A stretch of DNA of 64,000 nucleotides from the NCBI GenBank assembly GCA_905234985.1, contig CAJOJQ010000015.1:1-64000 (forward strand), given 5' to 3'. The position numbers and the translations under genes were made by a program. Below are positions 1-64,000 of the stretch, in pieces. Positions within the stretch are counted from its first letter, which is position 1. Each line of letters begins with the position of its first letter. The stretch comes from an uncultured Christensenellaceae bacterium. GTDB taxonomy: Bacteria; Bacillota; Clostridia; Christensenellales; Aristaeellaceae. The notes under the pieces are model-generated. The model worked only from the letters and a program-made list of their open reading frames with translations, made no database searches and was not told the DNA's origin.

Positions 1-1
1 G

Positions 2-85
2 CAGGAAGTGGCCAGAATACTGAACGAGACGATCGACCCGAAAAGCTCGGACAGTGCTGGCTACAAAAAAAGCGAAAAAATGTAG
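2..85 (+). CDS. C-terminal end of a probable site-specific tyrosine integrase (partial)
   Basis: Only the last 27 codons lie in the window, ending at the TAG at 83-85. The frame reads QEVARILNETIDP followed by a short polar tail, which resembles the amphipathic C-terminal helix and tail of phage/ICE tyrosine recombinases. No catalytic residue is visible, so the call rests on this short similarity and on context: the gene ends about 80 bases from the 3' end of guaA, a known integration hotspot, and is followed at once by short repeats of the kind bound by integrases. It converges tail to tail with guaA. If correct, the rest of the element lies to the left of the window. Confidence 0.45.
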   Translation, partial: QEVARILNETIDPKSSDSAGYKKSEKM

Positions 86-99
86 CCAATTTGTAGCCA
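58..99. repeat. Three copies of TGTAGCCA in direct and inverted orientation at the integrase 3' end
   Basis: TGGCTACA at 58-65 is the inverse of TGTAGCCA at 81-88 and 92-99. The outer pair extends to ten matching bases (58-67 against 90-99). Short direct repeats straddling or following the integrase stop codon are typical arm-type binding sites of Firmicutes integrative elements. That role is inferred here. Confidence 0.5.
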
Positions 100-168
100 G
101 GGAAAAGAAAACATCCCCGGAAGCGATTGAAAATCAACCGATCCGAGGATGAGGAAGTTAAGAAATCA

Positions 169-192
169 TCATTCCCATTCGATGGTTCCGGT
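169..192. other. Candidate attachment site at the 3' end of guaA
   Basis: The last codons of guaA (GTIEWE and stop) are among the most conserved bases of the gene and are a documented integration target of genomic islands. A probable integrase end lies about 80 bases away. The matching second repeat would lie outside the window, so this is inference. Confidence 0.3.
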
Positions 193-1149
193 GGGCTTGG
201 GCGTTAAATCGAACAGGACGCGGTTGACGCCGGGGACTTCGGCGGTGATGCGCTGGGTGATGTGCTGGAGGAGGGCGAAGGGGACGTCTTCGACAGTGGC
301 GGTCATGGCGTCGCGGGTATTGACGGCGCGGAGAACCACGGGCCACTCGAAGCAGCGCTTATTGTCCTTGACGCCTACGGTTTTGAAATCGGGCACGATG
401 GTGAAATACTGCCAGACCTTGCCCTCTAAGCCGTTCTTTTTGAACTCTTCCCGCAGGATGGCGTCGCTTTCGCGAACGGCTTCCAGGCGGTCCCGGGTGA
501 TAGCGCCCACGCAGCGCACGCCCAGGCCGGGGCCGGGGAAGGGCTGACGGTACACCATGCCGTCCGGCAGGCCTAACTCATGACCCACCACGCGCACTTC
601 GTCCTTGAACAGGAATTTCAACGGCTCAACCAGTTCAAATTTCAGGTCTTCGGGCAGGCCTCCCACGTTATGATGGGCCTTGACGGGGCCGCTTTCCAGA
701 ATGTCGGGATAAATAGTGCCCTGGGCTAAGAATTCGATGCCTTCCTGCTTGCGGGCTTCTTCCTCGAACACGCGAATGAATTCCGCGCCGATGATCTTGC
801 GCTTCTGTTCGGGATCGCTGACGCCCGCCAGCTTGTCCAGAAACCGATCCACCGCGTCCACATAGATCAGGTTGGCGTTCATTTCGTTGCGGAACACCTG
901 GATCACCTGCTCGGGTTCGCCCTTGCGGAGCAGGCCGTGGTTCACGTGAACGCAGACCAGGTTCCGGCCGATGGCCTTGATGAGCAGGGCGGCCACAACG
1001 GAGGAATCCACGCCGCCGGACAGGGCCAGCAGCACCTTCTTATCCCCTACCTGGGCTTTGATGGCGGCCAGCTGTTCCTGAATGAAGGCCTGGGCCAGGG
1101 CGGGGGTGGTGATCCGTTCCATGGTTTCGGGGCGTACGTTATTCTGCAT
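169..1149 (-). CDS. guaA: GMP synthase, ATP-pyrophosphatase (synthetase) subunit without glutaminase domain
   Basis: This subunit converts XMP to GMP by adenylation and amination, the last step of guanine nucleotide synthesis. The 326-residue protein carries the PP-loop LSGGVDSSV near residue 43, then the conserved stretches KIIGAEFIRVF, ESGPVKAHHNVGGLP and RQPFPGPGL, and the dimerisation domain ending in PTGTIEWE. It covers the whole synthetase half of GuaA, but the N-terminal class I glutamine amidotransferase domain (about 190 residues) is missing. The start is supported by AGGAGG shortly before the ATG at 1149, and no glutaminase ORF lies upstream. Either a separate glutaminase subunit is encoded elsewhere, as in archaea, or the enzyme uses ammonia. 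Its 3' end is a probable attachment site for the element on the left. Confidence 0.95.
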   Translation of the reverse strand: MQNNVRPETMERITTPALAQAFIQEQLAAIKAQVGDKKVLLALSGGVDSSVVAALLIKAIGRNLVCVHVNHGLLRKGEPEQVIQVFRNEMNANLIYVDAVDRFLDKLAGVSDPEQKRKIIGAEFIRVFEEEARKQEGIEFLAQGTIYPDILESGPVKAHHNVGGLPEDLKFELVEPLKFLFKDEVRVVGHELGLPDGMVYRQPFPGPGLGVRCVGAITRDRLEAVRESDAILREEFKKNGLEGKVWQYFTIVPDFKTVGVKDNKRCFEWPVVLRAVNTRDAMTATVEDVPFALLQHITQRITAEVPGVNRVLFDLTPKPTGTIEWE

Positions 1150-1214
1150 TGCGTAATCCTCCTTTGGATGCGTCGGCTGTGTCCTTCGCGGGATCCTTCC
1201 CTTGAAGCGGTTTT

Positions 1215-1245
1215 ATTATACCATGATTGTCGCCGTGCTGCGCAA
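1215..1245 (-). promoter_or_regulatory. Probable promoter of guaA
   Basis: Reading the minus strand, TATAAT (1215-1220) is preceded after 19 bases by TTGCGC (1240-1245). The -10 is perfect, while the -35 is weak and the spacing long. Confidence 0.5.
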
Positions 1246-1273
1246 CTCGCTTCGCTCGCTTGCCCGGCGACCC

Positions 1274-1369
1274 GGAAAACCTTCGGTTTTCCTAATCATT
1301 ATCCCTTAACGCCTGCCGCCTTTCCCTTCGGAAGTCGGCAGGACGGCCAACCGCCCTTCGGGCCGGTTG
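1274..1369. repeat. Three consecutive GC-rich hairpins in the guaA/fprA intergenic region
   Basis: The 426-base gap between the divergent guaA and flavoprotein genes holds GGAAAACC-ttc-GGTTTTCC (1274-1292), an interrupted stem with CCTGCCG (1312-1318) and CGGCAGG (1336-1342), and CAACCG/CGGTTG arms (1348-1369) closed around CCCTTCGGG. The closing turns of the hairpins read CTTCGG or CTTCGGG. No coding potential is convincing here. The role is unknown; they may be remnants of palindromic repeats. Confidence 0.5.
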
Positions 1370-1514
1370 CCTCGTTATTATCGCATAAAAAAATGAACTG
1401 TGCAATCAAAATAACGGAATATTTTCGATTTTCCCGCCGAATTTCCGAACTTTTTTCATAGATCAAAAAATATCATTCGCATATTGAAAAATACTTCTCT
1501 TTTTCTCCCAAATG

Positions 1515-1523
1515 TGATATACT
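1515..1523 (+). promoter_or_regulatory. Extended -10 promoter of the flavodiiron gene
   Basis: TGATATACT forms an extended -10 (TATACT at 1518-1523). No good -35 lies at 17 bases. The ATG is about 50 bases downstream, behind GAAGGAGG. Confidence 0.5.
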
Positions 1524-1575
1524 TTTTCTGTTTGGCGGAAAAGCCAGGCGGAAAGACGAAGGAGGACGGCAATAC

Positions 1576-2724
1576 ATGAAGATTTCCGATACCATTCAAT
1601 ATGTTGGAGTGTACGATGGGGACCTGGATCTGTTTGAGGGGCAGTACGCCGTCCCCGCGGGCGTATCCTACAATTCCTACATCATTTTTGATGAAAAAAT
1701 CGCCGTGATGGATTCCGTAGACGCGCGAAAAACCGGGGAATGGCTGGCCAACGTGGAAGCGGCCCTGAACGGCAAAGCGCCGGATTATTTGGTGATCGCC
1801 CACCTGGAGCCGGACCACAGCGGCAGCATTCAGGCCATCGCGGAGAAGTACCCCGAAATGAAGCTGGTCATGACCGCGAAGGCCCTTTCCATGCTGCCCC
1901 AGTTCGTGGACGCCTCCTTGGCTTCCCGCGCCGTGGCCGTAAAGGAAAACGATACCCTGAATTTGGGCGCGCACACCCTCAAGTTCATCACCGCGCCCAT
2001 GGTACACTGGCCCGAGGTGATGCTTTCCTATGAGAGCAGCGAAAAGGTGCTGTTCTCCGCCGACGCCTTCGGCACCTTCGGCAATCCGGCCACCGATCCC
2101 TGGCTGCCCGAAGCCCGGCGCTACTATTTCAACATCGTGGGCAAATACGGCTCCCCCGTTACCACCCTGCTGAAAAAAGCGGCGGCGCTGGATATCGCGG
2201 CTATTTGTCCCCTCCACGGCCCCGCGCTCACCGGCGATTTATCCGAATATGTGAGCAAATACCAGACCTGGAGCAGCTACGTCCCCGAGGAAGCGGGCGT
2301 GCTGGTGGCTTACGGTTCCCTCCACGGCAATACCGCCAAGGCGGCCAAGCTGGCGGCGGAGCTGATCAAAGAACAGGGCGTAAAGGTCACCGTGGTCGAT
2401 CTGGCCCGGGACGATATGTCCTTCGCCCTTGCGGAAGCCTTCAAATACGATAAGCTGCTCCTGGCCTGCTCCACCTACGACGGCAACTTCTTCCCCAAGA
2501 TGGAAGACTTCTTGCTGCACCTGAAAGCCAAGGCCTTCCAGAAGCGGAAGGTCGCCCTCATCGAAAACGGCTCCTGGGCGCCCATGGCCGCCAAGTGCAT
2601 GAAGGCGTATGTGGAACAGATGAAGGATATGGCCCTCTGCGAAAGCACCGTCACCCTCAAATCCACCATGAAGGAAGAAAACAAGGCGCAAATTGCCGCC
2701 CTGGTAAGCGAACTGTTGGCTTAA
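1576..2724 (+). CDS. fprA: FprA-family A-type flavoprotein (flavodiiron protein)
   Basis: This soluble enzyme reduces oxygen to water (or NO to N2O) and protects strict anaerobes. The 382-residue chain has the expected two domains. The N-terminal metallo-beta-lactamase-like diiron domain shows all ligands: His76, Glu78 and Asp80 in HLEPDH, His144 in MVHWPE, Asp163 in SADAF and His214 in CPLHGP. The C-terminal flavodoxin domain starts near residue 242, with the FMN loop GSLHGNTAK at about 247-255. A strong ribosome binding site (GAAGGAGG) precedes the ATG. The gene appears monocistronic and is followed by a palindromic repeat that probably ends transcription. There is no fused rubredoxin or flavin reductase module, so it must receive electrons from separate partners. 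Confidence 0.93.
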   Translation: MKISDTIQYVGVYDGDLDLFEGQYAVPAGVSYNSYIIFDEKIAVMDSVDARKTGEWLANVEAALNGKAPDYLVIAHLEPDHSGSIQAIAEKYPEMKLVMTAKALSMLPQFVDASLASRAVAVKENDTLNLGAHTLKFITAPMVHWPEVMLSYESSEKVLFSADAFGTFGNPATDPWLPEARRYYFNIVGKYGSPVTTLLKKAAALDIAAICPLHGPALTGDLSEYVSKYQTWSSYVPEEAGVLVAYGSLHGNTAKAAKLAAELIKEQGVKVTVVDLARDDMSFALAEAFKYDKLLLACSTYDGNFFPKMEDFLLHLKAKAFQKRKVALIENGSWAPMAAKCMKAYVEQMKDMALCESTVTLKSTMKEENKAQIAALVSELLA

Positions 2725-2741
2725 AAGGAATGATTGTTTTT

Positions 2742-2810
2742 CTGGGGGGAACCGCTCTTTGGGGGCCAAAGAGCGGTTCTCCCAGCCCCCCTTCCGAGAA
2801 AACCATAAGA
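2742..2810. repeat. Palindromic 3' element, copy 1 (hairpin plus conserved tail)
   Basis: A long near-perfect hairpin (2742-2785) with CCGCTCTTTGG/CCAAAGAGCGG arms is followed by a C-rich run and a tail containing TCCGAGAAAACCATAAGAG. A second copy with the same hairpin and tail starts at 61538. Both begin less than 20 bases after a stop codon. It probably acts as a terminator or mRNA-stabilising element. Confidence 0.75.
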
Positions 2811-2861
2811 GTTTCCCCTTTCATGTCCATGCACATATTGTGCGGGCATTATTTTATTGTA

Positions 2862-2902
2862 CAAAAAACCCTCCACCCGGGGATGCGTACCGGACGGAGG
2901 GA
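2862..2902 (-). terminator. Rho-independent terminator of the NHLP export cassette
   Basis: On the minus strand, CCCTCC (2896-2901) pairs with GGAGGG (2869-2874) and is followed by a run of T (complement of 2863-2868). It lies just after the stop of the last ABC gene. Confidence 0.7.
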
Positions 2903-2920
2903 AAAAATCATGAGGGAGAA

Positions 2921-5113
2921 TCAGTCCTCGGGCTGCGCGGCGTCCAGCCGCTGGCGCTCCACCAGCTCGGCGAAAATGCCGTTTTTGGCGATCAGCTGCT
3001 CATAGGTGCCGTCCTCGGCGATCTTGCCGCCGTCGATCACCAGGATGCGGTCGCAGTGGCGGATGGTGGACAGCCGGTGGGCGATGACGATACGGGTACA
3101 CTTCATTTTATCCAGCGCCTCGGAAACCTTCTTCTGGGTAATGTTGTCCAGGGCGGAGGTGGCCTCGTCGAAGATCAGGATGCGGGGCTTGGGCGCGATG
3201 GCCCGGGCGATCATCAGGCGCTGGCGCTGGCCACCGGAAATGGTGCCGCCGCCGTCCTGCAAAATGGTGTTCATGCCCATGGGCATATCTCGGATATCAT
3301 CGGCGATGCCGGCGATTTCCGCCGCGTCCCAGGCGTCCTGCAATTTCAGGGTGGGGGCGGAGATCACGATGTTTTCAAAGATGCTGCCGGAGAACAGCCG
3401 GCCGTCCTGCATCACCGTGCCGATCTGCCGCCGCACAGAACGCACGTCCAGCTGCTGCAAATCCTTTTTATCGTAGCAGATCACGCCGCGGGAGGGCTTT
3501 TCAAAGCCTAACAGCAGGCGCACCAGGGTGGATTTGCCGCAGCCGCTTTTGCCCACGATGGCCACGTACTGGCGGGGGGAAATGGACAGGTTGAAATCAC
3601 TGAACAGGGGCTTGCTTTCGGGATCGTAGCCGAAGGTGACGTGGTTCAGCTCGATGCCGCCGGACAGGCGGGTGACGGTTTCCTTGGTATCGGAGGCCTC
3701 GGGCGAAGCCTCCAGCAGCGGCTTGATCAGGCCGATGATGGGCTTGATGGAGGCCACGGACAGCGTGACGGCGGTGAGGGAAGCGAAGGCGGAGGAAATA
3801 TAGGCGTAGGCCGTGTTGAAGGCGTAGTAGTCCGCCACGCTCACCTTGCTCTTCACGGCGATATAGTACATGATCGCCGTGCCCGTCATGGAAATCAGGG
3901 TGGTGAACACGGAACCCAGCTTGATGATCACGGGGGGATTGAAGGTTAGCTCCGCGCTTTTGGTGTACGCCTGGGACCATTTGAAGAACGCCCGGTTTTC
4001 AGAACCGCTTAAACGGATTTTCTGAATGCCCTTGATGAGAGAAAAGACCAGGCCGCGCTCCTTAGCGGTGTACTTCATCTTTTCCGCGTCGATGCGCATC
4101 TGCACCATGGCGGAAAGCAGGCTCACGCCCAGGGTCAGCAGGGTGACGATCAGGCTGGGCCATACCAGGCTGGGGGCGAACGCGAAAATCTGGGTCAGGT
4201 ACACCAGGGAGAAAACGCCGGTGACGGCGGTGGAAAACAGGGAATCCACGATGGTGGAGCAGAGGGAATCCATATAAGTGATATACTGGTTCAATTCGCC
4301 CGCGGAGTAGTTTCTGAAAAAGGTGGGCGGCAGGCACAAAATGCGCATCATGGTGGCCGCGCTCACGTTCACGTTCAGCTTAAAGCGGATACGGGACAAA
4401 AGCATGGTGCGGATGATGGAAAGCAGGATGGTGCCCACGGTGGCAAAGAACAGGAAGGACATGACCGCGTACAGAAGCTGCATGCTGCCCGCTTCGATCA
4501 CCGTGCCCATGAGTACCTGATTCAGCTTGGGGCTGAGCATGCCAACCAGCGTGATCGCCAGGGCGGCCAGGCCGAAGCTGATCAGATCGTGAATGGTGAG
4601 GCAGTTCCACATATACTGCAGCAAATCCTTCAGCTTCAGCTCCCGCGTGGGCAGGGGGCGGTAGAAGCACAGCGCTTCCGTGCTGATTTCCTTTTCCTCC
4701 CGGGCCGTGATGCGCGTTTTTTTGCCCGTGTGGGGATCCGTGAACTCATAACCGCCCGTGGCGGCGGGCAGCAACAGGATCACCGTGCCGTCCTTTAAGG
4801 AGGTGATCATGGGACCCATGGCGTCGGCGTGCCAGCCCTTGGAAAGGATCACCTCGCGGTAGAGGATGCCTGTGGGGGACAAAAGGAAATCCAGCCGGTC
4901 CTGCAGGCCGCTGATGTTGGGGGGCACTTCCCTGTCCTTCACGCCCATGTATTTCAGCAGCCCGGATACGGCGTCGCTGATGTCCGCCTGATTTTTCAGT
5001 TCGGTGCTGATTTTGCGTCCGGTAACGGAACGGGCGATATTTTCAATGGAATCGCTGAGAAGCTCCCGCTCGTGCTTTTTTCGGAATTCTATCTGCTCGT
5101 CAAACCAACCCAT
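2921..5113 (-). CDS. NHLP-type bacteriocin export ABC transporter, permease/ATPase without peptidase
   Basis: The 730-residue protein is a fused ABC exporter half. It has a long N-terminal cytoplasmic region (about 1-170), a transmembrane domain (about 175-460), then an ATPase with Walker A GKSGCGKST at 521-529, signature SGGQRQR and Walker B ILIFDEATSALD. The N-terminal region replaces the C39 peptidase of its neighbour and fits the second transporter of NHLP (nitrile hydratase leader peptide) export systems, which probably pairs with the peptidase-bearing one. The gene is third in a minus-strand operon, 46 bases after its partner, with a TTTCTCCTTT-type ribosome site on the opposite strand before the ATG. 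No substrate gene is visible nearby. Confidence 0.8.
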   Translation of the reverse strand: MGWFDEQIEFRKKHERELLSDSIENIARSVTGRKISTELKNQADISDAVSGLLKYMGVKDREVPPNISGLQDRLDFLLSPTGILYREVILSKGWHADAMGPMITSLKDGTVILLLPAATGGYEFTDPHTGKKTRITAREEKEISTEALCFYRPLPTRELKLKDLLQYMWNCLTIHDLISFGLAALAITLVGMLSPKLNQVLMGTVIEAGSMQLLYAVMSFLFFATVGTILLSIIRTMLLSRIRFKLNVNVSAATMMRILCLPPTFFRNYSAGELNQYITYMDSLCSTIVDSLFSTAVTGVFSLVYLTQIFAFAPSLVWPSLIVTLLTLGVSLLSAMVQMRIDAEKMKYTAKERGLVFSLIKGIQKIRLSGSENRAFFKWSQAYTKSAELTFNPPVIIKLGSVFTTLISMTGTAIMYYIAVKSKVSVADYYAFNTAYAYISSAFASLTAVTLSVASIKPIIGLIKPLLEASPEASDTKETVTRLSGGIELNHVTFGYDPESKPLFSDFNLSISPRQYVAIVGKSGCGKSTLVRLLLGFEKPSRGVICYDKKDLQQLDVRSVRRQIGTVMQDGRLFSGSIFENIVISAPTLKLQDAWDAAEIAGIADDIRDMPMGMNTILQDGGGTISGGQRQRLMIARAIAPKPRILIFDEATSALDNITQKKVSEALDKMKCTRIVIAHRLSTIRHCDRILVIDGGKIAEDGTYEQLIAKNGIFAELVERQRLDAAQPED

Positions 5114-5159
5114 GGTTTTTTCTCCTTTCGGCGGCGGTAACGGTTCGGAAGGCCGGGGA

Positions 5160-7337
5160 TCATTCGCTGGTCACTAATTCCGCGTACATGCCGCCTTTGG
5201 CGTACAGCTCGTCGTGGGTGCCGCGTTCCACGATCTTTCCCTTGTCCATCACGATGATCTCGTCGCAGCTGCGGATGGTGGAAAGCCGGTGGGCGATGAT
5301 GATGCAGGTGATCCCGCGGTCGTTGATGGAGCGTATCACCTCATGCTCCGTCCGGGCGTCCAGGGCGGAGGTGGCTTCGTCCATGATGCAGATGGTGGGA
5401 TCCTGGGCCAGAGCGCGGGCGATTTCCAGGCGCTGGCGCTGGCCGCCGGACAGGTCGCGTCCGCCATCCAGCAGCTTGTGGGCGAAGCCGCCCTCGCGGG
5501 TGACGATATCGTCGTAAATGCCCGCGTCGCGCGCCGCCAGGGTCACTTCAAAGTCCTCGATGGAATCGTCCCACATTTTGATGTTCTGGGAAATGGTATC
5601 CTCAAACAGGGTGATATCCTGGTCGATGACGCTGATGGAGCCGGTGAACACGTCCCGGTCGATATCCTCCAAAGGAACGCCGTCGAAGGTGATAGAGCCG
5701 CTCCAGGGCCGGTTCAGGCCGGAAATCAGCTTGGCTAAGGTGGATTTTCCGCAGCCCGTGCGGCCCACGAAGGCGATTTTCTGGCCCGGCTTCACGGTCA
5801 TGGAAAAATCGGTGATCAGGGGCTTGCCTAAGCGGGAATAGCCGAAGGTCACGTTTTTCAGCTCGATGGCCCCGGACAGCTTCTGGTATTCTTCCTTTTT
5901 TTCATGGGGCGCGAAGGAGGGGTCCTCCTTATAGCTCATCACGTCGTCCACGCGCTCCATCTGGGTGATCATTTCCTGCATGGACTGTCCGGCGGTGATC
6001 AGGGAGGTGGCGGGAGACATGAATTCGGCCAGGAAGCTCTGGAAGGCCATCACCATACCGACGGAGAAGTGGCCCTGCACCACCAGCATCACGCCTAAGC
6101 CCAGCACCGTCAAATTGGCGATGGCGGTGATGGCGGAGGGCAGGGAACCCAGCAGCAGGTTGAGCCGGGTAAACTTTACGTCCTGGGTGTTCACGCTGGC
6201 CTGATAACCGGCCCAGCGGCTGAAAAAGCCGTTTTCCGCGCCGCTGGATTTGATGGTTTCGATCATGCTGATGCCGGACATGGTGGCGGAGGACAGCTTG
6301 GCGGCGTCGCGCTGCTGCACGCGGGTGATGTTCACGCGCTTGGCCGTCACCAGGGAAGAAACGCCTAAGTTCAGCAGGATCGCGCCCACGCCGATCAGGG
6401 AAAGCAGCGGGCTGTAATGGATCATGACCACGAGGTAGAACACCATCATCAGGGCCTGAAGCGCCAGGGGCGCGAAGGTCTGCACCAGGGCGGTGGAGAT
6501 GTTGGCGTTGGTGGCCTGGCGGTCGGCGATATCGGCGGACAGGCGCTGGTTAAAAAACTGCATGGGCAGGCGCAGCACCTTCCATAAATAAGCCGAGCTG
6601 CCGTAGGAGGTCATTTTGCCCTCGATGCGCAGGGAGTACACCGCCGAAATCCAGCTGACCACCACGCTGATGAGGATCAGGGCCGCGAACAGCACCATAA
6701 AGGGGGTGAGCCATTCGGGGTTCTGGCCGGTGAGCAGCCGGTCCAGGAAGGTGCGGGCGAAGGCGGGGCTGATAATGCCGATGAGGGAAGAAATGGTGGT
6801 GGTCAGGATCACGAACGCCACCGCCACGGCGGAACCCTTGAGCCGTTCCTTGGCGTAGGAGAAAACGGACTTGGGCTTGCCGGAGGGCACGAAGCCCTCG
6901 TCCGGCTCGAAGGTGATGCAGATGCCGGTGAATTCCTCGTCAAACTCTTCCCATTCCACCGCCACACGGCCCCGGGCGGGGTCGTTGAGTACGGCGCGCT
7001 TGCCCTTGAAGCCGCACAGCACCACGAAATGGTTGAAGCCCCAGTGAATGATGCAGGGGAAGGGGCCTTCCTTGAGCAGATCCTCCGGCTCCACCCGCCA
7101 GGCGCTGGCCTTCATGCCGTAGCTGCGGGCCGCCACCATGATGTTCTTGGCGTTGGCGCCGTCCATGGATACGCCGCAGTCCAGGCGCGCCTGCTCCAGC
7201 GGGATCCATTTGCGGTAATAATGCATGATCATGGTCAGCGAGGCCGCGCCGCACTCCAGCGCCTCCATCTGCATGACCACGGGAACACGTGCCACGCCCT
7301 TTTCCAGCGGCGCGGGTACCTTTGCTTTGCCGAACAC
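5160..7337 (-). CDS. NHLP-type bacteriocin export ABC transporter with C39 peptidase domain
   Basis: A 725-residue peptidase/permease/ATPase. The N-terminal C39 domain (about 18-140) has the full papain-like triad: Cys29 in LECGAASL, His103 in FNHFVVLCGF and Asp119 in LNDPA. It would cleave a double-glycine leader from a peptide during export. A transmembrane domain (about 165-460) and an ATPase with GRTGCGKST, LSGGQRQR and CIMDEATSALD follow. The architecture matches the peptidase-containing transporter of NHLP systems and, more widely, lantibiotic/microcin maturation exporters. It is the middle gene of a three-gene minus-strand operon, 13 bases after the small accessory gene. The catalytic residues look intact, which argues for a functional exporter although no precursor peptide is seen. 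Confidence 0.85.
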   Translation of the reverse strand: MFGKAKVPAPLEKGVARVPVVMQMEALECGAASLTMIMHYYRKWIPLEQARLDCGVSMDGANAKNIMVAARSYGMKASAWRVEPEDLLKEGPFPCIIHWGFNHFVVLCGFKGKRAVLNDPARGRVAVEWEEFDEEFTGICITFEPDEGFVPSGKPKSVFSYAKERLKGSAVAVAFVILTTTISSLIGIISPAFARTFLDRLLTGQNPEWLTPFMVLFAALILISVVVSWISAVYSLRIEGKMTSYGSSAYLWKVLRLPMQFFNQRLSADIADRQATNANISTALVQTFAPLALQALMMVFYLVVMIHYSPLLSLIGVGAILLNLGVSSLVTAKRVNITRVQQRDAAKLSSATMSGISMIETIKSSGAENGFFSRWAGYQASVNTQDVKFTRLNLLLGSLPSAITAIANLTVLGLGVMLVVQGHFSVGMVMAFQSFLAEFMSPATSLITAGQSMQEMITQMERVDDVMSYKEDPSFAPHEKKEEYQKLSGAIELKNVTFGYSRLGKPLITDFSMTVKPGQKIAFVGRTGCGKSTLAKLISGLNRPWSGSITFDGVPLEDIDRDVFTGSISVIDQDITLFEDTISQNIKMWDDSIEDFEVTLAARDAGIYDDIVTREGGFAHKLLDGGRDLSGGQRQRLEIARALAQDPTICIMDEATSALDARTEHEVIRSINDRGITCIIIAHRLSTIRSCDEIIVMDKGKIVERGTHDELYAKGGMYAELVTSE

Positions 7338-7350
7338 GCGCTTCCCCTCC

Positions 7351-7839
7351 TTATTGCAGCAGCAGAGAAATGGGCCGCAAATCCTCCGTGACTACTTCGC
7401 CGGTGTAATAGCCGTCGTCCAGGTCGGTGATCACCGGCACCTGAAACACCGGATCGCCGATGTTCAGCTTGCCCGCCAGCAGGATGCGGGGCGAAACGTC
7501 TTCGGTAATGAATTCCATGGGGATTTCGGCGTCCGTGCGCAGGGGATAATCCGCCCCCTGGATGTTGATCACGCCCCGGGCCAGCACCTTGTCGATTTGG
7601 CCGTAGGTCACGTAGCATACGCTTTTTTCCTTGGATACGGCCACGGCGAAATCAGCGGTGGTGCGGATATGCCCGAAAACGCCCCACAGAATGCCGCCGA
7701 TCAACAGCACGATGACCGACGCCATCACAAGCCAAACGCCCGGGGACGTGACCCGGAGATAATCGTTCAGCGATTCCGGGGATTCCACGGCCTCCAGGCT
7801 TTTTTCCCGAAACAACTTGACTTTCGGCTGCTCTGACAT
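7351..7839 (-). CDS. Small HlyD/NHLM-type secretion accessory protein
   Basis: First gene of the export cassette. The start at 7839 (MSEQPKVKLF) is chosen because GAGAGGAG precedes it at good distance. The 162-residue product has a cytoplasmic N-terminus, one membrane segment near residues 35-55 (VWLVMASVIVLLIGGILWG) and an extracytoplasmic part rich in beta strands. This resembles NHLM-type or HlyD-like membrane fusion proteins but is much shorter: the long alpha-helical hairpin and most of the lipoyl-like region are absent. It may be a minimal adaptor for a Gram-positive exporter, where no outer membrane has to be crossed. The assignment rests mainly on operon position and the membrane topology. 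Confidence 0.6.
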   Translation of the reverse strand: MSEQPKVKLFREKSLEAVESPESLNDYLRVTSPGVWLVMASVIVLLIGGILWGVFGHIRTTADFAVAVSKEKSVCYVTYGQIDKVLARGVINIQGADYPLRTDAEIPMEFITEDVSPRILLAGKLNIGDPVFQVPVITDLDDGYYTGEVVTEDLRPISLLLQ

Positions 7840-7945
7840 AACGCTTGCTCCTCTCGAATGTTTCTGCCTGCCACAGGCACGAACAGGCACGGAATGAACG
7901 CGCGGGAAGAAGGGTTGCTTTATTGGAAACAGGTCTCCTTTTTGC

Positions 7946-7955
7946 ATCTTATCAC
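7946..7955 (-). promoter_or_regulatory. Possible extended -10 promoter of the export cassette
   Basis: The minus strand reads TGATAAGAT, an extended -10 (TAAGAT, complement of 7946-7951), about 105 bases before the first start codon. No clear -35 is present. The rest of the 284-base gap to guaB shows no gene I can support. Confidence 0.35.
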
Positions 7956-8060
7956 AAAATTGTCGAAAAAGCTATACCCGCCGCAGATTTCAGCCACATT
8001 TTTTCTCATGGGCCGGGCGGGCGCATGTCGGCATATGTAGGAAAAATGCCGAATCATAGA

Positions 8061-8090
8061 TTGACAAAGCGCGGGAATGTACGGTATAAT
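8061..8090 (+). promoter_or_regulatory. Promoter of guaB
   Basis: Perfect TTGACA (8061-8066) and TATAAT (8085-8090) hexamers are 18 bases apart, 33 bases before the ATG. No purine riboswitch aptamer is apparent in the short leader. Confidence 0.85.
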
Positions 8091-8096
8091 TGCTAA

Positions 8097-9584
<1,488 letters not shown>

Positions 9585-9596
9585 CTGTTCAATGGT

Positions 9597-9766
9597 GCCA
9601 GATGTGTTGAGATAAAAGGTAGGAAGTAGGAGGTAGGAAGTAGGAGGTTTATATTGCTTGAAAAAAGCACCGTTTATGTCATCTCGCCGTTGTCAGACAA
9701 GATAAAACCTCCTACCTCCTACTTTCTACCTCCTACCTCTTTACTTCCAACCTCGAACCCATCTGG
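9597..9766. repeat. Heptad inverted-repeat element E1 (GTAGGAG type)
   Basis: The left arm 9617-9650 consists of tandem 7-mers alternating AGGTAGG and AAGTAGG. The right arm 9706-9739 is its reverse complement with about three mismatches. The centre (about 55 bases) starts with TTTATATTG. The match continues outside the heptads: CCAGATG-GTT-GAG near 9598-9611 is mirrored at about 9752-9766. It lies between guaB and an esterase gene on the same strand. Confidence 0.85.
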
Positions 9767-9815
9767 TATCGCGGCGGACCTGCTTCCGCCGCTTTTCTCA
9801 TAAAGGGGGATTCTT

Positions 9816-10715
9816 ATGCCCAGCAAGCGCAGCCAGGATATGCTGGATATGATTCAGGCGCATAAAAAAATGGCCAGCGGCATCGGCAACGGCTGGCTCA
9901 TGAAGGTGGACGCCCCCGCCGGGGCGGTGGCCCGGCTGCACGTGCGCGGCACCACGGGCGCCGCCGTGGACGGGCTGGATATGCCCGCCGTGATGGTGAC
10001 GCCGGATAAAGTGGAAATCCCCGAGGCGGCGATTCTGCATATGCACGGCGGGGCCTACGTGTCCGGCGGGCTTTTGCAGTGCCGCACCCTCATCTCCCCC
10101 ATCTGCGCCGCCGCGGGCGTGCGGGCGCTGACTTTTTCCTATCGGCTGGCCCCCCAGCATCCCTATCCCGCTCAATTGGAGGACGCGCTTCGGGCGTACC
10201 GGTATTTGACAAGCGCGGGGATTTCGCCCCGGAAAATCGCCTTTGTGGGAGAAAGCGCCGGGGGCAATTTGGCCCTGGCCCTGGCCCTGCGCCTGCGGGA
10301 CGCGGGGGAGGAAATGCCCGCCGCCATCGCCCTGCTCTCGCCCTGGGTGGATCTGGCCCAGACGGGCGAAAGCTATACGGCCCTTTCGGGGGTGGACGCC
10401 ACCCTGGACAAGGATGACCTGCTGAAAAGCGCCGTGGCCTTCGCGGGCAGCGAAGATAGGCTCCGGGACGCGGACATTTCCCCCGTCTATGCCAATTTTG
10501 CCGGGTTTCCCCCGGTGCTGATCCATTGCGGCACCCGGGAGATCCTTTTAAGCGATTCCGAAATGCTGGCCCGCGCCCTGCTTCGGGACGGCGCGGAGGC
10601 CCAGCTGGTGCGCTGGGAGGGCATGTGCCACGTGTTCCAGGCTTTCGGCTTCGAGGAAAGCAAGGCGGCTAACCGGCAGATCGGCCAGTTCTTGAAAAAA
10701 CGTTTGGAAGCCTGA
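9816..10715 (+). CDS. Alpha/beta hydrolase, HSL-type esterase/acetylesterase
   Basis: A 299-residue cytoplasmic esterase of the hormone-sensitive-lipase family. It has the oxyanion motif HMHGGAYVSGG (HGG at about 77-79) and the nucleophile elbow GESAGG with Ser147. The third-acid region reads CGTREILLSDS, so a Glu may replace the usual Asp, and the catalytic His is in GMCHVFQ near the C-terminus. The start is supported by AAAGGGGGA before the ATG. The substrate cannot be told; short acyl or acetyl esters are usual for the family. It converges with the S66 peptidase gene, with only about 27 bases between the stop codons and no obvious terminator. Confidence 0.8.
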   Translation: MPSKRSQDMLDMIQAHKKMASGIGNGWLMKVDAPAGAVARLHVRGTTGAAVDGLDMPAVMVTPDKVEIPEAAILHMHGGAYVSGGLLQCRTLISPICAAAGVRALTFSYRLAPQHPYPAQLEDALRAYRYLTSAGISPRKIAFVGESAGGNLALALALRLRDAGEEMPAAIALLSPWVDLAQTGESYTALSGVDATLDKDDLLKSAVAFAGSEDRLRDADISPVYANFAGFPPVLIHCGTREILLSDSEMLARALLRDGAEAQLVRWEGMCHVFQAFGFEESKAANRQIGQFLKKRLEA

Positions 10716-10742
10716 GTACTTGTATCATTTTATTGCAAGGAA

Positions 10743-11771
10743 TCAGGAATCAAACAAGATCGTCTGCTTTTCCGCGTCCACCATGGCCTCCACGCCGAAG
10801 GGCATGATGCAGCGGGGCTGGGCGTGGCCGATGTTGATATTGCACAGGATGGGAAGATCGGGCTTTGCGATCACTTCCCGCAGGAGCTGCCAGTATTCCC
10901 GCTCGTATGTGCGATCCATGGGCTTGCCGATGAGAACGCCGGAAACAGCGTCGAACACCCCGGCTTTTTTGAGATATTCCAGCGCCCTCCGGTATGCCGC
11001 CGGGGGCATTTTTTCTTCGCTGCTTTCCAGCAGGAGGATGCGTCCCCGCCATTCCGCCCCGTCGGGGAACAGACGGTATTTCTGGCACAGGACGGGCATA
11101 TCCGCGTAGCGCTCCCCATCCCAGAAGTCGTGCAGGGAATCAATGCAGCCGCCCAAAATTTTGCCGGAGAACACGGGCGGCCCCTGGAGCAGTACAAAGC
11201 CGCAATCCTCGTGCCCGGTGAGCGGCACGCCCACCTGGGAGGGATCGAAGCTCTTTCTTTCCTCATACCACGTATCGCTGGGGCGAATCTCCCGGATGCC
11301 GCCGGTAGCGATCAGCTCCTCAAAATATCCCCGGCTGTAGGGCGGCATGTCCGGCCCCAATTCGCACAGGTCGGCCAGGAAGCTCTGGCCGTAAAAAGTG
11401 CGAAGGCCCACCTTGTGCAGCATGAAATGGTTGATGGTGGTATCGGAGAACCCCAAAAACACCTTTTCGCAGACGGCGCTTTGCAGTTCGACGTGATCGA
11501 ACAGATACGGCAGCAGCCGGTACGTGTCGTCCCCGCCGATGGCGCAGAGGATCATATCAATTTGGGGATCGGAGAACGCTTCGAGCAAATCCTCCGCCCG
11601 CTTTTCCGGGTGTTCCTTGATGTAGTCCAGCCCTTTCAGGGCATGGGGCAGAAATTTTACCGTCAGCCCCATGCTTTCCAGCCTGCGCACCCCGACGTCC
11701 AGTTCATGCCGCACGAACGGCTCGCCGATGATGCCGCTGGACAGGCTGACGACGCCCACTGTTTTGATCAT
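10743..11771 (-). CDS. S66-family serine peptidase (LD-carboxypeptidase / MccF-like)
   Basis: S66 peptidases cut LD bonds in recycled murein peptides (LdcA) or inactivate peptidyl-nucleotide antibiotics (MccF). The 342-residue protein has the nucleophile in LGFSDTT (Ser109), a GGDD motif near residue 79, a Glu in LESSEEK and a His in NIGHAQPR, consistent with the Ser-Glu-His triad. I start at MIKTVGVV (11771) because GGAGGAG lies 9-10 bases upstream; the longer frame would overlap the preceding gene further. It is the last gene of the TetR-led minus-strand operon. The operon context, with two acetyltransferases, makes a detoxification role as plausible as murein recycling. Confidence 0.8.
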   Translation of the reverse strand: MIKTVGVVSLSSGIIGEPFVRHELDVGVRRLESMGLTVKFLPHALKGLDYIKEHPEKRAEDLLEAFSDPQIDMILCAIGGDDTYRLLPYLFDHVELQSAVCEKVFLGFSDTTINHFMLHKVGLRTFYGQSFLADLCELGPDMPPYSRGYFEELIATGGIREIRPSDTWYEERKSFDPSQVGVPLTGHEDCGFVLLQGPPVFSGKILGGCIDSLHDFWDGERYADMPVLCQKYRLFPDGAEWRGRILLLESSEEKMPPAAYRRALEYLKKAGVFDAVSGVLIGKPMDRTYEREYWQLLREVIAKPDLPILCNINIGHAQPRCIMPFGVEAMVDAEKQTILFDS

Positions 11772-11773
11772 GT

Positions 11774-12184
11774 TCAATGCTCCTCCGTTGCTGTAAAATT
11801 CAGCCATCCCTTGGCGTTTTTGCCCGTGACGGTGATCGTGTAATCTCCGGATTTGGGAACGGTCAGGTCAAAGGCGGCGGCGTCCCCCTTCCCCCGGCCA
11901 TTGGCCTGATACAGGGGTTCTTCGCCCGCCATGGCGATCAAAAGATCGACGCTGCCGCTTTCGATCAGCCAGGAAACAGTCAGATTTTCCCCCGCTCGCA
12001 GAGACAAGGTCTGGGCTTCCTCGGTGTTCAGAACATTGAACCGCAGAGAAAAGGACGCGGGGGCCGCGCTGACAGTCCGTTCGCCGTCAAACTTCACGGG
12101 GGGCTGTTTGTATAAGAACCAGGCGGCGATTCCCAGCACCACAAGAACAAGAATGAGAAGCGCCCAAAGTGTTTTTTTCCGCAT
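11774..12184 (-). CDS. Membrane-anchored protein with a beta-sandwich-like exterior, unknown function
   Basis: The 136-residue protein starts with a charged tip and a hydrophobic segment (about 5-25, LWALLILVLVVLGIAAWFLY) that would anchor it in the membrane with the rest outside. The extracellular part is mainly predicted beta strand, with a C-terminal region (SGDYTITVTGKNAKGWLNF) typical of Ig-like or pre-peptidase C-like folds. There is no lipobox cysteine. A GGAGG ribosome site precedes the ATG. The gene lies between the hydrolase and the S66 peptidase, with 2 bases to the latter. I do not recognise the family. Confidence 0.7.
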   Translation of the reverse strand: MRKKTLWALLILVLVVLGIAAWFLYKQPPVKFDGERTVSAAPASFSLRFNVLNTEEAQTLSLRAGENLTVSWLIESGSVDLLIAMAGEEPLYQANGRGKGDAAAFDLTVPKSGDYTITVTGKNAKGWLNFTATEEH

Positions 12185-12202
12185 AAGGTTTTTTCCTCCG
12201 TT

Positions 12203-12889
12203 TCAGATGTTTTCCCGCAGCCAGTTTTCCACGGTTTTTCCGTCGCCCGGCCCCATAAAAGGATGCTCGCTGTCCGGGGAAACGGTGAGTTTGCCGTTGA
12301 AGCGCCGGGCAAACGCTTCCATGACCTCCGGGGATTGCAGATTGTCCTTCCCGCCGTACAGGATGGCGGTGGGGATGGGCCATTTTTCCACGGGATGGGC
12401 TTGGATGTACTGGTAATAGTCCCAGCGCAGAGGATCCACGGGCGTGTCGATCACGCCCTTTTCTTGCAGTTCGTCCGGGGTGACGCTGAACCACTCCATC
12501 ATCTTCCCCACCAGATAGCCCATATCGGCGATGGGCGACTGGAACAGGGCTTTTTCAAAGGGCCTGTCCCCATAGGCTTGCAGGGAGAAGTACGCGCCGA
12601 TGCTGCACGCGTACAGGGAAACGCGCTTCCACCGGGCAAAGGCGTAATCCGCCATGGCGTTCAGGTCGCGGACGCCGCTGAATACGTCCAGCTTCGCGTC
12701 GTCTTTTCTTTCCCCGTGCTGGGCCAAATCAAAGCTCAGGGTCTGATAACCCTTTTCGGCGGCGATGGGCGCGAAGGACTCCGCCGCCTCCTTGCTGCTC
12801 AGCTTCCCGTGTACGTACAGGTACAGCCTGTCCGACGGCTCCCCCCACAGGATGGCGGGGATGCCGCTGATTTCAATTTTCTTTCGCAT
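12203..12889 (-). CDS. Alpha/beta hydrolase
   Basis: A 228-residue cytoplasmic alpha/beta hydrolase. It shows an oxyanion strand LYLYVHGK, the nucleophile elbow ACSIGAYF (Ser near 94), an acid region around YGGKDNLQ and a final His in DSEHPF. The start is uncertain because three in-frame ATGs lie close together inside the end of the preceding gene. I chose MRKKIEISG at 12889, with GGGA upstream; 12904 and 12898 are alternatives. It overlaps the flavodoxin-like reductase gene, which indicates translational coupling within the operon. The substrate is unknown. Confidence 0.8.
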   Translation of the reverse strand: MRKKIEISGIPAILWGEPSDRLYLYVHGKLSSKEAAESFAPIAAEKGYQTLSFDLAQHGERKDDAKLDVFSGVRDLNAMADYAFARWKRVSLYACSIGAYFSLQAYGDRPFEKALFQSPIADMGYLVGKMMEWFSVTPDELQEKGVIDTPVDPLRWDYYQYIQAHPVEKWPIPTAILYGGKDNLQSPEVMEAFARRFNGKLTVSPDSEHPFMGPGDGKTVENWLRENI

Positions 12890-13574
12890 GCTGCACATTC
12901 CCATTCACAATATTCGCATAAACCTCTTCCGGGATCATGGGGGAATTGATTTCCGCAAGCAATGCTTCGTCAATGGTTCCCGTTTGGGCGTACTGCTTCC
13001 CGGCCTGCTTCACCAGCTCCAGGCGGGGCTTGGTGACGATATCCGCTTCCGGCGCGTTGAACATGGGGCTTTCCGGCACGGTGATGATGGTGTGATTGCA
13101 GGGGAAGCACTGCTTGAACTGGGCCACGGCGGGCTCGAAATTGTGCTGGCTGTTGGGGAACCCGCAGCCGCAGATCATCATGTAATGCAGCCGGGAAAAA
13201 TCCGCCTGGCCCACATGCTCGTACCGGTCGCCCACCTTCCGCATGGCTAAGCTGGACAGGGGCATGGTGCGGTCCAGGAGAGCTTTCAGGGGCGCGGGCA
13301 TGCCGTAGCAGTACAGGGGGAAGCTGAACAAAAGCAAATCGCTGTCCAGCATTGCTTCCAAAATGGCCCCCATGTCGTCGTCATGGACGCAGGTTCCGCC
13401 GTTGAGCTTGCAGGCAAAGCACCCGGTGCAGTATGCAATGTTCTTTTCGACGGCGTGAACGATGCTCACCTCCTGGGGCGAAACTTCCTTCATGCCCTCC
13501 AAAAAGGCCCGGGTGATATGCATCGTGTCGCTCTGTTCTTTCTTGGGACTGCCGTTCAAAACCAGAATCTTCAT
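12873..13574 (-). CDS. Flavodoxin-fold NAD(P)H-dependent FMN reductase
   Basis: The 233-residue protein begins with the FMN-binding loop MKILVLNGSPKK, continues with CTGCFACKLNGGTC (a Cys-rich turn common in iron-sulfur-flavoprotein-like reductases) and has SFPLYCYGMPAPLKALLDR, the typical dimer/substrate segment of the NADPH-dependent FMN reductase family. It probably acts as a cytoplasmic quinone, nitro or drug reductase. GAGAGGGG precedes the ATG. It is in the TetR-led operon, 16 bases from the upstream membrane-protein gene and overlapping the next gene. Reductases of this type under TetR control often handle redox-active xenobiotics, which is inference here. Confidence 0.85.
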   Translation of the reverse strand: MKILVLNGSPKKEQSDTMHITRAFLEGMKEVSPQEVSIVHAVEKNIAYCTGCFACKLNGGTCVHDDDMGAILEAMLDSDLLLFSFPLYCYGMPAPLKALLDRTMPLSSLAMRKVGDRYEHVGQADFSRLHYMMICGCGFPNSQHNFEPAVAQFKQCFPCNHTIITVPESPMFNAPEADIVTKPRLELVKQAGKQYAQTGTIDEALLAEINSPMIPEEVYANIVNGNVQHAKEN

Positions 13575-13590
13575 TGTGTTATCCCCTCTC

Positions 13591-14190
13591 TTATTTGGAA
13601 AAATGTTTGTATGCTAAGACGCCAATGGGCAGGAAGTAGGCGCACCAGCCGATCAGCGCCATCACGCCATCCTTGCTGGTTGCCCCGTCCGCCATGGAGC
13701 TGAACAGGCCCGTCATGGGCATGAGGAAGCATCCGACGAAGAACACCCCGTGGATCATCATCAGGGCCTTCAGCCATTTGTCCGACTTGCTTTCCGCCTT
13801 CATGGAAAGGCCCATGAAGAAGGTGGACAGGGCCATCATGCCATAGCCCAACAGATCGTAATTGAAGATGAGGCCCCCGCGCCTGAAATCCAGGATGCTT
13901 CCTGCCTGTTCGTTCAGATTTTCCAATCGCACGGTGGTGGTTTGGGCGAAATACACCAGCAGGATCAATACCGCGTAAATCGCGGAAAACACCATGCCGA
14001 TATTCGCCGCCACCCGCCTGTCTTTTTCGCTTTCATGATGCAGACCCGCCGCCATCATGATATAGCCCATGGGCAGGAACATGCACACGAAATAGGAGCC
14101 GAAAGTAAAATCCACCGCCAGGCACACCGCGAACAGAAACACCGTCACCGTCACGATGCCCGCCCCGATTTTTGAGATCAATTGATTCAT
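13591..14190 (-). CDS. Multi-pass membrane protein, unknown function
   Basis: The 199-residue product has about six hydrophobic segments (first at about 8-28, last at about 177-195) and short polar loops. The start at 14190 (MNQLISK) is chosen over 14196 because GAGGAAAT then falls at about 8 bases. I do not recognise a named domain; the spacing of segments suggests a small integral membrane protein such as a sensor or exporter accessory. It sits 10 bases after the DUF998 gene, and together they form a membrane pair in the TetR-led operon. Confidence 0.7.
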   Translation of the reverse strand: MNQLISKIGAGIVTVTVFLFAVCLAVDFTFGSYFVCMFLPMGYIMMAAGLHHESEKDRRVAANIGMVFSAIYAVLILLVYFAQTTTVRLENLNEQAGSILDFRRGGLIFNYDLLGYGMMALSTFFMGLSMKAESKSDKWLKALMMIHGVFFVGCFLMPMTGLFSSMADGATSKDGVMALIGWCAYFLPIGVLAYKHFSK

Positions 14191-14200
14191 ATTCATTTCC

Positions 14201-14830
14201 TCAGCTTTGTTTTTTCTGTCCGGGAAACTTTTCCTTCAAAAGATAAACTCCCAAGACCGCGTTGAAGATCACCGCCGAAAAGGTACTGAACCGTTCAAAC
14301 AGGCCGAACACCGACTTGGGCATGACGCCTGTTCCCACAGCGCCTAACATCATAGCGCCCAGGCACACCAAGGCCCAAACGCTTAAAGAACGCATGGGTT
14401 CCTTTCGTCCCCCCATGGCGATGAGAACCAGGGAAACGATGGAAAACAGCACCACCAGGGCGGTAACGATGAGGTGCATCACGTTCTGGAAGGAGGAAGC
14501 CTCCGCGTCCTGCACCCAGGGAAACAGCCTGTACCCAATATTGGTGACCCACTCCATGGCGGCGAAAAAGCCGATCCCCATTTTCAGCAGCCTGGATTTG
14601 CACCCGGCGGCTCCCACACACACCGCCATGATGGAAACCACCGCGCAGGGGCCGAACAGGGCGTTCAATTGCTCCGCCAAAGCCGCCGACGGCGCGCCCA
14701 CCGCGCTCAAATCGCTCACCGCCATGGTCAGCCAGTCGTACCCCGGATAGGCCAGGGGAGAAAACACTACCATGGCGGTATAAGACAAAAGACTGATAAT
14801 ACCGAAAATGCCCAAATGCTTTAGCTTCAT
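14201..14830 (-). CDS. DUF998-family membrane protein
   Basis: A 209-residue protein with about six transmembrane helices. The segment YDWLTMAVSDLSAVGAPSA after the first helix matches the DUF998 hallmark (an aromatic-rich turn, then S-[DE]-L-[GS]-A-GAP). The family has no firmly established function. A GGGAGAAA ribosome site precedes the ATG. It follows the GNAT gene by 14 bases and precedes another membrane-protein gene by 10, so all are probably one transcript. Confidence 0.75.
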   Translation of the reverse strand: MKLKHLGIFGIISLLSYTAMVVFSPLAYPGYDWLTMAVSDLSAVGAPSAALAEQLNALFGPCAVVSIMAVCVGAAGCKSRLLKMGIGFFAAMEWVTNIGYRLFPWVQDAEASSFQNVMHLIVTALVVLFSIVSLVLIAMGGRKEPMRSLSVWALVCLGAMMLGAVGTGVMPKSVFGLFERFSTFSAVIFNAVLGVYLLKEKFPGQKKQS

Positions 14831-14844
14831 ATCCTGATTTCTCC

Positions 14845-15363
14845 CTATCGGTCATTCAGCTTGGCGTATACGTAGGTGTCCTTCCATCGAGGGTTTCCCG
14901 CGCCGTCCTTATGGAAATAGATGTTCTGCCGGAAATGGGCTTCCCGCGCCATGCCCACCTTTTCCAGCAGCCGCCAGGAGCGCTCGTTTTGGGGGTCGCA
15001 TTCCGCGTATACGCGGTGGGCGCCCGCGCTGAAAGCATATCGGATCACAGCGGCCAGCGCCTCGGCGGCATAGCCCTTTCGCTGATAATCGGCATGGAGG
15101 ATATAGCCCACTTCTTTTGCCTCAAAATCCCGGCTCATGCAGGAAATGTTACCGATCACCTTGCCGGTTTCCTTCAGTTCGATGGCATAGAATTCTTCGG
15201 AGTTCAGGCGGTATTTCAAATGCTCCCGCCCATTTTCCCAGGTGATTCCCGGATAGCCCTCATATTCGTCGTCCCGAAGCTGATACAGGAATTCAAACAG
15301 ATCGCCGTAATCCGATTCCCGAAAAGGCCGCAGGATCAGCCGTTCCGTTTCGATGGTATTCAT
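14845..15363 (-). CDS. GNAT acetyltransferase, RimJ/RimL type
   Basis: The 172-residue protein starts MNTIETERLILRPF, the standard opening of RimJ/RimL-like N-acetyltransferases. It contains the acetyl-CoA binding motif YQRKGYAAEALAAV near residue 95 and NERSWRLLEKVGM toward the C-terminus. It acetylates an amino group of a protein or small molecule; the target is not evident. Its ATGA start overlaps the stop of the DUF3795 gene, so the two are translationally coupled. It is one of two GNATs in the operon. Confidence 0.85.
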   Translation of the reverse strand: MNTIETERLILRPFRESDYGDLFEFLYQLRDDEYEGYPGITWENGREHLKYRLNSEEFYAIELKETGKVIGNISCMSRDFEAKEVGYILHADYQRKGYAAEALAAVIRYAFSAGAHRVYAECDPQNERSWRLLEKVGMAREAHFRQNIYFHKDGAGNPRWKDTYVYAKLNDR

Positions 15364-15737
15364 TCTTTTCTCCCGGTCTGGATGAAGCGGATCAGCGCTT
15401 CCACGTCGTCAAAATCGTCGTAATCGCCGATGATCCCTTCCCGATGGTACACCACGCCGTTTTTTTCGTTGCGCTCTAAGCAATCCAGCAGCGCCTTTTC
15501 CCCGTACCGTTTCACGAACAGGGTGAAAGCGTAGGGCTTGATCTTGGCAAGCAATCCCTTCCGGCAATCCGCTTCGCAATCGTAACAATGCCCCAATCCC
15601 TTCTCCAGGGAGCATTTTCTGTTTTCACACCAGGCTTTATCGGGGCAGTCTCCCCCATTGCATCCGCTGCAATGGACGTTTTCGCTGCACAGGCAGCAGG
15701 CCAGACCGCACCGGGCGACGCCCAATTCCCGTTTCAT
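15360..15737 (-). CDS. DUF3795-type cysteine-rich protein
   Basis: From the chosen start (MKRELGVARCGLACC, with AGGAGGGG 6 bases upstream) the product has 125 residues. The first 55 hold eleven cysteines in clusters (CGLACCLC, CSGCNGGDC, CENRKC, CYDCEADC), which suggests metal or iron-sulfur binding. The C-terminal part is helical and acidic. This arrangement is the DUF3795 family, which is common in Clostridia and uncharacterised. It is coupled by a 4-base overlap to the following acetyltransferase. Confidence 0.8.
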   Translation of the reverse strand: MKRELGVARCGLACCLCSENVHCSGCNGGDCPDKAWCENRKCSLEKGLGHCYDCEADCRKGLLAKIKPYAFTLFVKRYGEKALLDCLERNEKNGVVYHREGIIGDYDDFDDVEALIRFIQTGRKE

Positions 15738-15759
15738 CGTTTTCCCCTCCTGTATCATT

Positions 15760-16308
15760 TTAGTCCAGCTCCAACCGCATGTATACAAGCTCCTGCCAGC
15801 CCGTCAGCCGGGAGCGGAAGCCCCGGGGATTGCGCCCGAATTCCACGAAGCCCGCGCTTTCATACAGCTTGATGGCCCTTTGGTTCTCCGCCACCGCGTT
15901 TAATTCCAGCTGGGCATAGCCCGCTTTTTTCGCGCAGGCGATGCAGGCTTCCGTCAGCGCTCGGCCAACGCCCAGGCCCCAGTATTTTTGATCCACGCTG
16001 ATGCCGAATTCGGCCCGGTGGCGCACCTTTTCCTTCGCGCCCACCTGCTCGATCCCGGCGGTGCCCACGATTTGGCCGTCGATTTCCGCCGCCAGCTCGA
16101 TTTCCCGTTGGCTTTCCGTCTTTTTCTGTAAGAATTGGGCTTCCTGCTCTGCCGTCATGCTGTTTTCCTCCGGGTAGGAAAGCAGAAAATCCGTCTGCCC
16201 GTGGGTCAGGTTAAAGTTTTCGTACACGGCAGCTCCGTCCCGCGCCGTGCCGTTGCGAAGGACGCAGGTCCTTCCGTCCTTCAATCGAATCGTTTTCGAG
16301 TATTCCAT
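15760..16308 (-). CDS. GNAT acetyltransferase
   Basis: The 182-residue protein has the central GNAT strand IVGTAGIEQV, the acetyl-CoA loop KYWGLGVGRALTEACI near residue 115 and the NQRAIKLYESAGFVEFGRN motif. It is typical of the RimI/PhnO-like small-molecule or protein N-acetyltransferases. AAGGAGA precedes the ATG. It is the second gene of the operon, directly after the TetR regulator (16 bases). The substrate cannot be inferred from sequence alone. Confidence 0.85.
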   Translation of the reverse strand: MEYSKTIRLKDGRTCVLRNGTARDGAAVYENFNLTHGQTDFLLSYPEENSMTAEQEAQFLQKKTESQREIELAAEIDGQIVGTAGIEQVGAKEKVRHRAEFGISVDQKYWGLGVGRALTEACIACAKKAGYAQLELNAVAENQRAIKLYESAGFVEFGRNPRGFRSRLTGWQELVYMRLELD

Positions 16309-16324
16309 GCGCTTTGTTTTCTCC

Positions 16325-16954
16325 TTACTTTTTCACCAGTTCCCGAAAGATGGCATCCCGGTCGAACTTTCCTTCCGCCAGACCGGGCACTTCCTTGTAG
16401 GCTTTGCAGAGGGCCAGGCTGATTTCGGTGCCAATGGCGAGGATTTCTTCATCCGTATAGGGGCAGTCGTCCGTCACGATCAGGGTGGCGAAGCTGAACG
16501 CCGCCAGCCAGATATTGCGGAAAAACTTGTCGGCGGTGCTTTCGTCCATGTTGTAGATCCGCATGATGGAAGGCCGCGCCAGCTCCTGGGAAAAGCACAG
16601 AATTTCCATGGCCCCGCCGGCGCCGGAAACGTTATTCGGGCGGGTGAGGAACAGCAGCCGGTACAATTCCGGCTCTTGCCGGGCAAAGGCCAAATAATGC
16701 CGCCACACGCCCAAAAAAGGAATGGGTTCGTCCAGCCCCCGCAGAATCTGCTCCCGGTAGCGGGTCTTCGCCAGGGCGTACACCTCCCCTTTGAGCTGCT
16801 CCATGGTATCGAACCAGGTGAATATCGGCCCCACGGATACGCCTAACTCCTTGGCTACCTCCCGGGCCGTCACCGCGTCCATCCCTTGCTTCCTGGCTAC
16901 GTTCAGCGCGGCCTGAACGATTTCTTCCTTCTGAAACTTCACCTTCGGCGGCAT
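16325..16954 (-). CDS. TetR/AcrR-family transcriptional regulator
   Basis: The start at MPPKVKFQKE (16954) gives 209 residues. The N-terminal helix-turn-helix (about 8-55) contains IVQAALNVARKQGMDAVTAREVAKELGVSV, followed by the conserved TetR motif IFTWFDTMEQLKGEVY. The rest is an all-helical ligand-binding domain with no recognisable effector. It is the first gene of a ten-gene minus-strand operon, and a palindrome overlaps its own promoter, so autoregulation of the whole operon is likely. AAGGAAGGACGG serves as ribosome site. Confidence 0.88.
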   Translation of the reverse strand: MPPKVKFQKEEIVQAALNVARKQGMDAVTAREVAKELGVSVGPIFTWFDTMEQLKGEVYALAKTRYREQILRGLDEPIPFLGVWRHYLAFARQEPELYRLLFLTRPNNVSGAGGAMEILCFSQELARPSIMRIYNMDESTADKFFRNIWLAAFSFATLIVTDDCPYTDEEILAIGTEISLALCKAYKEVPGLAEGKFDRDAIFRELVKK

Positions 16955-16993
16955 AACGCACCGTCCTTCCTTGCAAGTCGTAAGATAACTAAT

Positions 16994-17018
16994 GATATTT
17001 AACAACTGTTATTTTATC
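16994..17018. promoter_or_regulatory. Operator-like palindrome of the TetR regulator
   Basis: TAACA-AC-TGTTA (17000-17011) sits inside a larger symmetric block with GATA/TATC ends. It overlaps the -10 of the minus-strand promoter and the expected transcription start, the usual place for a TetR operator. Confidence 0.55.
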
Positions 17019-17039
17019 CCCATGTCGTCTCCTTGTCAA
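17011..17039 (-). promoter_or_regulatory. Promoter of the TetR-led operon
   Basis: On the minus strand TTGACA (17034-17039) is followed after 17 bases by TAAAAT (17011-17016). Confidence 0.7.
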
Positions 17040-17075
17040 GGGGGCGCGGAAAAGATTTCTTTGCGGATTCGGGGT

Positions 17076-17104
17076 TTGACGGATGGGAAAAGTTATGCTA
17101 TAAT
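17076..17104 (+). promoter_or_regulatory. Promoter of yebC
   Basis: TTGACG (17076-17081) and TATAAT (17099-17104) are separated by exactly 17 bases. Confidence 0.8.
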
Positions 17105-17149
17105 AAGCCGTTAATTCCGATTTTATATTCCTATGGGGAGGTAATTTCC

Positions 17150-17896
17150 ATGTCCGGACATTCCAAATGGCACAATATTCAGGCGAAAAAGGGCAAGACC
17201 GACGCCGCCCGCGGCAAGATTTTCACCAAGATCGGTCGTGAAATCGCTATCGCTGTGCGGGAGGGCGGGGCCAATCCCGAATCCAACAGCAAATTGAAGG
17301 ATATCATCGCCAAGGCCAAGGCCAACAATATGCCCAACGACAACATCCAGCGCAGCATCAAGAAGGCCGCGGGCGAAGGCACGGGCGCGACCTACGAAGA
17401 AATCACCTATGAAGGCTACGCCCCCGGCGGCGTGGCGATCATTGCCCAGATCGTGACCGACAACCGCAACCGCACCTCCAGCGACATGCGCCATATTTTC
17501 GATAAAAACGGCGGCTCCCTGGGCACCCCTGGCAGCGTGAGCTATATGTTCGACCATAAGGGCGTGATCGTGATCGAGCGGGAACCCGGCATGGACGAGG
17601 ACGAAATGATGATGACCGTGCTGGACGCCGGCGCGGAAGACATGAAGGTGCTGGACGACGTGTTTGAAATCTACACCGCGCCCAACGACTTCTCCTCCGT
17701 TCGGGAAGCGCTGGAAAAAGCGGGCTACGCTTTCATTTCCGCCGATAAGCAGATGATCCCCCAGAACACGGTGGCCCTGCCTGACGAGGACACCCTGAAC
17801 AAGGTGCAGAAGCTGCTGGATATGTTGGACGATAACGACGACGTGACCGAAGTGTACCACAACGCGGAACTGCCCGAGGAAGAGGAAGAAGAATAA
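17150..17896 (+). CDS. yebC: YebC/PmpR-family protein (translation and/or DNA-binding regulator)
   Basis: The 248-residue product starts with the family hallmark MSGHSKWHNIQAKKGKTDA and has the expected three-domain length. It contains KANNMPNDNIQRSIKKAAGE and YEGYAPGGVAIIAQIVTDNRNRT. YebC-type proteins were described as transcription factors, and some help ribosomes through proline-rich stretches. The start is fixed by GGGGAGG 8 bases before the ATG and by the conserved N-terminus; the frame open upstream is not used. The C-terminus is very acidic (EEEEEE). It has its own promoter and is followed by a secreted protease gene after 38 bases. Confidence 0.93.
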   Translation: MSGHSKWHNIQAKKGKTDAARGKIFTKIGREIAIAVREGGANPESNSKLKDIIAKAKANNMPNDNIQRSIKKAAGEGTGATYEEITYEGYAPGGVAIIAQIVTDNRNRTSSDMRHIFDKNGGSLGTPGSVSYMFDHKGVIVIEREPGMDEDEMMMTVLDAGAEDMKVLDDVFEIYTAPNDFSSVREALEKAGYAFISADKQMIPQNTVALPDEDTLNKVQKLLDMLDDNDDVTEVYHNAELPEEEEEE

Positions 17897-17934
17897 TTCT
17901 CCTTTTCTGTTCGTCGGCGCGAAAGGGAAGAAGC

Positions 17935-18792
17935 ATGCGCGGATTCATCGTCAGAGCGGCGGGAATGCTCCTTTGCATGTGCGTTGTTCTGATGATGGGC
18001 GCGCATGCTTCTTTTGCTGACGATATGACCCTGACGGAAGCCTATTTCACCCAGCCGGAAACGTATTCCGGCCTGGTGGAGGTGCCGGGCAAGGGCATCA
18101 TGCGCTACTACGCGCAGAACGATCCCCTCTGGGGGGCGCTGACCTACGAGCGGGCGGAGGGCGCCGCCGCCCGGCCTTTCCGGGACGGGGGCTGCGGGCC
18201 TACCGCCGGGGCCATGGCGGTAGCCAACCTGCTGCCCGAGGAGGAATTGCCCCGCATCGCGTCCGCGGCCAAGCAGGAATACTCCCTCTGCTCCTGCTCC
18301 CTGAACAAGGCCCGGTGCAGGTACCGCCACGCCCGGTATGTACTCACCACCCAGCGGGATTTCGCCCGCTTCCTGCCCCTGGTGTTCGGGGATTTCGCCA
18401 CGGGCAACAATACGGCGGGCGCTTACAGCCGGGGAAACGCCAAGGGCACGGGCACGGGCTTTTTGTACGAGATCGCCAAGGTCTACGGCATTACGGTCAC
18501 GGCCACGGCGAGCTATGACGAGGCCCTCCGGGCGCTGCAAAGCGGCGATACGGTGGTGGGCCACGCCTCCAAGGGCGGCGCGCTGACCAATACGGGGCAC
18601 TACGTGCTTCTGGCTCACGTGGACAGCCAGCGGCTGTATATCCTGGATCCCCTGTGCCGCACGGATTATGCGGGCTACACCGGGGGCAAGAAAGTCGAGA
18701 TCCTCCAGCCCGGCCTGATCGCCCTCGCCCACAAGGACGTGGGCGCGGCCAGCATGGGCATGTTCTTCGTCTTTCACCGAAACGAAAAATAA
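17935..18792 (+). CDS. Secreted papain-like (C39-like) cysteine peptidase
   Basis: The 285-residue protein has a signal peptide (about 1-28, cleavage likely after ASFA) and a C39-like fold. The nucleophile is in DGGCGPTAGAMAV, the His in NTGHYVLLAHVD and the Asp in YILDPLC. Similar stand-alone extracellular C39-like proteins of Clostridia are poorly characterised. Between nucleophile and His lies a short Cys-rich patch (CSCSLNKARC) that may form disulfides or bind metal. It follows yebC on the same strand and ends at a bidirectional terminator. The substrate is unknown; roles in cell-wall or peptide processing are possible. Confidence 0.75.
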   Translation: MRGFIVRAAGMLLCMCVVLMMGAHASFADDMTLTEAYFTQPETYSGLVEVPGKGIMRYYAQNDPLWGALTYERAEGAAARPFRDGGCGPTAGAMAVANLLPEEELPRIASAAKQEYSLCSCSLNKARCRYRHARYVLTTQRDFARFLPLVFGDFATGNNTAGAYSRGNAKGTGTGFLYEIAKVYGITVTATASYDEALRALQSGDTVVGHASKGGALTNTGHYVLLAHVDSQRLYILDPLCRTDYAGYTGGKKVEILQPGLIALAHKDVGAASMGMFFVFHRNEK

Positions 18793-18829
18793 AAGAACCT
18801 GGTTTTCCGCGCCAGGTTCTTATTTTTTT
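18793..18829. terminator. Bidirectional terminator between the C39-like and spoIVFB genes
   Basis: AAGAACCTGG (18793-18802) pairs with CCAGGTTCTT (18812-18821), followed by a T-run, and an A-run lies before the stem for the opposite strand. The 3' part overlaps the stop codon of the minus-strand gene. Confidence 0.85.
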
Positions 18830-19692
18830 GCCGCCACGTCGCCCAAGAGCGCGCCGGGGCTGGACAGGGCCGCTTCGCACAGCGCCTTTTCCCCGATCAC
18901 CCCCCGCCGGGTCAGGCCGTCCGGGGAAAGCACCAGCACGATATGATACTTGCCGGGGCTGAGCCTGCGCAGCAGCGCGCCCACGGGCATGTTTGCCCCG
19001 GCGGCCACGGCTTCCACCGGCAGCACCGCGCGGTTCTCGATCTTCTGCCGCCGGGCGATCAGGGCGGTCACGTACCGGGCCGTGCAGCGGCTCCCGTCCG
19101 CCATGGACACGTAAATCAAATACAGGCCGCAGAAGGCGGGGGACAAAACCAGCTTGCCCCGGAAGGAAAAAAACAGGGATACGGCGCAGAGCAGCACGCC
19201 CAAGGCTTCGGCGGCGCAGACCAGCGCCCGCCTGACCGCCCGTTCCGGGAAAAACCTGCGCAGCATCGCTTCTAACATATGCCCGCCGTCCAGGGGCAGC
19301 ACGGGCAGCAAATTGAACAAAAGCAGCAGCAAATTGGCCTTGGCAAAGGCCGCGCAGAAGGAAAAGGACGCCGCGCCGGAGGCAAACAGCGCCGGGGCCA
19401 GCAGGCACCCCAAGAGACTGAAAACCGGCCCAAAGCAGGCCAGCAGAAAACGTTTTCCAACCGTCAGAGCGTCCGGGTTTCCCAGGGTGATCACGCCGCC
19501 CAGGGGCGTGATTTCCACCTCCGAAACGGACGCGCCGCAGAGCTTCGCCGCCGTCAGGTGGCCGCATTCGTGCAGCAGCAGGGAACACAGGGCGGCAAGC
19601 ACCCGGGAAATGCCGCCGATCCCGGCGATCAGCCACAGCAGCGGCAGCAGGGGATGCAGCCGCAGGCGGGTGTGACCGACGCGGAACGTCAC
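18820..19692 (-). CDS. spoIVFB: SpoIVFB-type site-2 (M50) metalloprotease
   Basis: This 290-residue intramembrane protease is of the type that activates pro-sigma-K in the mother cell. The zinc motif HECGH lies in a membrane helix near residue 42, and the second metal motif is LLPLDGGHM near residue 135. The hydrophobic profile gives about five to six helices, and a CBS-like C-terminal part follows. The length is close to Bacillus SpoIVFB (288). It overlaps by 4 bases the upstream SpoIVFA-like gene, the same order as in other spore-formers, which strongly supports the assignment over a generic M50 protease. Confidence 0.82.
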   Translation of the reverse strand: MTFRVGHTRLRLHPLLPLLWLIAGIGGISRVLAALCSLLLHECGHLTAAKLCGASVSEVEITPLGGVITLGNPDALTVGKRFLLACFGPVFSLLGCLLAPALFASGAASFSFCAAFAKANLLLLLFNLLPVLPLDGGHMLEAMLRRFFPERAVRRALVCAAEALGVLLCAVSLFFSFRGKLVLSPAFCGLYLIYVSMADGSRCTARYVTALIARRQKIENRAVLPVEAVAAGANMPVGALLRRLSPGKYHIVLVLSPDGLTRRGVIGEKALCEAALSSPGALLGDVAAKK

Positions 19693-20333
19693 GGCGCGCT
19701 CCCCGTTCTCTCCGTCATGAGATCGGTGGGGTCAATGACCCGCCCCGCCCGGCGCACTTCGATCACGGCCCCTTCCGGCAGGGCCTGACCCAGGCAGGTG
19801 CTGGCTGAAACCGCGTCCCCCTCCGAAACGAAAACGGAGGCAAGGGCGTAATACATGGTTTCCAGGCCGTCGTCGTGGCGCAGGCGCAGGATGTATTCTT
19901 CGTCTGAGCCGTGATACACGCTCATGACCTGCCCCGCCGCCGCGGCAAACACCCGTTTATCCTGTCCGGCATAGCCCAAATAAGGCTCATCCGCCGTCCA
20001 GGCATGGGACAGGGAACCGAAGCAGGGGGCGGTCAGTTCCGCGTCCGGGCCCGATTCAAAAAACACCGCCACGGTTTCCGGCAGAAAGCGGCCCACAAAG
20101 CTGATTTTGCCCAAATGACCGTCCCATTCCCCGTCCACCATCTGCCGCACCGCCGTCAGCACCGTGCCGCCGGAAGGCAGCTCCGCGTTCCGCATGGCCG
20201 CCACCGTGACCATGAGCAGCCCCGCCAGGGCCGCGTTGCGGGCCAGGCGCTCCCCCCACCGGGGCTTATGGGGCAAAACTTGGGTGATTTCCGACTGTTC
20301 TCGTTGGGCTGCCGCCTCCACGCGCTTGATCAT
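19689..20333 (-). CDS. spoIVFA: SpoIVFA-like protein with degenerate LytM/M23 domain
   Basis: The start at 20333 (MIKRVEAAAQ) follows AGGAGG by 8 bases; the frame remains open further upstream but only opposite rnhA. The 214-residue protein has a cytoplasmic N-terminus, one membrane helix (about 38-56) and an extracytoplasmic C-terminal LytM-like domain (about 120-214) with LRHDDGLETMYYAL and VSEGDAV. The first zinc ligands are missing, as in SpoIVFA, so it is probably not a peptidase. SpoIVFA holds SpoIVFB in an inhibited complex until engulfment signals arrive. CATAGGAT upstream is loosely like a sigma-E -10, which I give low weight. Confidence 0.75.
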   Translation of the reverse strand: MIKRVEAAAQREQSEITQVLPHKPRWGERLARNAALAGLLMVTVAAMRNAELPSGGTVLTAVRQMVDGEWDGHLGKISFVGRFLPETVAVFFESGPDAELTAPCFGSLSHAWTADEPYLGYAGQDKRVFAAAAGQVMSVYHGSDEEYILRLRHDDGLETMYYALASVFVSEGDAVSASTCLGQALPEGAVIEVRRAGRVIDPTDLMTERTGSAP

Positions 20334-20403
20334 CACCGTCGCCTCCTGTCGTTCCATCCTATGCGGAGATTTGTTCCGGCATGATAAAATCTTGGGGCAG
20401 CAA

Positions 20404-20432
20404 TTGCTTTTTATCACAAGATATGGTATATT
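20404..20432 (+). promoter_or_regulatory. Promoter of rnhA
   Basis: TTGCTT (20404-20409) and TATATT (20427-20432) are 17 bases apart, 37 bases before the ATG. Confidence 0.6.
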
Positions 20433-20468
20433 GTTCCGGATGAAGCGAAGAGGAGGCACAGGACGGGC

Positions 20469-20975
20469 ATGAGCGAAGCGCTGAAACAGGTGGATATTTT
20501 CACAGACGGGGCCTGCTCCGGCAATCCGGGTCCCGGCGGCTGGGCGGCGATTTTGCGGTACGGCCAGCACGAAATGGAAATCAGCGGCAGCATGCCCCAG
20601 ACGACCAACAACCGCATGGAGGTATTCGCGGTGATCAGCGGCCTTGGCAAGCTGAAAACCCGGTGTCAGGTGCACGTGTACTCCGATTCTTCCTATCTCA
20701 TTAACGCCTTTAACGAACACTGGCTGGATAACTGGCAGCGCCGGGGCTGGAAAACCGCCGAGGGCAAGCCGGTGGAAAACCAGGATCTGTGGCGGCTGCT
20801 GCTGCTGACGATCAATAAAAAGGGCCACGCGGTCACGTTCCACAAGGTGAAGGGCCACTCCGACCACCCGGAAAACAACCGCTGCGACGCCCTGGCCCGG
20901 GCGGCTATCCAGCAGTACCTTTCCCGTAACCCCGATTTGGGCGACCCGGAAAAGCTGAATATCCAGCACTCGTAA
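20469..20975 (+). CDS. rnhA: Ribonuclease HI
   Basis: Degrades the RNA strand of RNA-DNA hybrids. The 168-residue protein carries the four acidic catalytic residues in their motifs: Asp in FTDGACSGNPGPGGW, Glu in NNRMEV, Asp in VYSDSSYL and Asp in NNRCDALARAA, with KVKGHSDHPEN holding the flexible His. It also has the basic handle region (WQRRGWKT). The length is slightly above E. coli RNase HI (155) because of a C-terminal extension. It stands alone between the divergent spoIVF pair and a terminator. Confidence 0.95.
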   Translation: MSEALKQVDIFTDGACSGNPGPGGWAAILRYGQHEMEISGSMPQTTNNRMEVFAVISGLGKLKTRCQVHVYSDSSYLINAFNEHWLDNWQRRGWKTAEGKPVENQDLWRLLLLTINKKGHAVTFHKVKGHSDHPENNRCDALARAAIQQYLSRNPDLGDPEKLNIQHS

Positions 20976-20981
20976 ATCTCC

Positions 20982-21012
20982 ATCCGGCGGCGTCGTTCCC
21001 GCCGGATTTTTT
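20982..21012 (+). terminator. Terminator of rnhA
   Basis: ATCCGGCGG (20982-20990) pairs with CCGCCGGAT (20999-21007), followed by a T-run. Confidence 0.85.
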
Positions 21013-21055
21013 ACATAAAAAATCCGGCTCGCAAAGAACCGGAAACTAACAGATC

Positions 21056-21166
21056 GGAGAGTTGAGAGTTAAGAGTTGAGAGTTGAGATAATATAGTCTG
21101 TACATTCCGGTGCTTAAATATTTCAGCTATATAAATCTCAACTTTCCGTTCTCAACTCTCCACTCT
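21056..21166. repeat. Heptad inverted-repeat element E2 (GAGAGTT type)
   Basis: The left arm 21056-21089 is tandem GAGAGTT/AAGAGTT. The right arm 21133-21166 is the complementary series. The centre (about 45 bases) begins with ATAATATAGTC, shared in part with E6 and E7. It lies between the convergent rnhA and nrdG genes, ending five bases before the nrdG stop. Confidence 0.85.
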
Positions 21167-21170
21167 AAGT

Positions 21171-21677
21171 TTACCACACCGGCGGCGTCCAGATCGTCAC
21201 GCTGCCAGTTCGCAGGGAGGCGGGCGCGTCGATGAGCCGCTGATTTTTGCTGCCCCGGTAATCCAGTTCTAAGGAGCGTTCCGACTGGATGAAGGGACCG
21301 TCCACCAGCACGTCCACCTCCCGCAGCAGGGCCATTTGATCGGGATCATTGCGGCTCAAAAGCTGCTCCCAGGTGTAACCGGTGTAAGCCCATACGTTCA
21401 GCCCCAGGGCATGGGCGGCTTTGGCCAGTTCCAGGCAGGGCGCGCTTTGCTCCAGGGGGTCGCCGCCGGTGAGGGTCAGGCCGGACAGGAGGGGATTCTT
21501 TTTCATTTTGGCGATGAGCGCGTCCGTGTCCTCGTCATGTCCGCCCTGGGGATCGTGGGTCTCGGGGTTATGGCAGCCGGGGCAATGATGGGAACAGCCC
21601 TGGGTAAAAACAGAAAACCGCAGCCCCGGCCCGTCCACGATGCTGTCGTTCACCACGCCCGCAATACGAATATTCAT
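21171..21677 (-). CDS. nrdG: Anaerobic ribonucleoside-triphosphate reductase activating protein
   Basis: A radical SAM enzyme that installs the glycyl radical on NrdD. The start MNIRIAGVVNDSIVDGPG (21677) follows GAGGGA. The 168-residue chain has the 4Fe-4S motif CSHHCPGCHN, and GLTLTGGDPLEQ for SAM binding, both intact. Its partner nrdD begins about 40 kb away at 62151, so the usual nrdDG operon is split here. No NrdR-box-like palindrome is seen in front of nrdG. Confidence 0.93.
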   Translation of the reverse strand: MNIRIAGVVNDSIVDGPGLRFSVFTQGCSHHCPGCHNPETHDPQGGHDEDTDALIAKMKKNPLLSGLTLTGGDPLEQSAPCLELAKAAHALGLNVWAYTGYTWEQLLSRNDPDQMALLREVDVLVDGPFIQSERSLELDYRGSKNQRLIDAPASLRTGSVTIWTPPVW

Positions 21678-21748
21678 ATATATTCCCTCTTTTCGTTTCC
21701 AGTCACCCATTTGGGGAAGAAATCAAAAGACGCAACCAACGGGGGGGC

Positions 21749-21963
21749 GTCGGGGGGACTCCCCCGACTGTAATCCGCAGTCGGCGGCGTGTACGTCGAC
21801 GAGGAGCGGTCCTTGACCGCTTCCGCTATCAATTTATGGCCGTAAAATGAGCATTTTCGGCCTTTTAGGCCGAGAATGCCATTTTACAAGAAATTGATGC
21901 CCCGCATGAAACCGGAATCCTGATTCCGATTTCATGCGTACCATTCAGCGCAAGCTGAATGGT
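21749..21963. repeat. Array of six consecutive hairpins between nrdG and the solute-binding-like gene
   Basis: Hairpins lie at 21749-21768 (GTCGGGGG/CCCCCGAC), 21765-21783 (CGACTG/CAGTCG, overlapping and exclusive with the first), 21803-21824 (GGAGCGGTC/GACCGCTTCC), 21828-21898 (nested ATCAATTT/AAATTGAT, GTAAAATG/CATTTTAC and TCGGCCT/AGGCCGA), 21904-21937 (GCATGAAA/TTTCATGC around CGGAATC/GATTCCG) and 21940-21963 (ACCATTCAGC/GCTGAATGGT). No T-run follows. No ORF is supported here. Confidence 0.8.
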
Positions 21964-21968
21964 AATTT

Positions 21969-22655
21969 TTATTCCGTGATCCATTCTTCCTTTTCGCCCT
22001 GGCCCGCCTTGAGCAGGGCGCTGAAGAAGGGGATCACGTTTTCGTCGTTCTGGTTGTTCACGGTGATCACGGCGTACAGGCCACGGTTATCCAGCTGCAT
22101 GCCGCCCATGAAGCCGTAAAAGCTGTCCAGCGGAATGCCGTACAGGTGGCGGCTGGTTTTCACCGCGCGGTTCTGATCGTCGTATTCCTCCACGTAAGCC
22201 ACATAGCCCTTGGAAAGATCCGCGCCGCAGGCGTCGATCTGCCCGCTTTCCACCATGCCCTCCAATTCCACGAAGTACCCTTGGCTGGCGTAGGTTTTGA
22301 AGTATTGCTCGTTGATGAAAAAAATATCCACTTCGCCCGCCGCCATATAGGTCATCAGCTGCATGGTGGTGGTGTAATCGTCCAGCACGCTCATCACCAC
22401 GCCGCTGACGATTTCCATTTCCGGCACGGTTTCCTTCCAGACGGGTTCAAGGAATTTGTCGATCAGCTCGGAGGAGGCGGTATTGGACATGATATACACG
22501 TCCACCCGCTTTTCCTGGGGGGAGCGGTAGGCCGTGGTGGTATAAATCAGGCTCCAGCCCAGGATCACGCACGCCGCCATCAGCGCGTATTTCCACAGGC
22601 CGTAGTTCAGATGATGCTTTAAGGTTTCCCTGTTGACGGGCGTTTTGATCCGCAT
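21969..22655 (-). CDS. Membrane-anchored solute-binding-like protein, unknown function
   Basis: The start MRIKTPVNRE (22655) gives 228 residues: a cytoplasmic N-terminus, one helix (about 23-45) and an extracellular domain. The region with VDVYIMSNTASSELIDKFLEPVWKETVPEMEI and YMAAGEVDIFFINEQYFKTYASQGYFVELE resembles type 1 extracellular solute-binding proteins, which bind a ligand between two lobes. The domain is shorter than usual and is held by an uncleaved helix, with no lipobox and no transporter genes next to it, so a transport role is uncertain; it may be a sensory or structural relative. It has its own promoter and is followed by a hairpin array. Confidence 0.6.
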   Translation of the reverse strand: MRIKTPVNRETLKHHLNYGLWKYALMAACVILGWSLIYTTTAYRSPQEKRVDVYIMSNTASSELIDKFLEPVWKETVPEMEIVSGVVMSVLDDYTTTMQLMTYMAAGEVDIFFINEQYFKTYASQGYFVELEGMVESGQIDACGADLSKGYVAYVEEYDDQNRAVKTSRHLYGIPLDSFYGFMGGMQLDNRGLYAVITVNNQNDENVIPFFSALLKAGQGEKEEWITE

Positions 22656-22704
22656 GCTTTCCCATGCTCCTTTGCCGCAGAATCCGGATGGTCGATCCGG
22701 AATC

Positions 22705-22734
22705 ATTGTACCACTTCCCGCGCCGCACCGTCAA
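22705..22734 (-). promoter_or_regulatory. Promoter of the solute-binding-like gene
   Basis: On the minus strand TTGACG (22729-22734) is followed after 18 bases by TACAAT (22705-22710). The remaining roughly 300 bases up to 23049 hold nothing I can support as a gene. Confidence 0.65.
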
Positions 22735-23049
22735 TCGTTCGGCCCCGCTTGCCATCTTTTTGACCATATCCGAAGCTGCAAAAAAAGAACACAGGCCGAT
22801 CGCCCATGTCCCCAAAAACGAGAGAATGCCCCAAGATGCCGCTGCCCTCTATTTTTTCACCCGCTATGTTAAGCAGGCCGGTGCCCAGCGAAAAGCTTCT
22901 GCCGTCCCCTGGCGTGCGGAACACGGGGGCATGACATCCATTTCTCTGGCCTGGGTTCCGTTTAGTGAAATGTGGGTAAAAATAGAAAACTGGCGAACAC
23001 CTCAGGAACATCCCTTCGCTCCATATTATATGCGGGCGAGCGCCCCTTG

Positions 23050-25332
23050 TCAAGGCATTGTTTCCAAATTGTTTTGCCCGTTTGTCATATTTTGAATCTT
23101 CCTGACGTAAAAATCGCACAGTTCCCGGGCAAACTCGCTGTCCGGCGCTTCGCCGGTGACGCGCACGGCGGGCCGGTGGGCGTCGGGTACGATGGTGGCG
23201 AAGCCCCCATGATGGGAAATGCGCAGGCCCTCCCCCAGCACGCAGCCCCCCGCCGTCTGTCCGCACAGGGTGCGCAGGATGCGGCCCTTATCCCGGATAT
23301 CGCAGGTCACCTCCCGGCGGCTCATATGGGTATGGGGAATCTTTGGCAGCAGTTCCGCAAGCGGCCCGTCCTTCATGGCTTCGGCCAGGAGAAACAGCGC
23401 CGCCAGGCCGTCCCCCATGAGCGCCCGCTGCCGGGCGCAGGCCGGGGAATCGTCCGGCGCTTGCAGGGGGGCGATTTCCTCCGCCGCCCGGGGCGTACCC
23501 GGCAGATCAAAGAGCGTTTTTTCCCGGCGGCAGAACAGCCAAAGGCACAGCATATCCTTATCCTCCGGGGACAGGGGGCCGTCCGGCAGCAGCACCGCGG
23601 CGTCCTCCCCCGATTCGGGAAGCAGGAAGCCCGTTTCCCCTTCCTTTACCTCCGCTTCCGACGCGCCGCCTAAGCGGATATCCCGGCAGTTTATCCTGCG
23701 CAAGCCTTCCTCCGCCCAGGAAAGCACTTTCCGCGAATCGCAGAACACCGCCACGGGGGAATACAGAGGCTTTTCCCGGCAGAAGGCCAGCAGACCCGAC
23801 AGATACACTTCCTCCCCGCCGGAAAAGGGCAGGACGTCCCCCGGCTGCCCGAAGGCCTCCGGCAGCTCCTGGCGCAGCACGCAGCCGTCCAGGGCGGTTT
23901 TCTGCTGATCCGTCAGGGGCTGGCCGCCCTTTCCGAAAAAGCGCAGGGCCTGACCGTCCGAAAGCACCCCGCCGTCCGCTTTCAGGCTGCGAATGAGCGC
24001 TTGCAGCATGGGGGCGGTAAGCTCCCCCGCGTCCAGCGCCTTCACCCCGGCGGCAGCCAGGGTGGCGGCGGCCAGAGAATGCAGGGCGGAATCCCCGGCC
24101 CGGGCGGCGATCACGCGCCTGGCCCCCGTCACCTGTACGAAGGCCCCGCACAGGTCGCAGGCGGTCACGGCGGAATCGCACTCCGCGCCGCGTACCGACC
24201 ACACCGGCGCGGCATACGATTCCCCCTGGGTCACGCTGCGGCTCACCACCGCCCCCGCCGCCGTTTTCACGTAGGGCCACAGGCGCACGCCGGGCCGCAA
24301 TTGGGTCAGCGCCCGCACCGCCGCCTTTTTGCCCAAGGCGCAGCCCGCCTCCGTTTCCGCCCCCTGGTACACGGAGGCCCCCTCGCACAGCACCGTGCAC
24401 GAAACGCTGGATTTAGCCAGAGCCTGCGCTCCCGTCCACAGGCAGGAATCCGCCACCACGGCCCCCGCCCCGATCACGCAGTTGGCCCCGATCACGCTGT
24501 CCCTGACCTCCGCGCCGGGGCCGACGGACGCGCCGGGGCCGATGAAGCATACGCCCTCCAGGCGGGCGGAGGGAGAAATTTTCGCGTCGGGATGCACCCC
24601 CTGCGCATGCGGAAGGTGCGGCACATCCTCCAACAGATCCCGCTGGGCCTGGAGATAGGTTTTCAAATCCCCCACGTCGCACCAGTAGCCCCGGGTTTCA
24701 TAGCCGTACACCGGCAGGCCCCCGGCCAGCAGGGCGGGAAAAATGTCCTTGCCAAAGTCCGGCGCGCCGGTATCGGGAATATAATCGAAGATTTCGGGGC
24801 TGAAAATATAGGCGCCGGTATTCACTAAATCGCTGAACACCCGGCTCCAGCCCGGCTTTTCGATGAAGCGGGTGATTCGGCTTTCCCCGTCCGTCATCAC
24901 CACCCCGAAGGCCAGAGGCACGGGGACCCTTTTCAGCACCAGGGTCGCCAGGGCCTTCTTTTCCCGGTGAAAGCGCAGGGCGTCGGTCAAATCGCAGTCC
25001 GTCAGCCCGTCCCCGGACAGCACGAAAAACGGTTCCCTGATTTCGTCCTTCGCCATTTTCACGCTGCCCGCCGTGCCCAAGGGTTCCGTTTCCTCGTAAT
25101 AGCGCAGGGAAACGCCGTATCCTTCTCCGCCGCCGAAGGCCCGGCGAATCTTCTCCGGCTGGTACCACAGCGTTACCCCAATCTCCCGAACGCCGTGCAT
25201 TTTCAGCAGCTTCACGCTGTACCCCATCACCGGCTCGCCCAGCAACGGCACCAGGGGCTTGGGGATGTGGCACGTGAGGGGCCTCAGCCGCATGCCCTCG
25301 CCGCCCGCCATGATGATCGCCTGCAAAGACAA
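23050..25332 (-). CDS. Sugar-1-phosphate nucleotidyltransferase fused to a degenerate phosphomannomutase domain
   Basis: A 760-residue three-part protein. Residues 1-235 are an NTP transferase with the signature MAGGEGMRLRPLTCHIPKPLVP and catalytic region LSGDGLTDCDL. Residues about 250-380 form a left-handed beta-helix with hexapeptide-like repeats. The rest aligns in layout with phosphohexomutases but lacks the Ser loop (TASHNP) and the DGD metal motif; only traces such as KADGGVLSDGQALRFFGKGG remain. Mannose-1-phosphate guanylyltransferase/phosphomannomutase fusions of this shape occur in Bacillota and Actinomycetota. The mutase half is probably regulatory or structural. The start is a TTG (25332) behind GGGAGAG; no ATG in frame fits. 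Confidence 0.8.
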   Translation of the reverse strand: MSLQAIIMAGGEGMRLRPLTCHIPKPLVPLLGEPVMGYSVKLLKMHGVREIGVTLWYQPEKIRRAFGGGEGYGVSLRYYEETEPLGTAGSVKMAKDEIREPFFVLSGDGLTDCDLTDALRFHREKKALATLVLKRVPVPLAFGVVMTDGESRITRFIEKPGWSRVFSDLVNTGAYIFSPEIFDYIPDTGAPDFGKDIFPALLAGGLPVYGYETRGYWCDVGDLKTYLQAQRDLLEDVPHLPHAQGVHPDAKISPSARLEGVCFIGPGASVGPGAEVRDSVIGANCVIGAGAVVADSCLWTGAQALAKSSVSCTVLCEGASVYQGAETEAGCALGKKAAVRALTQLRPGVRLWPYVKTAAGAVVSRSVTQGESYAAPVWSVRGAECDSAVTACDLCGAFVQVTGARRVIAARAGDSALHSLAAATLAAAGVKALDAGELTAPMLQALIRSLKADGGVLSDGQALRFFGKGGQPLTDQQKTALDGCVLRQELPEAFGQPGDVLPFSGGEEVYLSGLLAFCREKPLYSPVAVFCDSRKVLSWAEEGLRRINCRDIRLGGASEAEVKEGETGFLLPESGEDAAVLLPDGPLSPEDKDMLCLWLFCRREKTLFDLPGTPRAAEEIAPLQAPDDSPACARQRALMGDGLAALFLLAEAMKDGPLAELLPKIPHTHMSRREVTCDIRDKGRILRTLCGQTAGGCVLGEGLRISHHGGFATIVPDAHRPAVRVTGEAPDSEFARELCDFYVRKIQNMTNGQNNLETMP

Positions 25333-25527
25333 CTTCCATCTCTCCCTTAATTCATCGTTTAAGGGTAGTATGCTTATTATCCAGCGGGACTATGCCAGCG
25401 GATAAAAGGGGGTGAAATGAATTGTAAACAAAAAAATTCGCTCTTGCGTTTTTCCGGAAAAAGTGATATTACTTAAAGAGAACGCAATTATGCGGTTAAA
25501 TTACAATTTTTGGAAGGTTCGTTTTTT

Positions 25528-26445
25528 ATGGAAATCAACTGGTATCCGGGGCATATGGCGCGGGCCAAAAGGCTGCTGAGCGACCAGCTTTCCCGGGTGG
25601 ACGTGGTGATCGAATTATGCGACGCCCGGCTGCCCCTGTCCAGCCGCAACCCGGATTTAAAGCGCCTGACGGAGAAAAAGGAACGGGTGCTGCTGCTGGG
25701 CAAAAGCGATTTGGCCGACCCGGCCCTCACGGCGGCATGGCTGAACCTGTTCAAGCGGCAGGGGCTTTCTTGCATGGCCCTGGATATGAACCGCCAGGCC
25801 AAGGCCGCCTTATCCTTAATCGAAAAGGCCGCCAAAGAAACGGTGGAGCGCTCCGCCCAGCGGGGCATCAAAAAAACGGTGCGGGCCATGGTGGTGGGGG
25901 TGCCCAACGTGGGCAAATCCACGCTCATCAACCGGCTGCACGGCGGCAGCATCGCCAAGGTGGGCGATATGCCGGGGGTGACGCGGGCCAACCAGTGGGT
26001 GAAGGTCACGCCCTATCTGGAACTGCTGGACACGCCGGGCCTGCTCTGGCCCCGGTTAGACGATCCCTTAGCCGCCCGGCGGCTGGCCTATATTGCCGCC
26101 ATCCGGGACGAGGTGCTGGATACGGCGCAATTAGCCATTCAGTTGCTCACCGATTTGATCGCCGTCACGCCCAAGACCGTGCAGGAGCGGTTCAAGATCA
26201 AGGATTTATCCCTTCGCGGCCCCGAATTGCTGGACGCGGTGTGCGTGGGCCGGGGCTTCCTCATGAAGGGCGGCATACACGATACGGAACGGGCCTGCAA
26301 GGTGGTGCTTGATGAATTTCGGGGCGGCAAGTTAGGCCGCATCACCTTAGAAGCGCCGAAAGAAGAGAGGGACATATCACTTGAAAGCGAGCAGCTTGAT
26401 GGAGGAAAAACGCCGGATCAGGCTTCAGACCCTGCTGGCGACTGA
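25528..26445 (+). CDS. rbgA: Ribosome biogenesis GTPase YlqF/RbgA
   Basis: A circularly permuted GTPase needed for late 50S assembly. The order of GTPase motifs is G4 (LLLGKSDLAD), G1 (VGVPNVGKSTLIN), then G3 (LLDTPGLLWP), as expected for this family. The N-terminus MEINWYPGHMARAKR is the family signature and fixes the start at 25528, behind TTGGAAGG. The product has 305 residues. Its 3' end overlaps rnhB by about 65 bases, so rbgA, rnhB and yraN form one operon. A possible promoter (TTGCGT, 17 bases, TATTAC) lies about 50-80 bases upstream. Confidence 0.95.
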   Translation: MEINWYPGHMARAKRLLSDQLSRVDVVIELCDARLPLSSRNPDLKRLTEKKERVLLLGKSDLADPALTAAWLNLFKRQGLSCMALDMNRQAKAALSLIEKAAKETVERSAQRGIKKTVRAMVVGVPNVGKSTLINRLHGGSIAKVGDMPGVTRANQWVKVTPYLELLDTPGLLWPRLDDPLAARRLAYIAAIRDEVLDTAQLAIQLLTDLIAVTPKTVQERFKIKDLSLRGPELLDAVCVGRGFLMKGGIHDTERACKVVLDEFRGGKLGRITLEAPKEERDISLESEQLDGGKTPDQASDPAGD

Positions 26446-27013
26446 CGGCCCCCTGTGGGACGCGGGCACGCGCTTTGCGGGCATGGACGAGGCGGGCCGG
26501 GGACCCCTGGCGGGCAACGTGGTGGCCGCCTGCGTGGTCATGCCCCGGGAGCCGCTGCTTCTGTGGGTGGACGACAGCAAGCAATTGTCCGCCAAGCGCC
26601 GGGAGGAAACCTTTGACGCCATCCTAAATACGGCGCTTTTCGTGGGGGTAGGTCAGGCTTCCCCGGAGGAAATCGACCGGTACAACATTTTGGAGGCCAC
26701 GAAAATGGCCATGCGCCGGGCCGCCGAGGGAGCGCCCGCCGACGTGTTTTTGATCGACGCCCTCTCCGGCCTGGGATTGCCGGGGGAAGAACGGGGCATC
26801 ATCCATGGGGACGCGCTTTCCTATTCCATCGCCGCCGCCAGCGTCGTCGCCAAGGTGACGCGGGATCGGCAGCTGCTGGCGCTGGACGCGCAGTACCCCC
26901 AATACGGCTTTGCCCAGCACAAGGGCTACGGCACCGCCGCGCATATCGCCGCTTTAAAGCAGTTCGGCCCCTGCCCCGCCCATCGGCGGAGCTTCATTGG
27001 GCATTTCATATGA
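26381..27013 (+). CDS. rnhB: Ribonuclease HII
   Basis: Cuts RNA in RNA-DNA hybrids and at single ribonucleotides. Catalytic motifs are present: Asp-Glu in AGMDEAGRGPLAG, Asp in WVDDSKQLSAKRRE and Asp in FLIDALSG, with ASVVAKVTRDR and YPQYGFAQHKGYGTAAHIAAL. The start is ambiguous. TTG at 26381 has GAGAGGGA at good distance, while the ATG at 26399 lacks a clear ribosome site. I give the TTG, for 210 residues. It lies between rbgA (overlap) and yraN (4-base overlap). Confidence 0.94.
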   Translation: MKASSLMEEKRRIRLQTLLATDGPLWDAGTRFAGMDEAGRGPLAGNVVAACVVMPREPLLLWVDDSKQLSAKRREETFDAILNTALFVGVGQASPEEIDRYNILEATKMAMRRAAEGAPADVFLIDALSGLGLPGEERGIIHGDALSYSIAAASVVAKVTRDRQLLALDAQYPQYGFAQHKGYGTAAHIAALKQFGPCPAHRRSFIGHFI

Positions 27014-27345
27014 ACATTCGGGAAACGGGCCTGCTGGGCGAAATGCGGGCGGCGGCGTACCTGCGCGGGCAGGGCATGCGCATTCTGGAAAAGCGCTTCC
27101 GCGCCGCCCATGGGGAAATCGACCTGATCGCGCGAGAGGGGAACACGATCGTGTTCGTGGAAGTGAAAACCCGGCCCCGGGGACGGCTGGATTCCGGCCT
27201 TATGGCGGTGAACGCCGAAAAGCGCGGCCATATCCGATCCGCCGCCCGGGATTACCTGCGGGGACGCGGGGAAACGCCTTTTCGCTTCGACGTGATCGAA
27301 ATCAGCGCGGCGGGGCTGCGCCACATCAAAAACGCATTTTTTTAA
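27010..27345 (+). CDS. yraN: YraN/UPF0102 family endonuclease-like protein
   Basis: A 111-residue small protein of the restriction-endonuclease-like fold. It shows GLLGEMRAAAYLRGQGMRIL, then the catalytic-type motif HGEIDLIAREGNTIVFVEVKTR (Glu/Asp, then E-x-K). The physiological role of YraN is unclear; a nuclease role in DNA processing is suspected from the fold. It starts in an ATGA overlap with rnhB and ends 9 bases before the next gene, with the usual rnhB-yraN order. Confidence 0.9.
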   Translation: MNIRETGLLGEMRAAAYLRGQGMRILEKRFRAAHGEIDLIAREGNTIVFVEVKTRPRGRLDSGLMAVNAEKRGHIRSAARDYLRGRGETPFRFDVIEISAAGLRHIKNAFF

Positions 27346-27354
27346 GGAGCGCTC

Positions 27355-30300
27355 ATGAATAAGTCTTTCAACCGGTATATTTTCATTGTCTCGGCCGTCC
27401 TGGCGGTGATCGCCCTGGGGTGTTTTCTGTTTCTCCGTCCCGCCGAAACGGCGGATTTCGGCCAAAACCTGCTGGTCAACGGCAGCTTTGAAAAGGTAGA
27501 CGCCAAAGGCGTGCCCGAGGGGTGGACCCTGGACGCTTACGCTGGCCTTTCCGGGGCGGAATTTGACGTGGTGCGGGATGAAAACGGCGTTCCCGCCGCG
27601 CATATCGTGAATAAAATCCCCAAGGACGCCCGTTTTGCCCAGGAAGTAAGCGTGGAGCCGGACACGCTGTACTGCCTGCGCGGTTACATCAAGGCAAACG
27701 CCAAGGACGGCCGGGGGGCCAACCTGTCCATCAAGGACATTTATCTCTTTACCGACGTGATCTACGATACTGCCGGGGAATGGCAGGAAGCCGTTCTCTA
27801 CGGCCGCACGGCCAGGGATCAGCATTCCGTCACCATCTTCGTGCGCTTGGGCGGCTACAGCGGCGAAGCCATCGGCGAAGCCTGGTTCCGGGACGTGACC
27901 TTGTGCAAGGTGGACGACGTTCCCAGCGGGTATTCCGCCCTCCTGTGGGCCGCCTCCCAGAGCGCTTCTTCCGGCGCGGAAACCAAGGGTGGGGAGGGCA
28001 CGGCGTCCTTCCTGCTGGCGTTTTTCAGTATCGCTTATTTGGGCCTGTTTGCCCTTCTATGCGCCACGCTTCTTCGGCCCCGGATGCTTGAGGGCTGGCG
28101 TCGGGTGTGGATCAACGACTGGACGGCGCTGGCGCTTTTGCTTGCCGCCTTCGCCCTGCGCGTGGTCATCGCGGCGCTGGTGCCGGGCCACGACGTGGAC
28201 ATCGGCTGCTTCCGCGCCTGGGGCAGCAAAATGGTTTCCTCCGGCCCCTTTGAGTTCTACCCCGCCGGGGATCCCTTCTCCTTCTGCGATTATCCGCCGG
28301 GATACATGTGGGTGCTGTGGGCGATGGGTCTTGTGGGCAATCTGCTGGGCACGGGGCTGACGGAATTCTTGGTGAAGCTGCCCCCCATCTTTGCCGATCT
28401 GGCCATGTGCGCCCTGCTGTACCGCCTGGGCAAAAAGCGCCTGCCGGGCGCCGCCGCCCTGGCCCTTTCCCTTTTGTACGCCTTCAATCCCCTGACCGTC
28501 ACCGTGGGCGCCGCCTGGGGGCAGGCCGACGCGCTGATGACCCTGCTGCTCTTCCTGACCGTGCTGTACGCGGTGCGGCACAAGTGGAAGGCGGCGCTGC
28601 CCCTGTATATGGCCAGCGTGCTTTTGAAGCCCCAGGCGCTTATGTTCGGCCCGCTTGGATTGCTGGCCTTCGTGATGGATTTCCTGAACGCCCGGAAGGA
28701 CAAAGAAAGCGGCAAGGCCCGCATGAAGGACATGGGTTTGGGCCTGCTGTATACCCTTGCCACCGGCCTTGTGATCGTCCTGCCCTTCTCCCTGCACCAG
28801 CGGTGGGACTGGCTGATCACCCTCTACGCCCAAACCATGGGCCGCTACGCCTACGCCACGGTGAACTGCTGCAACCTCTACTTCCTGCTGGGAAAAAACT
28901 GGGTGTCCACCAACAGAGGCTTAACCGACGATTTCTGGACGCCCTTCTTAGCGTTCTGCTTGGCCGTTCTGCCCCTTGCCGCCGCGTGGCTGGCCCATTG
29001 GAAGGGCAATCTGAAAAACGCGCTCCAGGACCGGCAGGGCCGCCTGCGGCTGTACGTCTTTGGCGGCCTGGGCTTTGCGCTGGTCCTTGTCATGATGGCC
29101 CTGGCTTCGCTGGGCAGCCTGACCTACGCCGCCCTGGGCACGGTGATGGTCGTTTACTGCTTAGCGGTGGTTTCGGCGCTGTACATTTTCAGCCGTGACG
29201 CGGAAAACCTGCCCGTTTACGGCGCGGCGCTGCTGCTGCTTTTGTTCAACACCGGAACCATGATGCACGAACGATATATGTTCCCGGCCATCGCCCTGCT
29301 GCTGCTGGGCTATCTGCTCAAAAAGGACGCGCGCATCCTGTGGCTGGCGGTGGTTGTGACCGTGGCCGGGTTCCTGAATGTGGGCTGCGTCCTGGACCGC
29401 GACATCCGCATCGGCGGCGCGGCGGCCCACCTGAACGCCCCGGCGGTGTCCATCAGCAGCGATACGGCCATTTTGGAATACCTGTCCGCCGGGCTGAATA
29501 TCCTGACGGGCTTTGCTTCCCTGTGGCTGGCTTCGTCCCTGAGTTGGGGCGGGGCCGTCGAAATCGCCCCGGAAAAGCGTCCCGCCTCTCCCCTGCCCGC
29601 GTCCGCGCCCATGCGGAAAATGACGGTTCGGGACTGGATCGTCATGGCCTCCATCACGGTGGTCTATTCCGTGATCACCTTCACCAATTTGGGTTCCACC
29701 AAGGCCCCCCAGACCGCCTTCGTGTCCCAGTCCCCCGACGAGCAGCTCGTGCTGGATTTGGGGGAGGAACGCGACTTCAACATGCTCTATTACGGCGGCA
29801 TCCACCAGTATGAATGCAACTTCACGGTGGAGTTCAGCCAGGACGGGGTGAAATACGATCAGTATTACACCGCCGATATGCCCATCGGCGACTGCTTCAA
29901 ATGGAAATACCTGTCCTATTCCCCCGGCAGCCTCCCGGAAACCATCACGGCCCGGTATGTCCGCATCACCGCCGACAATTATAACCTGACCCTGTTTGAA
30001 GTGCTGTTCCAGGACGCGGATACGGGCGAATCCATTCCCGCCGCCCTGGTCAGCGACATGATGAAAATGGAAGTGCCGGTGATCGACCCCGAAACGGGCG
30101 AACCCTGGCTGAACGCTTCCACCGGCCAGCCCCTGACCCACCGGGAGCTGACGGAGGCGGGCAACGAAACCGCCGCTTTCCTGGTCGACGAGCCGGACAG
30201 CATGGAGGGGGATTACCCCAGCTGGTACAATTCCACCTATTTCGACGAAATCTACCACGCCCGCACCGCCTACGAGCATCTGCATGAAATGCAGCCCTAC

Positions 30301-31578
30301 GAGTACACCCATCCCCCCCTGGGCAAAGTGATGATGAGCTGGGCCATCGCCATTTTCGGCATGACGCCCTTCGGCTGGCGCTTTGCCGGGGCGCTGGCGG
30401 GGGTGCTGATGCTGCCGGGCATGTATCTGCTGGGCAAGCTGCTCATCAAGCGTTCCTGGGGCGGCATGGCCTGCTGCGCGCTGCTGGCTTTGGATTTGAT
30501 GCACTTTACCCAGACCCGCATCGCCACCATCGACAGCTTCGTGGTGCTGTGGATCATCTGGATGGTGTACTTCATGCTGCTCTGGTTCTTCCAGGAACCC
30601 TTCCGGCAGCCGCTTTGGAAGTCCCTCCTGCCCCTTTTCCTGTCCGGCCTGTGCATGGGCCTGGGCGTTGCCAGCAAATGGACGGGCTGCTACGCGGGCG
30701 TGGTGCTGGCGCTGATCTTCTTCTGGGGGATCATTCGCCGCTGGCGGCTGGTGCGCGCCGCGAAAAAAATACCCGAAAAGAAGCGCACGGCGGAGGAAAA
30801 GGCCGCGGCTCAGGGCGGCAAAACCTTGCTGATCACGGTAGCCAGCTGCCTGATTTTCTTCGTGCTGATTCCCGCCCTCATCTACTACTGCGCCTACATC
30901 CCCTTCTTCGCCTACGACGGGGCGGGGGTCAGCGTGAAAAAGATCATCGAAGAATCAGAGCGCATGCTCAGCTACCACAGCACGCCGGGCTTAGGCATGG
31001 ATCACGCCTTCTATTCCCCCTGGTACGAATGGCCAGTGATCGCCAAGCCCATGTACTACGCCTCCAATTCCTTTGAACCGGTGGGCTACCACACCACCAT
31101 TTCCGCCATGGGCAACCCTGCCGTGTGGTGGACGGGCCTGCTTTGCATCCTGTGCCTGTGCGGCGTTTGGATCAAGCAGCATTTGCAGAAGGACTGCACC
31201 CTCACCCCCTGGGTGGAAAAGAATGATCCCCGGGTAACGCTGATCCTGCTGTGCTACTTTGTGCAGCTGCTTCCCTGGATGCTGGTGCCCCGGGGCACCT
31301 ACATCTACCATTACTTCCCCTGCGTGCCCTTCTTAGCCATTTCTATCGTGCTGTGCTTAGACCTGCTGGCCGACGCGGGCCGCGCGAAAGAGACGGTTCC
31401 GGCGGAAAACGGCAAGAGCGGAAAGCGGGCCGAATACGCCGCCATGGGCCTGCTGGCCTTCGTTCTGATAGCTTCCGCCGTGCTGTTCGTGGCCTTCTTC
31501 CCCTACGCCAGCGGCTGCCTGACGCCCCAAAAGTGGCTGGACGCCATGCGGTGGTTTGACCGGTGGCTGTGGTATTAA
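27355..31578 (+). CDS. Giant double GT-C glycosyltransferase (GT39/PMT-like) with two carbohydrate-binding-like domains
   Basis: A 1407-residue integral membrane protein. After one N-terminal helix (about 8-28) comes an extracellular CBM4/9-like module (about 35-185, NLLVNGSFEK and GEAWFRDV). A first multi-helix GT-C region (about 215-750) follows, with the acidic motif GHDVDIGCFRAWG (Asp280/Asp282) and DYPPGYMWVLW. A discoidin-like module (about 780-885) comes next, and then a second GT-C region (about 955-1407) with the PMT hallmark YFDEIYHARTA (Asp964-Glu965) and YTHPPLGK. The second half matches dolichyl/polyprenyl-phosphate-mannose protein mannosyltransferases. It would transfer lipid-linked sugars to cell-surface acceptors. 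It follows yraN after 9 bases and is followed by a heptad inverted repeat. Confidence 0.8.
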   Translation: MNKSFNRYIFIVSAVLAVIALGCFLFLRPAETADFGQNLLVNGSFEKVDAKGVPEGWTLDAYAGLSGAEFDVVRDENGVPAAHIVNKIPKDARFAQEVSVEPDTLYCLRGYIKANAKDGRGANLSIKDIYLFTDVIYDTAGEWQEAVLYGRTARDQHSVTIFVRLGGYSGEAIGEAWFRDVTLCKVDDVPSGYSALLWAASQSASSGAETKGGEGTASFLLAFFSIAYLGLFALLCATLLRPRMLEGWRRVWINDWTALALLLAAFALRVVIAALVPGHDVDIGCFRAWGSKMVSSGPFEFYPAGDPFSFCDYPPGYMWVLWAMGLVGNLLGTGLTEFLVKLPPIFADLAMCALLYRLGKKRLPGAAALALSLLYAFNPLTVTVGAAWGQADALMTLLLFLTVLYAVRHKWKAALPLYMASVLLKPQALMFGPLGLLAFVMDFLNARKDKESGKARMKDMGLGLLYTLATGLVIVLPFSLHQRWDWLITLYAQTMGRYAYATVNCCNLYFLLGKNWVSTNRGLTDDFWTPFLAFCLAVLPLAAAWLAHWKGNLKNALQDRQGRLRLYVFGGLGFALVLVMMALASLGSLTYAALGTVMVVYCLAVVSALYIFSRDAENLPVYGAALLLLLFNTGTMMHERYMFPAIALLLLGYLLKKDARILWLAVVVTVAGFLNVGCVLDRDIRIGGAAAHLNAPAVSISSDTAILEYLSAGLNILTGFASLWLASSLSWGGAVEIAPEKRPASPLPASAPMRKMTVRDWIVMASITVVYSVITFTNLGSTKAPQTAFVSQSPDEQLVLDLGEERDFNMLYYGGIHQYECNFTVEFSQDGVKYDQYYTADMPIGDCFKWKYLSYSPGSLPETITARYVRITADNYNLTLFEVLFQDADTGESIPAALVSDMMKMEVPVIDPETGEPWLNASTGQPLTHRELTEAGNETAAFLVDEPDSMEGDYPSWYNSTYFDEIYHARTAYEHLHEMQPYEYTHPPLGKVMMSWAIAIFGMTPFGWRFAGALAGVLMLPGMYLLGKLLIKRSWGGMACCALLALDLMHFTQTRIATIDSFVVLWIIWMVYFMLLWFFQEPFRQPLWKSLLPLFLSGLCMGLGVASKWTGCYAGVVLALIFFWGIIRRWRLVRAAKKIPEKKRTAEEKAAAQGGKTLLITVASCLIFFVLIPALIYYCAYIPFFAYDGAGVSVKKIIEESERMLSYHSTPGLGMDHAFYSPWYEWPVIAKPMYYASNSFEPVGYHTTISAMGNPAVWWTGLLCILCLCGVWIKQHLQKDCTLTPWVEKNDPRVTLILLCYFVQLLPWMLVPRGTYIYHYFPCVPFLAISIVLCLDLLADAGRAKETVPAENGKSGKRAEYAAMGLLAFVLIASAVLFVAFFPYASGCLTPQKWLDAMRWFDRWLWY

Positions 31579-31579
31579 C

Positions 31580-31683
31580 GGAGTGAGGAGAGAGAAGTTA
31601 GGAGATAGGAGTTTTCATTGTTTCCGAGAAAACGCTGACAAAATCAAGCTCCTCTCTCCTATCTCCTATCTACTATCTCTTCC
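31580..31683. repeat. Heptad inverted-repeat element E3 (GAGATAG/GAGAGAG type)
   Basis: The left arm is 31581-31612 and the right arm 31647-31683, complementary with several mismatches. The centre (about 35 bases) contains TTCATTGTTTCC and GACAAAATC, partly shared with E5. It lies between the giant glycosyltransferase gene and comM. Confidence 0.75.
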
Positions 31684-31703
31684 ATGAAATGAGGTGAACC
31701 AAA

Positions 31704-33245
31704 ATGCTGGCCCGAACCCTGTGCTTTGCCCTCCAGGGGGTGGACGGCCGCCCCGTGTGGGTGGAAACCGACGTGAGGCCCTCCTCGGGCGAACCTCATT
31801 TTCTCATGGTGGGCCTGCCGGACGCCGCCGTGCGGGAGAGCCGGGACCGGGTCTGTGGGGCGCTGCGCAATTCGGGCTATGCCCCGCCCAGCGGCAACAC
31901 CACGGTGAACCTCTCCCCCGCCGATTTGAAAAAGGAAGGCTCGGCCTTTGACCTGCCCATCGCCGTTTCCTTCATTGCCGCCAGCCGCCAGGCCGCGCTG
32001 CCCGATTTGGACAAGGTGCTTTTGCTGGGCGAATTGTCCCTGGACGGCACCCTGGTACCCGTGCGGGGCGTTTTGTCGATGGTGATCGCCGCCCATCAGG
32101 CGGGCATTGAAAGCGTGGTGCTGCCCGCTGAAAACGCGGCGGAAGCGCAAAGCCTGTCCGGCATGCGGATTTATCCCGCCCGGAACCTTGCCCAGGCGGT
32201 GAATCACTTAAGCGGCAAGGAACCCTTGACCGCCCAGGCCCAGCTTTCCTATGCCGACACCCTGCGCGCTTCCAAGCCTGCCTTGGACCTTGCTTTGGTC
32301 AAGGGCCAGCAGGGCGCGCGGCGGGCGCTGGAGGTGGCGGCGGCGGGCGGGCACAACCTGCTCATGATCGGCGTGCCCGGCAGCGGCAAAACCATGCTGG
32401 CCCGCTGCCTGCCCGGCATCCTGCCGCCCATGACCTTTGAAGAAGCCTGCGAAACCACCCGCATCCATTCCGTGGCGGGGCTGTTAAAGCCCGGACAGGG
32501 ACTCATGACCGAGCGGCCCTTCCGCACGCCCCACCATGCCGTGTCCGCCCCCGCCTTAGTGGGCGGCGGCACCGACGCCCGGCCCGGCGAAATCTCCCTG
32601 GCCCACAACGGCGTGCTGTTTTTGGACGAATTGCCCGAGTACGCGCCCCAAGTGCTGGAAGCCCTGCGCCAGCCTTTGGAGGACGGCGTCGCCACCATTT
32701 CCCGGGTCAGGGCGCGGGCGCGGTATTTGTCCCGCTGCATGCTGGTGGCGGGCATGAACCCCTGCCCCTGTGGGTACTACGGCAGCCGCACCCGGCAATG
32801 TCGCTGCGGGGAAGCGGCCATCCGCCGATATTTGGGCCGGGTCTCCGGCCCCCTGCTGGACCGCATCGACCTGCAGGTGGAGGTGGACGCGGTGCCGGTG
32901 AGCGAAATCAACGCGTCCGCCCCGGCGGAGGATTCCGAAACGGTGCGCAGGCGCGTCCAGGCCGCGCGGCTTTTGCAGCAGCGCCGTCTGGCCCCGGCCA
33001 GGGTATACTGCAACGCGCAAATGGACGGCGCGGCGCTTCGGGAGCTGTGCCCCTTGAGCGACGCCGCCCAGCAGCTTTTGGCCCGGGCCGTGGACAAGAT
33101 GGGCATGAGCATGCGGGGCTACACCCGGGTCATCAAGGTAGCCCGCACAATCGCCGATTTGGCGGGGGAAGAAGCCATTCTGCCCGCCCACATCGCCGAA
33201 GCCATCCAGTATCGGGCGCTGGACAGCAAGTATTGGGGGAGCTAA
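31704..33245 (+). CDS. comM: YifB/ComM-family Mg-chelatase-like AAA ATPase
   Basis: A 513-residue protein with an N-terminal Lon-protease-like domain (about 1-170), then the AAA core with Walker A IGVPGSGKTMLARCLPGILPP near residue 218, Walker B VLFLDELPEY, and a Cys-rich zinc-binding segment NPCPCGYYGSRTRQCRC near residue 352. ComM is a hexameric helicase that drives branch migration during natural transformation. It lies directly before dprA, as in many bacteria, and so forms a recombination/competence pair. GAGGTGA precedes the ATG. Confidence 0.94.
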   Translation: MLARTLCFALQGVDGRPVWVETDVRPSSGEPHFLMVGLPDAAVRESRDRVCGALRNSGYAPPSGNTTVNLSPADLKKEGSAFDLPIAVSFIAASRQAALPDLDKVLLLGELSLDGTLVPVRGVLSMVIAAHQAGIESVVLPAENAAEAQSLSGMRIYPARNLAQAVNHLSGKEPLTAQAQLSYADTLRASKPALDLALVKGQQGARRALEVAAAGGHNLLMIGVPGSGKTMLARCLPGILPPMTFEEACETTRIHSVAGLLKPGQGLMTERPFRTPHHAVSAPALVGGGTDARPGEISLAHNGVLFLDELPEYAPQVLEALRQPLEDGVATISRVRARARYLSRCMLVAGMNPCPCGYYGSRTRQCRCGEAAIRRYLGRVSGPLLDRIDLQVEVDAVPVSEINASAPAEDSETVRRRVQAARLLQQRRLAPARVYCNAQMDGAALRELCPLSDAAQQLLARAVDKMGMSMRGYTRVIKVARTIADLAGEEAILPAHIAEAIQYRALDSKYWGS

Positions 33246-34331
33246 ATGGATTTTACAGACGAGCAATTGGCCCGCGTCTGGCTCCAGTGCGCGCCCATGG
33301 GCGCGTGGAACCGGTTAAACGCCCTGCGCCAGGAATGGGGCGGCGCACTGGGCGTGTGGCGGAATTTCACCCCGGCGCTGTATGAAACCCTGGGCCATGA
33401 GAATTTCGCCGCCCTGGCCGACAGCCGGGCCGTGCGCTGCGGCCCCGTATTGCGGGCGCTGGAAGCGCTGAACGCGAAAGCGCTTTTCTTTGGGGATGAA
33501 GATTATCCCGCGTCCCTGGTTCCCATCGAGAACCCGCCGGACGTGCTGTTTCTGCGGGGCAGCCTGCCGCCCCCGGATACGCCCGCCGTGGCCGTGGTGG
33601 GTTCCCGCCGGGCCACCCGCTACGGCTTTTCCCAGGCCCGGCGCATTGCCAGGGAACTGGCGGAAAAGGGCGTGACCATCGTCAGCGGCCTGGCCCGGGG
33701 CGTCGACGCGGCGGGTCACTTAGGCGCGCTGGACGCCCACGGGCGCACCGTCGCCGTGCTGGGCAGCGGGGTGGGCATGCTCTATCCCCCGGAAAATAAG
33801 GAGCTGGCGGAGCGCATTTTAGCCGAAGGCGGGGCCATCGTTTCCGAGCTTGCCCCGGACGCGCCGCCCTTCCCCTACCATTTTCCCGTGCGCAACCGCA
33901 TCATATCGGGCCTTTCCGACGCTGTGCTGCTCATCGAGGCCCAGCGGAAAAGCGGCACCCACTTTACCGTGGATTACGCCCTGGCCCAGGGGCGGGAGGT
34001 GTTCGCCCTGCCGGGCAACGTGGACGCGCCGGGCAGCGAGCTTCCCTTGGCCCTGCTCAGGGAGGGCGCGGCCCTGTGTACCTGCGGAGAGGACATCCTT
34101 TGCCGCATGGGTTGGAAGGAAAAAGCGCCGGAGCAGAACTCCTTCCTCCCCCAGGAAGAAGAGGAGCAGGACCCCATCCTGCACGCCCTGGCCCTGGAGG
34201 AAAAAACCTTAGAAGAGCTGATCGCCGAAACAGGGCTTTCCGCTTCGGAACTTGGCACCCAGCTTACGCTGCTGGAAATCAGCGGCAAAGTAGAACGCAG
34301 GGCGGGAAGGGCATATGCGCTGTGCCGGTGA
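33246..34331 (+). CDS. dprA: DNA-processing protein DprA
   Basis: Loads RecA onto incoming single-stranded DNA in transformation. The 361-residue protein has an N-terminal SAM-like helical domain, the Rossmann core with VAVVGSRRATRYGFSQARRIA, IVSGLARGVDAAGHLGAL and FPVRNRIISGLSDAVLLIEAQRKSG, and a C-terminal winged-helix-like domain (about 300-361). It starts immediately after comM, with GGGGAG as ribosome site, and its end overlaps the open frame of topA, although topA itself starts about 37 bases later. Confidence 0.95.
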   Translation: MDFTDEQLARVWLQCAPMGAWNRLNALRQEWGGALGVWRNFTPALYETLGHENFAALADSRAVRCGPVLRALEALNAKALFFGDEDYPASLVPIENPPDVLFLRGSLPPPDTPAVAVVGSRRATRYGFSQARRIARELAEKGVTIVSGLARGVDAAGHLGALDAHGRTVAVLGSGVGMLYPPENKELAERILAEGGAIVSELAPDAPPFPYHFPVRNRIISGLSDAVLLIEAQRKSGTHFTVDYALAQGREVFALPGNVDAPGSELPLALLREGAALCTCGEDILCRMGWKEKAPEQNSFLPQEEEEQDPILHALALEEKTLEELIAETGLSASELGTQLTLLEISGKVERRAGRAYALCR

Positions 34332-34368
34332 CTTTATAAAAACGCATACAAAATTGGAGGACGAAAAC

Positions 34369-36495
34369 GTGGCAACCGCATCGAAACTGATCATCGTGGA
34401 ATCTCCCGCCAAGGCGCGCACCATCGCCAAGTTCTTAGGCCGAGGGTACAAGGTGGAGGCCTCCCAGGGGCACGTGCGCGATCTGCCCAAATCCCAGTTG
34501 GGGGTGGACGTGGAAAACGATTTTTCCATGAAGTACATCACCATCCATGGCCGGGGCAAGATTTTGACCAAGATCCGCAAGGAAGCCAAATCCGCTTCCA
34601 AAATCTATTTAGCTACCGACCCTGACCGGGAGGGGGAAGCCATCTCCTGGCATCTGGCCCAGACCCTGGGCATGGACGTGAACGCCCCCTGCCGCATCGA
34701 ATTTCATGAGATCACCCAGCGGGCGGTGGAAAACGCCCTCAAAAACCCCCGGCCCATCGACATGGAACGGGTGGACGCCCAGCAGGCCCGCCGCGCCCTG
34801 GACCGGCTGGTGGGCTACAAGATCAGCCCCCTTTTGTGGGCCAAGGTGAAAAAGGGCCTGTCCGCCGGGCGGGTGCAGAGCGTGGCGACCCGACTTGTGG
34901 TGGACCGGGAGCAGGACATCGAGGATTTCATTCCCGAGGAATACTGGGATATTTCCGCCAACGCCCTGCTGCCCAGCGCCCGGGGCCGGAAAACCACCTT
35001 TATGCTGCGGCTCAACACCTTAGACGATAAAAAGGCCGAGCTGCACAGCGAGCAGGAGGCCAAGGAAGCCCAAAAACGGGTGGAAAACGCCCGCTTCGCC
35101 GTGTACGGCGTCAAGCACGGGGAAAAGAAAAAGCTGCCCGCGCCGCCCTTCACCACCTCCTCCCTCCAGCAGGAGGCAGGCCGCAAGCTGAACTTCACCA
35201 CCCAGAAAACCATGCAGGTGGTGCAGCAGCTCTATGAAGGTGTGGATTTGGAGGACGAGGGCACCCAGGGCGTCGTCACCTACATCCGCACCGACAGCGT
35301 GCGCATTTCTGAGGAAGCGCTTTCCGCCGTGCGCGCCTACATTCCGGAGCGCTTCGGCGAAGAATACCTGCCCGAAACACCCAACGAGTTCAAGGGCCGC
35401 CGCAACGCCCAGGACGCCCACGAGGCCATCCGCCCCACGGATGTGCGCCGCACGCCGGAATCCATCAAAGCGTCCCTGACCAAAGAGCAGTTCCAGCTGT
35501 ACCGGCTCATTTATTCCCGTTTCTTAGCCAGCCAGATGAAGCCCGCCCTGTATGATACCATGACCATGGACGTGGCGGGGGACGGCGTGGGCATGCGGTT
35601 CTACGGCGAGCATAAGCGCTTCGCCGGGTTCACCTGCGTTTATGAAGAAAGCACCGACGAAGCGGAGGAAGCGGCGGAATCCACCCTGCCCCAGTTTGAT
35701 GAGGGCGCGCCGGTGACCATCGAATCGGTGGAAAGCCAGCAGCATTTCACCCAGCCCCCCGCCCGCTTTACCGAAGCCAGCTTGGTGAAAACGTTGGAAG
35801 AAAAGGGCATCGGGCGGCCCTCCACCTACGCCCCCACCATCACCACCATTATCGCCCGGGGCTACGTGATGCGGGAAAACAAGCGCCTGTTCCCCACGGA
35901 ATTGGGCAAAATGATCAACGCCATGATGATGGACTACTTCGGCCCCATCGTGGACGTGGAATTCACCGCCGAGCTGGAGGAAGAGCTGGACGAGGTGGAG
36001 GAAGGGGGCGAGGACTGGCACAAGGTGCTGCGCAAATTCTACCCGCCCTTTGAAAAAATGCTGGAGAACGCCGAGGAAGCCATCGAAAAGGTGGAAATCA
36101 AGGACGAACCCAGCGACGTGGTCTGCGATAAATGCGGGGCGCAGATGGTGTACCGGGTGGGACGGTTCGGCAAGTTCTTAGCCTGCCCCAACTTCCCGGA
36201 TTGCCGGAACACCAAGCCCATCCTGAATTATATCGAAGCCAAGTGCCCCAAGTGCGGCGGGCGGCTGCTGGAAAAGACCAGCCGGAAAAACCGCAAGTTC
36301 TACGGCTGCGAAAATTACCCGGAATGCGATTTCGTTTCCTGGGAAATGCCGGTGGACCAGAAGTGCGAAAAGTGCGGCAGCTACATGACCTATAAGCGCT
36401 CCCGCAAGGGCAAGACCTGGTATTTGTGCAGCAACGAAACCTGCCGCCATCGGGTGGAGGTCAGCGCGCCGGAGACGGAGGACGAGGAAGTATGA
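34369..36495 (+). CDS. topA: DNA topoisomerase I
   Basis: Relaxes negative supercoils through a covalent tyrosine intermediate. The start is the GTG at 34369, behind GGAGG (8-base gap), which puts the TOPRIM opening [11 protein letters not shown] at the N-terminus; an ATG further upstream lies inside dprA. The 708-residue protein has the TOPRIM metal motif DPDREGE (about 84-90), the active-site Tyr305 in [12 protein letters not shown], and three C-terminal four-Cys zinc ribbons (about 585-690, [35 protein letters not shown]). It sits between dprA and trmFO, a gene order common in Bacillota. Confidence 0.97.
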
Positions 36496-37790
36496 GCGTC
36501 ACCGTGATCGGCGCGGGGCTGGCGGGCTGCGAAGCGGCCTGGCAATTAGCCAAGCGCGGCGTGGCCGTCACCCTGATCGAGCAAAAGCCCAAAAACTACA
36601 GCCCCGCCCATCATTCCCCCCTGTTCGCGGAATTGGTCTGCTCCAATTCCCTGCGGTCGGACCGCATGCAGAACGCCGTGGGCCTGCTCAAGGAAGAAAT
36701 GCGCCGCATGGATTCCCTGGTGCTGTTGGCGGCGGACAAGGCCCGGGTGCCCGCGGGCGGGGCTTTGGCGGTGGATCGGGATTCTTTTTCGGGGTACATC
36801 ACCGAAACCCTGAAAAACCATCCCCTGGTGACGGTGGAGGAACGGGAAGTGACCGAAATCCCCGACAGCCCCGCCATCATCGCCACCGGCCCGCTCACCA
36901 GCGACGCTTTGGCGGACGCCATCGCCCGGATGCCAGAAGTCAGCATCCTGAATTTTTACGACGCCGCCGCCCCCATCGTGACGGCGGAAAGCCTGGATAT
37001 GAGCAAGGTGTACCGCGCCTCCCGCTACGGGCGGGGGGACGATTACCTGAACTGCCCCATGGATCAAAGGGAGTACGACGCTTTTGTGGAAGCCCTGCTT
37101 TCCGCCGAAACCGCCCCCGTTCACGGCTTTGAGGAAAAGAAAGTGTTCGAGGGCTGCATGCCGGTGGAATCCATGGCCCGGCGGGGACATATGGTGCTGG
37201 CCTTCGGTCCCTTAAAGCCCGTGGGCCTGCCCGATCCCCGCACGGGAAAAGACCCCTACGCCGTGGTGCAGCTGCGCCAGGACGACGCCGCGGGAACCCT
37301 GTATAATATCGTGGGCTTCCAGACGCGGCTGAAATTCCCGGAACAGAAGCGGGTGTTCGGCCTGATCCCCGGATTGGAACACGCGGAATACGCCCGGTAC
37401 GGGGTGATGCACCGGAACACCTTCTTAAACAGCCCCGGATTGCTGGACTGCCATTACCAAATGATTGCCCGGCCCGGCCTGTTCTTCGCGGGCCAGATGA
37501 CCGGCGTGGAGGGTTACGTGGAAAGCGCCGGAAGCGGTCTGGTGGCGGGCGTCTGCGCCGCCATGCAGCAATTAGGGAAACCTCTGCCGGACTTTCCCCG
37601 GGAAACGGCCTTGGGCGCTTTGGCCCATTACGTGGCCGCCGACAACCGGTCTTTCCAGCCCATGAACGTGACCTACGGCATCTTGGAGGGCTGGCCGGAA
37701 AAAGTGCGGGGCGGCAAGCAGGCCCGGTATGAGAAAATCGCAAACCGGGCGCTGGAAACCGTCGGCAGGCTGAAACAGGAGATCGGCTGA
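36492..37790 (+). CDS. trmFO: Methylenetetrahydrofolate-tRNA-(uracil-5-)-methyltransferase TrmFO
   Basis: A folate- and FAD-dependent enzyme that makes ribothymidine at tRNA position 54. The start ATGA overlaps the topA stop, and [21 protein letters not shown] is the FAD-binding dinucleotide motif. Other conserved parts are [10 protein letters not shown], the catalytic Cys regions around [12 protein letters not shown] and FEGCMPVE, and [18 protein letters not shown] for the second FAD contact. It has 432 residues, a usual length. Transcription continues from topA. Confidence 0.96.
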
Positions 37791-37815
37791 GCGCAGACAA
37801 AAGGAGGCGGAGTGC

Positions 37816-38799
37816 TTGAAAAGAATCTTCATCGCGGTTTTATGTATGCTGCTGCTCGTTCCTTCAATTGTCTTCTGTGAATCCGGCGGCCTGATGGAGG
37901 AAGCCGTTTCCATCGGCGAACCCGCCTTGCCGGGCACGCTCACCCTGCCGGAAAACGCCGCCTCTCCCCTGCCTGCCGTGGTGCTGCTTCACGGCTCCGG
38001 GCCTAACGACCGGGACGAGACCGTGGGCCAGACCAAGCTGTTCCGGGATTTGGCGGAAATGCTGGCAGAAAAGGGCGTCGCCGTACTGCGGTTCGATAAA
38101 CGCACCTTGGTTTACAACACATATACCAAAGATGATTTGAAAACCTTCACCGTTGACCAAGAATCCATCCGGGACGCGGTGGCGGCGGCGGAGCTTCTGC
38201 GCTCCGATCCCCGCGTCGGCAAGGTTTTCCTCATCGGCCATTCCATGGGGGCCATGATCGCGCCCCGGATCGCGGCGGAAAATCCCGGCCTGTTTGACGG
38301 GATCATCCTGCTGTCCGGCACGCCCAAGACCTTGGGGGACATCGTACTCAGCCAGAATCAGGCCATCGTGGACGCCCTGCCGGCCCTGACGAAAGCCATC
38401 GGAACCATCCAGATGCAGGGGCTGCGCATGAATTGGAAAGACCTTTTGAACAGCACAGGAGAAGAAGCGAAAAACAAGACCGTTTTCGGAGAGCCTGGCT
38501 ATTATTTCTGGGAAATGGCCCAGTATGACACGGGAAAAATCCTGGAAAACCTGGAACTCCCCGCCCTCGTCATCAACGGCGGACGGGATTTCCAGGTGGT
38601 GGACGCGGACGGCGTCGACGCATGGAATGCCCTGAATCTGCCGGAAAATGTACAGGTGATCTATCATCCCGAACTGAACCACCTGCTCATGGACCCGGAC
38701 GTGCCGGAAGAAGCCCGGGGAACCGTAAAGGAATACGATGCGCCCTGCCATGTTTCCCAGGAAATCATTGCCGAAATCGCGGAATTCATCTTGAAATGA
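37816..38799 (+). CDS. Secreted alpha/beta hydrolase
   Basis: The 327-residue protein starts at a TTG (37816) that follows AGGAGG by 8 bases. A signal peptide (about 1-21, ending VFC) precedes the hydrolase fold. It shows the oxyanion region VVLLHGSGPNDRDE, the nucleophile elbow LIGHSMGAMIAP (Ser near 138), an Asp in INGGRDFQV and a His in ELNHLLMD. The Cys at position 21 with preceding VF lacks a perfect lipobox, so anchoring is unsure. The domain resembles extracellular dienelactone-hydrolase/BAAT-type esterases. It lies 25 bases after trmFO and may be co-transcribed. Confidence 0.82.
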   Translation: MKRIFIAVLCMLLLVPSIVFCESGGLMEEAVSIGEPALPGTLTLPENAASPLPAVVLLHGSGPNDRDETVGQTKLFRDLAEMLAEKGVAVLRFDKRTLVYNTYTKDDLKTFTVDQESIRDAVAAAELLRSDPRVGKVFLIGHSMGAMIAPRIAAENPGLFDGIILLSGTPKTLGDIVLSQNQAIVDALPALTKAIGTIQMQGLRMNWKDLLNSTGEEAKNKTVFGEPGYYFWEMAQYDTGKILENLELPALVINGGRDFQVVDADGVDAWNALNLPENVQVIYHPELNHLLMDPDVPEEARGTVKEYDAPCHVSQEIIAEIAEFILK

Positions 38800-38854
38800 C
38801 CGCCTGAAACCGCAGCAAAATCAAGGCCGAATTGGGGCAATGAATTTTTCTGTC

Positions 38855-38883
38855 TTGCAAAATCCGGAAAAGTCTGCTAAGAT
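38855..38883 (+). promoter_or_regulatory. Promoter of hslVU
   Basis: TTGCAA (38855-38860) and TAAGAT (38878-38883) are 17 bases apart. Confidence 0.6.
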
Positions 38884-38933
38884 ACATGATGGTCAAAGAA
38901 AGACTATCATTCCAAACATGGAGGATTACACAC

Positions 38934-39467
38934 ATGACCATGAAAGGCACCACCATCTGCGCCGTCAAAAAGGACGGCAAAATCGCCGTGGCCGGGGACG
39001 GCCAGGTGACCATGGGAGAACATACGGTTTTTAAGGCCACCGCCCGGAAGGTGCGCCGTATTTATAACGACAGCGTGGTAACGGGCTTCGCCGGTTCCGT
39101 GGCCGACGCCTTTTCCCTGTGCGAACGCTTTGAAGACAAGCTGACCCAGTGCGGCGGCAATTTGGAGCGGGCCGCCGTGATGCTGGCCCAGGACTGGCGG
39201 GGCGACAAGGGCCTGCGCCAATTGGAAGCCATGCTGATCGTGGCGAACAAGGAAACCATGCTGATCGTGTCCGGCACCGGCGAAGTGATCGACCCGGACG
39301 ACGGCGTGGCCGCCATCGGCTCCGGCGGGAATTACGCCCTGGCCGCCGCCCGCGCTTTGGTGCAGAATACGGATTTGTCCGCCAAAGAAATCGCCGAAAA
39401 GGCCCTGCACATCGCCGCGTCCATCTGCGTGTATACCAACGACAACATCATCGTGGAGGAGGTGTGA
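38934..39467 (+). CDS. hslV: ATP-dependent protease peptidase subunit HslV
   Basis: A proteasome-like N-terminal-threonine peptidase. The start at 38934 ([15 protein letters not shown]) follows GGAGG. Alignment with TTIVSV of E. coli HslV places the nucleophile Thr at residue 6, so a five-residue propeptide must be removed, as in other clostridial HslV. Conserved parts include [10 protein letters not shown] and the sodium/HslU-interaction region [15 protein letters not shown]. The product has 177 residues. It is followed after 3 bases by hslU. Confidence 0.95.
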
Positions 39468-39470
39468 CCC

Positions 39471-40871
39471 ATGAGCGAAATGAAAAATCTGCCGGGCCGC
39501 GTCCACGAATTAACGCCCCGCGAGGTCGTGCGGGAGCTGGACCGCTACATCATCGGCCAGGACGACGCCAAGCGCGCCGTGGCCATCGCCCTGCGCAACC
39601 GCTACCGCCGTTCCCAATTGCCAAAGGAAATGCGGGATGAAATTTATCCCAAGAACATCCTCATGATCGGCCCCACCGGCGTGGGCAAAACTGAAATCGC
39701 CCGCCGCCTCGCCAAGCTGGTAGAAGCCCCCTTCATCAAGGTGGAAGCCACCAAATTCACCGAAGTGGGCTACGTGGGCCGGGACGTGGAATCCATCATC
39801 CGCGACTTGGCGGAAAACGCCGTGCGCATGGTGAAGGACGAGCATGTGGCCCGGGTCAAGACCCGCGCCCTGGTGCTGGCCGAAGACCGCCTGGTCACTT
39901 TGCTTTTGCATCCGGCCAGGAAGGCCAGCACCGGCAATAATCCCCTGGACATTCTGCTGGGCCGCGCCAAGCAGGAGCCGGAACCCTCCGAGGCCGAAAA
40001 GAGCGAAATCAGCCGCAAGCGGGGCGAACTCCGCCAGCAGCTTCGTTCCGGCGCGCTGGAGGATCACGAGCTGGAAATCGAAGTAGAGGAAGCCGCGCCC
40101 CAGTTGGAGGTGGGCGGCGCATCCATCAGCATCGGGGACATGATGGGCGGCATGCTGCCCAAGCGCATGAAGACCCGCCACGTGAAGGTGAAGGAAGCCC
40201 GCGAAATCCTCATTCAGGAGGAAAGCAACAAGCTCATCGACGAGGACGCGGTGAAGGAGGAAGCCATTCGCCGCTGCGAGCAGAGCGGCATCGTGTTCCT
40301 GGACGAAATCGACAAGATCGCGGGCCGCAGCGTGGGTTCCGGCCCGGACGTGAGCCGGGAAGGCGTGCAGCGGGACATTCTGCCCATCGTGGAAGGCTCC
40401 ACGGTGAATACCAAATACGGCCCCGTGCGCACGGACTTTATGCTGTTCATCGGCGCGGGCGCGTTCCACGTGGCCAAGGTCAGCGACCTGATCCCCGAAT
40501 TGCAGGGCCGCTTCCCGGTACACGTCAATTTAAAATCCCTCACCCAGGAGGATTTCGTCGCCATCCTGACGAAAACAGATAACGCCATCACCCGGCAGTA
40601 TTCCGCGCTGCTGGAGGTGGACAAGGTACACCTGACCTTCGACGAGGATGCCCTCAACGAAATCGCCCGCATCGCCATGCTGGCGAACGAAACCAGCGAG
40701 GACATCGGCGCCCGCCGCCTCCACGCCGTGTTTGAAGAGCTGCTGGAGGACGTGTCCTTCAACGCGGGAGGCGACAATATGCCCGACGTGTACCTGACCA
40801 TCACCGCGGACTATGTGAAGGAACATTTGAAGACCGCCAAGGAAATGGATATGAGACGCTATATCCTGTAG
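39471..40871 (+). CDS. hslU: HslU AAA+ unfoldase subunit
   Basis: The hexameric ATPase that unfolds substrates for HslV. The 466-residue protein starts LTPREVVRELDRYIIGQDDAKRAV. It has Walker A MIGPTGVGKTEIARRLAKL near residue 64, the pore motif KFTEVGYVGRDVES, an I-domain (about 115-250), Walker B IVFLDEIDKIAG, sensor regions around ELQGRFPVHV, and the C-terminal end MRRYIL that inserts into HslV. A GGAGGTG ribosome site lies before the ATG. A heptad inverted repeat follows. Confidence 0.96.
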   Translation: MSEMKNLPGRVHELTPREVVRELDRYIIGQDDAKRAVAIALRNRYRRSQLPKEMRDEIYPKNILMIGPTGVGKTEIARRLAKLVEAPFIKVEATKFTEVGYVGRDVESIIRDLAENAVRMVKDEHVARVKTRALVLAEDRLVTLLLHPARKASTGNNPLDILLGRAKQEPEPSEAEKSEISRKRGELRQQLRSGALEDHELEIEVEEAAPQLEVGGASISIGDMMGGMLPKRMKTRHVKVKEAREILIQEESNKLIDEDAVKEEAIRRCEQSGIVFLDEIDKIAGRSVGSGPDVSREGVQRDILPIVEGSTVNTKYGPVRTDFMLFIGAGAFHVAKVSDLIPELQGRFPVHVNLKSLTQEDFVAILTKTDNAITRQYSALLEVDKVHLTFDEDALNEIARIAMLANETSEDIGARRLHAVFEELLEDVSFNAGGDNMPDVYLTITADYVKEHLKTAKEMDMRRYIL

Positions 40872-40887
40872 ACAAAGAAAAATACTG

Positions 40888-40999
40888 AAAGAGTACAGAG
40901 CGCAGAGTTCAGAGTTCAGATTTATATACTTGAACACTTCGCACGCCGAACCTTGTACACCATATTATCTGAACTCTGTACTCTGAACTCTGAACTCTT
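40888..40999. repeat. Heptad inverted-repeat element E4 (CAGAGTT type)
   Basis: The left arm 40888-40921 carries tandem CAGAGTT with variants. The right arm 40966-40999 is complementary with about three mismatches in 34 bases. The centre (about 44 bases) starts TTTATATACTTG. It lies between hslU and cmk on the same strand. Confidence 0.85.
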
Positions 41000-41036
41000 T
41001 TAATCCTTTTACTTTACGACGAAAGGCGGGTTTAAA

Positions 41037-41708
41037 ATGCCATTGACCATCGCCATCGACGGGCCCGTGGGCGCGGGCAAATCCACCATTTCGGATGTGG
41101 TGGCAAAGCGTCTCGGCATCCTGCACCTGGACACCGGGGCCATGTACCGGGCCGTGGGCCTTTATATGCTGGACAGCGGCGTGGATCCCAAGGATCGGGA
41201 AGCCGTTTGCGCCCTCTGCGAGGAAGGCAGGGTGCTGGTGGACGTGCGGTATGCGGACGGCGCCCAGCAGACCCTGCTGAACGGCCAGGACGTATCGGGC
41301 CGCATCCGCGCCCAGGAGGTGGGCCAGGCGGCCTCCGCCGTATCCCGCTATCCCACGGTGCGCCGCATGCTGGTGCGCCGCCAGCAGGAAATGGCAAAAG
41401 GCCAGTCCATGCTGCTGGACGGGCGGGATATCGGCACGGTCGTTCTCAAGGACGCCACGGTGAAAATCTACCTGACGGCCTCCCCCGAATCCCGGGCCAG
41501 GCGGCGTATGCTGCAGCTGCGGGAAAAGGGCGACGAAACGCCTTTTGAAACCATTTTGGCCGAGGTCAACGCCCGGGATTACCAGGACACCCACCGGGAA
41601 ACCGACCCCCTGCGGCAAGCCGAGGACGCGGTGCTGGTGGATTCCTCTTTCCTTACCTTCGATGAAACCGTCAACGCCATTCTTTCCATTGTGGAGGCGA
41701 AAAAATAG
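41037..41708 (+). CDS. cmk: (d)CMP kinase
   Basis: Phosphorylates CMP and dCMP. The 223-residue protein opens with the P-loop IAIDGPVGAGKSTISDVVAKRLG and continues with HLDTGAMYRAVGL, a CMP-binding insert and LLDGRDIGTVVLKDATVKIYLTASPESRARRR. GAAAGG precedes the ATG. plsC starts 2 bases after its stop, so the two form an operon, the common cmk-plsC order in Bacillota. Confidence 0.95.
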   Translation: MPLTIAIDGPVGAGKSTISDVVAKRLGILHLDTGAMYRAVGLYMLDSGVDPKDREAVCALCEEGRVLVDVRYADGAQQTLLNGQDVSGRIRAQEVGQAASAVSRYPTVRRMLVRRQQEMAKGQSMLLDGRDIGTVVLKDATVKIYLTASPESRARRRMLQLREKGDETPFETILAEVNARDYQDTHRETDPLRQAEDAVLVDSSFLTFDETVNAILSIVEAKK

Positions 41709-41710
41709 CC

Positions 41711-42412
41711 ATGGAAACGAAGAATACGCCGGAAAAGCCGGAAAAGCCGGAAAAGCTGGAAAAGCTGGAAAAGCGTGAGAAAAAGCCCGTCAGCCCCGAA
41801 AAGGAGCGCACCTTCGTCTACACCCTGGCCCGCATCGTAGCTTTCATCGGCAATCACACCATTTTCCCCGTTCGCTATCACGGAAGGGAAAACTTTGAGC
41901 TGAAAGCCCCCTACATCGCCATGTCCAACCACAACAGCGCCGTGGACCCGCTGATCCTGGCTTATCCCTGCAAAAAATACGAATTCCGCTTCGTAGGGAA
42001 AAAGGAGCTGACCCAAAATAAGTTCACCGCATGGCTGCTGAATAAGGGCCTGCACATGATCACCGTGGACCGCCACAATTCCGACCTGGCGGCCATGCGC
42101 CTGTGCATGAAAACCCTGCGGGACGGCTACGTGCTGGGCATTTTCCCGGAGGGCACCCGGCATCACGAGGATTTGATGAGCGAAGTGGAAACCGGGGCCG
42201 CCGTGCTGGCCCTGCGCGCCAAAGCGCCCATCCTGCCCGTATACATTGAGTCCAAGCCCAAGCTGTTCCGCGTCAACCACGTGTACATCGGCAAGCCCAT
42301 GGATATTTCCGATTTGGCGGCCCAGGGCTTCAATACCGACGTGGTGGAGGCCCTGTGCGGCCGCATCCGGGAAACCTTTCATCAAATGCGCAGGGACGCC
42401 GAAAAAAAGTGA
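41711..42412 (+). CDS. plsC: 1-acyl-sn-glycerol-3-phosphate acyltransferase
   Basis: Makes phosphatidic acid at the membrane. The 233-residue protein has the catalytic HX4D motif NHNSAVDP (His74, Asp79), a substrate motif around FVGKKELTQNK, and FPEGTRHH. Unusually, the N-terminus carries about 30 mostly charged residues with a repeated KPEK/KLEK unit encoded by tandem 9-base repeats (about 41732-41770), which looks like an unstructured extension made by repeat expansion. The stop codon lies within the first bases of a heptad inverted repeat. Confidence 0.9.
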   Translation: METKNTPEKPEKPEKLEKLEKREKKPVSPEKERTFVYTLARIVAFIGNHTIFPVRYHGRENFELKAPYIAMSNHNSAVDPLILAYPCKKYEFRFVGKKELTQNKFTAWLLNKGLHMITVDRHNSDLAAMRLCMKTLRDGYVLGIFPEGTRHHEDLMSEVETGAAVLALRAKAPILPVYIESKPKLFRVNHVYIGKPMDISDLAAQGFNTDVVEALCGRIRETFHQMRRDAEKK

Positions 42413-42529
42413 GAAGTTAGGAGAGAAGAGAGAGGAGTTTTTCTTGTTCAAAACGTCCGCGAAGCAGCGAAACGTTTTGTTTTGACAAAATATAATTTCT
42501 CTCTCCTATCTCCTCTCTCCTCACTTTTT
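42404..42529. repeat. Heptad inverted-repeat element E5 (GAGAGAG/GAGATAG type)
   Basis: The left arm 42404-42439 begins inside the last codons of plsC (AAAAAGTGAG). The right arm 42494-42529 is its complement with a few mismatches. The centre contains a small hairpin (AAAACGT/ACGTTTT) and TTTTGACAAAATATAA, similar to E3 and E7. Confidence 0.8.
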
Positions 42530-42554
42530 GAAAATATCTGCTCAAAGGTAATAC

Positions 42555-43034
42555 ATGATGAACGACACGATCCGCCCCGCCCAAGACCGGGATATTCCCG
42601 GCGTGATGCGCCTGTTGGTTCAGGTGGATATGGTACACCACTTGATCCGCCCCGATCTGTTCAAAGGCCCCGCCACCAAGTACACCGAAGACGAATTGAA
42701 GGCGATTTTCCGCAACGAAAAAACGCCGGTGTTCGTCTGCGCGGACGAAAACGGGCAGGTGCTGGGCCATTGCTTCTGCTGCTTTCAGCAGCACGTGGGC
42801 CACAACGTGCTTACCGACGTGAAAACCCTGTATATCGACGACCTGTGCGTGGACGAAGCCCATCGGGGACAGCATGTCGGAAAAGCGCTGTATGATTTCG
42901 CGCTGGATTTCGCGAAATCTTCCGGCTGCTACAACGTCACCCTGAACGTGTGGGCGGGCAACGACAGCGCCAAAGCATTCTATGAGCGCCAGGGCATGAC
43001 CTTCCAGAAGTATGAAATGGAAACGATCCTGTGA
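42555..43034 (+). CDS. GNAT acetyltransferase
   Basis: The 159-residue protein reads MNDTIRPAQDRDIPGVMRLL, then CADENGQVLGHCFCC, the loop VDEAHRGQHVGKALYDFAL for acetyl-CoA and a C-terminal NVWAGNDSAKAFYERQGM. It is a single-domain GNAT, close in type to RimI-like or YhbS-like enzymes; the target is unknown. Two ATGs stand together at the start. It is isolated between two heptad repeat elements and followed by a terminator. Confidence 0.85.
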   Translation: MMNDTIRPAQDRDIPGVMRLLVQVDMVHHLIRPDLFKGPATKYTEDELKAIFRNEKTPVFVCADENGQVLGHCFCCFQQHVGHNVLTDVKTLYIDDLCVDEAHRGQHVGKALYDFALDFAKSSGCYNVTLNVWAGNDSAKAFYERQGMTFQKYEMETIL

Positions 43035-43041
43035 ACCCAAC

Positions 43042-43072
43042 AAAAAACGCTGTTTGAACGCGGCGTTTTTTT
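43042..43072 (+). terminator. Terminator after the GNAT gene
   Basis: An AAAAACGC arm pairs with GCGTTTTT around a short imperfect stem and loop, ending in a T-run. Confidence 0.7.
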
Positions 43073-43107
43073 CGTGATTGTTCAGTCGGCTGCATAAGTC
43101 GGCAATA

Positions 43108-43219
43108 GAGTTGAGAGCGGAGAGTTGAGAGTTGAGAGTTATATAGTCAATCAATGGGGTTCTTTTATGATAAACACTATATCATCTCAACTCTCAACTC
43201 TTAACTCTCCACTCTGACT
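43108..43219. repeat. Heptad inverted-repeat element E6 (GAGAGTT type)
   Basis: The left arm 43108-43140 has tandem GAGAGTT. The right arm 43184-43216 is complementary. The centre (about 43 bases) starts ATATAGTC, as in E2. CAGTC (43083) and GACTG (43215) may form an outer extension. It lies between convergent genes. Confidence 0.85.
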
Positions 43220-43240
43220 GAAAGGCCCGACCTGTTCCGT

Positions 43241-44497
43241 TTATCCCTTGATGGTTTGGCGCAGCTTGTCGGCCTCCCCTTCGGAAATGTCCCGCCCGCT
43301 GTACCGGGCCTGCTCGTACAGGTCGGTGAAGGCCCGGGCCTGGGTTTGGGTGTAGGCTTTTTCTTCGGCCAGGGCTTCCCGGGCCGTTTTGTTTTTGGCT
43401 TCGGGCCTGCGGCGCAGGAATTGCCGGTACAGATACCGCACCCGGTCCCGCCCGTTCAGGCTTTCCCATTTTTCCGGTTTTTCCCGGCGGAACACATTGC
43501 GCACCTGATCCCGGATGGTTTGGGTGCGCTCGTCCCAGTTCACGGTGCTTTCCGTTTCGTCCACGTAGTCCTCTCCCGCGTCGGCGGCGTAGCGGCGCAG
43601 GGAGGCCAGCAAACGCTGCAGCAGCCTTTTGCAGCCCTTCGCCAGCGCCCGGACCGCGAAGAAGGCGAGAATGAACACGATGATCAGGGCGGCGATCTGG
43701 AACACCTTTTCAAAGAACAGGGCCAGGGCGCTGGGTTCCGTCTCCTCCCCCATGCCGAACATATCGCCCATATCCCCGCCGCCGCCGCCCACGCCGCCCT
43801 GGGCGGGCAGCAGCCTCATGAGAAACGCCGCGATGGCGGCAATAGCTTTTTTCGTAAAGTCCCAGGCCGTCTCCACCCATACCGCCAGCCGCTTCCAGGA
43901 GGCGGCGGTTAGGGCGATGAGGAAGAACGCCGCCGCCAGCGCCGTATTCCTTTGACGGATGGCCGCGGGCGCTTTTCCCGCGCCGTGCATGCCGTCGGAA
44001 AGGCCGTGGCGGTTCTGGCACAGCACGTACAAAAACATATAAACGGCGAAGCATGGCAGCAAAAAGGGCAGCGTGCCCGAAAACACGGGCCAGCCCGACG
44101 CGGCCTGGGCAAAGAGGTGCAGGATCACGCCGCCTAACCACATCCCGATGGGCCATTCGTCCCAAACGGGCCTTTTCCAGGCGGGGGGCAGCAAAAGCAG
44201 CGCCGCCACGCAGGGAACGATCAGCAGCAGCCTGCGGGGATCAAGCGACCATTGGAACACAATGCCCCAGGCCAAAAACAGAGCGCAGCCCACCAGGGCG
44301 AAGGGCAGCCGACCCTTCATGGGCAGCAGATACCCCGCGCAGCCCCATACCCAGGCCAAAAAGGGCGGCACCAGCCACAGCACCGGCGCGTCGGAGGCAA
44401 GGAACCGCCCCGTCAGAATCCACAGGGGCATGCCGCCCAGAACCAGACAGAGGGCGGCCAGCATTTTCATGGGAAGAATCCGCAGCCTGTCCTTCAC
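43241..44497 (-). CDS. DUF4129-type multi-pass membrane protein
   Basis: The start is the GTG at 44497, behind AGGAGGG (9-base gap) at the end of the DUF58 gene; the frame open upstream is not used. The 418-residue protein has about eight hydrophobic segments (residues 10-330), then a cytoplasmic helical tail. The segment SLNGRDRVRYLYRQFLRRR and the following acidic-basic helices resemble the DUF4129 domain that often ends TgpA-like transglutaminase membrane proteins; the transglutaminase core itself is absent. A Gly-rich loop (GGVGGGGGDMGDMFGMG) lies outside or between helices. It is the last gene of the MoxR-DUF58 operon. Confidence 0.65.
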   Translation of the reverse strand: MKDRLRILPMKMLAALCLVLGGMPLWILTGRFLASDAPVLWLVPPFLAWVWGCAGYLLPMKGRLPFALVGCALFLAWGIVFQWSLDPRRLLLIVPCVAALLLLPPAWKRPVWDEWPIGMWLGGVILHLFAQAASGWPVFSGTLPFLLPCFAVYMFLYVLCQNRHGLSDGMHGAGKAPAAIRQRNTALAAAFFLIALTAASWKRLAVWVETAWDFTKKAIAAIAAFLMRLLPAQGGVGGGGGDMGDMFGMGEETEPSALALFFEKVFQIAALIIVFILAFFAVRALAKGCKRLLQRLLASLRRYAADAGEDYVDETESTVNWDERTQTIRDQVRNVFRREKPEKWESLNGRDRVRYLYRQFLRRRPEAKNKTAREALAEEKAYTQTQARAFTDLYEQARYSGRDISEGEADKLRQTIKG

Positions 44498-45573
44498 GCG
44501 GCATTTCCCTCCTTTTCCAGGCGGTACACCGTGACCGTGTTGCCGTGAAAACGAAGCTGATTGATCTTTTCCGCCATGCTCTCGCTTTCGTAGGCGGATA
44601 AAAGCAGAATATCCGTGCCCCGCAGGAAGGAAAGATCGTCTAAGAAGGAAAGGAAATTGCGGCAGCGCAGAATTTTCAGCCGGGCGAAAGCGGAAAGCAG
44701 CTCTTCTTCCCGGGCGTTGTAGCGCTCCGGCGGGTCGATGGCCGGGGTTTCCCCGCCGTCTAAGGGCATATTGGCGGCAAAGCCCGCCGCCACTCCCGCC
44801 CGCAGCACCCGCACGCATACGGTGGCGGCGATGGAAATGGCCCGCTCGATGACCGCCTGCTCGTAGTCCATCAATTCGCCCCACTGGTTTTCCGTCATCT
44901 GGGCGTTGATGACCACCAGCAATTTTGTGTCGGCGGTATAATCGTGGGTCTTTACCTGCAAAGAACCCATGCGGGCGGTGGCGGGCCAGTGAATGTCCCG
45001 CACCGCGTCCCCCGCTTGATAGCCCCGAATGCCGTTCACCAGGAAGGGGTCGGACGCCAAATGGCGGCGCACGATCAAATCCCCCTGGAGCCGGGATACC
45101 GGCAGGGGCAGGTCTTCTTCCGAGAGCAATCGGGGATACACTAAGATGCGGGCGGGGGTATACAGCTCCGTGCCTTCCCCGCCGATGCCCAGCAAATCCC
45201 CCACGGTCAGGCTCACGTTGCCCGCGTCAAAAGCGCCCCGATGAGAAAGGCGTACCTTATGCCGCCGGGTGATCTGCTGGAAGGGCCGCAGGGTGAAAAT
45301 ACTGCGGTGGTAGCGTTCGCCCCGGACGGACAGGTTATCCTGCCTGCCGAAGCGCAGATGGGGCGAGATGCGGCTTTCCGCCCGCAGCCAGGGCACGAAA
45401 AAGGGCCGGTCATTGCGGATCACCTCGATCAGCTCCGCGTCCTCCCCCTCAAAAGCCGTGGGCCGGGAAAAACGCCGCTGATAGGACAGGCCCTTGAGGC
45501 CAAAGCGTACCAGAACAAAGCGCTGCAACAGTCCGAGAACCAGCAGGGCAAGCGCCAATACCCAGCCGTTCAT
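44494..45573 (-). CDS. DUF58-domain protein
   Basis: The start at 45573 (MNGWVLALALLVLG) is in an ATGA overlap with the MoxR gene. The 359-residue protein has one to two N-terminal helices, a beta-rich middle part and the DUF58 signature GIRGYQAGDAVRDIHWPATARMG near residue 185, followed by a von Willebrand A-like region. DUF58 proteins are thought to be substrates or partners of MoxR AAA ATPases in envelope assembly or stress. Overlaps on both sides show a tight operon: MoxR, DUF58, DUF4129-like. Confidence 0.85.
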   Translation of the reverse strand: MNGWVLALALLVLGLLQRFVLVRFGLKGLSYQRRFSRPTAFEGEDAELIEVIRNDRPFFVPWLRAESRISPHLRFGRQDNLSVRGERYHRSIFTLRPFQQITRRHKVRLSHRGAFDAGNVSLTVGDLLGIGGEGTELYTPARILVYPRLLSEEDLPLPVSRLQGDLIVRRHLASDPFLVNGIRGYQAGDAVRDIHWPATARMGSLQVKTHDYTADTKLLVVINAQMTENQWGELMDYEQAVIERAISIAATVCVRVLRAGVAAGFAANMPLDGGETPAIDPPERYNAREEELLSAFARLKILRCRNFLSFLDDLSFLRGTDILLLSAYESESMAEKINQLRFHGNTVTVYRLEKEGNAA

Positions 45574-46520
45574 TTGACTTCCTCTGTGGGGGCGGGCACC
45601 TTGTCCAGGATTTCCCGGATAAAGTTTTCGTTCTCCCCCGCTTTGCCGTACAGGCCCCGCAGGATCACGCGATGCGCCAGCACCGGCACGGCCAGGGCCT
45701 TCACGTCGTCGGGAATCACATAGGCCCGGCCCTGTACGGCGGCATAGGCCTGGCTGACCCGGAGCAAGGCCAGCATGCCCCGGGGAGATACGCCGAGCAT
45801 GGTTCTGTCTTTGTTCCGGGTTTCTTCGCACAGGGCGGCGATGTACCGCATGATGGGCGCGGACGCCTCGCACCGGCTGAACAGCGTCTGGGCCTCAAGC
45901 AATTCTTCCTTTTCCGCCACGGGCTGCAAATCCTTGAGCGGTGCGCTGCGGATGAAGCGCTCCATGATGCGCAGGGCTTCCTCCCCATCCGGGTAGCCCA
46001 TGCTCAATTGAATCAAAAACCTGTCTAACTGCGCTTCCGGCAGGGGGAAGGTGCCCTGGGTTTCCACCGGGTTCTGGGTGGCGATCACGAAGAAAGGCGC
46101 GTCCAGGGGCCGGGTGACGCCGCCCTCCGTCACCTGCTTTTCCTCCATGCATTCCAGCAGGGCGGACTGGGTGCGGGGCGTGGCCCGGTTGATTTCATCG
46201 GCCAATAGGATATTGGTAAACACCGGGCCGGGCACAAAATGGAATTCCCCTTGGGCGGGCTGATACACGCTCATGCCCGTCACGTCGGCGGGCAAAAGAT
46301 CGGGGGTAAACTGCAAGCGGGAAAAACCGCAGCGCAGGGATCGGGCCAGGCTCCGGGCCAGCACCGTTTTGCCGGTGCCCGGCACGTCCTCCAACAGGAT
46401 ATGGCCTCCCGCGGTTACGGCGGACAAAATCAGGTCGATTTTCTCCCCCTTGCCCACGATCACCTTTTCCACGTTTTCCCGAATCCTCCGGGCCAGACCC
46501 GCGATATCGCCGTACTCCAT
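45570..46520 (-). CDS. MoxR-family AAA+ ATPase
   Basis: The start at 46520 (MEYGDIAGLARR) has GAGGGTG 6 bases upstream. The 316-residue protein shows Walker A EDVPGTGKTVLARSLA near residue 50, Walker B ILLADEINRATPRTQSALLE, the MoxR motif CMEEKQVT, sensor 1 FVIATQNPVETQGTFPLPEAQLDRFL and a helical lid with GVSPRGMLALLRVSQAYA. It acts as a chaperone-like ATPase with the adjacent DUF58 protein. It is transcribed divergently from the sugar-degradation genes. Confidence 0.93.
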   Translation of the reverse strand: MEYGDIAGLARRIRENVEKVIVGKGEKIDLILSAVTAGGHILLEDVPGTGKTVLARSLARSLRCGFSRLQFTPDLLPADVTGMSVYQPAQGEFHFVPGPVFTNILLADEINRATPRTQSALLECMEEKQVTEGGVTRPLDAPFFVIATQNPVETQGTFPLPEAQLDRFLIQLSMGYPDGEEALRIMERFIRSAPLKDLQPVAEKEELLEAQTLFSRCEASAPIMRYIAALCEETRNKDRTMLGVSPRGMLALLRVSQAYAAVQGRAYVIPDDVKALAVPVLAHRVILRGLYGKAGENENFIREILDKVPAPTEEVK

Positions 46521-46556
46521 CCGTATCACCCTCAAGCAATGAATTTTCTGGAAAAA

Positions 46557-46585
46557 AGTATATCATGATTTCCAGCCTCCCGCAA
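46557..46585 (-). promoter_or_regulatory. Promoter of the MoxR operon
   Basis: On the minus strand TTGCGG (46580-46585) is followed after 17 bases by TATACT (46557-46562), which also has the extended TGA. Confidence 0.7.
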
Positions 46586-46612
46586 GCGCGTCGGACAGAA
46601 AAACCACGGCTC

Positions 46613-46811
46613 ACGCTTGAATGAGAAATTGAGATTTGCAGAGGTAAGAGGTAGGAAGTAGGAGGTAGGAGGTTTTTATAGTCTGCCAAAGTGAACGAAA
46701 TCCGGTTTTCGTGTTTTTGTTTTCACAAAATAAACCTCCTACTTCCTACCTCCTACTTCCTACCTCCTACTTCCTACCTGCACAAATCCCGATTTGTGAT
46801 TCATGCGTAAA
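46613..46811. repeat. Heptad inverted-repeat element E7 (GTAGGAG type), largest copy
   Basis: The left heptad arm is 46641-46673 and the right arm 46733-46779; the right arm has about two more heptads. The symmetry continues outward: ACGC-TGAAT and GATTTG-CAG near 46614-46641 are mirrored at 46779-46807. The centre starts TTTTTATAGTC and contains TTTTGTTTTCACAAAAT. It lies between divergent genes. Confidence 0.85.
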
Positions 46812-46881
46812 ACCCTACAAAAAACACTTTCTCAACTGATGCGCATTTTTGCGCGGAAATGGTCAAAACGGGGCGACAGGC

Positions 46882-46910
46882 TTTACTTTCCCGTTCTTTT
46901 TTGATATGCT
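46882..46910 (+). promoter_or_regulatory. Promoter of the TIM-barrel/GH3 genes
   Basis: TTTACT (46882-46887) and TATGCT (46905-46910) are 17 bases apart, about 40 bases before the start codon. Confidence 0.5.
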
Positions 46911-46950
46911 AAGGGTGCGTCCTTTTTGGATGAAAAAGGGAGGGATGCGC

Positions 46951-47781
46951 ATGAACATCGGCATCCGGCTGCACGATACGGCCGAAGGCACGCTGGCCCA
47001 GCGCTTAAGCTATGCCAAAGCCCAGGGCTTTTCCTGCGCGCATCTTGCGCTGAGCAAGGCGCTGAAGGGCTTCTCCATGAACGACGCGCCCGCGCTGCTG
47101 ACGGAAGCGCTGGCCGAAAGCGTGAAGCGGGATTTCGCGGAAAAGCAAATGGACTGCGCGGTGCTGGGCTGCTATCTGACGCTGACCCAGCCCGACGAAG
47201 AAGCGCTGCAAAAGACCCGGGCCATCTACAAGGCGCACCTGACCTTCAGCCGCCTGATGGGCGCCGGGGTGGTGGGCACGGAAACGCCCGCGCCCAAGGG
47301 CATGGATCCCCATTCCGAGGAAGCGTTTCAGCTGTTCATCCGGTGCTTAAAGCCCCTGGTACACTGGGCGGAGGAGCAGAACGCCGTCCTCGCCATAGAA
47401 CCGGTGTGCGACCATATCGTGTCCACCCCGGAAAAGGCGGAGAGGATGCTGAACCTTGTCCCCTCCGATCATCTGCGCATCATCCTGGACAGCGTGAACC
47501 TGCTGTCCGCGGAGGCGGCGAAGAACCCGGACGCCCTGATCGAAGAAGCCATCCGACGCTTGGGCGACAAGGTGAGCGTGCTGCACATGAAGGATTACCG
47601 GCCCATTCAGCCCGGGGACGCCCGCGCCCAGTCCATTGCCTGCGGCCAGGGGATCATGGATTACAAGCGGCTTTTGACCTTCGCCAAGCAAAAGAACCTG
47701 CCCATGACCTTAGAGGACACCGTGCCCGAAAACGCCCAAAGCGCACGGGAGAATTTGGAAAGAATCGCGCAATCACTTTAA
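46951..47781 (+). CDS. Sugar phosphate isomerase/epimerase-like TIM-barrel protein
   Basis: The start at 46951 (MNIGIRLHDTAEG) follows GGGAGGG by 7 bases. The 276-residue protein matches the xylose-isomerase-like TIM barrel (AP endonuclease 2 family). Metal-binding residues are suggested by ENAVLAIEPVCDHI (Glu), LRIILDSVNLL (Asp), VLHMKDY (His) and the final MTLEDTVPE (Glu). It probably isomerises or epimerises a keto sugar or inositol-type compound. It stands 25 bases before the GH3 gene, so the two are likely co-transcribed. Confidence 0.82.
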   Translation: MNIGIRLHDTAEGTLAQRLSYAKAQGFSCAHLALSKALKGFSMNDAPALLTEALAESVKRDFAEKQMDCAVLGCYLTLTQPDEEALQKTRAIYKAHLTFSRLMGAGVVGTETPAPKGMDPHSEEAFQLFIRCLKPLVHWAEEQNAVLAIEPVCDHIVSTPEKAERMLNLVPSDHLRIILDSVNLLSAEAAKNPDALIEEAIRRLGDKVSVLHMKDYRPIQPGDARAQSIACGQGIMDYKRLLTFAKQKNLPMTLEDTVPENAQSARENLERIAQSL

Positions 47782-47806
47782 CATATACAGAAATGGGGTA
47801 TAGATC

Positions 47807-49906
47807 ATGAACCGCGAAGAAGCACGCAAGCGCGCCAAGGCGCTGGTTGACCAGATGACCATGGAAGAAGCCGCTTCCCAATTGAGCTATCAGGCTCCCG
47901 CCATCGAACGCTTGGGCGTGCCCGCCTACAACTGGTGGAATGAAGCGCTGCACGGCGTGGCCCGCGCGGGCATGGCTACCATGTTCCCCCAGGCCATCGG
48001 CATGGCCGCCACCTTCGATACCGGGCTGGTGGAGGAATTGGGCGACGTGGCTTCCACCGAAGGCCGCGCCAAGTACAACGCCGCTTCCCGCCACGGCGAC
48101 CGGGACATTTACAAGGGCCTCACCTTCTGGAGTCCCAACATCAACATTTTCCGCGACCCCCGCTGGGGCCGGGGCCAGGAAACCTTCGGCGAGGACCCCA
48201 CGCTGACCGGCGAGATCGGCGCGGCTTACGTGCGCGGTTTGCAGGGCAAGGGCGACGTGCTGAAAGCGGGCGCCTGCGCCAAGCATTTCGCGGTGCATTC
48301 CGGGCCCGAGGATCTGCGCCACGAGTTCAACGCCCTGGCCAGCAAAAAGGACATGAACGAAACCTACCTGCCCGCCTTTGAAAAGCTGGTGAAGGAAGCC
48401 AAGGTGGAGTCCGTCATGGGCGCGTACAACCGCACCAACGGCGAACCCTGCTGCGCCTCCAAGGAACTGATGGGTTATTTGAAGGAATGGGGCTTCGAGG
48501 GCCATTTCGTGTCCGACTGCTGGGCCATTCAGGATTTCCACCAGTTCCATCACGTCACCGACAACCCCGTGGATTCCGCCGCCATGGCCATCAACGCGGG
48601 GTGCGACCTGAACTGCGGCTGCACCTATGAAAAGCTGGTGGCCGCCGTGATGGCGGGCAAGGTGAAGGAAGAAACCATCCGGGAAAGCGCCGTGCGCCTG
48701 TTCACCACCCGGTACATGCTGGGCATCATGGGCGAGGGCAGCGAATATGACGCCGTCCCCTTCACCGTGGTGGAGTGCGAAGCGCACCAGAAGAAAGCCG
48801 ATCTGGCCGCTTTAGAGGGCTGCGTGCTGCTGAAAAACGACGGCATGCTGCCCCTGGATGAAAACAAGATCAAGACTTTGGGCGTCATCGGCCCCAACGC
48901 CGATTCCATCGCCTCCCTGGTGGGCAATTATCACGGCACGTCCTCCCACTATATCACCGTGCAGCGGGGCTTCCAGGAAGCGCTGGCCGGAAAAGCCCGG
49001 GTATTGAGCGCCCTGGGCTGCCACCTCTATAAAGACAAGGCGGACAATCTGTCCCAGTTCAACGACGACCGGCTGGCCGAGGCCCTCACCGTGGCGGAAA
49101 ACAGCGACGCCGTGGTGCTGGTGGTGGGCCTGGACGAAACCCTGGAGGGCGAGCAGGGCGATACCGGCAACCCCTACGGCTCCGCCGACAAGCGGGACCT
49201 GCTGCTGCCCGCCTGCCAGCGCCGTCTCATGGGCGAAGTGCTGAAAGTGGGCAAGCCCACGGTGATCGTACTCACCGCGGGCAGCGCCATTGATTTGCAG
49301 GGCGCGGGCGAAAAGGCAAACGCCGTGCTGGCGGCCTGGTACCCCGGCGCCCAGGGCGGCAAGGCCGTGGCGGATCTGATTTTGGGCCGCGTCTCTCCCT
49401 CCGGCAAGCTGCCCGTCACCTTCTACCGCAACGAGCAATTGGATGAAATGCCTGATTTCACCGATTACGCCTTAAAGGGCCGCACCTATCGCTACTTCCC
49501 GGGCAAGCCCCTGTATCCCTTCGGCTTCGGCCTCACCTACGGCGACGCCGCCGTGGAAAAAGCCGAACTGACCCAGGAGGAAGGCAAGTACATCGTCGAT
49601 ATCGTGGCGCGGAACTTAGGCAAGCGTGACACCCAGGACGTGGTGCAGGTGTACTGCCAGAACGAGGGCAGCGAAAACGCCCCCCTGAATCCCCGGCTGA
49701 TTGCTTTCAAGCGCGTGTTCATCCCCGCCGGGCAGGAGGCCCACGTTTCCATCCGCCTGGACACGGAAGCCTTTAAGGTGGTCAACGAAGCGGGTGATAA
49801 GATCAACGAAGGAAAAATCGTCCTGTACGCGGGCATGGGTCAGCCGGACGAACGCACCAGGGAACTCACCGGCCACGAAGCCGTGAAGCTGATACTGAAC
49901 GATTGA
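47807..49906 (+). CDS. Glycoside hydrolase family 3 (beta-xylosidase/beta-glucosidase)
   Basis: A 699-residue cytoplasmic enzyme without signal peptide. The N-terminal TIM-barrel has the substrate motifs NWWNEALHGVAR, GQETFGEDP, CAKHFAVHSGPE, and the nucleophile Asp237 in GHFVSDCWAI. A second alpha/beta domain (about 340-530) and a C-terminal fibronectin type III-like domain (about 590-695) follow. The NEALHG and SDCWAI patterns are closer to beta-xylosidase-type GH3 enzymes, but the sugar specificity is not certain. It would cleave imported oligosaccharides. A terminator follows, separating it from the next operon. Confidence 0.9.
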   Translation: MNREEARKRAKALVDQMTMEEAASQLSYQAPAIERLGVPAYNWWNEALHGVARAGMATMFPQAIGMAATFDTGLVEELGDVASTEGRAKYNAASRHGDRDIYKGLTFWSPNINIFRDPRWGRGQETFGEDPTLTGEIGAAYVRGLQGKGDVLKAGACAKHFAVHSGPEDLRHEFNALASKKDMNETYLPAFEKLVKEAKVESVMGAYNRTNGEPCCASKELMGYLKEWGFEGHFVSDCWAIQDFHQFHHVTDNPVDSAAMAINAGCDLNCGCTYEKLVAAVMAGKVKEETIRESAVRLFTTRYMLGIMGEGSEYDAVPFTVVECEAHQKKADLAALEGCVLLKNDGMLPLDENKIKTLGVIGPNADSIASLVGNYHGTSSHYITVQRGFQEALAGKARVLSALGCHLYKDKADNLSQFNDDRLAEALTVAENSDAVVLVVGLDETLEGEQGDTGNPYGSADKRDLLLPACQRRLMGEVLKVGKPTVIVLTAGSAIDLQGAGEKANAVLAAWYPGAQGGKAVADLILGRVSPSGKLPVTFYRNEQLDEMPDFTDYALKGRTYRYFPGKPLYPFGFGLTYGDAAVEKAELTQEEGKYIVDIVARNLGKRDTQDVVQVYCQNEGSENAPLNPRLIAFKRVFIPAGQEAHVSIRLDTEAFKVVNEAGDKINEGKIVLYAGMGQPDERTRELTGHEAVKLILND

Positions 49907-49913
49907 TCTTCCT

Positions 49914-49944
49914 GGAGCGCCGCGCATGCGGCGTTCCTTTTTTT
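49914..49944 (+). terminator. Terminator of the GH3 gene
   Basis: GGAGCGCCGC and GCGGCGTTCC form a stem with a GCAT loop, followed by seven T. Confidence 0.85.
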
Positions 49945-49955
49945 GCAGAAAACTA

Positions 49956-49985
49956 TTGACAGCCCGGGCAAAAAATGGCTATCAT
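49956..49985 (+). promoter_or_regulatory. Promoter of the GH105-like/GH28 operon
   Basis: TTGACA (49956-49961) and TATCAT (49980-49985) are 18 bases apart. Confidence 0.65.
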
Positions 49986-50017
49986 AGAATCAATCATGTA
50001 TGATTGGAGGGCTGCGC

Positions 50018-50917
50018 GTGGAAGAAAGCAGGGAGGCCGCGGTAGCGGCGCTGCTGAACAGTTCGTTATGGGAAAGCGTGCCCGGCGATATGCTGAAAGG
50101 CTGCATAGCCATGTATCGCGCCACGGGCGAGGAACATTACAAAACCGCCGTTCTGCTTCATCTGTATTCCATCCTCCTGACAAAATGGCGGCTGCCTTCC
50201 AACCACGCGTGGTTCTCCTGCTACGGCGGATATGGAAACGCGCTGCTGTTTGCGCTGGATGAAACGGGAGACGAACGCTTTCAAACGGCTGCCGGCGAGA
50301 TTTTTGAGCTGTTCATGCCGCGGATCGACCCCGGTGATTATTTAGTGAGACCGTATTTGGACAAATCCGAAGTCGGCTCCATGGCGGCTTTTTTAACCGC
50401 TTACGATACCCGCTTTGGCAAAAAACAGGTCTACAAGGAAATTGCCTGCCGTTTCAGCGACGCGCACCGGATGTTCTTTGTGCCGGACGAGGGGCATTAT
50501 CGCATCTCGGAACTCAGGCAGCCCGGAGAGGGCGCGTTTTCCGACGATGGGGTCATGCTTTGCGCTTTGATCGACACGCTGGAAAGCATGGATATGCAAA
50601 TCTACGAACACTGGCGCTTGCTGGCCGATCAGTTTTTGACCGCCGTGCAGGGGCTTGGGCGGCATATGGATCGAAGCGGCGTATTGCGGTCCATGGTGGA
50701 AGCCCCGGACGATATCGCCAGCGCGCGGGTTCTGTATGCCCTGCATAAGGGCGTACGGCTAAAGCTGCTGGACGAAGAAAAGTATCTGCCCATCGCCGCG
50801 AACACCTACGCCGCGTGGCGGAAAGAACTAAACGAACGCACCCTCTGCATGAATATCGAAGGCGTGTGCATGATGGCCAATGGGGAAATGAAAATGGGGG
50901 AGGAAAAAAGGAAATGA
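50018..50917 (+). CDS. GH105/GH88-like alpha/alpha-barrel protein (putative unsaturated uronyl hydrolase relative)
   Basis: The start is the GTG at 50018, behind GGAGGG (6 bases); the in-frame ATG at 50000 lacks a ribosome site. The 299-residue protein is all-helical, with repeats such as HAWFSCYGGYGNALLFALDETGD and GAFSDDGVMLCALIDTLE, which resemble the six-helix-hairpin barrel of GH88/GH105 enzymes that remove unsaturated uronic acids from pectin fragments. It is shorter than typical GH105 (about 370), and I cannot place both catalytic Asp residues with confidence. Its last bases overlap the GH28 start, so the two are translationally coupled. Confidence 0.55.
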   Translation: MEESREAAVAALLNSSLWESVPGDMLKGCIAMYRATGEEHYKTAVLLHLYSILLTKWRLPSNHAWFSCYGGYGNALLFALDETGDERFQTAAGEIFELFMPRIDPGDYLVRPYLDKSEVGSMAAFLTAYDTRFGKKQVYKEIACRFSDAHRMFFVPDEGHYRISELRQPGEGAFSDDGVMLCALIDTLESMDMQIYEHWRLLADQFLTAVQGLGRHMDRSGVLRSMVEAPDDIASARVLYALHKGVRLKLLDEEKYLPIAANTYAAWRKELNERTLCMNIEGVCMMANGEMKMGEEKRK

Positions 50918-52464
50918 AATGCGTCTTTCTTTCTTCCCGGAGCTGCACCGTCCTGCTGGACGCGGAGGGGGATTATTACGCGAAAGCGCCCCGCCGTCTG
51001 TTCCTGAACGGAGAAGAACTGCCGGTAGAAAACCGTTCCGTCTTTTCCCTCTTTGGCCTATGGCCTGACACGGCATACACGCTGGAAGCCTATTTAGGCG
51101 ATGAAAAAGAAAGTGAAATCACCTTCCGCACGGAAAAGGAATTCTGCACCCTGAACGTGAAACGCTTCGGGGCCGAGGGCGACGGGGAAAAGGATGATAC
51201 CAACCCCATTCAGGCCGCCATTCTGTCCTGTCCTCCCGGCGGGCGGGTGCTGATCCCGGCGGGGGATTACAAAACCGGCCCCCTGTTCCTGAAAAGCCAT
51301 ATCTCCCTTGAATTCAAGCCCGGCGCGCGGCTGGCATTGAAAACGGACAGGACAGAATTTCCCATCCTGCCAGGTATGACCCGCACCACCGACGAGGAGG
51401 GCGAATACCTTTTAAGCTCCTGGGAGGGCAACCCCCTGGACGCTTTCGCCTCCGCCCTCACCGGCATCGGCGTGGAGGACGTGAAGCTCATCGGCCCCGG
51501 CGTGGTGGACGGCTGCGCCCCGGTGGGCGACTGGTGGGTGAACCCCAAGATCAAAAAAGGCGCTTACCGGCCAAGGCTGTTCTATTTGAAAGACTGCAAG
51601 GATATCACCGTCCAGGGTCTCACCTTCCGCAACTCCCCCGCCTGGAACCTGCATCCCACCTTTTCAGAAAACCTGTCCTTCCTGAATGTGCGGGTGGAAG
51701 CGCCTGCCGTCAGCCCCAATACCGACGGCTTCGACCCGGAAAGCTGCAAGCACATCCGCATGTTTGGAACCAAATTTTCCGTGGGCGACGACTGTATCGC
51801 CATCAAAGCCGGAAAAATTTACATGGGCATGAAGTACCACGTGCCCTGCCAGGACATTGAAATCGCCTGGTGCTGCATGCTGGACGGTCACGGCGGCGTC
51901 ACCGTGGGCAGCGAAATGGCGGGCGGCGTACACAACGTGCGGGTGCATCACTGCTATATGCGGGGCAACGACCGGGGCCTGCGCATCAAAACCCGCCGGG
52001 GCCGGGGCAAGTACGCCGTGATCGACGATATTCTGTTCGATCACGTGCGCATGGAGGGCGTGAAGGCTCCCCTGGTGGTCAACGCCATGTATTACTGCGA
52101 CCCGGACGGCAAAACGGATTACGTGCAGAGCCGGGAAAAACAGCCCGTGGACGATACCACCCCCACCGTGGGCAGCATCCGTTTCGAGCATGTAAACGCC
52201 ACCGGCTGCGAAGCCTGCGTGGGCTATATCTTAGGCCTGCCGGAGCGGCCCGTCAAAGAAATTTTGCTGAAAGACTGTGAATTCTCCTTCCATCCCGACG
52301 GAAAATTCATGGTCCCCGCCATGGCAAACGGCGTGGAAGCCTGCCAGCGCCGGGGCCTGATCGCCCGGTTCGTGGACAGCATTTCCCTCACCAATGTGAG
52401 CATGGAGGGCGTTGAAGGAGAAGAACTGGATTTCCAGGACTGCGGACAGGTTGAAAACCGATAA
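50914..52464 (+). CDS. Glycoside hydrolase family 28 (polygalacturonase-like)
   Basis: A 516-residue protein without signal peptide. After a fibronectin-type-like N-terminal part (about 1-75) the right-handed beta-helix starts at FGAEGDGEKDDTNPIQAAI. All GH28 motifs are present: SPNTDGFD (Asp271), GDDCIAIK (Asp292/293), GHGGVTVGSE (His326) and RGLRIKT. It hydrolyses galacturonic-acid-containing polymers or oligomers; cytoplasmic forms usually act on imported oligogalacturonides or rhamnogalacturonides. The start at 50914 is an ATGA overlap. The genes kduI and kduD downstream take up the unsaturated uronate products. Confidence 0.92.
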   Translation: MKCVFLSSRSCTVLLDAEGDYYAKAPRRLFLNGEELPVENRSVFSLFGLWPDTAYTLEAYLGDEKESEITFRTEKEFCTLNVKRFGAEGDGEKDDTNPIQAAILSCPPGGRVLIPAGDYKTGPLFLKSHISLEFKPGARLALKTDRTEFPILPGMTRTTDEEGEYLLSSWEGNPLDAFASALTGIGVEDVKLIGPGVVDGCAPVGDWWVNPKIKKGAYRPRLFYLKDCKDITVQGLTFRNSPAWNLHPTFSENLSFLNVRVEAPAVSPNTDGFDPESCKHIRMFGTKFSVGDDCIAIKAGKIYMGMKYHVPCQDIEIAWCCMLDGHGGVTVGSEMAGGVHNVRVHHCYMRGNDRGLRIKTRRGRGKYAVIDDILFDHVRMEGVKAPLVVNAMYYCDPDGKTDYVQSREKQPVDDTTPTVGSIRFEHVNATGCEACVGYILGLPERPVKEILLKDCEFSFHPDGKFMVPAMANGVEACQRRGLIARFVDSISLTNVSMEGVEGEELDFQDCGQVENR

Positions 52465-52496
52465 TTCGACGCGTCCATCGAAATTGGTGAAATGAA

Positions 52497-52525
52497 TTGA
52501 AAAATCGCTTCCCCCATGATACAAT
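52497..52525 (+). promoter_or_regulatory. Promoter of the small hydrophobic ORF / kduI
   Basis: TTGAAA (52497-52502) and TACAAT (52520-52525) are exactly 17 bases apart. Confidence 0.7.
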
Positions 52526-52529
52526 AAAA

Positions 52530-52594
52530 CCGCCGCGAGGGTTTTCCAAGCGGCGAGGGTGAAGCGGTGAGCGGCCTCCCGGAAAGGAGGCGAT
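52530..52594 (+). promoter_or_regulatory. Structured leader with an SD-sequestering hairpin
   Basis: The leader has a CGCCGC/GCGGCG stem (about 52531-52555) and a second hairpin GCCTCC-cggaaa-GGAGGC (about 52575-52592), whose 3' arm is the Shine-Dalgarno sequence of the ORF at 52598. Such occlusion is typical of toxin mRNAs of type I toxin-antitoxin systems. Confidence 0.6.
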
Positions 52595-52597
52595 TCA

Positions 52598-52690
52598 ATG
52601 ACATTGATGGAAGTCATCGCGTTATTGAACTTAATCGCGACAGTTACTTTAATCGTTGTTACAGCAACAAAAAACCCCGCTTGTCAACGT
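52598..52690 (+). CDS. Small hydrophobic peptide, holin-like/type I toxin-like (possibly decayed)
   Basis: A perfect AAAGGAGG ribosome site lies 7 bases before ATG. The peptide begins MTLMEVIALLNLIATVTLIV: a short polar start, then one membrane helix, much like the 'putative holin-like toxin' peptides of clostridia, which are usually 30-40 residues long with a Lys-rich tail. Here no stop codon follows the helix; the frame stays open to 53026 inside kduI in another frame. I list only the helix plus a few residues (the end is arbitrary). Either a frameshift or mutation removed the tail and stop, or the peptide is a leader whose long tail has no function. kduI starts at 52746. Confidence 0.45.
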
Positions 52691-52745
52691 GAACGGCAAA
52701 ACGCACAAGATAATAGACCATCATATTTCAAGGAGGAGAAGCCCC

Positions 52746-53588
52746 ATGGACATTCGCTATTCCTGCAACCAGCGCGATTTCAAGCGCTACACCACCGAAG
52801 AGACCCGGAAGGAATTCCTGATCGAGACCCTGTTTGTCAAAGACGAAGTGACCGCCGTCTACAGCCACGTGGACCGGATGGTGACCCTCGGCGTGATGCC
52901 GGTGTACGAAACTGTGTCCATCGACAAGGGCATCGACGTCTGGCACAATTTCGGCACGGAATACTTCTTAGAGCGCAGGGAGTGCGGCATGTTCAACGTG
53001 GGCGGCCCCGGGCGGGTGATCGCTGACGAAAACGTATATGACCTGGGCTACAAGGACTGCCTGTATCTCACTCGGGGCGCAAAATACGTGGCCTTTGAAT
53101 CCAGCGACCCCAAGAACCCCGCCAAGTTCTATATCGTGTCCGCTCCCGCCCATTGCAGCTATGAAAACAGGCTGATCAAGATCGCCGACGCCGCCAAGAA
53201 GCCCTTAGGCGCGCTGGAAACCAGCAACAAGCGGGTCATCAACCAGTTCATTCATCCCTCCGTTTTGAAAACCTGCCAGCTTTCCATGGGCATGACCGTG
53301 CTGGAACCCGGCTCCGTTTGGAACACCATGCCCGCCCACACCCACGAGCGCCGCATGGAGGTATACTTCTACTTTGAAGTGCCGGAAAACAACGTGGTGT
53401 TCCACATGATGGGCGAAGGCAACGAGACCCGCCATATCGTGATGCAGAACGAACAGGCCGTCATCTCCCCCTCATGGAGCATCCACGCGGGCGCCGGCAC
53501 CAGCAATTATACCTTCATCTGGGCCATGGGCGGCGAAAACCAGGCCTTTGACGATATGGACAACATCCCCACCACGGAGCTGAGGTAA
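52746..53588 (+). CDS. kduI: 5-dehydro-4-deoxy-D-glucuronate isomerase
   Basis: Converts 4-deoxy-5-keto-uronate from pectin breakdown into 2,5-diketo-3-deoxygluconate. The start at 52746 (MDIRYSCNQRDFKRYTTEE) has AAGGAGG upstream. The 280-residue length is standard. The zinc site is seen in MPAHTHERRMEVYFYF (two His and Glu) and SPSWSIHAGAGTSNYTFIW (His). The next enzyme, KduD, is encoded downstream beyond a heptad repeat element. Confidence 0.95.
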   Translation: MDIRYSCNQRDFKRYTTEETRKEFLIETLFVKDEVTAVYSHVDRMVTLGVMPVYETVSIDKGIDVWHNFGTEYFLERRECGMFNVGGPGRVIADENVYDLGYKDCLYLTRGAKYVAFESSDPKNPAKFYIVSAPAHCSYENRLIKIADAAKKPLGALETSNKRVINQFIHPSVLKTCQLSMGMTVLEPGSVWNTMPAHTHERRMEVYFYFEVPENNVVFHMMGEGNETRHIVMQNEQAVISPSWSIHAGAGTSNYTFIWAMGGENQAFDDMDNIPTTELR

Positions 53589-53593
53589 TCATC

Positions 53594-53720
53594 AAGTAGG
53601 AAGTAGGAGGTAGGAGGTAGGAGGTTTTATTGTATTCATTTTTGTCTGTCAATGCTTTGCAATGACATATGATTCATCATTATAAACCTCCTACCTCCTA
53701 CTTCCAACCTCCTACCTTAT
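53594..53720. repeat. Heptad inverted-repeat element E8 (GTAGGAG type)
   Basis: The left arm 53594-53626 is tandem AGTAGGA/GGTAGGA. The right arm 53684-53718 is complementary with one or two mismatches. The centre (about 57 bases) starts TTTTATTGTATTC. It lies between kduI and kduD, probably within one transcript, and ends 22 bases before the kduD ATG. Confidence 0.85.
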
Positions 53721-53742
53721 CAATAAAGGGAGGAATATAAAA

Positions 53743-54540
53743 ATGGACATGAACGCTTTCAGCCTGAAAGGCAAAATCGCCTGGATCACCGGCGCTTCCT
53801 ACGGCATCGGCTTCGCCATCGCGGAAGCCTACGCGGCGGCGGGCGCCACCATCGTATTCAACGACATCAATCAGGAGTTGGTGAACAAGGGCCTTGCCGC
53901 CTACACGGAAAAGGGCATCGAAGCCCACGGCTACGTCTGCGACGTGACCAACGAGGAGGCCGTGCAGGCCCTGGTGAAGCAGATCGAAACCGAAGTTGGC
54001 GTGATCGACATTCTGGTGAACAACGCGGGCATCATCCGCCGCATCCCCATGATCGAAATGAGCGCCGCCGACTTTCGCAAGGTCATCGACGTGGATCTGA
54101 ACGCCCCCTTCATCTGCTCCAAGGCGGTCATTCCCTCCATGATCCAAAAGGGCCACGGCAAGATCATCAACATCTGCTCCATGATGAGCGAATTGGGCCG
54201 GGAGACCGTCAGCGCTTACGCGGCGGCCAAGGGCGGCCTCAAGATGCTCACCCGGAACATCTGCTCCGAGTACGGCGAACATAACATCCAGTGCAACGGC
54301 ATCGGCCCCGGCTACATCGCCACGCCCCAGACCGCGCCGCTCCGCGAGCGCCAGCCCGACGGCAGCCGCCATCCCTTCGACCAGTTTATCATCGCCAAAA
54401 CCCCCGCCGCTCGCTGGGGCAACCCGGAGGACCTGCAAGGCCCCGCCGTGTTCCTGGCCTCCGACGCCAGCAACTTCGTCAACGGCCACATCCTGTATGT
54501 GGACGGCGGCATCCTGGCTTATATCGGCAAGCAGCCGTAA
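53743..54540 (+). CDS. kduD: SDR oxidoreductase: 2-deoxy-D-gluconate 3-dehydrogenase / gluconate 5-dehydrogenase type
   Basis: A 265-residue short-chain dehydrogenase with the NAD(P) motif TGASYGIGFAIA, NNAG (about 92-95), catalytic Ser in INICSMMSE and YxxxK in SAYAAAKGG. It would reduce the KduI product to 2-keto-3-deoxygluconate, or interconvert 5-ketogluconate and gluconate. The neighbour kduI favours the first, while the sequence also fits the gluconate 5-dehydrogenase subgroup. GGGAGG precedes the ATG. A terminator ends the operon. Confidence 0.85.
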   Translation: MDMNAFSLKGKIAWITGASYGIGFAIAEAYAAAGATIVFNDINQELVNKGLAAYTEKGIEAHGYVCDVTNEEAVQALVKQIETEVGVIDILVNNAGIIRRIPMIEMSAADFRKVIDVDLNAPFICSKAVIPSMIQKGHGKIINICSMMSELGRETVSAYAAAKGGLKMLTRNICSEYGEHNIQCNGIGPGYIATPQTAPLRERQPDGSRHPFDQFIIAKTPAARWGNPEDLQGPAVFLASDASNFVNGHILYVDGGILAYIGKQP

Positions 54541-54560
54541 GAAAACAATCGCGAAATAAA

Positions 54561-54599
54561 ACGGGCCTCTCCGATTCTCTCGGAAGGGCCTGTTTTTTT
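54561..54599. terminator. Terminator between kduD and tatC
   Basis: A stem of GGCC and TCCGA with TCGGA and GGCC (two internal mismatches) is followed by eight T. tatC converges from the other side. Confidence 0.8.
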
Positions 54600-54607
54600 G
54601 TATGCTT

Positions 54608-55417
54608 TTATTCCCTCGTTCGGGGTTTGGTGATCCGGCACACCTGCACGCCGATTTCGTACAGCAGGATCATGGGCACGCCTAGGGCCATTTGGGACAC
54701 TACGTCCGGCGGCGTCAGGATGGCGGCCAGCACGAAGATGCCGAGGATCACGAATTTCCGCTTGGAGGCTAAGGATTTGTAGTTGGTCCAGCCCATGCGG
54801 GTGGTCAGGTACAGGGCCACGGGCAGCTGGAACGCCACGCCGAAGGGCACGATGAACCCGAACAGGAAGCTGACGTACTTATCAATGGACAGCATGGGCG
54901 TAGCCAATTGGTCGCCCGCCACCAAGAAGAAGTCAACCGCCAGCAGGTACACCGCCATGTAGCAGAAGGTAACGCCCAGCAGGAACAGGAACAGGGCGAT
55001 AAAGAAAAGAACGCGGAAAGCCTTCTTTTCCTTGGGGTACAGGGCGGGCTTGATGAAGCCCCAAATCTGCCCGATGATCACCGGGCTGGCTACGATCACC
55101 GCCGCGATGAGGCCCACCTTGAACTTGGTCACCAGAGCTTCCGACATGGCGGTATAAATGATCTCGATCCCCCGCTCCACGATGGGGCCGGTGATCCAGG
55201 CCATTAAATAATCAATCGCCAGGTAATAGACCAGGAAAAAGGCGATCACCACCGCCAGCGCCGAAATGAACAGCACCTTCCGCAGGGCCAGCAGATGGGT
55301 GAGCAGCGGGGCCTGGCTGCCGTCGTCGGCGGCCAGGGCTTGCTCCTGACCGTCCTGCCGGGAAAGGTCCTTCTCCTCCCCCGCCTTTTTCACGTCAGTT
55401 TTCTTTTTCTTGAACAT
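54608..55417 (-). CDS. tatC: Twin-arginine translocase subunit TatC
   Basis: The receptor of folded-protein export. The 269-residue protein has a charged N-terminal extension of about 40 residues, then LLTHLLALRKVLFISALAVV, the TatC signature region, and six membrane segments; FIKPALYPKEKKAFRVLFF and YVSFLFGFIVPFGVAFQLPVALY match the conserved loops. No clear ribosome site precedes the ATG, so it may depend on coupling with tatA, whose stop is 21 bases upstream. Confidence 0.94.
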   Translation of the reverse strand: MFKKKKTDVKKAGEEKDLSRQDGQEQALAADDGSQAPLLTHLLALRKVLFISALAVVIAFFLVYYLAIDYLMAWITGPIVERGIEIIYTAMSEALVTKFKVGLIAAVIVASPVIIGQIWGFIKPALYPKEKKAFRVLFFIALFLFLLGVTFCYMAVYLLAVDFFLVAGDQLATPMLSIDKYVSFLFGFIVPFGVAFQLPVALYLTTRMGWTNYKSLASKRKFVILGIFVLAAILTPPDVVSQMALGVPMILLYEIGVQVCRITKPRTRE

Positions 55418-55438
55418 ACGGCAATCAGGACTCGGGCC

Positions 55439-55618
55439 TTACGCCTTCTTTTCGCTGTCGCCGTCTTCCGGCTTTTCGTCCTTGTCGTCCTTCACTTCGT
55501 TCTTGAAGTCCTTGATGCTCTTGCCCAGGGCCTTGCCCACGCCCGCCAGCTTGCTGCCGCCGAACAGCACCAGGGCCAATACCACGATCAAAATGATTTC
55601 CGTCGTTCCCAAACGCAT
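55439..55618 (-). CDS. tatA: Twin-arginine translocase subunit TatA
   Basis: A short gene of 59 residues: MRLGTTEIILIVVLALVLFG, followed by the amphipathic helix GSKLAGVGKALGKSIKDFKN, and a charged acidic/basic tail (DDKDEKPEDGDSEKK). This is the full TatA plan: one membrane helix, the FGG hinge and an amphipathic helix. AGGAGGAAT lies before the ATG. It forms the pore-like oligomer with TatC, encoded next. Confidence 0.92.
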   Translation of the reverse strand: MRLGTTEIILIVVLALVLFGGSKLAGVGKALGKSIKDFKNEVKDDKDEKPEDGDSEKKA

Positions 55619-55650
55619 GGTTTTATTCCTCCTGAAAATGTTTCTTTATT

Positions 55651-56001
55651 TCAACGGACGTCTTTGGTGCTTTCCTTGCCCGCGGCCTCCGCCTGTTTCA
55701 GCTCGTCCTGTACGCCCTTCACGCTGGACTTCCACTCTTTGCCCGCGTCCTTCAGTTCGGAAGAAATATCCAGATCCTTCTTTACGTCCTTCATGGTTTC
55801 ATCCATATCGGACTTGGTATCCTTAAATTCCTTTTCCAGCTCGTCCCAGCCCGTTTCCTGCTTCACTTCCCGGATCAGCTGGCGGAGTTTTTTTACCATC
55901 CGTCCCAGCCACCGGGCCACCCGGGGCAAATCCTTGGGGCCTACCACCAGAAAGGCGACGAGCAGCACCAGCAGCAGTTCCGCAAAACCGATATTGAAAA
56001 T
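55651..56001 (-). CDS. tatB: TatB-like Sec-independent translocase protein with ATT start codon
   Basis: From the proposed start (56001) the protein reads IFNIGFAELLLVLLVAFLVV and then GPKDLPRVARWLGRMVKKLR, which is the TatB/TatA-like pattern (membrane helix, GPK hinge, amphipathic helix), with a long helical tail to residue 116. The first codon is ATT, 7 bases after GGAGGGG; ATG, GTG or TTG is absent at that place. The next usable start, a GTG at 55968, would cut off half the membrane helix. ATT initiation (as in infC) or a sequencing error for ATG are the two explanations. It is the first gene of the tat operon. Confidence 0.8.
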   Translation of the reverse strand: MFNIGFAELLLVLLVAFLVVGPKDLPRVARWLGRMVKKLRQLIREVKQETGWDELEKEFKDTKSDMDETMKDVKKDLDISSELKDAGKEWKSSVKGVQDELKQAEAAGKESTKDVR

Positions 56002-56037
56002 GCCGCGTCCCCTCCTTCCCGTTCGCGCATCCGCCTT

Positions 56038-56066
56038 ATTATAGCTTTATGCCCTTTTTTTTGCAA
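56038..56066 (-). promoter_or_regulatory. Promoter of the tat operon
   Basis: On the minus strand TTGCAA (56061-56066) and TATAAT (56038-56043) are exactly 17 bases apart. Confidence 0.8.
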
Positions 56067-56119
56067 CCCCCGCGAGTACAAATTCTTGCTGTATGCGGTG
56101 TAAATTGTTGCGGCGGGCA

Positions 56120-56148
56120 TAGACGGAACGGCTTTTTTTTGGTATACT
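56120..56148 (+). promoter_or_regulatory. Promoter of the FHA/FtsW/PBP operon
   Basis: TAGACG (56120-56125) and TATACT (56143-56148) are 17 bases apart. The -10 is perfect and the -35 weak. Confidence 0.55.
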
Positions 56149-56187
56149 GATAGAAAATGGAATTGTGCAAAAAAGGAGGGGAGCGCC

Positions 56188-57000
56188 GTGTCAACCCAGG
56201 CGTATGAACTGATTTCCATGCTGATGCGGTACGTGTTCGTGCTGATCGGGCTGACGATCGTATGGCGTTCCTACCGATGGCTGCGGCGGGACGCCCGGGC
56301 CTACCGCAGGGAAATGCGCGCCCTGCCGGACGCCGGGCTGGTGGGCGAAATGGTCAACCTGTCCACCGGCGAAGCCCAGCCCCTGCCCCGAGAGGGCGTG
56401 ATCGGGTCTTCCCGGGAATGCGATATCCGCCTGAAAGGCCCCGGCGTCGAACGGAGCCATGCCCACTTTGAGTTTGAGGACGGAAAGGGCCTGAAAGTCA
56501 TCCCCCTGCGCCGCGCCAACGTGCTGGTGAACGGCAACGCCCTGCACGGCCCCGCCTACGCCCTCCACGGCACACAGCTGGAGTTGGGCGGCATCCCCCT
56601 GCGGGTACGGCTGTTTGCCGGGCTGAATATTCCCTATCCCGCGCCCTTCGCGGAGCAGGCGGCGCAGCCCTGGGAGGACGACGACGGCGAGCGCCCGGCG
56701 GAATGGGACGGCCCCCAGCAGGCGGAGCCGGAAACGGAAGGGGAAGCCTATCCCTATACCGGCTATGAGAATGCCCTGCCGGACAATCCGCCTTACGATG
56801 GCCATTATACCCCGGACGGCCAGATGACCTGGCAGTACGCCTATTCCCTGGACGATCTGCACCGGGCCATGGAGCAGCAAACGCCGCCACAGGATCAGTG
56901 GCGGCAGGTGCGGCCCACGGATCAGGTGCCCGACGAGGAAGAAAGCGCGTACGGCGCGGAGCATCCGCACCGCCGCAGAAGGAGGGACCGCCATGCGTGA
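56188..57000 (+). CDS. Membrane-anchored FHA-domain protein
   Basis: The start is a GTG (56188) after AAGGAGGGG. The 270-residue protein has one N-terminal helix (about 10-30), then an FHA domain (about 65-145): GVIGSSRECDIRLKGPGVERSHAHFEFED holds the phosphothreonine-contact residues (Arg, Ser, His), followed by ANVLVNGNAL. The rest is an acidic, Pro- and Gln-rich tail without clear fold, and a basic end (RRRRRDRH). FHA proteins bind phosphothreonine, so a Hanks-type kinase elsewhere is implied. The gene overlaps the FtsW/RodA gene by 8 bases. Confidence 0.85.
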   Translation: MSTQAYELISMLMRYVFVLIGLTIVWRSYRWLRRDARAYRREMRALPDAGLVGEMVNLSTGEAQPLPREGVIGSSRECDIRLKGPGVERSHAHFEFEDGKGLKVIPLRRANVLVNGNALHGPAYALHGTQLELGGIPLRVRLFAGLNIPYPAPFAEQAAQPWEDDDGERPAEWDGPQQAEPETEGEAYPYTGYENALPDNPPYDGHYTPDGQMTWQYAYSLDDLHRAMEQQTPPQDQWRQVRPTDQVPDEEESAYGAEHPHRRRRRDRHA

Positions 57001-58243
57001 AAAAAGCGGAAAACGCCGCCCCCAGCCGGGCCGCGCCATGCTGGCGGCGGTGATGCTCTTCTTTTTCCTCGGCTTTTTCCTGCTGGCGCTGAACGACGGC
57101 GAGTGGAAGAGCTTCCTGCTGGCCGTGCTGGTGCCCCTGATCATCTTTATCGGCACGGCGGGCATGTCCAAGCTGTTCCCCTCGGATCAGCTGCTTTTGG
57201 CCCTGACCAATTTTCTGTGCGCCTTAGGCGTGCTGGTGCTGTACCGGCTGAACCCCGAAAAGGGCATGACCCAGGCGGGCAACTACGGCGTGGGCGTGGC
57301 CTGCATGGTGGCCTGTACCTATGTGGTGCGCTATGTGCCCCGGTGGAAGTGGCTGACAGTACTCATGATGTTAGGCAGCGCCGGGCTGCTGGTTCTGCCC
57401 CTGGTATTCGGCCGGGAAACCAACGGCGCGAAAAACTGGATCTATATCGGCAATCATTCCCTGCAGCCCAGCGAAATCGTAAAATTGGCGCTGCTGCTGT
57501 GCGTGTCCTGGCTGCTGAGCCAGCGCAGGTTCTTTCCCGCGCTGCTGTTTAGCGGCATGTGCCTTGGGCTGCTCATGCTGCAAAAGGATTTAGGCACGGC
57601 GCTGCTCTATTACGGCGTGGCGCTGATCCTGTTCTTCGCCGCCACGGGCAGCCGTCTGCTGGTGCTTTGCGGGGTGGCGGGCGCGGGCGGCGGGGCCTTC
57701 GCCGGGTACCAGATGTTCGCCCACGTGAAGCGCCGGGTGGCGATTTGGCTCAATCCCTGGGCGGACACTCAGGGCGCGGGCTACCAGATCGTACAAAGCC
57801 TGATCGCCATTGTGAACGGCGGCTTCTGGGGCGTGGGCCTGGGCCTTGGCAACGCCTCGGTGATCCCCGAATACTACAACGACTTTATTTTCTCCGTGAT
57901 CCTGCATGAATTCGGCGTGATCTTCGGCCTGATCGTGCTGTGCATGTATCTGTTCATCGTCATCCGGGGCATGATGATTGCCCGGCGCTCCCGCACGGTG
58001 TTTCACAGCCTGCTGGCCGCGGGCTGCACCGCCATGCTGGCCCTGCAGACCTTCGTCATCATCGGCGGAAACATCAAGCTCATTCCCTTGACCGGCGTGA
58101 CCCTGCCCTTCATCAGCTACGGCGGCACGTCCATGGTCAGCAGTCTGTGCGTGATCGGCCTGCTCCAGGGCGTCGCCAGCCGCAACGAGGCCGGCGTGAA
58201 TGAGGATCGGGAGCTGGCTATGCAGGGAGGCGGAACGCTATGA
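56993..58243 (+). CDS. FtsW/RodA/SpoVE-family SEDS peptidoglycan polymerase
   Basis: A 416-residue membrane glycosyltransferase with about ten helices. SEDS hallmarks are NWIYIGNHSLQPSEIVKLA, QKDLGTALLY (Asp of the catalytic region), WADTQGAGYQIVQSLIAIVNGGFWGVGLG and the end GVTLPFISYGGTSM. It polymerises lipid II together with the class B PBP encoded next (4-base overlap). The FHA-SEDS-PBP arrangement suggests phosphorylation-linked control of a division, elongation or sporulation cell-wall synthase; the sequence does not say which. Confidence 0.92.
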   Translation: MREKSGKRRPQPGRAMLAAVMLFFFLGFFLLALNDGEWKSFLLAVLVPLIIFIGTAGMSKLFPSDQLLLALTNFLCALGVLVLYRLNPEKGMTQAGNYGVGVACMVACTYVVRYVPRWKWLTVLMMLGSAGLLVLPLVFGRETNGAKNWIYIGNHSLQPSEIVKLALLLCVSWLLSQRRFFPALLFSGMCLGLLMLQKDLGTALLYYGVALILFFAATGSRLLVLCGVAGAGGGAFAGYQMFAHVKRRVAIWLNPWADTQGAGYQIVQSLIAIVNGGFWGVGLGLGNASVIPEYYNDFIFSVILHEFGVIFGLIVLCMYLFIVIRGMMIARRSRTVFHSLLAAGCTAMLALQTFVIIGGNIKLIPLTGVTLPFISYGGTSMVSSLCVIGLLQGVASRNEAGVNEDRELAMQGGGTL

Positions 58244-59667
58244 AAAAGCTGCGTAAAAACCTGCGGCTGATTACTGTGTTTCTGATCCTCCTGTTCGTCC
58301 TGCTGGCGGGCTACGGGGCGTACAGCGTGGCCGTGTACGGCAACCGCTGGTTTTCCTCCTCCGCCAACACCTTCGCCCGCACCCAGAAAAAGAACGTGAT
58401 TCCCGGCGATATCCTGGACCGGAACGGCGCCGTGCTTGCCACGGCCCAGAACGGTAAACGGGTATACCCCGGCGACACGGCCTCCCGCAGCGCGACGGTA
58501 CACGCCGTGGGCGACAGCGGCTCCAACGTGAACAACAGCGCCGAGAACTTTTTCGCTTCCTATCTTTATGGCTTCAATATGTCCTTCCTGGAACGGCTGG
58601 GCTACGCCCTGCGGGGCGAGGAAAAGCACGGCGACGCTGTGCGTCTGACCATCGACAGCCGTTTGGCCCAGTATGTATCCTCCGTGTTCCCGGAGGGTAT
58701 GGCCGGGGCCGTGGTGGTGATGAATTACAAAACGGGCGAGGTACTCACCGAGCAGTCCTTCCCCTCCTTCGACCCCCAGAACATCACCACCGCCGTGAAG
58801 CAGAATCCCTTGAAGCCCTTCTATAACCGCGCCATTCAGGGCCTGTATACCCCCGGTTCCACCTTCAAGATCGTCACCGCCGCTTCCGTGATCGAAAACA
58901 TACCGTCCTATGAAACCCTGACCGTGACCTGCGACGGCATGCTGCAATTGGGCCAGCGGCTCATCACCGACGCGGGCACCGATATGGCCGCCGGAAAAGT
59001 GACCAAGCATGGGGAACTGACCCTGAAAAAAGCCTTTACCGTCAGCTGTAACAACGCCTTTGCCCGCCTGGCCCTGCAATTGGGCGATTTGAAACTGCGC
59101 AAAACGGCGGAGCGCTTCGGCTTCAACGATAATTTCCTGTTTCAGGACATGGTGGTGGAAAATTCTTCTTACCCCACTTCCAACCGCACCGACGGCGAAA
59201 TCGCCTGGACCGGCGCGGGCCAAAGCGCCCTCAGCGCCTCGCCCCTGCACCTGTGCATGATCGCCGCCTGCGTCGCCAACGATGGCGTAATGATGGAACC
59301 GCGCATGCTCATGTCCGCCGTCTCCCCCACCGGCTACACCCGGGCCACCCTCTCCAGCCGCGTCTACCGCAGGCCCCTCTCCACCCAGCAGGCCGCTGTC
59401 CTCAAGGATTACTTGCGCGCCGTCATTACCTCCGGCACCGGCACCGCCGCCAATATCCCCGGCGTAAAGGTCTGCGGCAAAACCGGCTCGGCGGAAATCG
59501 ACACCCAGGAAAACACCAACGCCTTCTTCGTGGGTTTCCTGGACGACCCCAACACGCCTTACGCCCTCTCCATCGTGGTGGAAAACGCCGGCGGCGGCGG
59601 CAGCGTGGCCGCGCCCATGGCAAAGCAGATCTTCACCTGGATGCTGAAAAACAGCAACGCGCAGTAA
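58240..59667 (+). CDS. Class B penicillin-binding protein (transpeptidase)
   Basis: The 475-residue protein has one N-terminal anchor (about 8-30), a short pedestal with IPGDILDRNGAVLA, and a transpeptidase domain with Ser207-Lys210 (SxxK in TPGSTFKIVTAAS), SCN at 269-271 and KTG at 414-416. It is shorter than PBP2/PBP3 of most bacteria and similar in length to the PbpA-type proteins of Actinomycetota, which are also encoded next to FHA and RodA genes. It cross-links peptides in glycan made by the adjacent SEDS protein. It is the last gene of the operon. Confidence 0.92.
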   Translation: MKKLRKNLRLITVFLILLFVLLAGYGAYSVAVYGNRWFSSSANTFARTQKKNVIPGDILDRNGAVLATAQNGKRVYPGDTASRSATVHAVGDSGSNVNNSAENFFASYLYGFNMSFLERLGYALRGEEKHGDAVRLTIDSRLAQYVSSVFPEGMAGAVVVMNYKTGEVLTEQSFPSFDPQNITTAVKQNPLKPFYNRAIQGLYTPGSTFKIVTAASVIENIPSYETLTVTCDGMLQLGQRLITDAGTDMAAGKVTKHGELTLKKAFTVSCNNAFARLALQLGDLKLRKTAERFGFNDNFLFQDMVVENSSYPTSNRTDGEIAWTGAGQSALSASPLHLCMIAACVANDGVMMEPRMLMSAVSPTGYTRATLSSRVYRRPLSTQQAAVLKDYLRAVITSGTGTAANIPGVKVCGKTGSAEIDTQENTNAFFVGFLDDPNTPYALSIVVENAGGGGSVAAPMAKQIFTWMLKNSNAQ

Positions 59668-59679
59668 ACAGCAAAAGAA

Positions 59680-60180
59680 CCCCTGGGGCCTCCGCAGCCC
59701 CAGACCCCGCAGCAGGGGATGATCCCCTGCACCCTCTCCTGCGGAAATTACTTGACTCGTCGAGATAACTTTCTTCCCGCTGCTGCTTGGAAAGGATAGC
59801 AAAACTTGACAATCTTGTGCTTCTGGCCCGGCGGCTGAAAGCCGCCAGCCCGGATGCAAAGCATCCGGGGAAAGCCAGGGAATAATCCCTTAGGAAAAAG
59901 CGAGCTTTTTCCCTGGGATTTTCCCGGCTTTCTTGGGCCAGAAGCCAGTAAACCCCAGCGCCGCAGGCGGCGCTTGTTCGATATATCTTTACAAGCTGCT
60001 TCGCCAAGTGAGGGTCAGGGAGATCATCTCCCTGGTCGGGGGACGAACCGCCGATGACCGCCAGTGGCGGGAATCTCATCGGCGGTGAGATCAGGCGAAA
60101 AGGAGCAATCTCCCCATGAAGGGGAGTTGCGACTATTGAGCCTGCGGAACTGGGGGGGAGACGCCCCAACGTCTCCCTCA
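59680..60180. repeat. About 500 bases of dense hairpins between the PBP gene and obgE
   Basis: Perfect or near-perfect stems include GCAGGGG/CCCCTGC (59710-59730), GGCGGCT/AGCCGCC (59830-59846), CCGGATGC/GCATCCGG (59850-59868), GGAAAAAG/CTTTTTCC (about 59893-59912), GCGCCG/CGGCGC (about 59958-59973), CAGGGAGAT/ATCTCCCTG (60017-60035), ACCGCCGATGA/TCATCGGCGGT (60047-60086, enclosing CCGCCA/TGGCGG), and CTCCCC/GGGGAG (about 60110-60126). GCTTCTGGCCC (59819-59829) pairs with GGGCCAGAAGC (59935-59945) and would close a multi-branched structure. No ORF is convincing. Confidence 0.75.
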
Positions 60181-60194
60181 TCATAAAAAACTCG

Positions 60195-60223
60195 TTGCAT
60201 TTCCCGCGCTTCCATGATATACT
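60195..60223 (+). promoter_or_regulatory. Promoter of obgE
   Basis: TTGCAT (60195-60200) and TATACT (60218-60223) are 17 bases apart, 38 bases before the ATG. Confidence 0.75.
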
Positions 60224-60260
60224 GAAGCGCTCATTTTGAACCGGGAGGTATTTCCAAGCT

Positions 60261-61526
60261 ATGGCTGCTTTTGTTGATCGCGCGCCCTTTACCGCCAAGG
60301 CGGGAAACGGCGGCAACGGCTGCGTTTCCTTCCATCGGGAGAAATTTGTGCAGAACGGCGGGCCGGATGGCGGCGACGGCGGCCACGGCGGCGACGTGAT
60401 CCTGCTGGCCGACGAAAACATGCACACCCTGCTGGATTTCCGTTTCCGCAGCAAGTACGAGGCCCCCGCCGGAGCGGACGGCTCCAGCGGCCGCCGCCAG
60501 GGCAAGAAAGGCGAACCGCTGATTGTTAAAGTTCCTGTTGGCACGGTGGTGCGGGACAAGGAAACCGGCGTGGTGGTGGCCGACATGTACGAGGCCGGGC
60601 GGGAAAAGGTGCTGCTGCGGGGCGGCCGGGGCGGCTGGGGCAACAGCCATTTTGCCACGCCCACCCGTCAGGCGCCCAATTTCGCCAAGCCCGGCATCAA
60701 GACGGAAAAGCATGAATTCATGTTAGAGCTGAAATCCATCGCCGACGTGGGTCTGGTAGGCTTCCCCAACGTGGGCAAAAGCACCATCCTGTCGGTAGTC
60801 ACTGCTGCCAAGCCCAAGATCGCCAATTATCATTTCACCACCCTGACCCCCAATTTGGGCATGGTGCGCCATCACGGCCAGGACTTCATCATGGCGGACA
60901 TCCCCGGCCTGGTGGAAGGGGCCAGCGAGGGCGCGGGGCTGGGCCACGATTTCCTGCGCCACGTGGAACGCACCCGCCTCTTGCTCCACGTCATCGACGC
61001 GGCGGGCAGCGAGGGCCGCGACCCGGTGGAGGATTACGAGCAGATCAACCGGGAGCTGGAAAAATACGGGGATTTAGCGAATCGCCCCCAGATCATCGCC
61101 GCCAACAAAATGGACATCCCCGACGGCGAAACGGGCTATCAGATGCTGAAGGACCACATCGGGGACAAATGGCCCGTCTTCCCCGTCAGCGCCGTCACTC
61201 GCCATGGCTTCGGCGAACTGATGGACTGCGTGGCCCAAACCTTGGCCGCCCTGCCCCCCATGGAGCCCTTCACCGAGGAAGAAATGCTGCCTGAAATGCT
61301 GGAAAACACCGGCTTTGAGGTCTCGAAGGACGGCAAGGTGTTCGTGGTTTCCGGCAGCGCCGTCACCCAGCTCATCGACAGCGTAAACTTCGATGACGAG
61401 GAATCCATGAACTGGTTCCACCGCACCATGCGCCGCGCGGGCATCATCGACGCCCTGCGGAACGCTGGCGCTCAGGAAGGCAGCACCGTGCGCATGGACG
61501 ATATGGAGTTTGACTTTGTGGAATAA
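60261..61526 (+). CDS. obgE: Obg-family GTPase ObgE/CgtA
   Basis: An essential GTPase in 50S maturation and stress control. The 421-residue protein has the Gly-rich Obg fold (FVDRAPFTAKAGNGGNGCVSFHREK and GGDGGHGGDVIL), the G domain from about 159 (GFPNVGKSTILSVV, then DIPGLVEGASEGAGLGHDFLRHVERTR and NKMD), and the C-terminal OCT domain (about 340-421). GGGAGG precedes the ATG. A palindromic element copy lies directly after its stop, and yhbY follows. Confidence 0.97.
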   Translation: MAAFVDRAPFTAKAGNGGNGCVSFHREKFVQNGGPDGGDGGHGGDVILLADENMHTLLDFRFRSKYEAPAGADGSSGRRQGKKGEPLIVKVPVGTVVRDKETGVVVADMYEAGREKVLLRGGRGGWGNSHFATPTRQAPNFAKPGIKTEKHEFMLELKSIADVGLVGFPNVGKSTILSVVTAAKPKIANYHFTTLTPNLGMVRHHGQDFIMADIPGLVEGASEGAGLGHDFLRHVERTRLLLHVIDAAGSEGRDPVEDYEQINRELEKYGDLANRPQIIAANKMDIPDGETGYQMLKDHIGDKWPVFPVSAVTRHGFGELMDCVAQTLAALPPMEPFTEEEMLPEMLENTGFEVSKDGKVFVVSGSAVTQLIDSVNFDDEESMNWFHRTMRRAGIIDALRNAGAQEGSTVRMDDMEFDFVE

Positions 61527-61537
61527 AAGGGGGTATC

Positions 61538-61605
61538 CTGGGGGAAACCGCTCTTTGTAGCCAAAGAGCGGTTTCCCCCAGACCCCCATCCGAGAAAGCT
61601 ATAAA
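61538..61605. repeat. Palindromic 3' element, copy 2
   Basis: The hairpin 61538-61581 has the same CCGCTCTTTG/CAAAGAGCGG arms as copy 1 at 2742 and the same tail (CCCCC, TCCGAGAAA, ATAAAAG). It begins 12 bases after the obgE stop. Confidence 0.75.
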
Positions 61606-61659
61606 AGAAACATGATGGTATCATTTACGAATATGACAATGGATTTTGGAGGAAATCAT

Positions 61660-61959
61660 ATGACATTAGAAATCAACAGCAAGCAGCGCGCCTATCTGCG
61701 CTCCCTGTGCAACACTCTGCCCGCCATCCTGTACATCGGTAAGGAGGGCATTACCGACGGCACCGTGAAGGAAGCCTGGGACGCTCTGGAAGCCCGGGAG
61801 CTGATCAAATGCTCCGTGCAGCGGGAAGCGCCCCTCACCGCCCGGGAAGCCTGCCAGGAGCTTTGCGAGCGGGTTCACGCCGCGCCGGTGCAGTGCATCG
61901 GCGGCAAATTTTCCATTTACCGCCCCCGCCGGAAGGACCCCACCATCGTTCTGCCCTGA
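61660..61959 (+). CDS. yhbY: YhbY-family CRM-domain RNA-binding protein
   Basis: A 99-residue protein that consists of one CRM domain: TLEINSKQRAYLRSLCNTLPAILYIGKEG with the GxxG loop at IGKEG, then ELIKCSVQRE and CIGGKFSIYRPRR. It binds pre-50S particles. The start at 61660 follows GGAGG by 7 bases. Its position after obgE fits a ribosome-assembly pair. Confidence 0.93.
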   Translation: MTLEINSKQRAYLRSLCNTLPAILYIGKEGITDGTVKEAWDALEARELIKCSVQREAPLTAREACQELCERVHAAPVQCIGGKFSIYRPRRKDPTIVLP

Positions 61960-61971
61960 AAAAATTTAATA

Positions 61972-62021
61972 TTTTCGGGAAAACCAGCAACCACAATATA
62001 TTGTGGTGTGCGTCCCGAAAA
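61972..62021. promoter_or_regulatory. NrdR-box-like palindrome nested in a larger inverted repeat
   Basis: CCACAATATATTGTGG (61991-62006) is a perfect 16-base palindrome close to the NrdR consensus. TTTTCGGGA (61972-61980) and TCCCGAAAA (62013-62021) form an outer stem around it. A weaker site, ACCAAATATGGT (62036-62047), lies four helical turns downstream, just before the -35 of nrdD. Confidence 0.7.
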
Positions 62022-62048
62022 AGACAAAAAAATCAACCAAATATGGTA

Positions 62049-62077
62049 TTGACAAGTTCAGCCGGGCCTTATATAAT
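62049..62077 (+). promoter_or_regulatory. Promoter of nrdD
   Basis: Perfect TTGACA (62049-62054) and TATAAT (62072-62077) are 17 bases apart. NrdR bound upstream and at the -35 could repress it. Confidence 0.85.
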
Positions 62078-62150
62078 AGGGTCCGGCTTTCCCATTAGCC
62101 GTCCAAAATTTGAAGTAAAAACGAAAGATCGCCATGGAGGAATTGCACGC

Positions 62151-64000
62151 ATGATTACGTCCATCAGGAAGCGCGATGGCCGCGTTGTTCCCTTCGACAT
62201 TGAAAAGATCCAGCACGCCGTCACCAAGGCTTTTGAAGGCTCCGGCAGCGCCAAGGGCGAGGAAACCGCCCGGCTCATCAGCGAACAGGTAGAGCGCGAA
62301 CTGGAAAATAATGAAAACATCGCCAGCACCCCCTCCGTGGAGGAAGTGCAGGATATGGTGGAGCGCGTACTCATCGAAAAGGGCTTCGTGCGCACCGCCA
62401 AGGCCTACATCCTGTACCGCGCCGAGCGCAGCCGCGTGCGCGAAATGAATACCCGCCTGATGAAGGTATTCGAGGATATCGCCTACAAGGACGCCATCGA
62501 CAGCGATATCAAGCGCGAAAACGCCAACATCAACGGCGACACCGCCATGGGCAGCATGCTGAAATTCGGCAGCGAGGGCAGCAAGCAGTTCTACGACATG
62601 TTTGTGCTGAATCCCGCCCACGCCAAGGCCCACCGGGAGGGCGATATCCATATCCATGACCTGGATTTCCTCACCCTCACCACCACCTGCTGCCAGATCC
62701 AGCTGACCACCCTCTTTAAGAACGGTTTTTCCACCGGTCACGGTGTGCTGCGGGAACCCAACGATATTTCCAGCTATTCCGCCCTGGCCTGCATCGCCAT
62801 CCAGGCCAACCAGAACGACCAGCACGGCGGCCAGAGCATCGTGGATTTCGATTACGGCATGGCCCCCGGCGTGCGCAAGACCTTCGTCAAGCGCTTCCGG
62901 GATAACCTGTCCCGCGCCCTGGAACTGCGTTTGAACGTTGAAAACGCCGACGACGCGGCCCGGGAAATGCTGACCGCCATCGAGGAAACCGCGGGCTTAA
63001 CCCCCACCCTGCAGGAAACCGATGAATTCAAGGCCGCCCTGCGGGAAAAGCTGGCGGATCGCGCAGAAGCCGCCACCGCCGATGAAATTTTCGATTTTGC
63101 CCAGAAGCACGCCGTGAAGGAAACCCGCCGAGCCACCTATCAGGCCATGGAAGCCCTGGTACACAACCTGAATACCATGAACTCCCGCGCGGGCGCGCAG
63201 GTACCCTTCTCCTCCATCAACTACGGCACCGACGTCACCCCCGAAGGCCGTTTGGTCATGGAACAAGTTTTGCTGGCCACCGAAGCGGGCCTGGGCCGGG
63301 GCGAAACCCCCATTTTCCCCATCCAGATTTTCCGCGTCAAGGAAGGGGTCAACTACAACCCCGGCGATCCCAACTACGATCTGTACCGCTTAGCCATCCG
63401 CGTCAGCGCCAAGCGCCTGTTCCCCAACTTCTCCTTCCTGGACGCGCCCTACAATCTGCAATACTACAAGCCCGGCCATCCCGAAACCGAAGTGGCCTAC
63501 ATGGGCTGCCGCACCCGCGTGATCGGCAACGCCTATGACCGCAGCCGGGAAATCGCGCCCCGCCGCGGCAACCTGTCCTTCACCTCCATCAACCTGCCCC
63601 GCATCGCCATCAAGGCCAACGGGGACGTGGACTGGTTCTTCGCCGAGCTGGAAAACAAGATGAAGCTGGTGGTGGAGCAGCTGGACGAGCGCTATGAGAT
63701 CATCGCCCGGAAAAAGGTCTATAACTTCCCCTTCCTCATGGGGCAGGGCGTGTGGATCGACTCTGAAAAGTTAGACTGGAACGACGAGGTGCGCGAAGTC
63801 CTCAAGCACGGCACCCTGTCCGTGGGCTTCATCGGCCTGGCCGAAGCCCTGAAAGCTCTGCGCGGCAAGCATCACGGCGAAAGCGAGGAAAGCCAGAACT
63901 TAGGCCTGGAAATCGTGGGCTTCATGCGCAGTTACCTGGACAAGCTCACCGCCGAACGCCACATGAACTATACCCTGCTGGCCACCCCCGCCGAGGGCCT
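62151..64000 (+). CDS. nrdD: Anaerobic ribonucleoside-triphosphate reductase (5' part)
   Basis: Reduces NTPs to dNTPs with a glycyl radical. The start MITSIRKRDGRVVPFDIEK follows ATGGAGG. About 616 codons lie in the window and the gene runs off the right edge, so the C-terminal glycyl-radical loop is not visible. Seen are the N-terminal ATP-cone (about 1-95, allosteric dATP/ATP site), then EGDIHIHDLDF, TTTCCQIQLTTLFKNGFSTGHG and the catalytic barrel with MGCRTRVIGN. Its activase nrdG is at 21171-21677. Regulation by NrdR is likely from the palindrome upstream. Confidence 0.95.
   Translation, partial: MITSIRKRDGRVVPFDIEKIQHAVTKAFEGSGSAKGEETARLISEQVERELENNENIASTPSVEEVQDMVERVLIEKGFVRTAKAYILYRAERSRVREMNTRLMKVFEDIAYKDAIDSDIKRENANINGDTAMGSMLKFGSEGSKQFYDMFVLNPAHAKAHREGDIHIHDLDFLTLTTTCCQIQLTTLFKNGFSTGHGVLREPNDISSYSALACIAIQANQNDQHGGQSIVDFDYGMAPGVRKTFVKRFRDNLSRALELRLNVENADDAAREMLTAIEETAGLTPTLQETDEFKAALREKLADRAEAATADEIFDFAQKHAVKETRRATYQAMEALVHNLNTMNSRAGAQVPFSSINYGTDVTPEGRLVMEQVLLATEAGLGRGETPIFPIQIFRVKEGVNYNPGDPNYDLYRLAIRVSAKRLFPNFSFLDAPYNLQYYKPGHPETEVAYMGCRTRVIGNAYDRSREIAPRRGNLSFTSINLPRIAIKANGDVDWFFAELENKMKLVVEQLDERYEIIARKKVYNFPFLMGQGVWIDSEKLDWNDEVREVLKHGTLSVGFIGLAEALKALRGKHHGESEESQNLGLEIVGFMRSYLDKLTAERHMNYTLLATPAEG

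Follow-up and report, generated by a model that had tools for sequence, protein, structure and literature searches.

A dispersed family of intergenic hairpins with tandem-heptamer arms and differing cores at the same sites in sister species

The STRR repeats are direct tandem heptamers found between cyanobacterial genes, and REPIN/RAYT elements and BIMEs are small intergenic repeats in mirrored arrangement round a variable spacer. Foldback (FB) elements are far longer than the ~100-210 bp of the elements described here, and the foldback plan is, to our knowledge, known only from eukaryotes. The FB element Tetris consists of inverted repeats with tandem repeats round a middle domain, lacks a conserved ORF and has reported target duplications of 8-10 bp (PMC4079207), BrickBuilt of Porphyromonas gingivalis is a MITE containing a 23-bp minisatellite (PMC4596501), and the TAACTGA repeats of Beggiatoaceae include one inverted set in 170 (PMC4679880). 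The words 'tandem', 'foldback', 'heptamer', 'Clostridi' and 'nested' are absent from a review of prokaryote MITEs (PMC10969869). The sequence-only reading of the present DNA knew of no named family in Clostridia with the plan described below, and none was found in the open-licence literature searched, nor was there an Rfam match for these stretches.

Eight elements and a dispersed family

The window (the whole stretch of DNA analysed, 64 kb) holds eight elements, E1-E8, at the coordinates and with the plan that the sequence-only reading had given them. The core is a hairpin composed of ~3-8 heptamers, often an inner motif close to ATATAGTC, a variable centre (mostly ~40-65 bases) and a mirror arm, and several heptamer types occur across the cores of the family. 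Within the window the heptamers are likewise not one sequence, being GTTGAGA in E2 and E6, GGTAGGA/AGTAGGA in E1, E7 and E8, GTTCAGA/GTACAGA in E4 and GATAGGA-like in E3 and E5. All eight have a mirrored partner, which agrees with the earlier claim that the layout sets them apart from direct STRR arrays. The limits first drawn stand except at two elements: E7 extends beyond them and is framed by an outer inverted repeat, itself dispersed, while the core of E6 is as claimed but has traces of another frame (class A, see below) outside it. The features, none of which is assigned a strand, are listed here, the compared genomes being denoted by G numbers.

9597-9766, unstranded: E1, GGTAGGA-type core with outer short inverted ends CCAGATG/CATCTGG; the G010 site is without the element.
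20385-20394, unstranded: empty target site TAAAATCTTG; in G025 a class B framed element lies here with TAAAATCYTG on either side.
21056-21166, unstranded: E2, GTTGAGA-type core; probably inverted in the orthologous G025 copy.
31580-31683, unstranded: E3, GATAGGA-like core, 1 bp past the upstream ORF's stop codon.
40888-40999, unstranded: E4, GTTCAGA/GTACAGA-type core; seven other species have GTTGAGA, GTACAGA or AAGTTCT cores in the same gap.
42404-42529, unstranded: E5, GATAGGA-like core into which the upstream ORF extends; G010 is without the element.
43089-43225, unstranded: E6, GTTGAGA-type core at 43108-43219 with class A frame traces on both sides; belongs to a subfamily of many copies.
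46606-46816, unstranded: E7, GGTAGGA-type core in a class B frame (ACGGCTCACGCTTGAATGAG ... GATTCATGCGTAAAACCCT); the flanks match at 8 of 10 bases and the G025 site is without such an element.
53594-53720, unstranded: E8, GGTAGGA-type core; G025 has the same element, its right arm counting one heptamer fewer.

Period-7 arrays, defined by 75% identity or more at offset 7 over 28 bases, number 13 in the window, every one within E1-E8, and in ten dinucleotide shuffles of the window none was found in nine and one in the tenth. A looser period-7 detector requiring a complementary partner returned E1-E8 and no other paired elements, among 18 arrays in total in the 64 kb, some of them without a partner; shuffles (three for each of 18 other 20-kb stretches) contained no paired elements. 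The density of about one element per 8 kb proposed earlier is true of this window, but a uniform density is not supported, as only seven paired elements were counted in ten 20-kb stretches taken from where other contigs of this genome begin, or ~1 per 29 kb. The motif ATATAGTC is matched at six or more of its eight positions at 58 of 110 arm ends (55 elements), compared with 8% in shuffles. It is enriched in several heptamer types, missing from about half of the arm ends and found at 0 of 4 in the GATAGGA type.

Further copies, for which a genome-wide search had been proposed, do exist: one strict heptamer pattern gives 100 matches representing 69 loci in the same genome, and by extrapolation the true number is perhaps ~125-200. 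Shuffles were adopted as control because the reversed pattern picks up genuine heptamers as well (18 and 25 of them in this genome). Heptamer matches occur in 11 genomes of the genus, with G004, G025, the genome under study, G023 and G010 being five of the six richest, and the distribution within the genus is patchy; E7 had no match in plasmid and phage collections. The family is dispersed, with sites both with and without an element, and it has the short, multicopy, intergenic and dispersed character of MITEs. It also has the architecture of foldback elements, with tandem-repeat inverted arms round a variable middle and an arm length that varies by repeat units. In the orthologous comparison the number of heptamers differs by arm at s1, s4, s9 and E8, so that heptamers have been gained or lost in single arms.

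Outer frames, target duplications and differing cores

Outer inverted repeats, of at least two classes, A (AAGGACACTTTAAGTCA) and B (ACGGCTTACGCATGAAT), enclose some cores; others are bare, many showing heptamer arms alone. The framed copies of both classes possess the common terminal inverted repeats expected of MITEs. Frame A is present in most of 20 distinct E6-like copies aligned from three genomes and also encloses GGTAGGA, GTTCAGA and GAAAAGT cores, and there are dispersed subfamilies alike in centre and frame. Class B frames hold, in addition, unrelated GC-rich hairpins. The frame B pattern matches 13 times in this genome, 16 in G025, 18 in G010 and not at all in G023, which is nevertheless rich in heptamer cores, and frame B therefore cannot explain every copy. 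As loci L180-L209 were picked by frame A and L001-L030 by heptamer pattern, the share of framed copies is not readable from them. The sequence GTTCAGTCG was considered as a further outward part of frame A and dropped; at L195 it is better read as what is left of an older GAAAAGT element. The frames, and the core exchange described below, are additions to the sequence-only reading.

Target duplications are seen at some of the class B copies. The flanks match at 8-10 of 10 bases in five of 12 copies, E7 included (L403 and L400 reach 10), compared with 2 of 132 mismatched cross-pairs of class B flanks, and it is on this ground that class B is regarded as MITE-like; the remaining seven show no convincing duplication. 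Of 16 separate loci with a called class B right end (some appear in both directions), 12 were used, because L386, L408 and L410 look like wrong ends and the flank of L382 is cut. The insertion in G025 at the site matching 20385-20394 of the window is a class B copy and carries the TAAAATCYTG duplication. None of six class A copies had a flank match of at least 8 of 10, and no duplication was seen when E1 and E5 were compared to the relatives' sites. The suggested comparison of orthologous intergenic regions revealed occupied and empty sites. These, the class B duplications above the cross-pair control and the further copies favour the 'MITE-like' option among those named earlier, the others being RNA hairpins and chromosome-structuring sites.

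At the same site, sister species may carry different cores. The heptamer type is the same at 10 and different at six of the 16 sites co-occupied in this genome and G025 (left out were E7, L190 and s2, which lack a heptamer core in G025, and the ambiguous s5, L189 and L191). In G010 it is the same at two and different at eight of 10 co-occupied sites, where the E2 site counts as same type by virtue of lying between collinear matches (left out were E1, E5 and s3, with no element; E7, s4 and L183, with other palindromes; L184 and L189, with other inserts; L191, part of a GAAAAGT arm; and L167 and L172, where this genome is without an element). E3 is not among the compared sites. An orthologous frame can enclose different cores: C7:47.9 kb of this genome and its G025 counterpart share their flanks as well as the frame variants CGCATAAAT and CCCAAGC, but one core is of GTTGAGA and the other of GTAGGAG. 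Class A frames in the same place with different cores also occur at L183, L185 and the L169 site and, in decayed form, at the L171 site, and the gap of E8 is occupied by a GTTGAGA core in G010 and a GTACAGA core in G023. E2 has probably been inverted in place between this genome and G025, its centre matching at 36 of 49 positions as reverse complement, 28 directly and at most 25 in shuffles, a signal blurred by the centre's own symmetry. The genomes compared are drafts, metagenome assemblies among them, and single core exchanges could be assembly mis-joins.

Gene context and alternative explanations

Of 66 elements in this genome none lies inside a called ORF; 44 occupy tandem, 20 convergent and two divergent gaps, while all adjacent gene pairs number 211 tandem, 45 convergent and 39 divergent (Fisher p 0.017 and 0.007 versus the elements), and the flanking stop codon is at a median of 11 bp. 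As single-stranded DNA, E1-E8 (E1 and E7 folded in part) fold better than shuffles, with z from -3.1 to -8.8; one of 200 shuffles folded as well for E3 and none for the other seven. Intrinsic terminators are rejected on the large centres (mostly ~40-65 bases) and poor T-tracts: with four T in the first eight bases after the hairpin in two of seven window elements and 0-2 in the rest, these are not typical terminators, and the terminator scan detects loops of 3-8 only. The closeness to stop codons, the depletion of divergent gaps, the strong folding and a place that is constant while the sequence changes would suit hairpins that function as RNA at the 3' ends of genes (protecting mRNA ends, serving as RNase III sites or insulating operons), in which the hairpin is selected and its sequence turns over. 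Such a role is unlikely, given that the element is missing at several orthologous sites, that the window elements looked at are not followed by typical terminator T-tracts, that the elements are unmatched in Rfam, and that an RNA function needs no frames with target duplications. Portable two-way promoters, where a TTGAGA heptamer and a TATAGT inner motif form an inward promoter in each arm that drives the next gene, would be compatible with mobility, and promoters in both directions are reported for BrickBuilt MITEs (PMC4596501). A sigma-70-like site is present on 33 of 136 element strands (shuffle mean 9.7, range 5-15), and E6 and E8 contain four of the 10 promoter-like sites in 40000-54000. 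However, consensus matches are weak evidence, shuffling destroys heptamer order, 103 strands have no site and the elements are rarest between divergent genes, all of which renders this a rather improbable account.

A putative site-specific recombinase acting on the inverted frames, which would swap and invert cores, could account for frame boundaries that stay constant while cores change, as well as for the one probable inversion. Yet the inverted element, E2, is without a recognised A or B frame, and class B frames also enclose unrelated GC-rich hairpins, and we consider such cassette exchange quite improbable. Heptamer microsatellites of the STRR kind, mirrored through replication errors and immobile, would fit the tandem heptamers and their changing copy number; they are very hard to reconcile with an inner motif enriched across several heptamer types, with dispersed subfamilies having similar centres and frames, and with insertions flanked by target duplications. 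Most improbable of all is a REPIN/RAYT-type element mobilised by a Y1 (HUH) transposase. The small size, intergenic position, mirrored layout and variable spacer are indeed those of REPINs, and Y1 genes exist in the genus, some next to GTAG-type palindromes, with one each in the carriers G003 and G020, but the arms are heptamer tandems instead of GTAG-footed palindromes. PF01797 gave no match in nine of the 11 heptamer-bearing genomes of the genus (the present one, G004, G025, G023, G010 and four poorer carriers), which disfavours a Y1/RAYT mover outside G003 and G020.

Searches with class A and class B ends found neither an autonomous partner nor a mobilising transposase with matching ends. 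Class A ends gave 43 matches (at most two mismatches) in this genome, those that pair lying ~150-170 bp apart and the others single, several within genes, and no transposase gene with such ends was seen. The same was true of class B ends in four genomes (this one, G025, G010 and G023), including the unpaired ends among the 30 loci listed. Draft genomes and short loci weaken this search for a parental element.

Preferred reading and likeness to known systems

We favour non-autonomous foldback-type MITEs whose cores are swapped by ectopic gene conversion, to which we assign a probability of roughly 0.68. A frame-recognising transposase acting in trans would move the framed copies, and cores would be swapped among copies of the same class through ectopic gene conversion via the short frames. 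Replication slippage may lengthen or shorten the heptamer arms, which could remain mirror-like because they recombine with each other. Insertions would persist mainly right after stop codons, being less well tolerated in genes and promoter regions. The ~12-17 bp that class A frames have in common is short for homologous gene conversion, and the proposed movement would concern framed copies, bare cores having no demonstrated route. It is doubtful that the frames are instead fixed docking sites and the hairpins cassettes replaced, inverted and re-mirrored by a dedicated recombination activity, with lineage-specific heptamers comparable to telomere repeats. If the foldback-type MITE reading is right, the foldback plan arose in bacteria too, at a size (~100-210 bp) that is friendly to mechanistic work. 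With different cores in one inherited frame, it could then be tested directly whether very short repeats undergo ectopic gene conversion, and sister species would provide natural before/after pairs. It is also a warning that an intergenic hairpin may hold its position while its entire sequence is replaced.

Cyanobacterial STRR and the Beggiatoaceae TAACTGA repeats are likewise intergenic tandem heptamers at many loci, but direct, while the elements here are mirrored. With REPIN/RAYT elements and BIMEs they have in common that they are small, mirrored and intergenic with a variable spacer, and they differ in that five of the six genomes richest in heptamer matches gave no Y1 transposase, and in arms that are not GTAG-footed palindromes. 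Bacterial MITEs including BrickBuilt are also short, intergenic and non-coding, with inverted-repeat ends and internal tandem repeats; BrickBuilt carries a single direct array flanked by small inverted ends, whereas here the arrays are the mirrored arms (PMC4596501). The eukaryotic foldback transposons (Tetris, Galileo and Drosophila FB) follow the same plan of tandem-repeat inverted arms round a middle. The link is a likeness of plan alone, without one of sequence or transposase, and flank likeness here extends over 8-12 bp in only some class B copies. Compared to FB elements, those described here are bacterial, ~100-210 bp long and built of 7-bp units, with cores exchanged inside frames.

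Structure and abundance of the mirrored elements

The eight elements E1 to E8 (9597-9766, 21056-21166, 31580-31683, 40888-40999, 42404-42529, 43089-43225 with its core at 43108-43219, 46606-46816 with its outer frame, given as 46613-46811 in the sequence-only reading, and 53594-53720) were verified in the window sequence, in the places and with the plan that the sequence-only reading had claimed: arms of tandem heptamers stand in mirror order around a centre. A detector of period-7 arrays found 13 arrays in the window, every one within E1-E8, and ten dinucleotide shuffles of the window gave no array in nine cases and one in the tenth. With a looser detector and a complementary partner required, E1-E8 are the sole paired elements in the 64 kb, and three shuffles each of 18 further 20-kb stretches yielded none. 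When folded as single-strand DNA, E1 and E7 in part only, all eight beat their own shuffles (z -3.1 to -8.8). The proposed density of one element per 8 kb holds in the window but not beyond it: ten 20-kb stretches at the starts of other contigs contain 7 paired elements in 200 kb (14 output rows, one per arm), and the window is thus dense. By extrapolation, the 3.57 Mb genome would hold about 125 elements from 7 in 200 kb, or about 200 from 15 in 264 kb.

Several core types occur among 55 catalogued elements (GTTGAGA, GGTAGGA, GTTCAGA, GTACAGA, GATAGGA). An inner motif, ATATAGTC, scored at >=6 of 8 bases inside the centre's first 16 bases, is present at 58 of their 110 arm ends (8% in shuffles), namely 36/58 for GTTGAGA, 9/22 for GGTAGGA, 4/7 for GTTCAGA, 2/4 for GTACAGA and 0/4 for GATAGGA. 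The centres are alike within subfamilies and recur. An outer inverted repeat, or frame, is not seen around many cores and falls elsewhere into at least two classes. Class A, AAGGACACTTTAAGTCA, was found via an alignment of 22 rows that represent 20 distinct E6-like copies in three genomes, and accompanies GTTGAGA, GGTAGGA, GTTCAGA and GAAAAGT cores. Class B, ACGGCTTACGCATGAAT, surrounds E7 and further heptamer cores, or else GC-rich hairpins of a different sort; its pattern matches 13 times in this genome, 16 and 18 times in the sister species G025 and G010, and not at all in a third, G023. A heptamer element with a centre far longer than usual (L261, 11430-11683) is present in G025 too, and G010 has a GTGTGGA-type element in its position.

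Distribution among genomes and between genes

Further copies exist both in this genome and in its relatives. Three GNTNRRA heptamers in a row match 100 times at 69 loci here, an undercount, because E2 alone among the window elements matches. Matches occur in 12 of 60 genomes, this one included. The other 11 comprise 10 of the 28 further members of the genus and one of seven genomes from the family's other genera; the 24 genomes from the order's other families gave none. Match counts are highest in G004 (150), G025 (107), this genome (100), G023 (73), G003 (45) and G010 (44). An exact 20-base inner junction matched 50 stretches from five metagenome assemblies in the GTDB collection, a search that may omit this genome; all five are named Clostridia or Clostridiales bacterium, and two are labelled goat reticulum. 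G040, from another family of the order, has 12 matches to the pattern read backward and none forward, which may represent another heptamer family.

None of 66 placeable elements of this genome, including loci picked by pattern or frame, lies inside an ORF called by our purpose-written caller. Their context is tandem in 44 cases, convergent in 20 and divergent in 2; the corresponding numbers for every pair of neighbouring genes in the larger stretches are 211, 45 and 39 (Fisher p 0.017 and 0.007). A flanking stop codon lies at a median distance of 11 bp, and no consistent T-tract follows the elements. Of the 136 strands that 68 elements provide, 33 have sigma-70-like sites, compared with a mean of 9.7 in shuffles (range 5-15). 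Because of this enrichment the elements possibly act as promoters, a rival reading that is compatible with mobility. In a separate scan of the window, four sigma-70-like matches fell within E6 and E8.

Other repeats and an RNA gene were also noticed. The only Rfam match at gathering level in the whole window is:

22824-23011, minus strand, 6S RNA (RF00013, 68.7 bits)

At 21742-21965 lies a palindromic array of another kind, with CGCATGAAACCGGAATC/GATTCCGATTTCATGCG among its sequences; neither G025 nor G010 has it at the orthologous position, but both carry dispersed matches. Another dispersed palindrome, CTGGGGGAAACCGCTCTTTG/CAAAGAGCGGTTTCCCCCAG, lies at 61529-61587 and in L305 and L337; G010 has it at two sites where this genome has heptamer elements. 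Two more repeats, one of about 260 bp (L260 5153-5414) and one of about 90 bp (L261 2560-2648), have many matches in G025 and G010.

Proposed mobility and exchange of cores

Comparison of orthologous sites revealed both occupied and empty ones. Positions 20385-20394 of the window are an empty site, at which G025 carries a class B framed GTTGAGA element with TAAAATCYTG at either side. The E7-type element is absent from the E7 site in G025, G010 is without an element at the E1 and E5 sites, and this genome lacks one at L167, L172 and L177. Target-site duplication is probable for some class B copies: five of 12 with usable ends have flanks alike at >=8 of 10 bases (L403 and L400 10, L391 and L393 9, E7 8), compared with 2 of 132 cross-pairs, none exceeding 8; the flank repeat at L403 is the 12-base GCAAAGCCATCC. 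None of six class A copies reached 8 of 10. No partner element with a transposase was seen among the class B loci inspected. Y1 transposases were found once each in G003 and G020, and none in this genome, G004, G025, G023, G010 and four poorer carriers. Sister-species loci L095-L098 combine Y1 transposase matches with GTAGGGG-type palindromes, which together may be a RAYT/REPIN system belonging to this genus.

The cores themselves differ between species. The E4 gap is occupied in seven others, by GTTGAGA (G025, G010), GTACAGA (G013, G023) or AAGTTCT (G006, G009, G019) elements, and the remaining species displayed have a short gap, another insert or, in G004, another palindrome. At E8, this genome and G025 have one element in common, and G010 and G023 have GTTGAGA and GTACAGA cores, respectively. 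Over co-occupied sites, a non-random sample that leaves out those lacking an element in either genome, the heptamer type agrees with G025 at ten of 16 (E2, E8, L184 and s1, s3, s4, s6, s7, s8 and s9 on contigs C16 and C14) and differs at E4, L183, L193, L195 and the L169 and L017 sites; sites with L-numbers in this comparison were retrieved through frame A or for their likeness to E6. With G010 it agrees at two of ten (E2, E6) and differs at E4, E8, s6, s7, L185, L193 and the L169 and L171 sites. Identity in collinear pieces is about 87-97% for G025 and about 81-95% for G010. The L017 site is the clearest example: flanks and frame agree between this genome and G025, including the variants CGCATAAAT and CCCAAGC, seen in no other class B locus among those displayed, around a GTTGAGA core here and a GTAGGAG core in G025. 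As such variants are not expected to be common to two independent insertions, we conclude that the frame was inherited and its core replaced. Class A frames with different cores are co-located at L183, L185 and the L169 site, and in decayed form at the L171 site. At L195 the copy of this genome seems to be nested in what is left of a GAAAAGT element, which G025 has alone.

The compared genomes are drafts, the identified ones metagenome assemblies, and short repeats are a typical place of assembler error. Any individual exchange site may be wrong, but assembly error is unlikely as a general explanation, since similar exchange recurs at several sites in different assemblies. The arms change as well: heptamer number is unequal between this genome and G025 at s1, s4, s9 and E8. 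The E2 centre of G025 matches that of this genome at 36/49 bases as reverse complement and 28/49 directly (shuffles at most 25), the direct score being inflated by partial symmetry of the centre, and for this reason the inversion of E2 is graded as probable, not certain. Slippage and recombination of the mirrored arms would account for both kinds of change.

Comparison with known elements

We read the E1-E8 family as non-autonomous foldback-type MITEs. No bacterial family with mirrored heptamer arms came up among the matches listed from an open-licence library. The nearest bacterial case found in print is BrickBuilt, a MITE reported to enclose a 23-bp minisatellite and to carry promoters in both orientations (PMC4596501). 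Eukaryotic foldback elements are alike in plan (PMC4079207), a likeness from which we claim no common descent.
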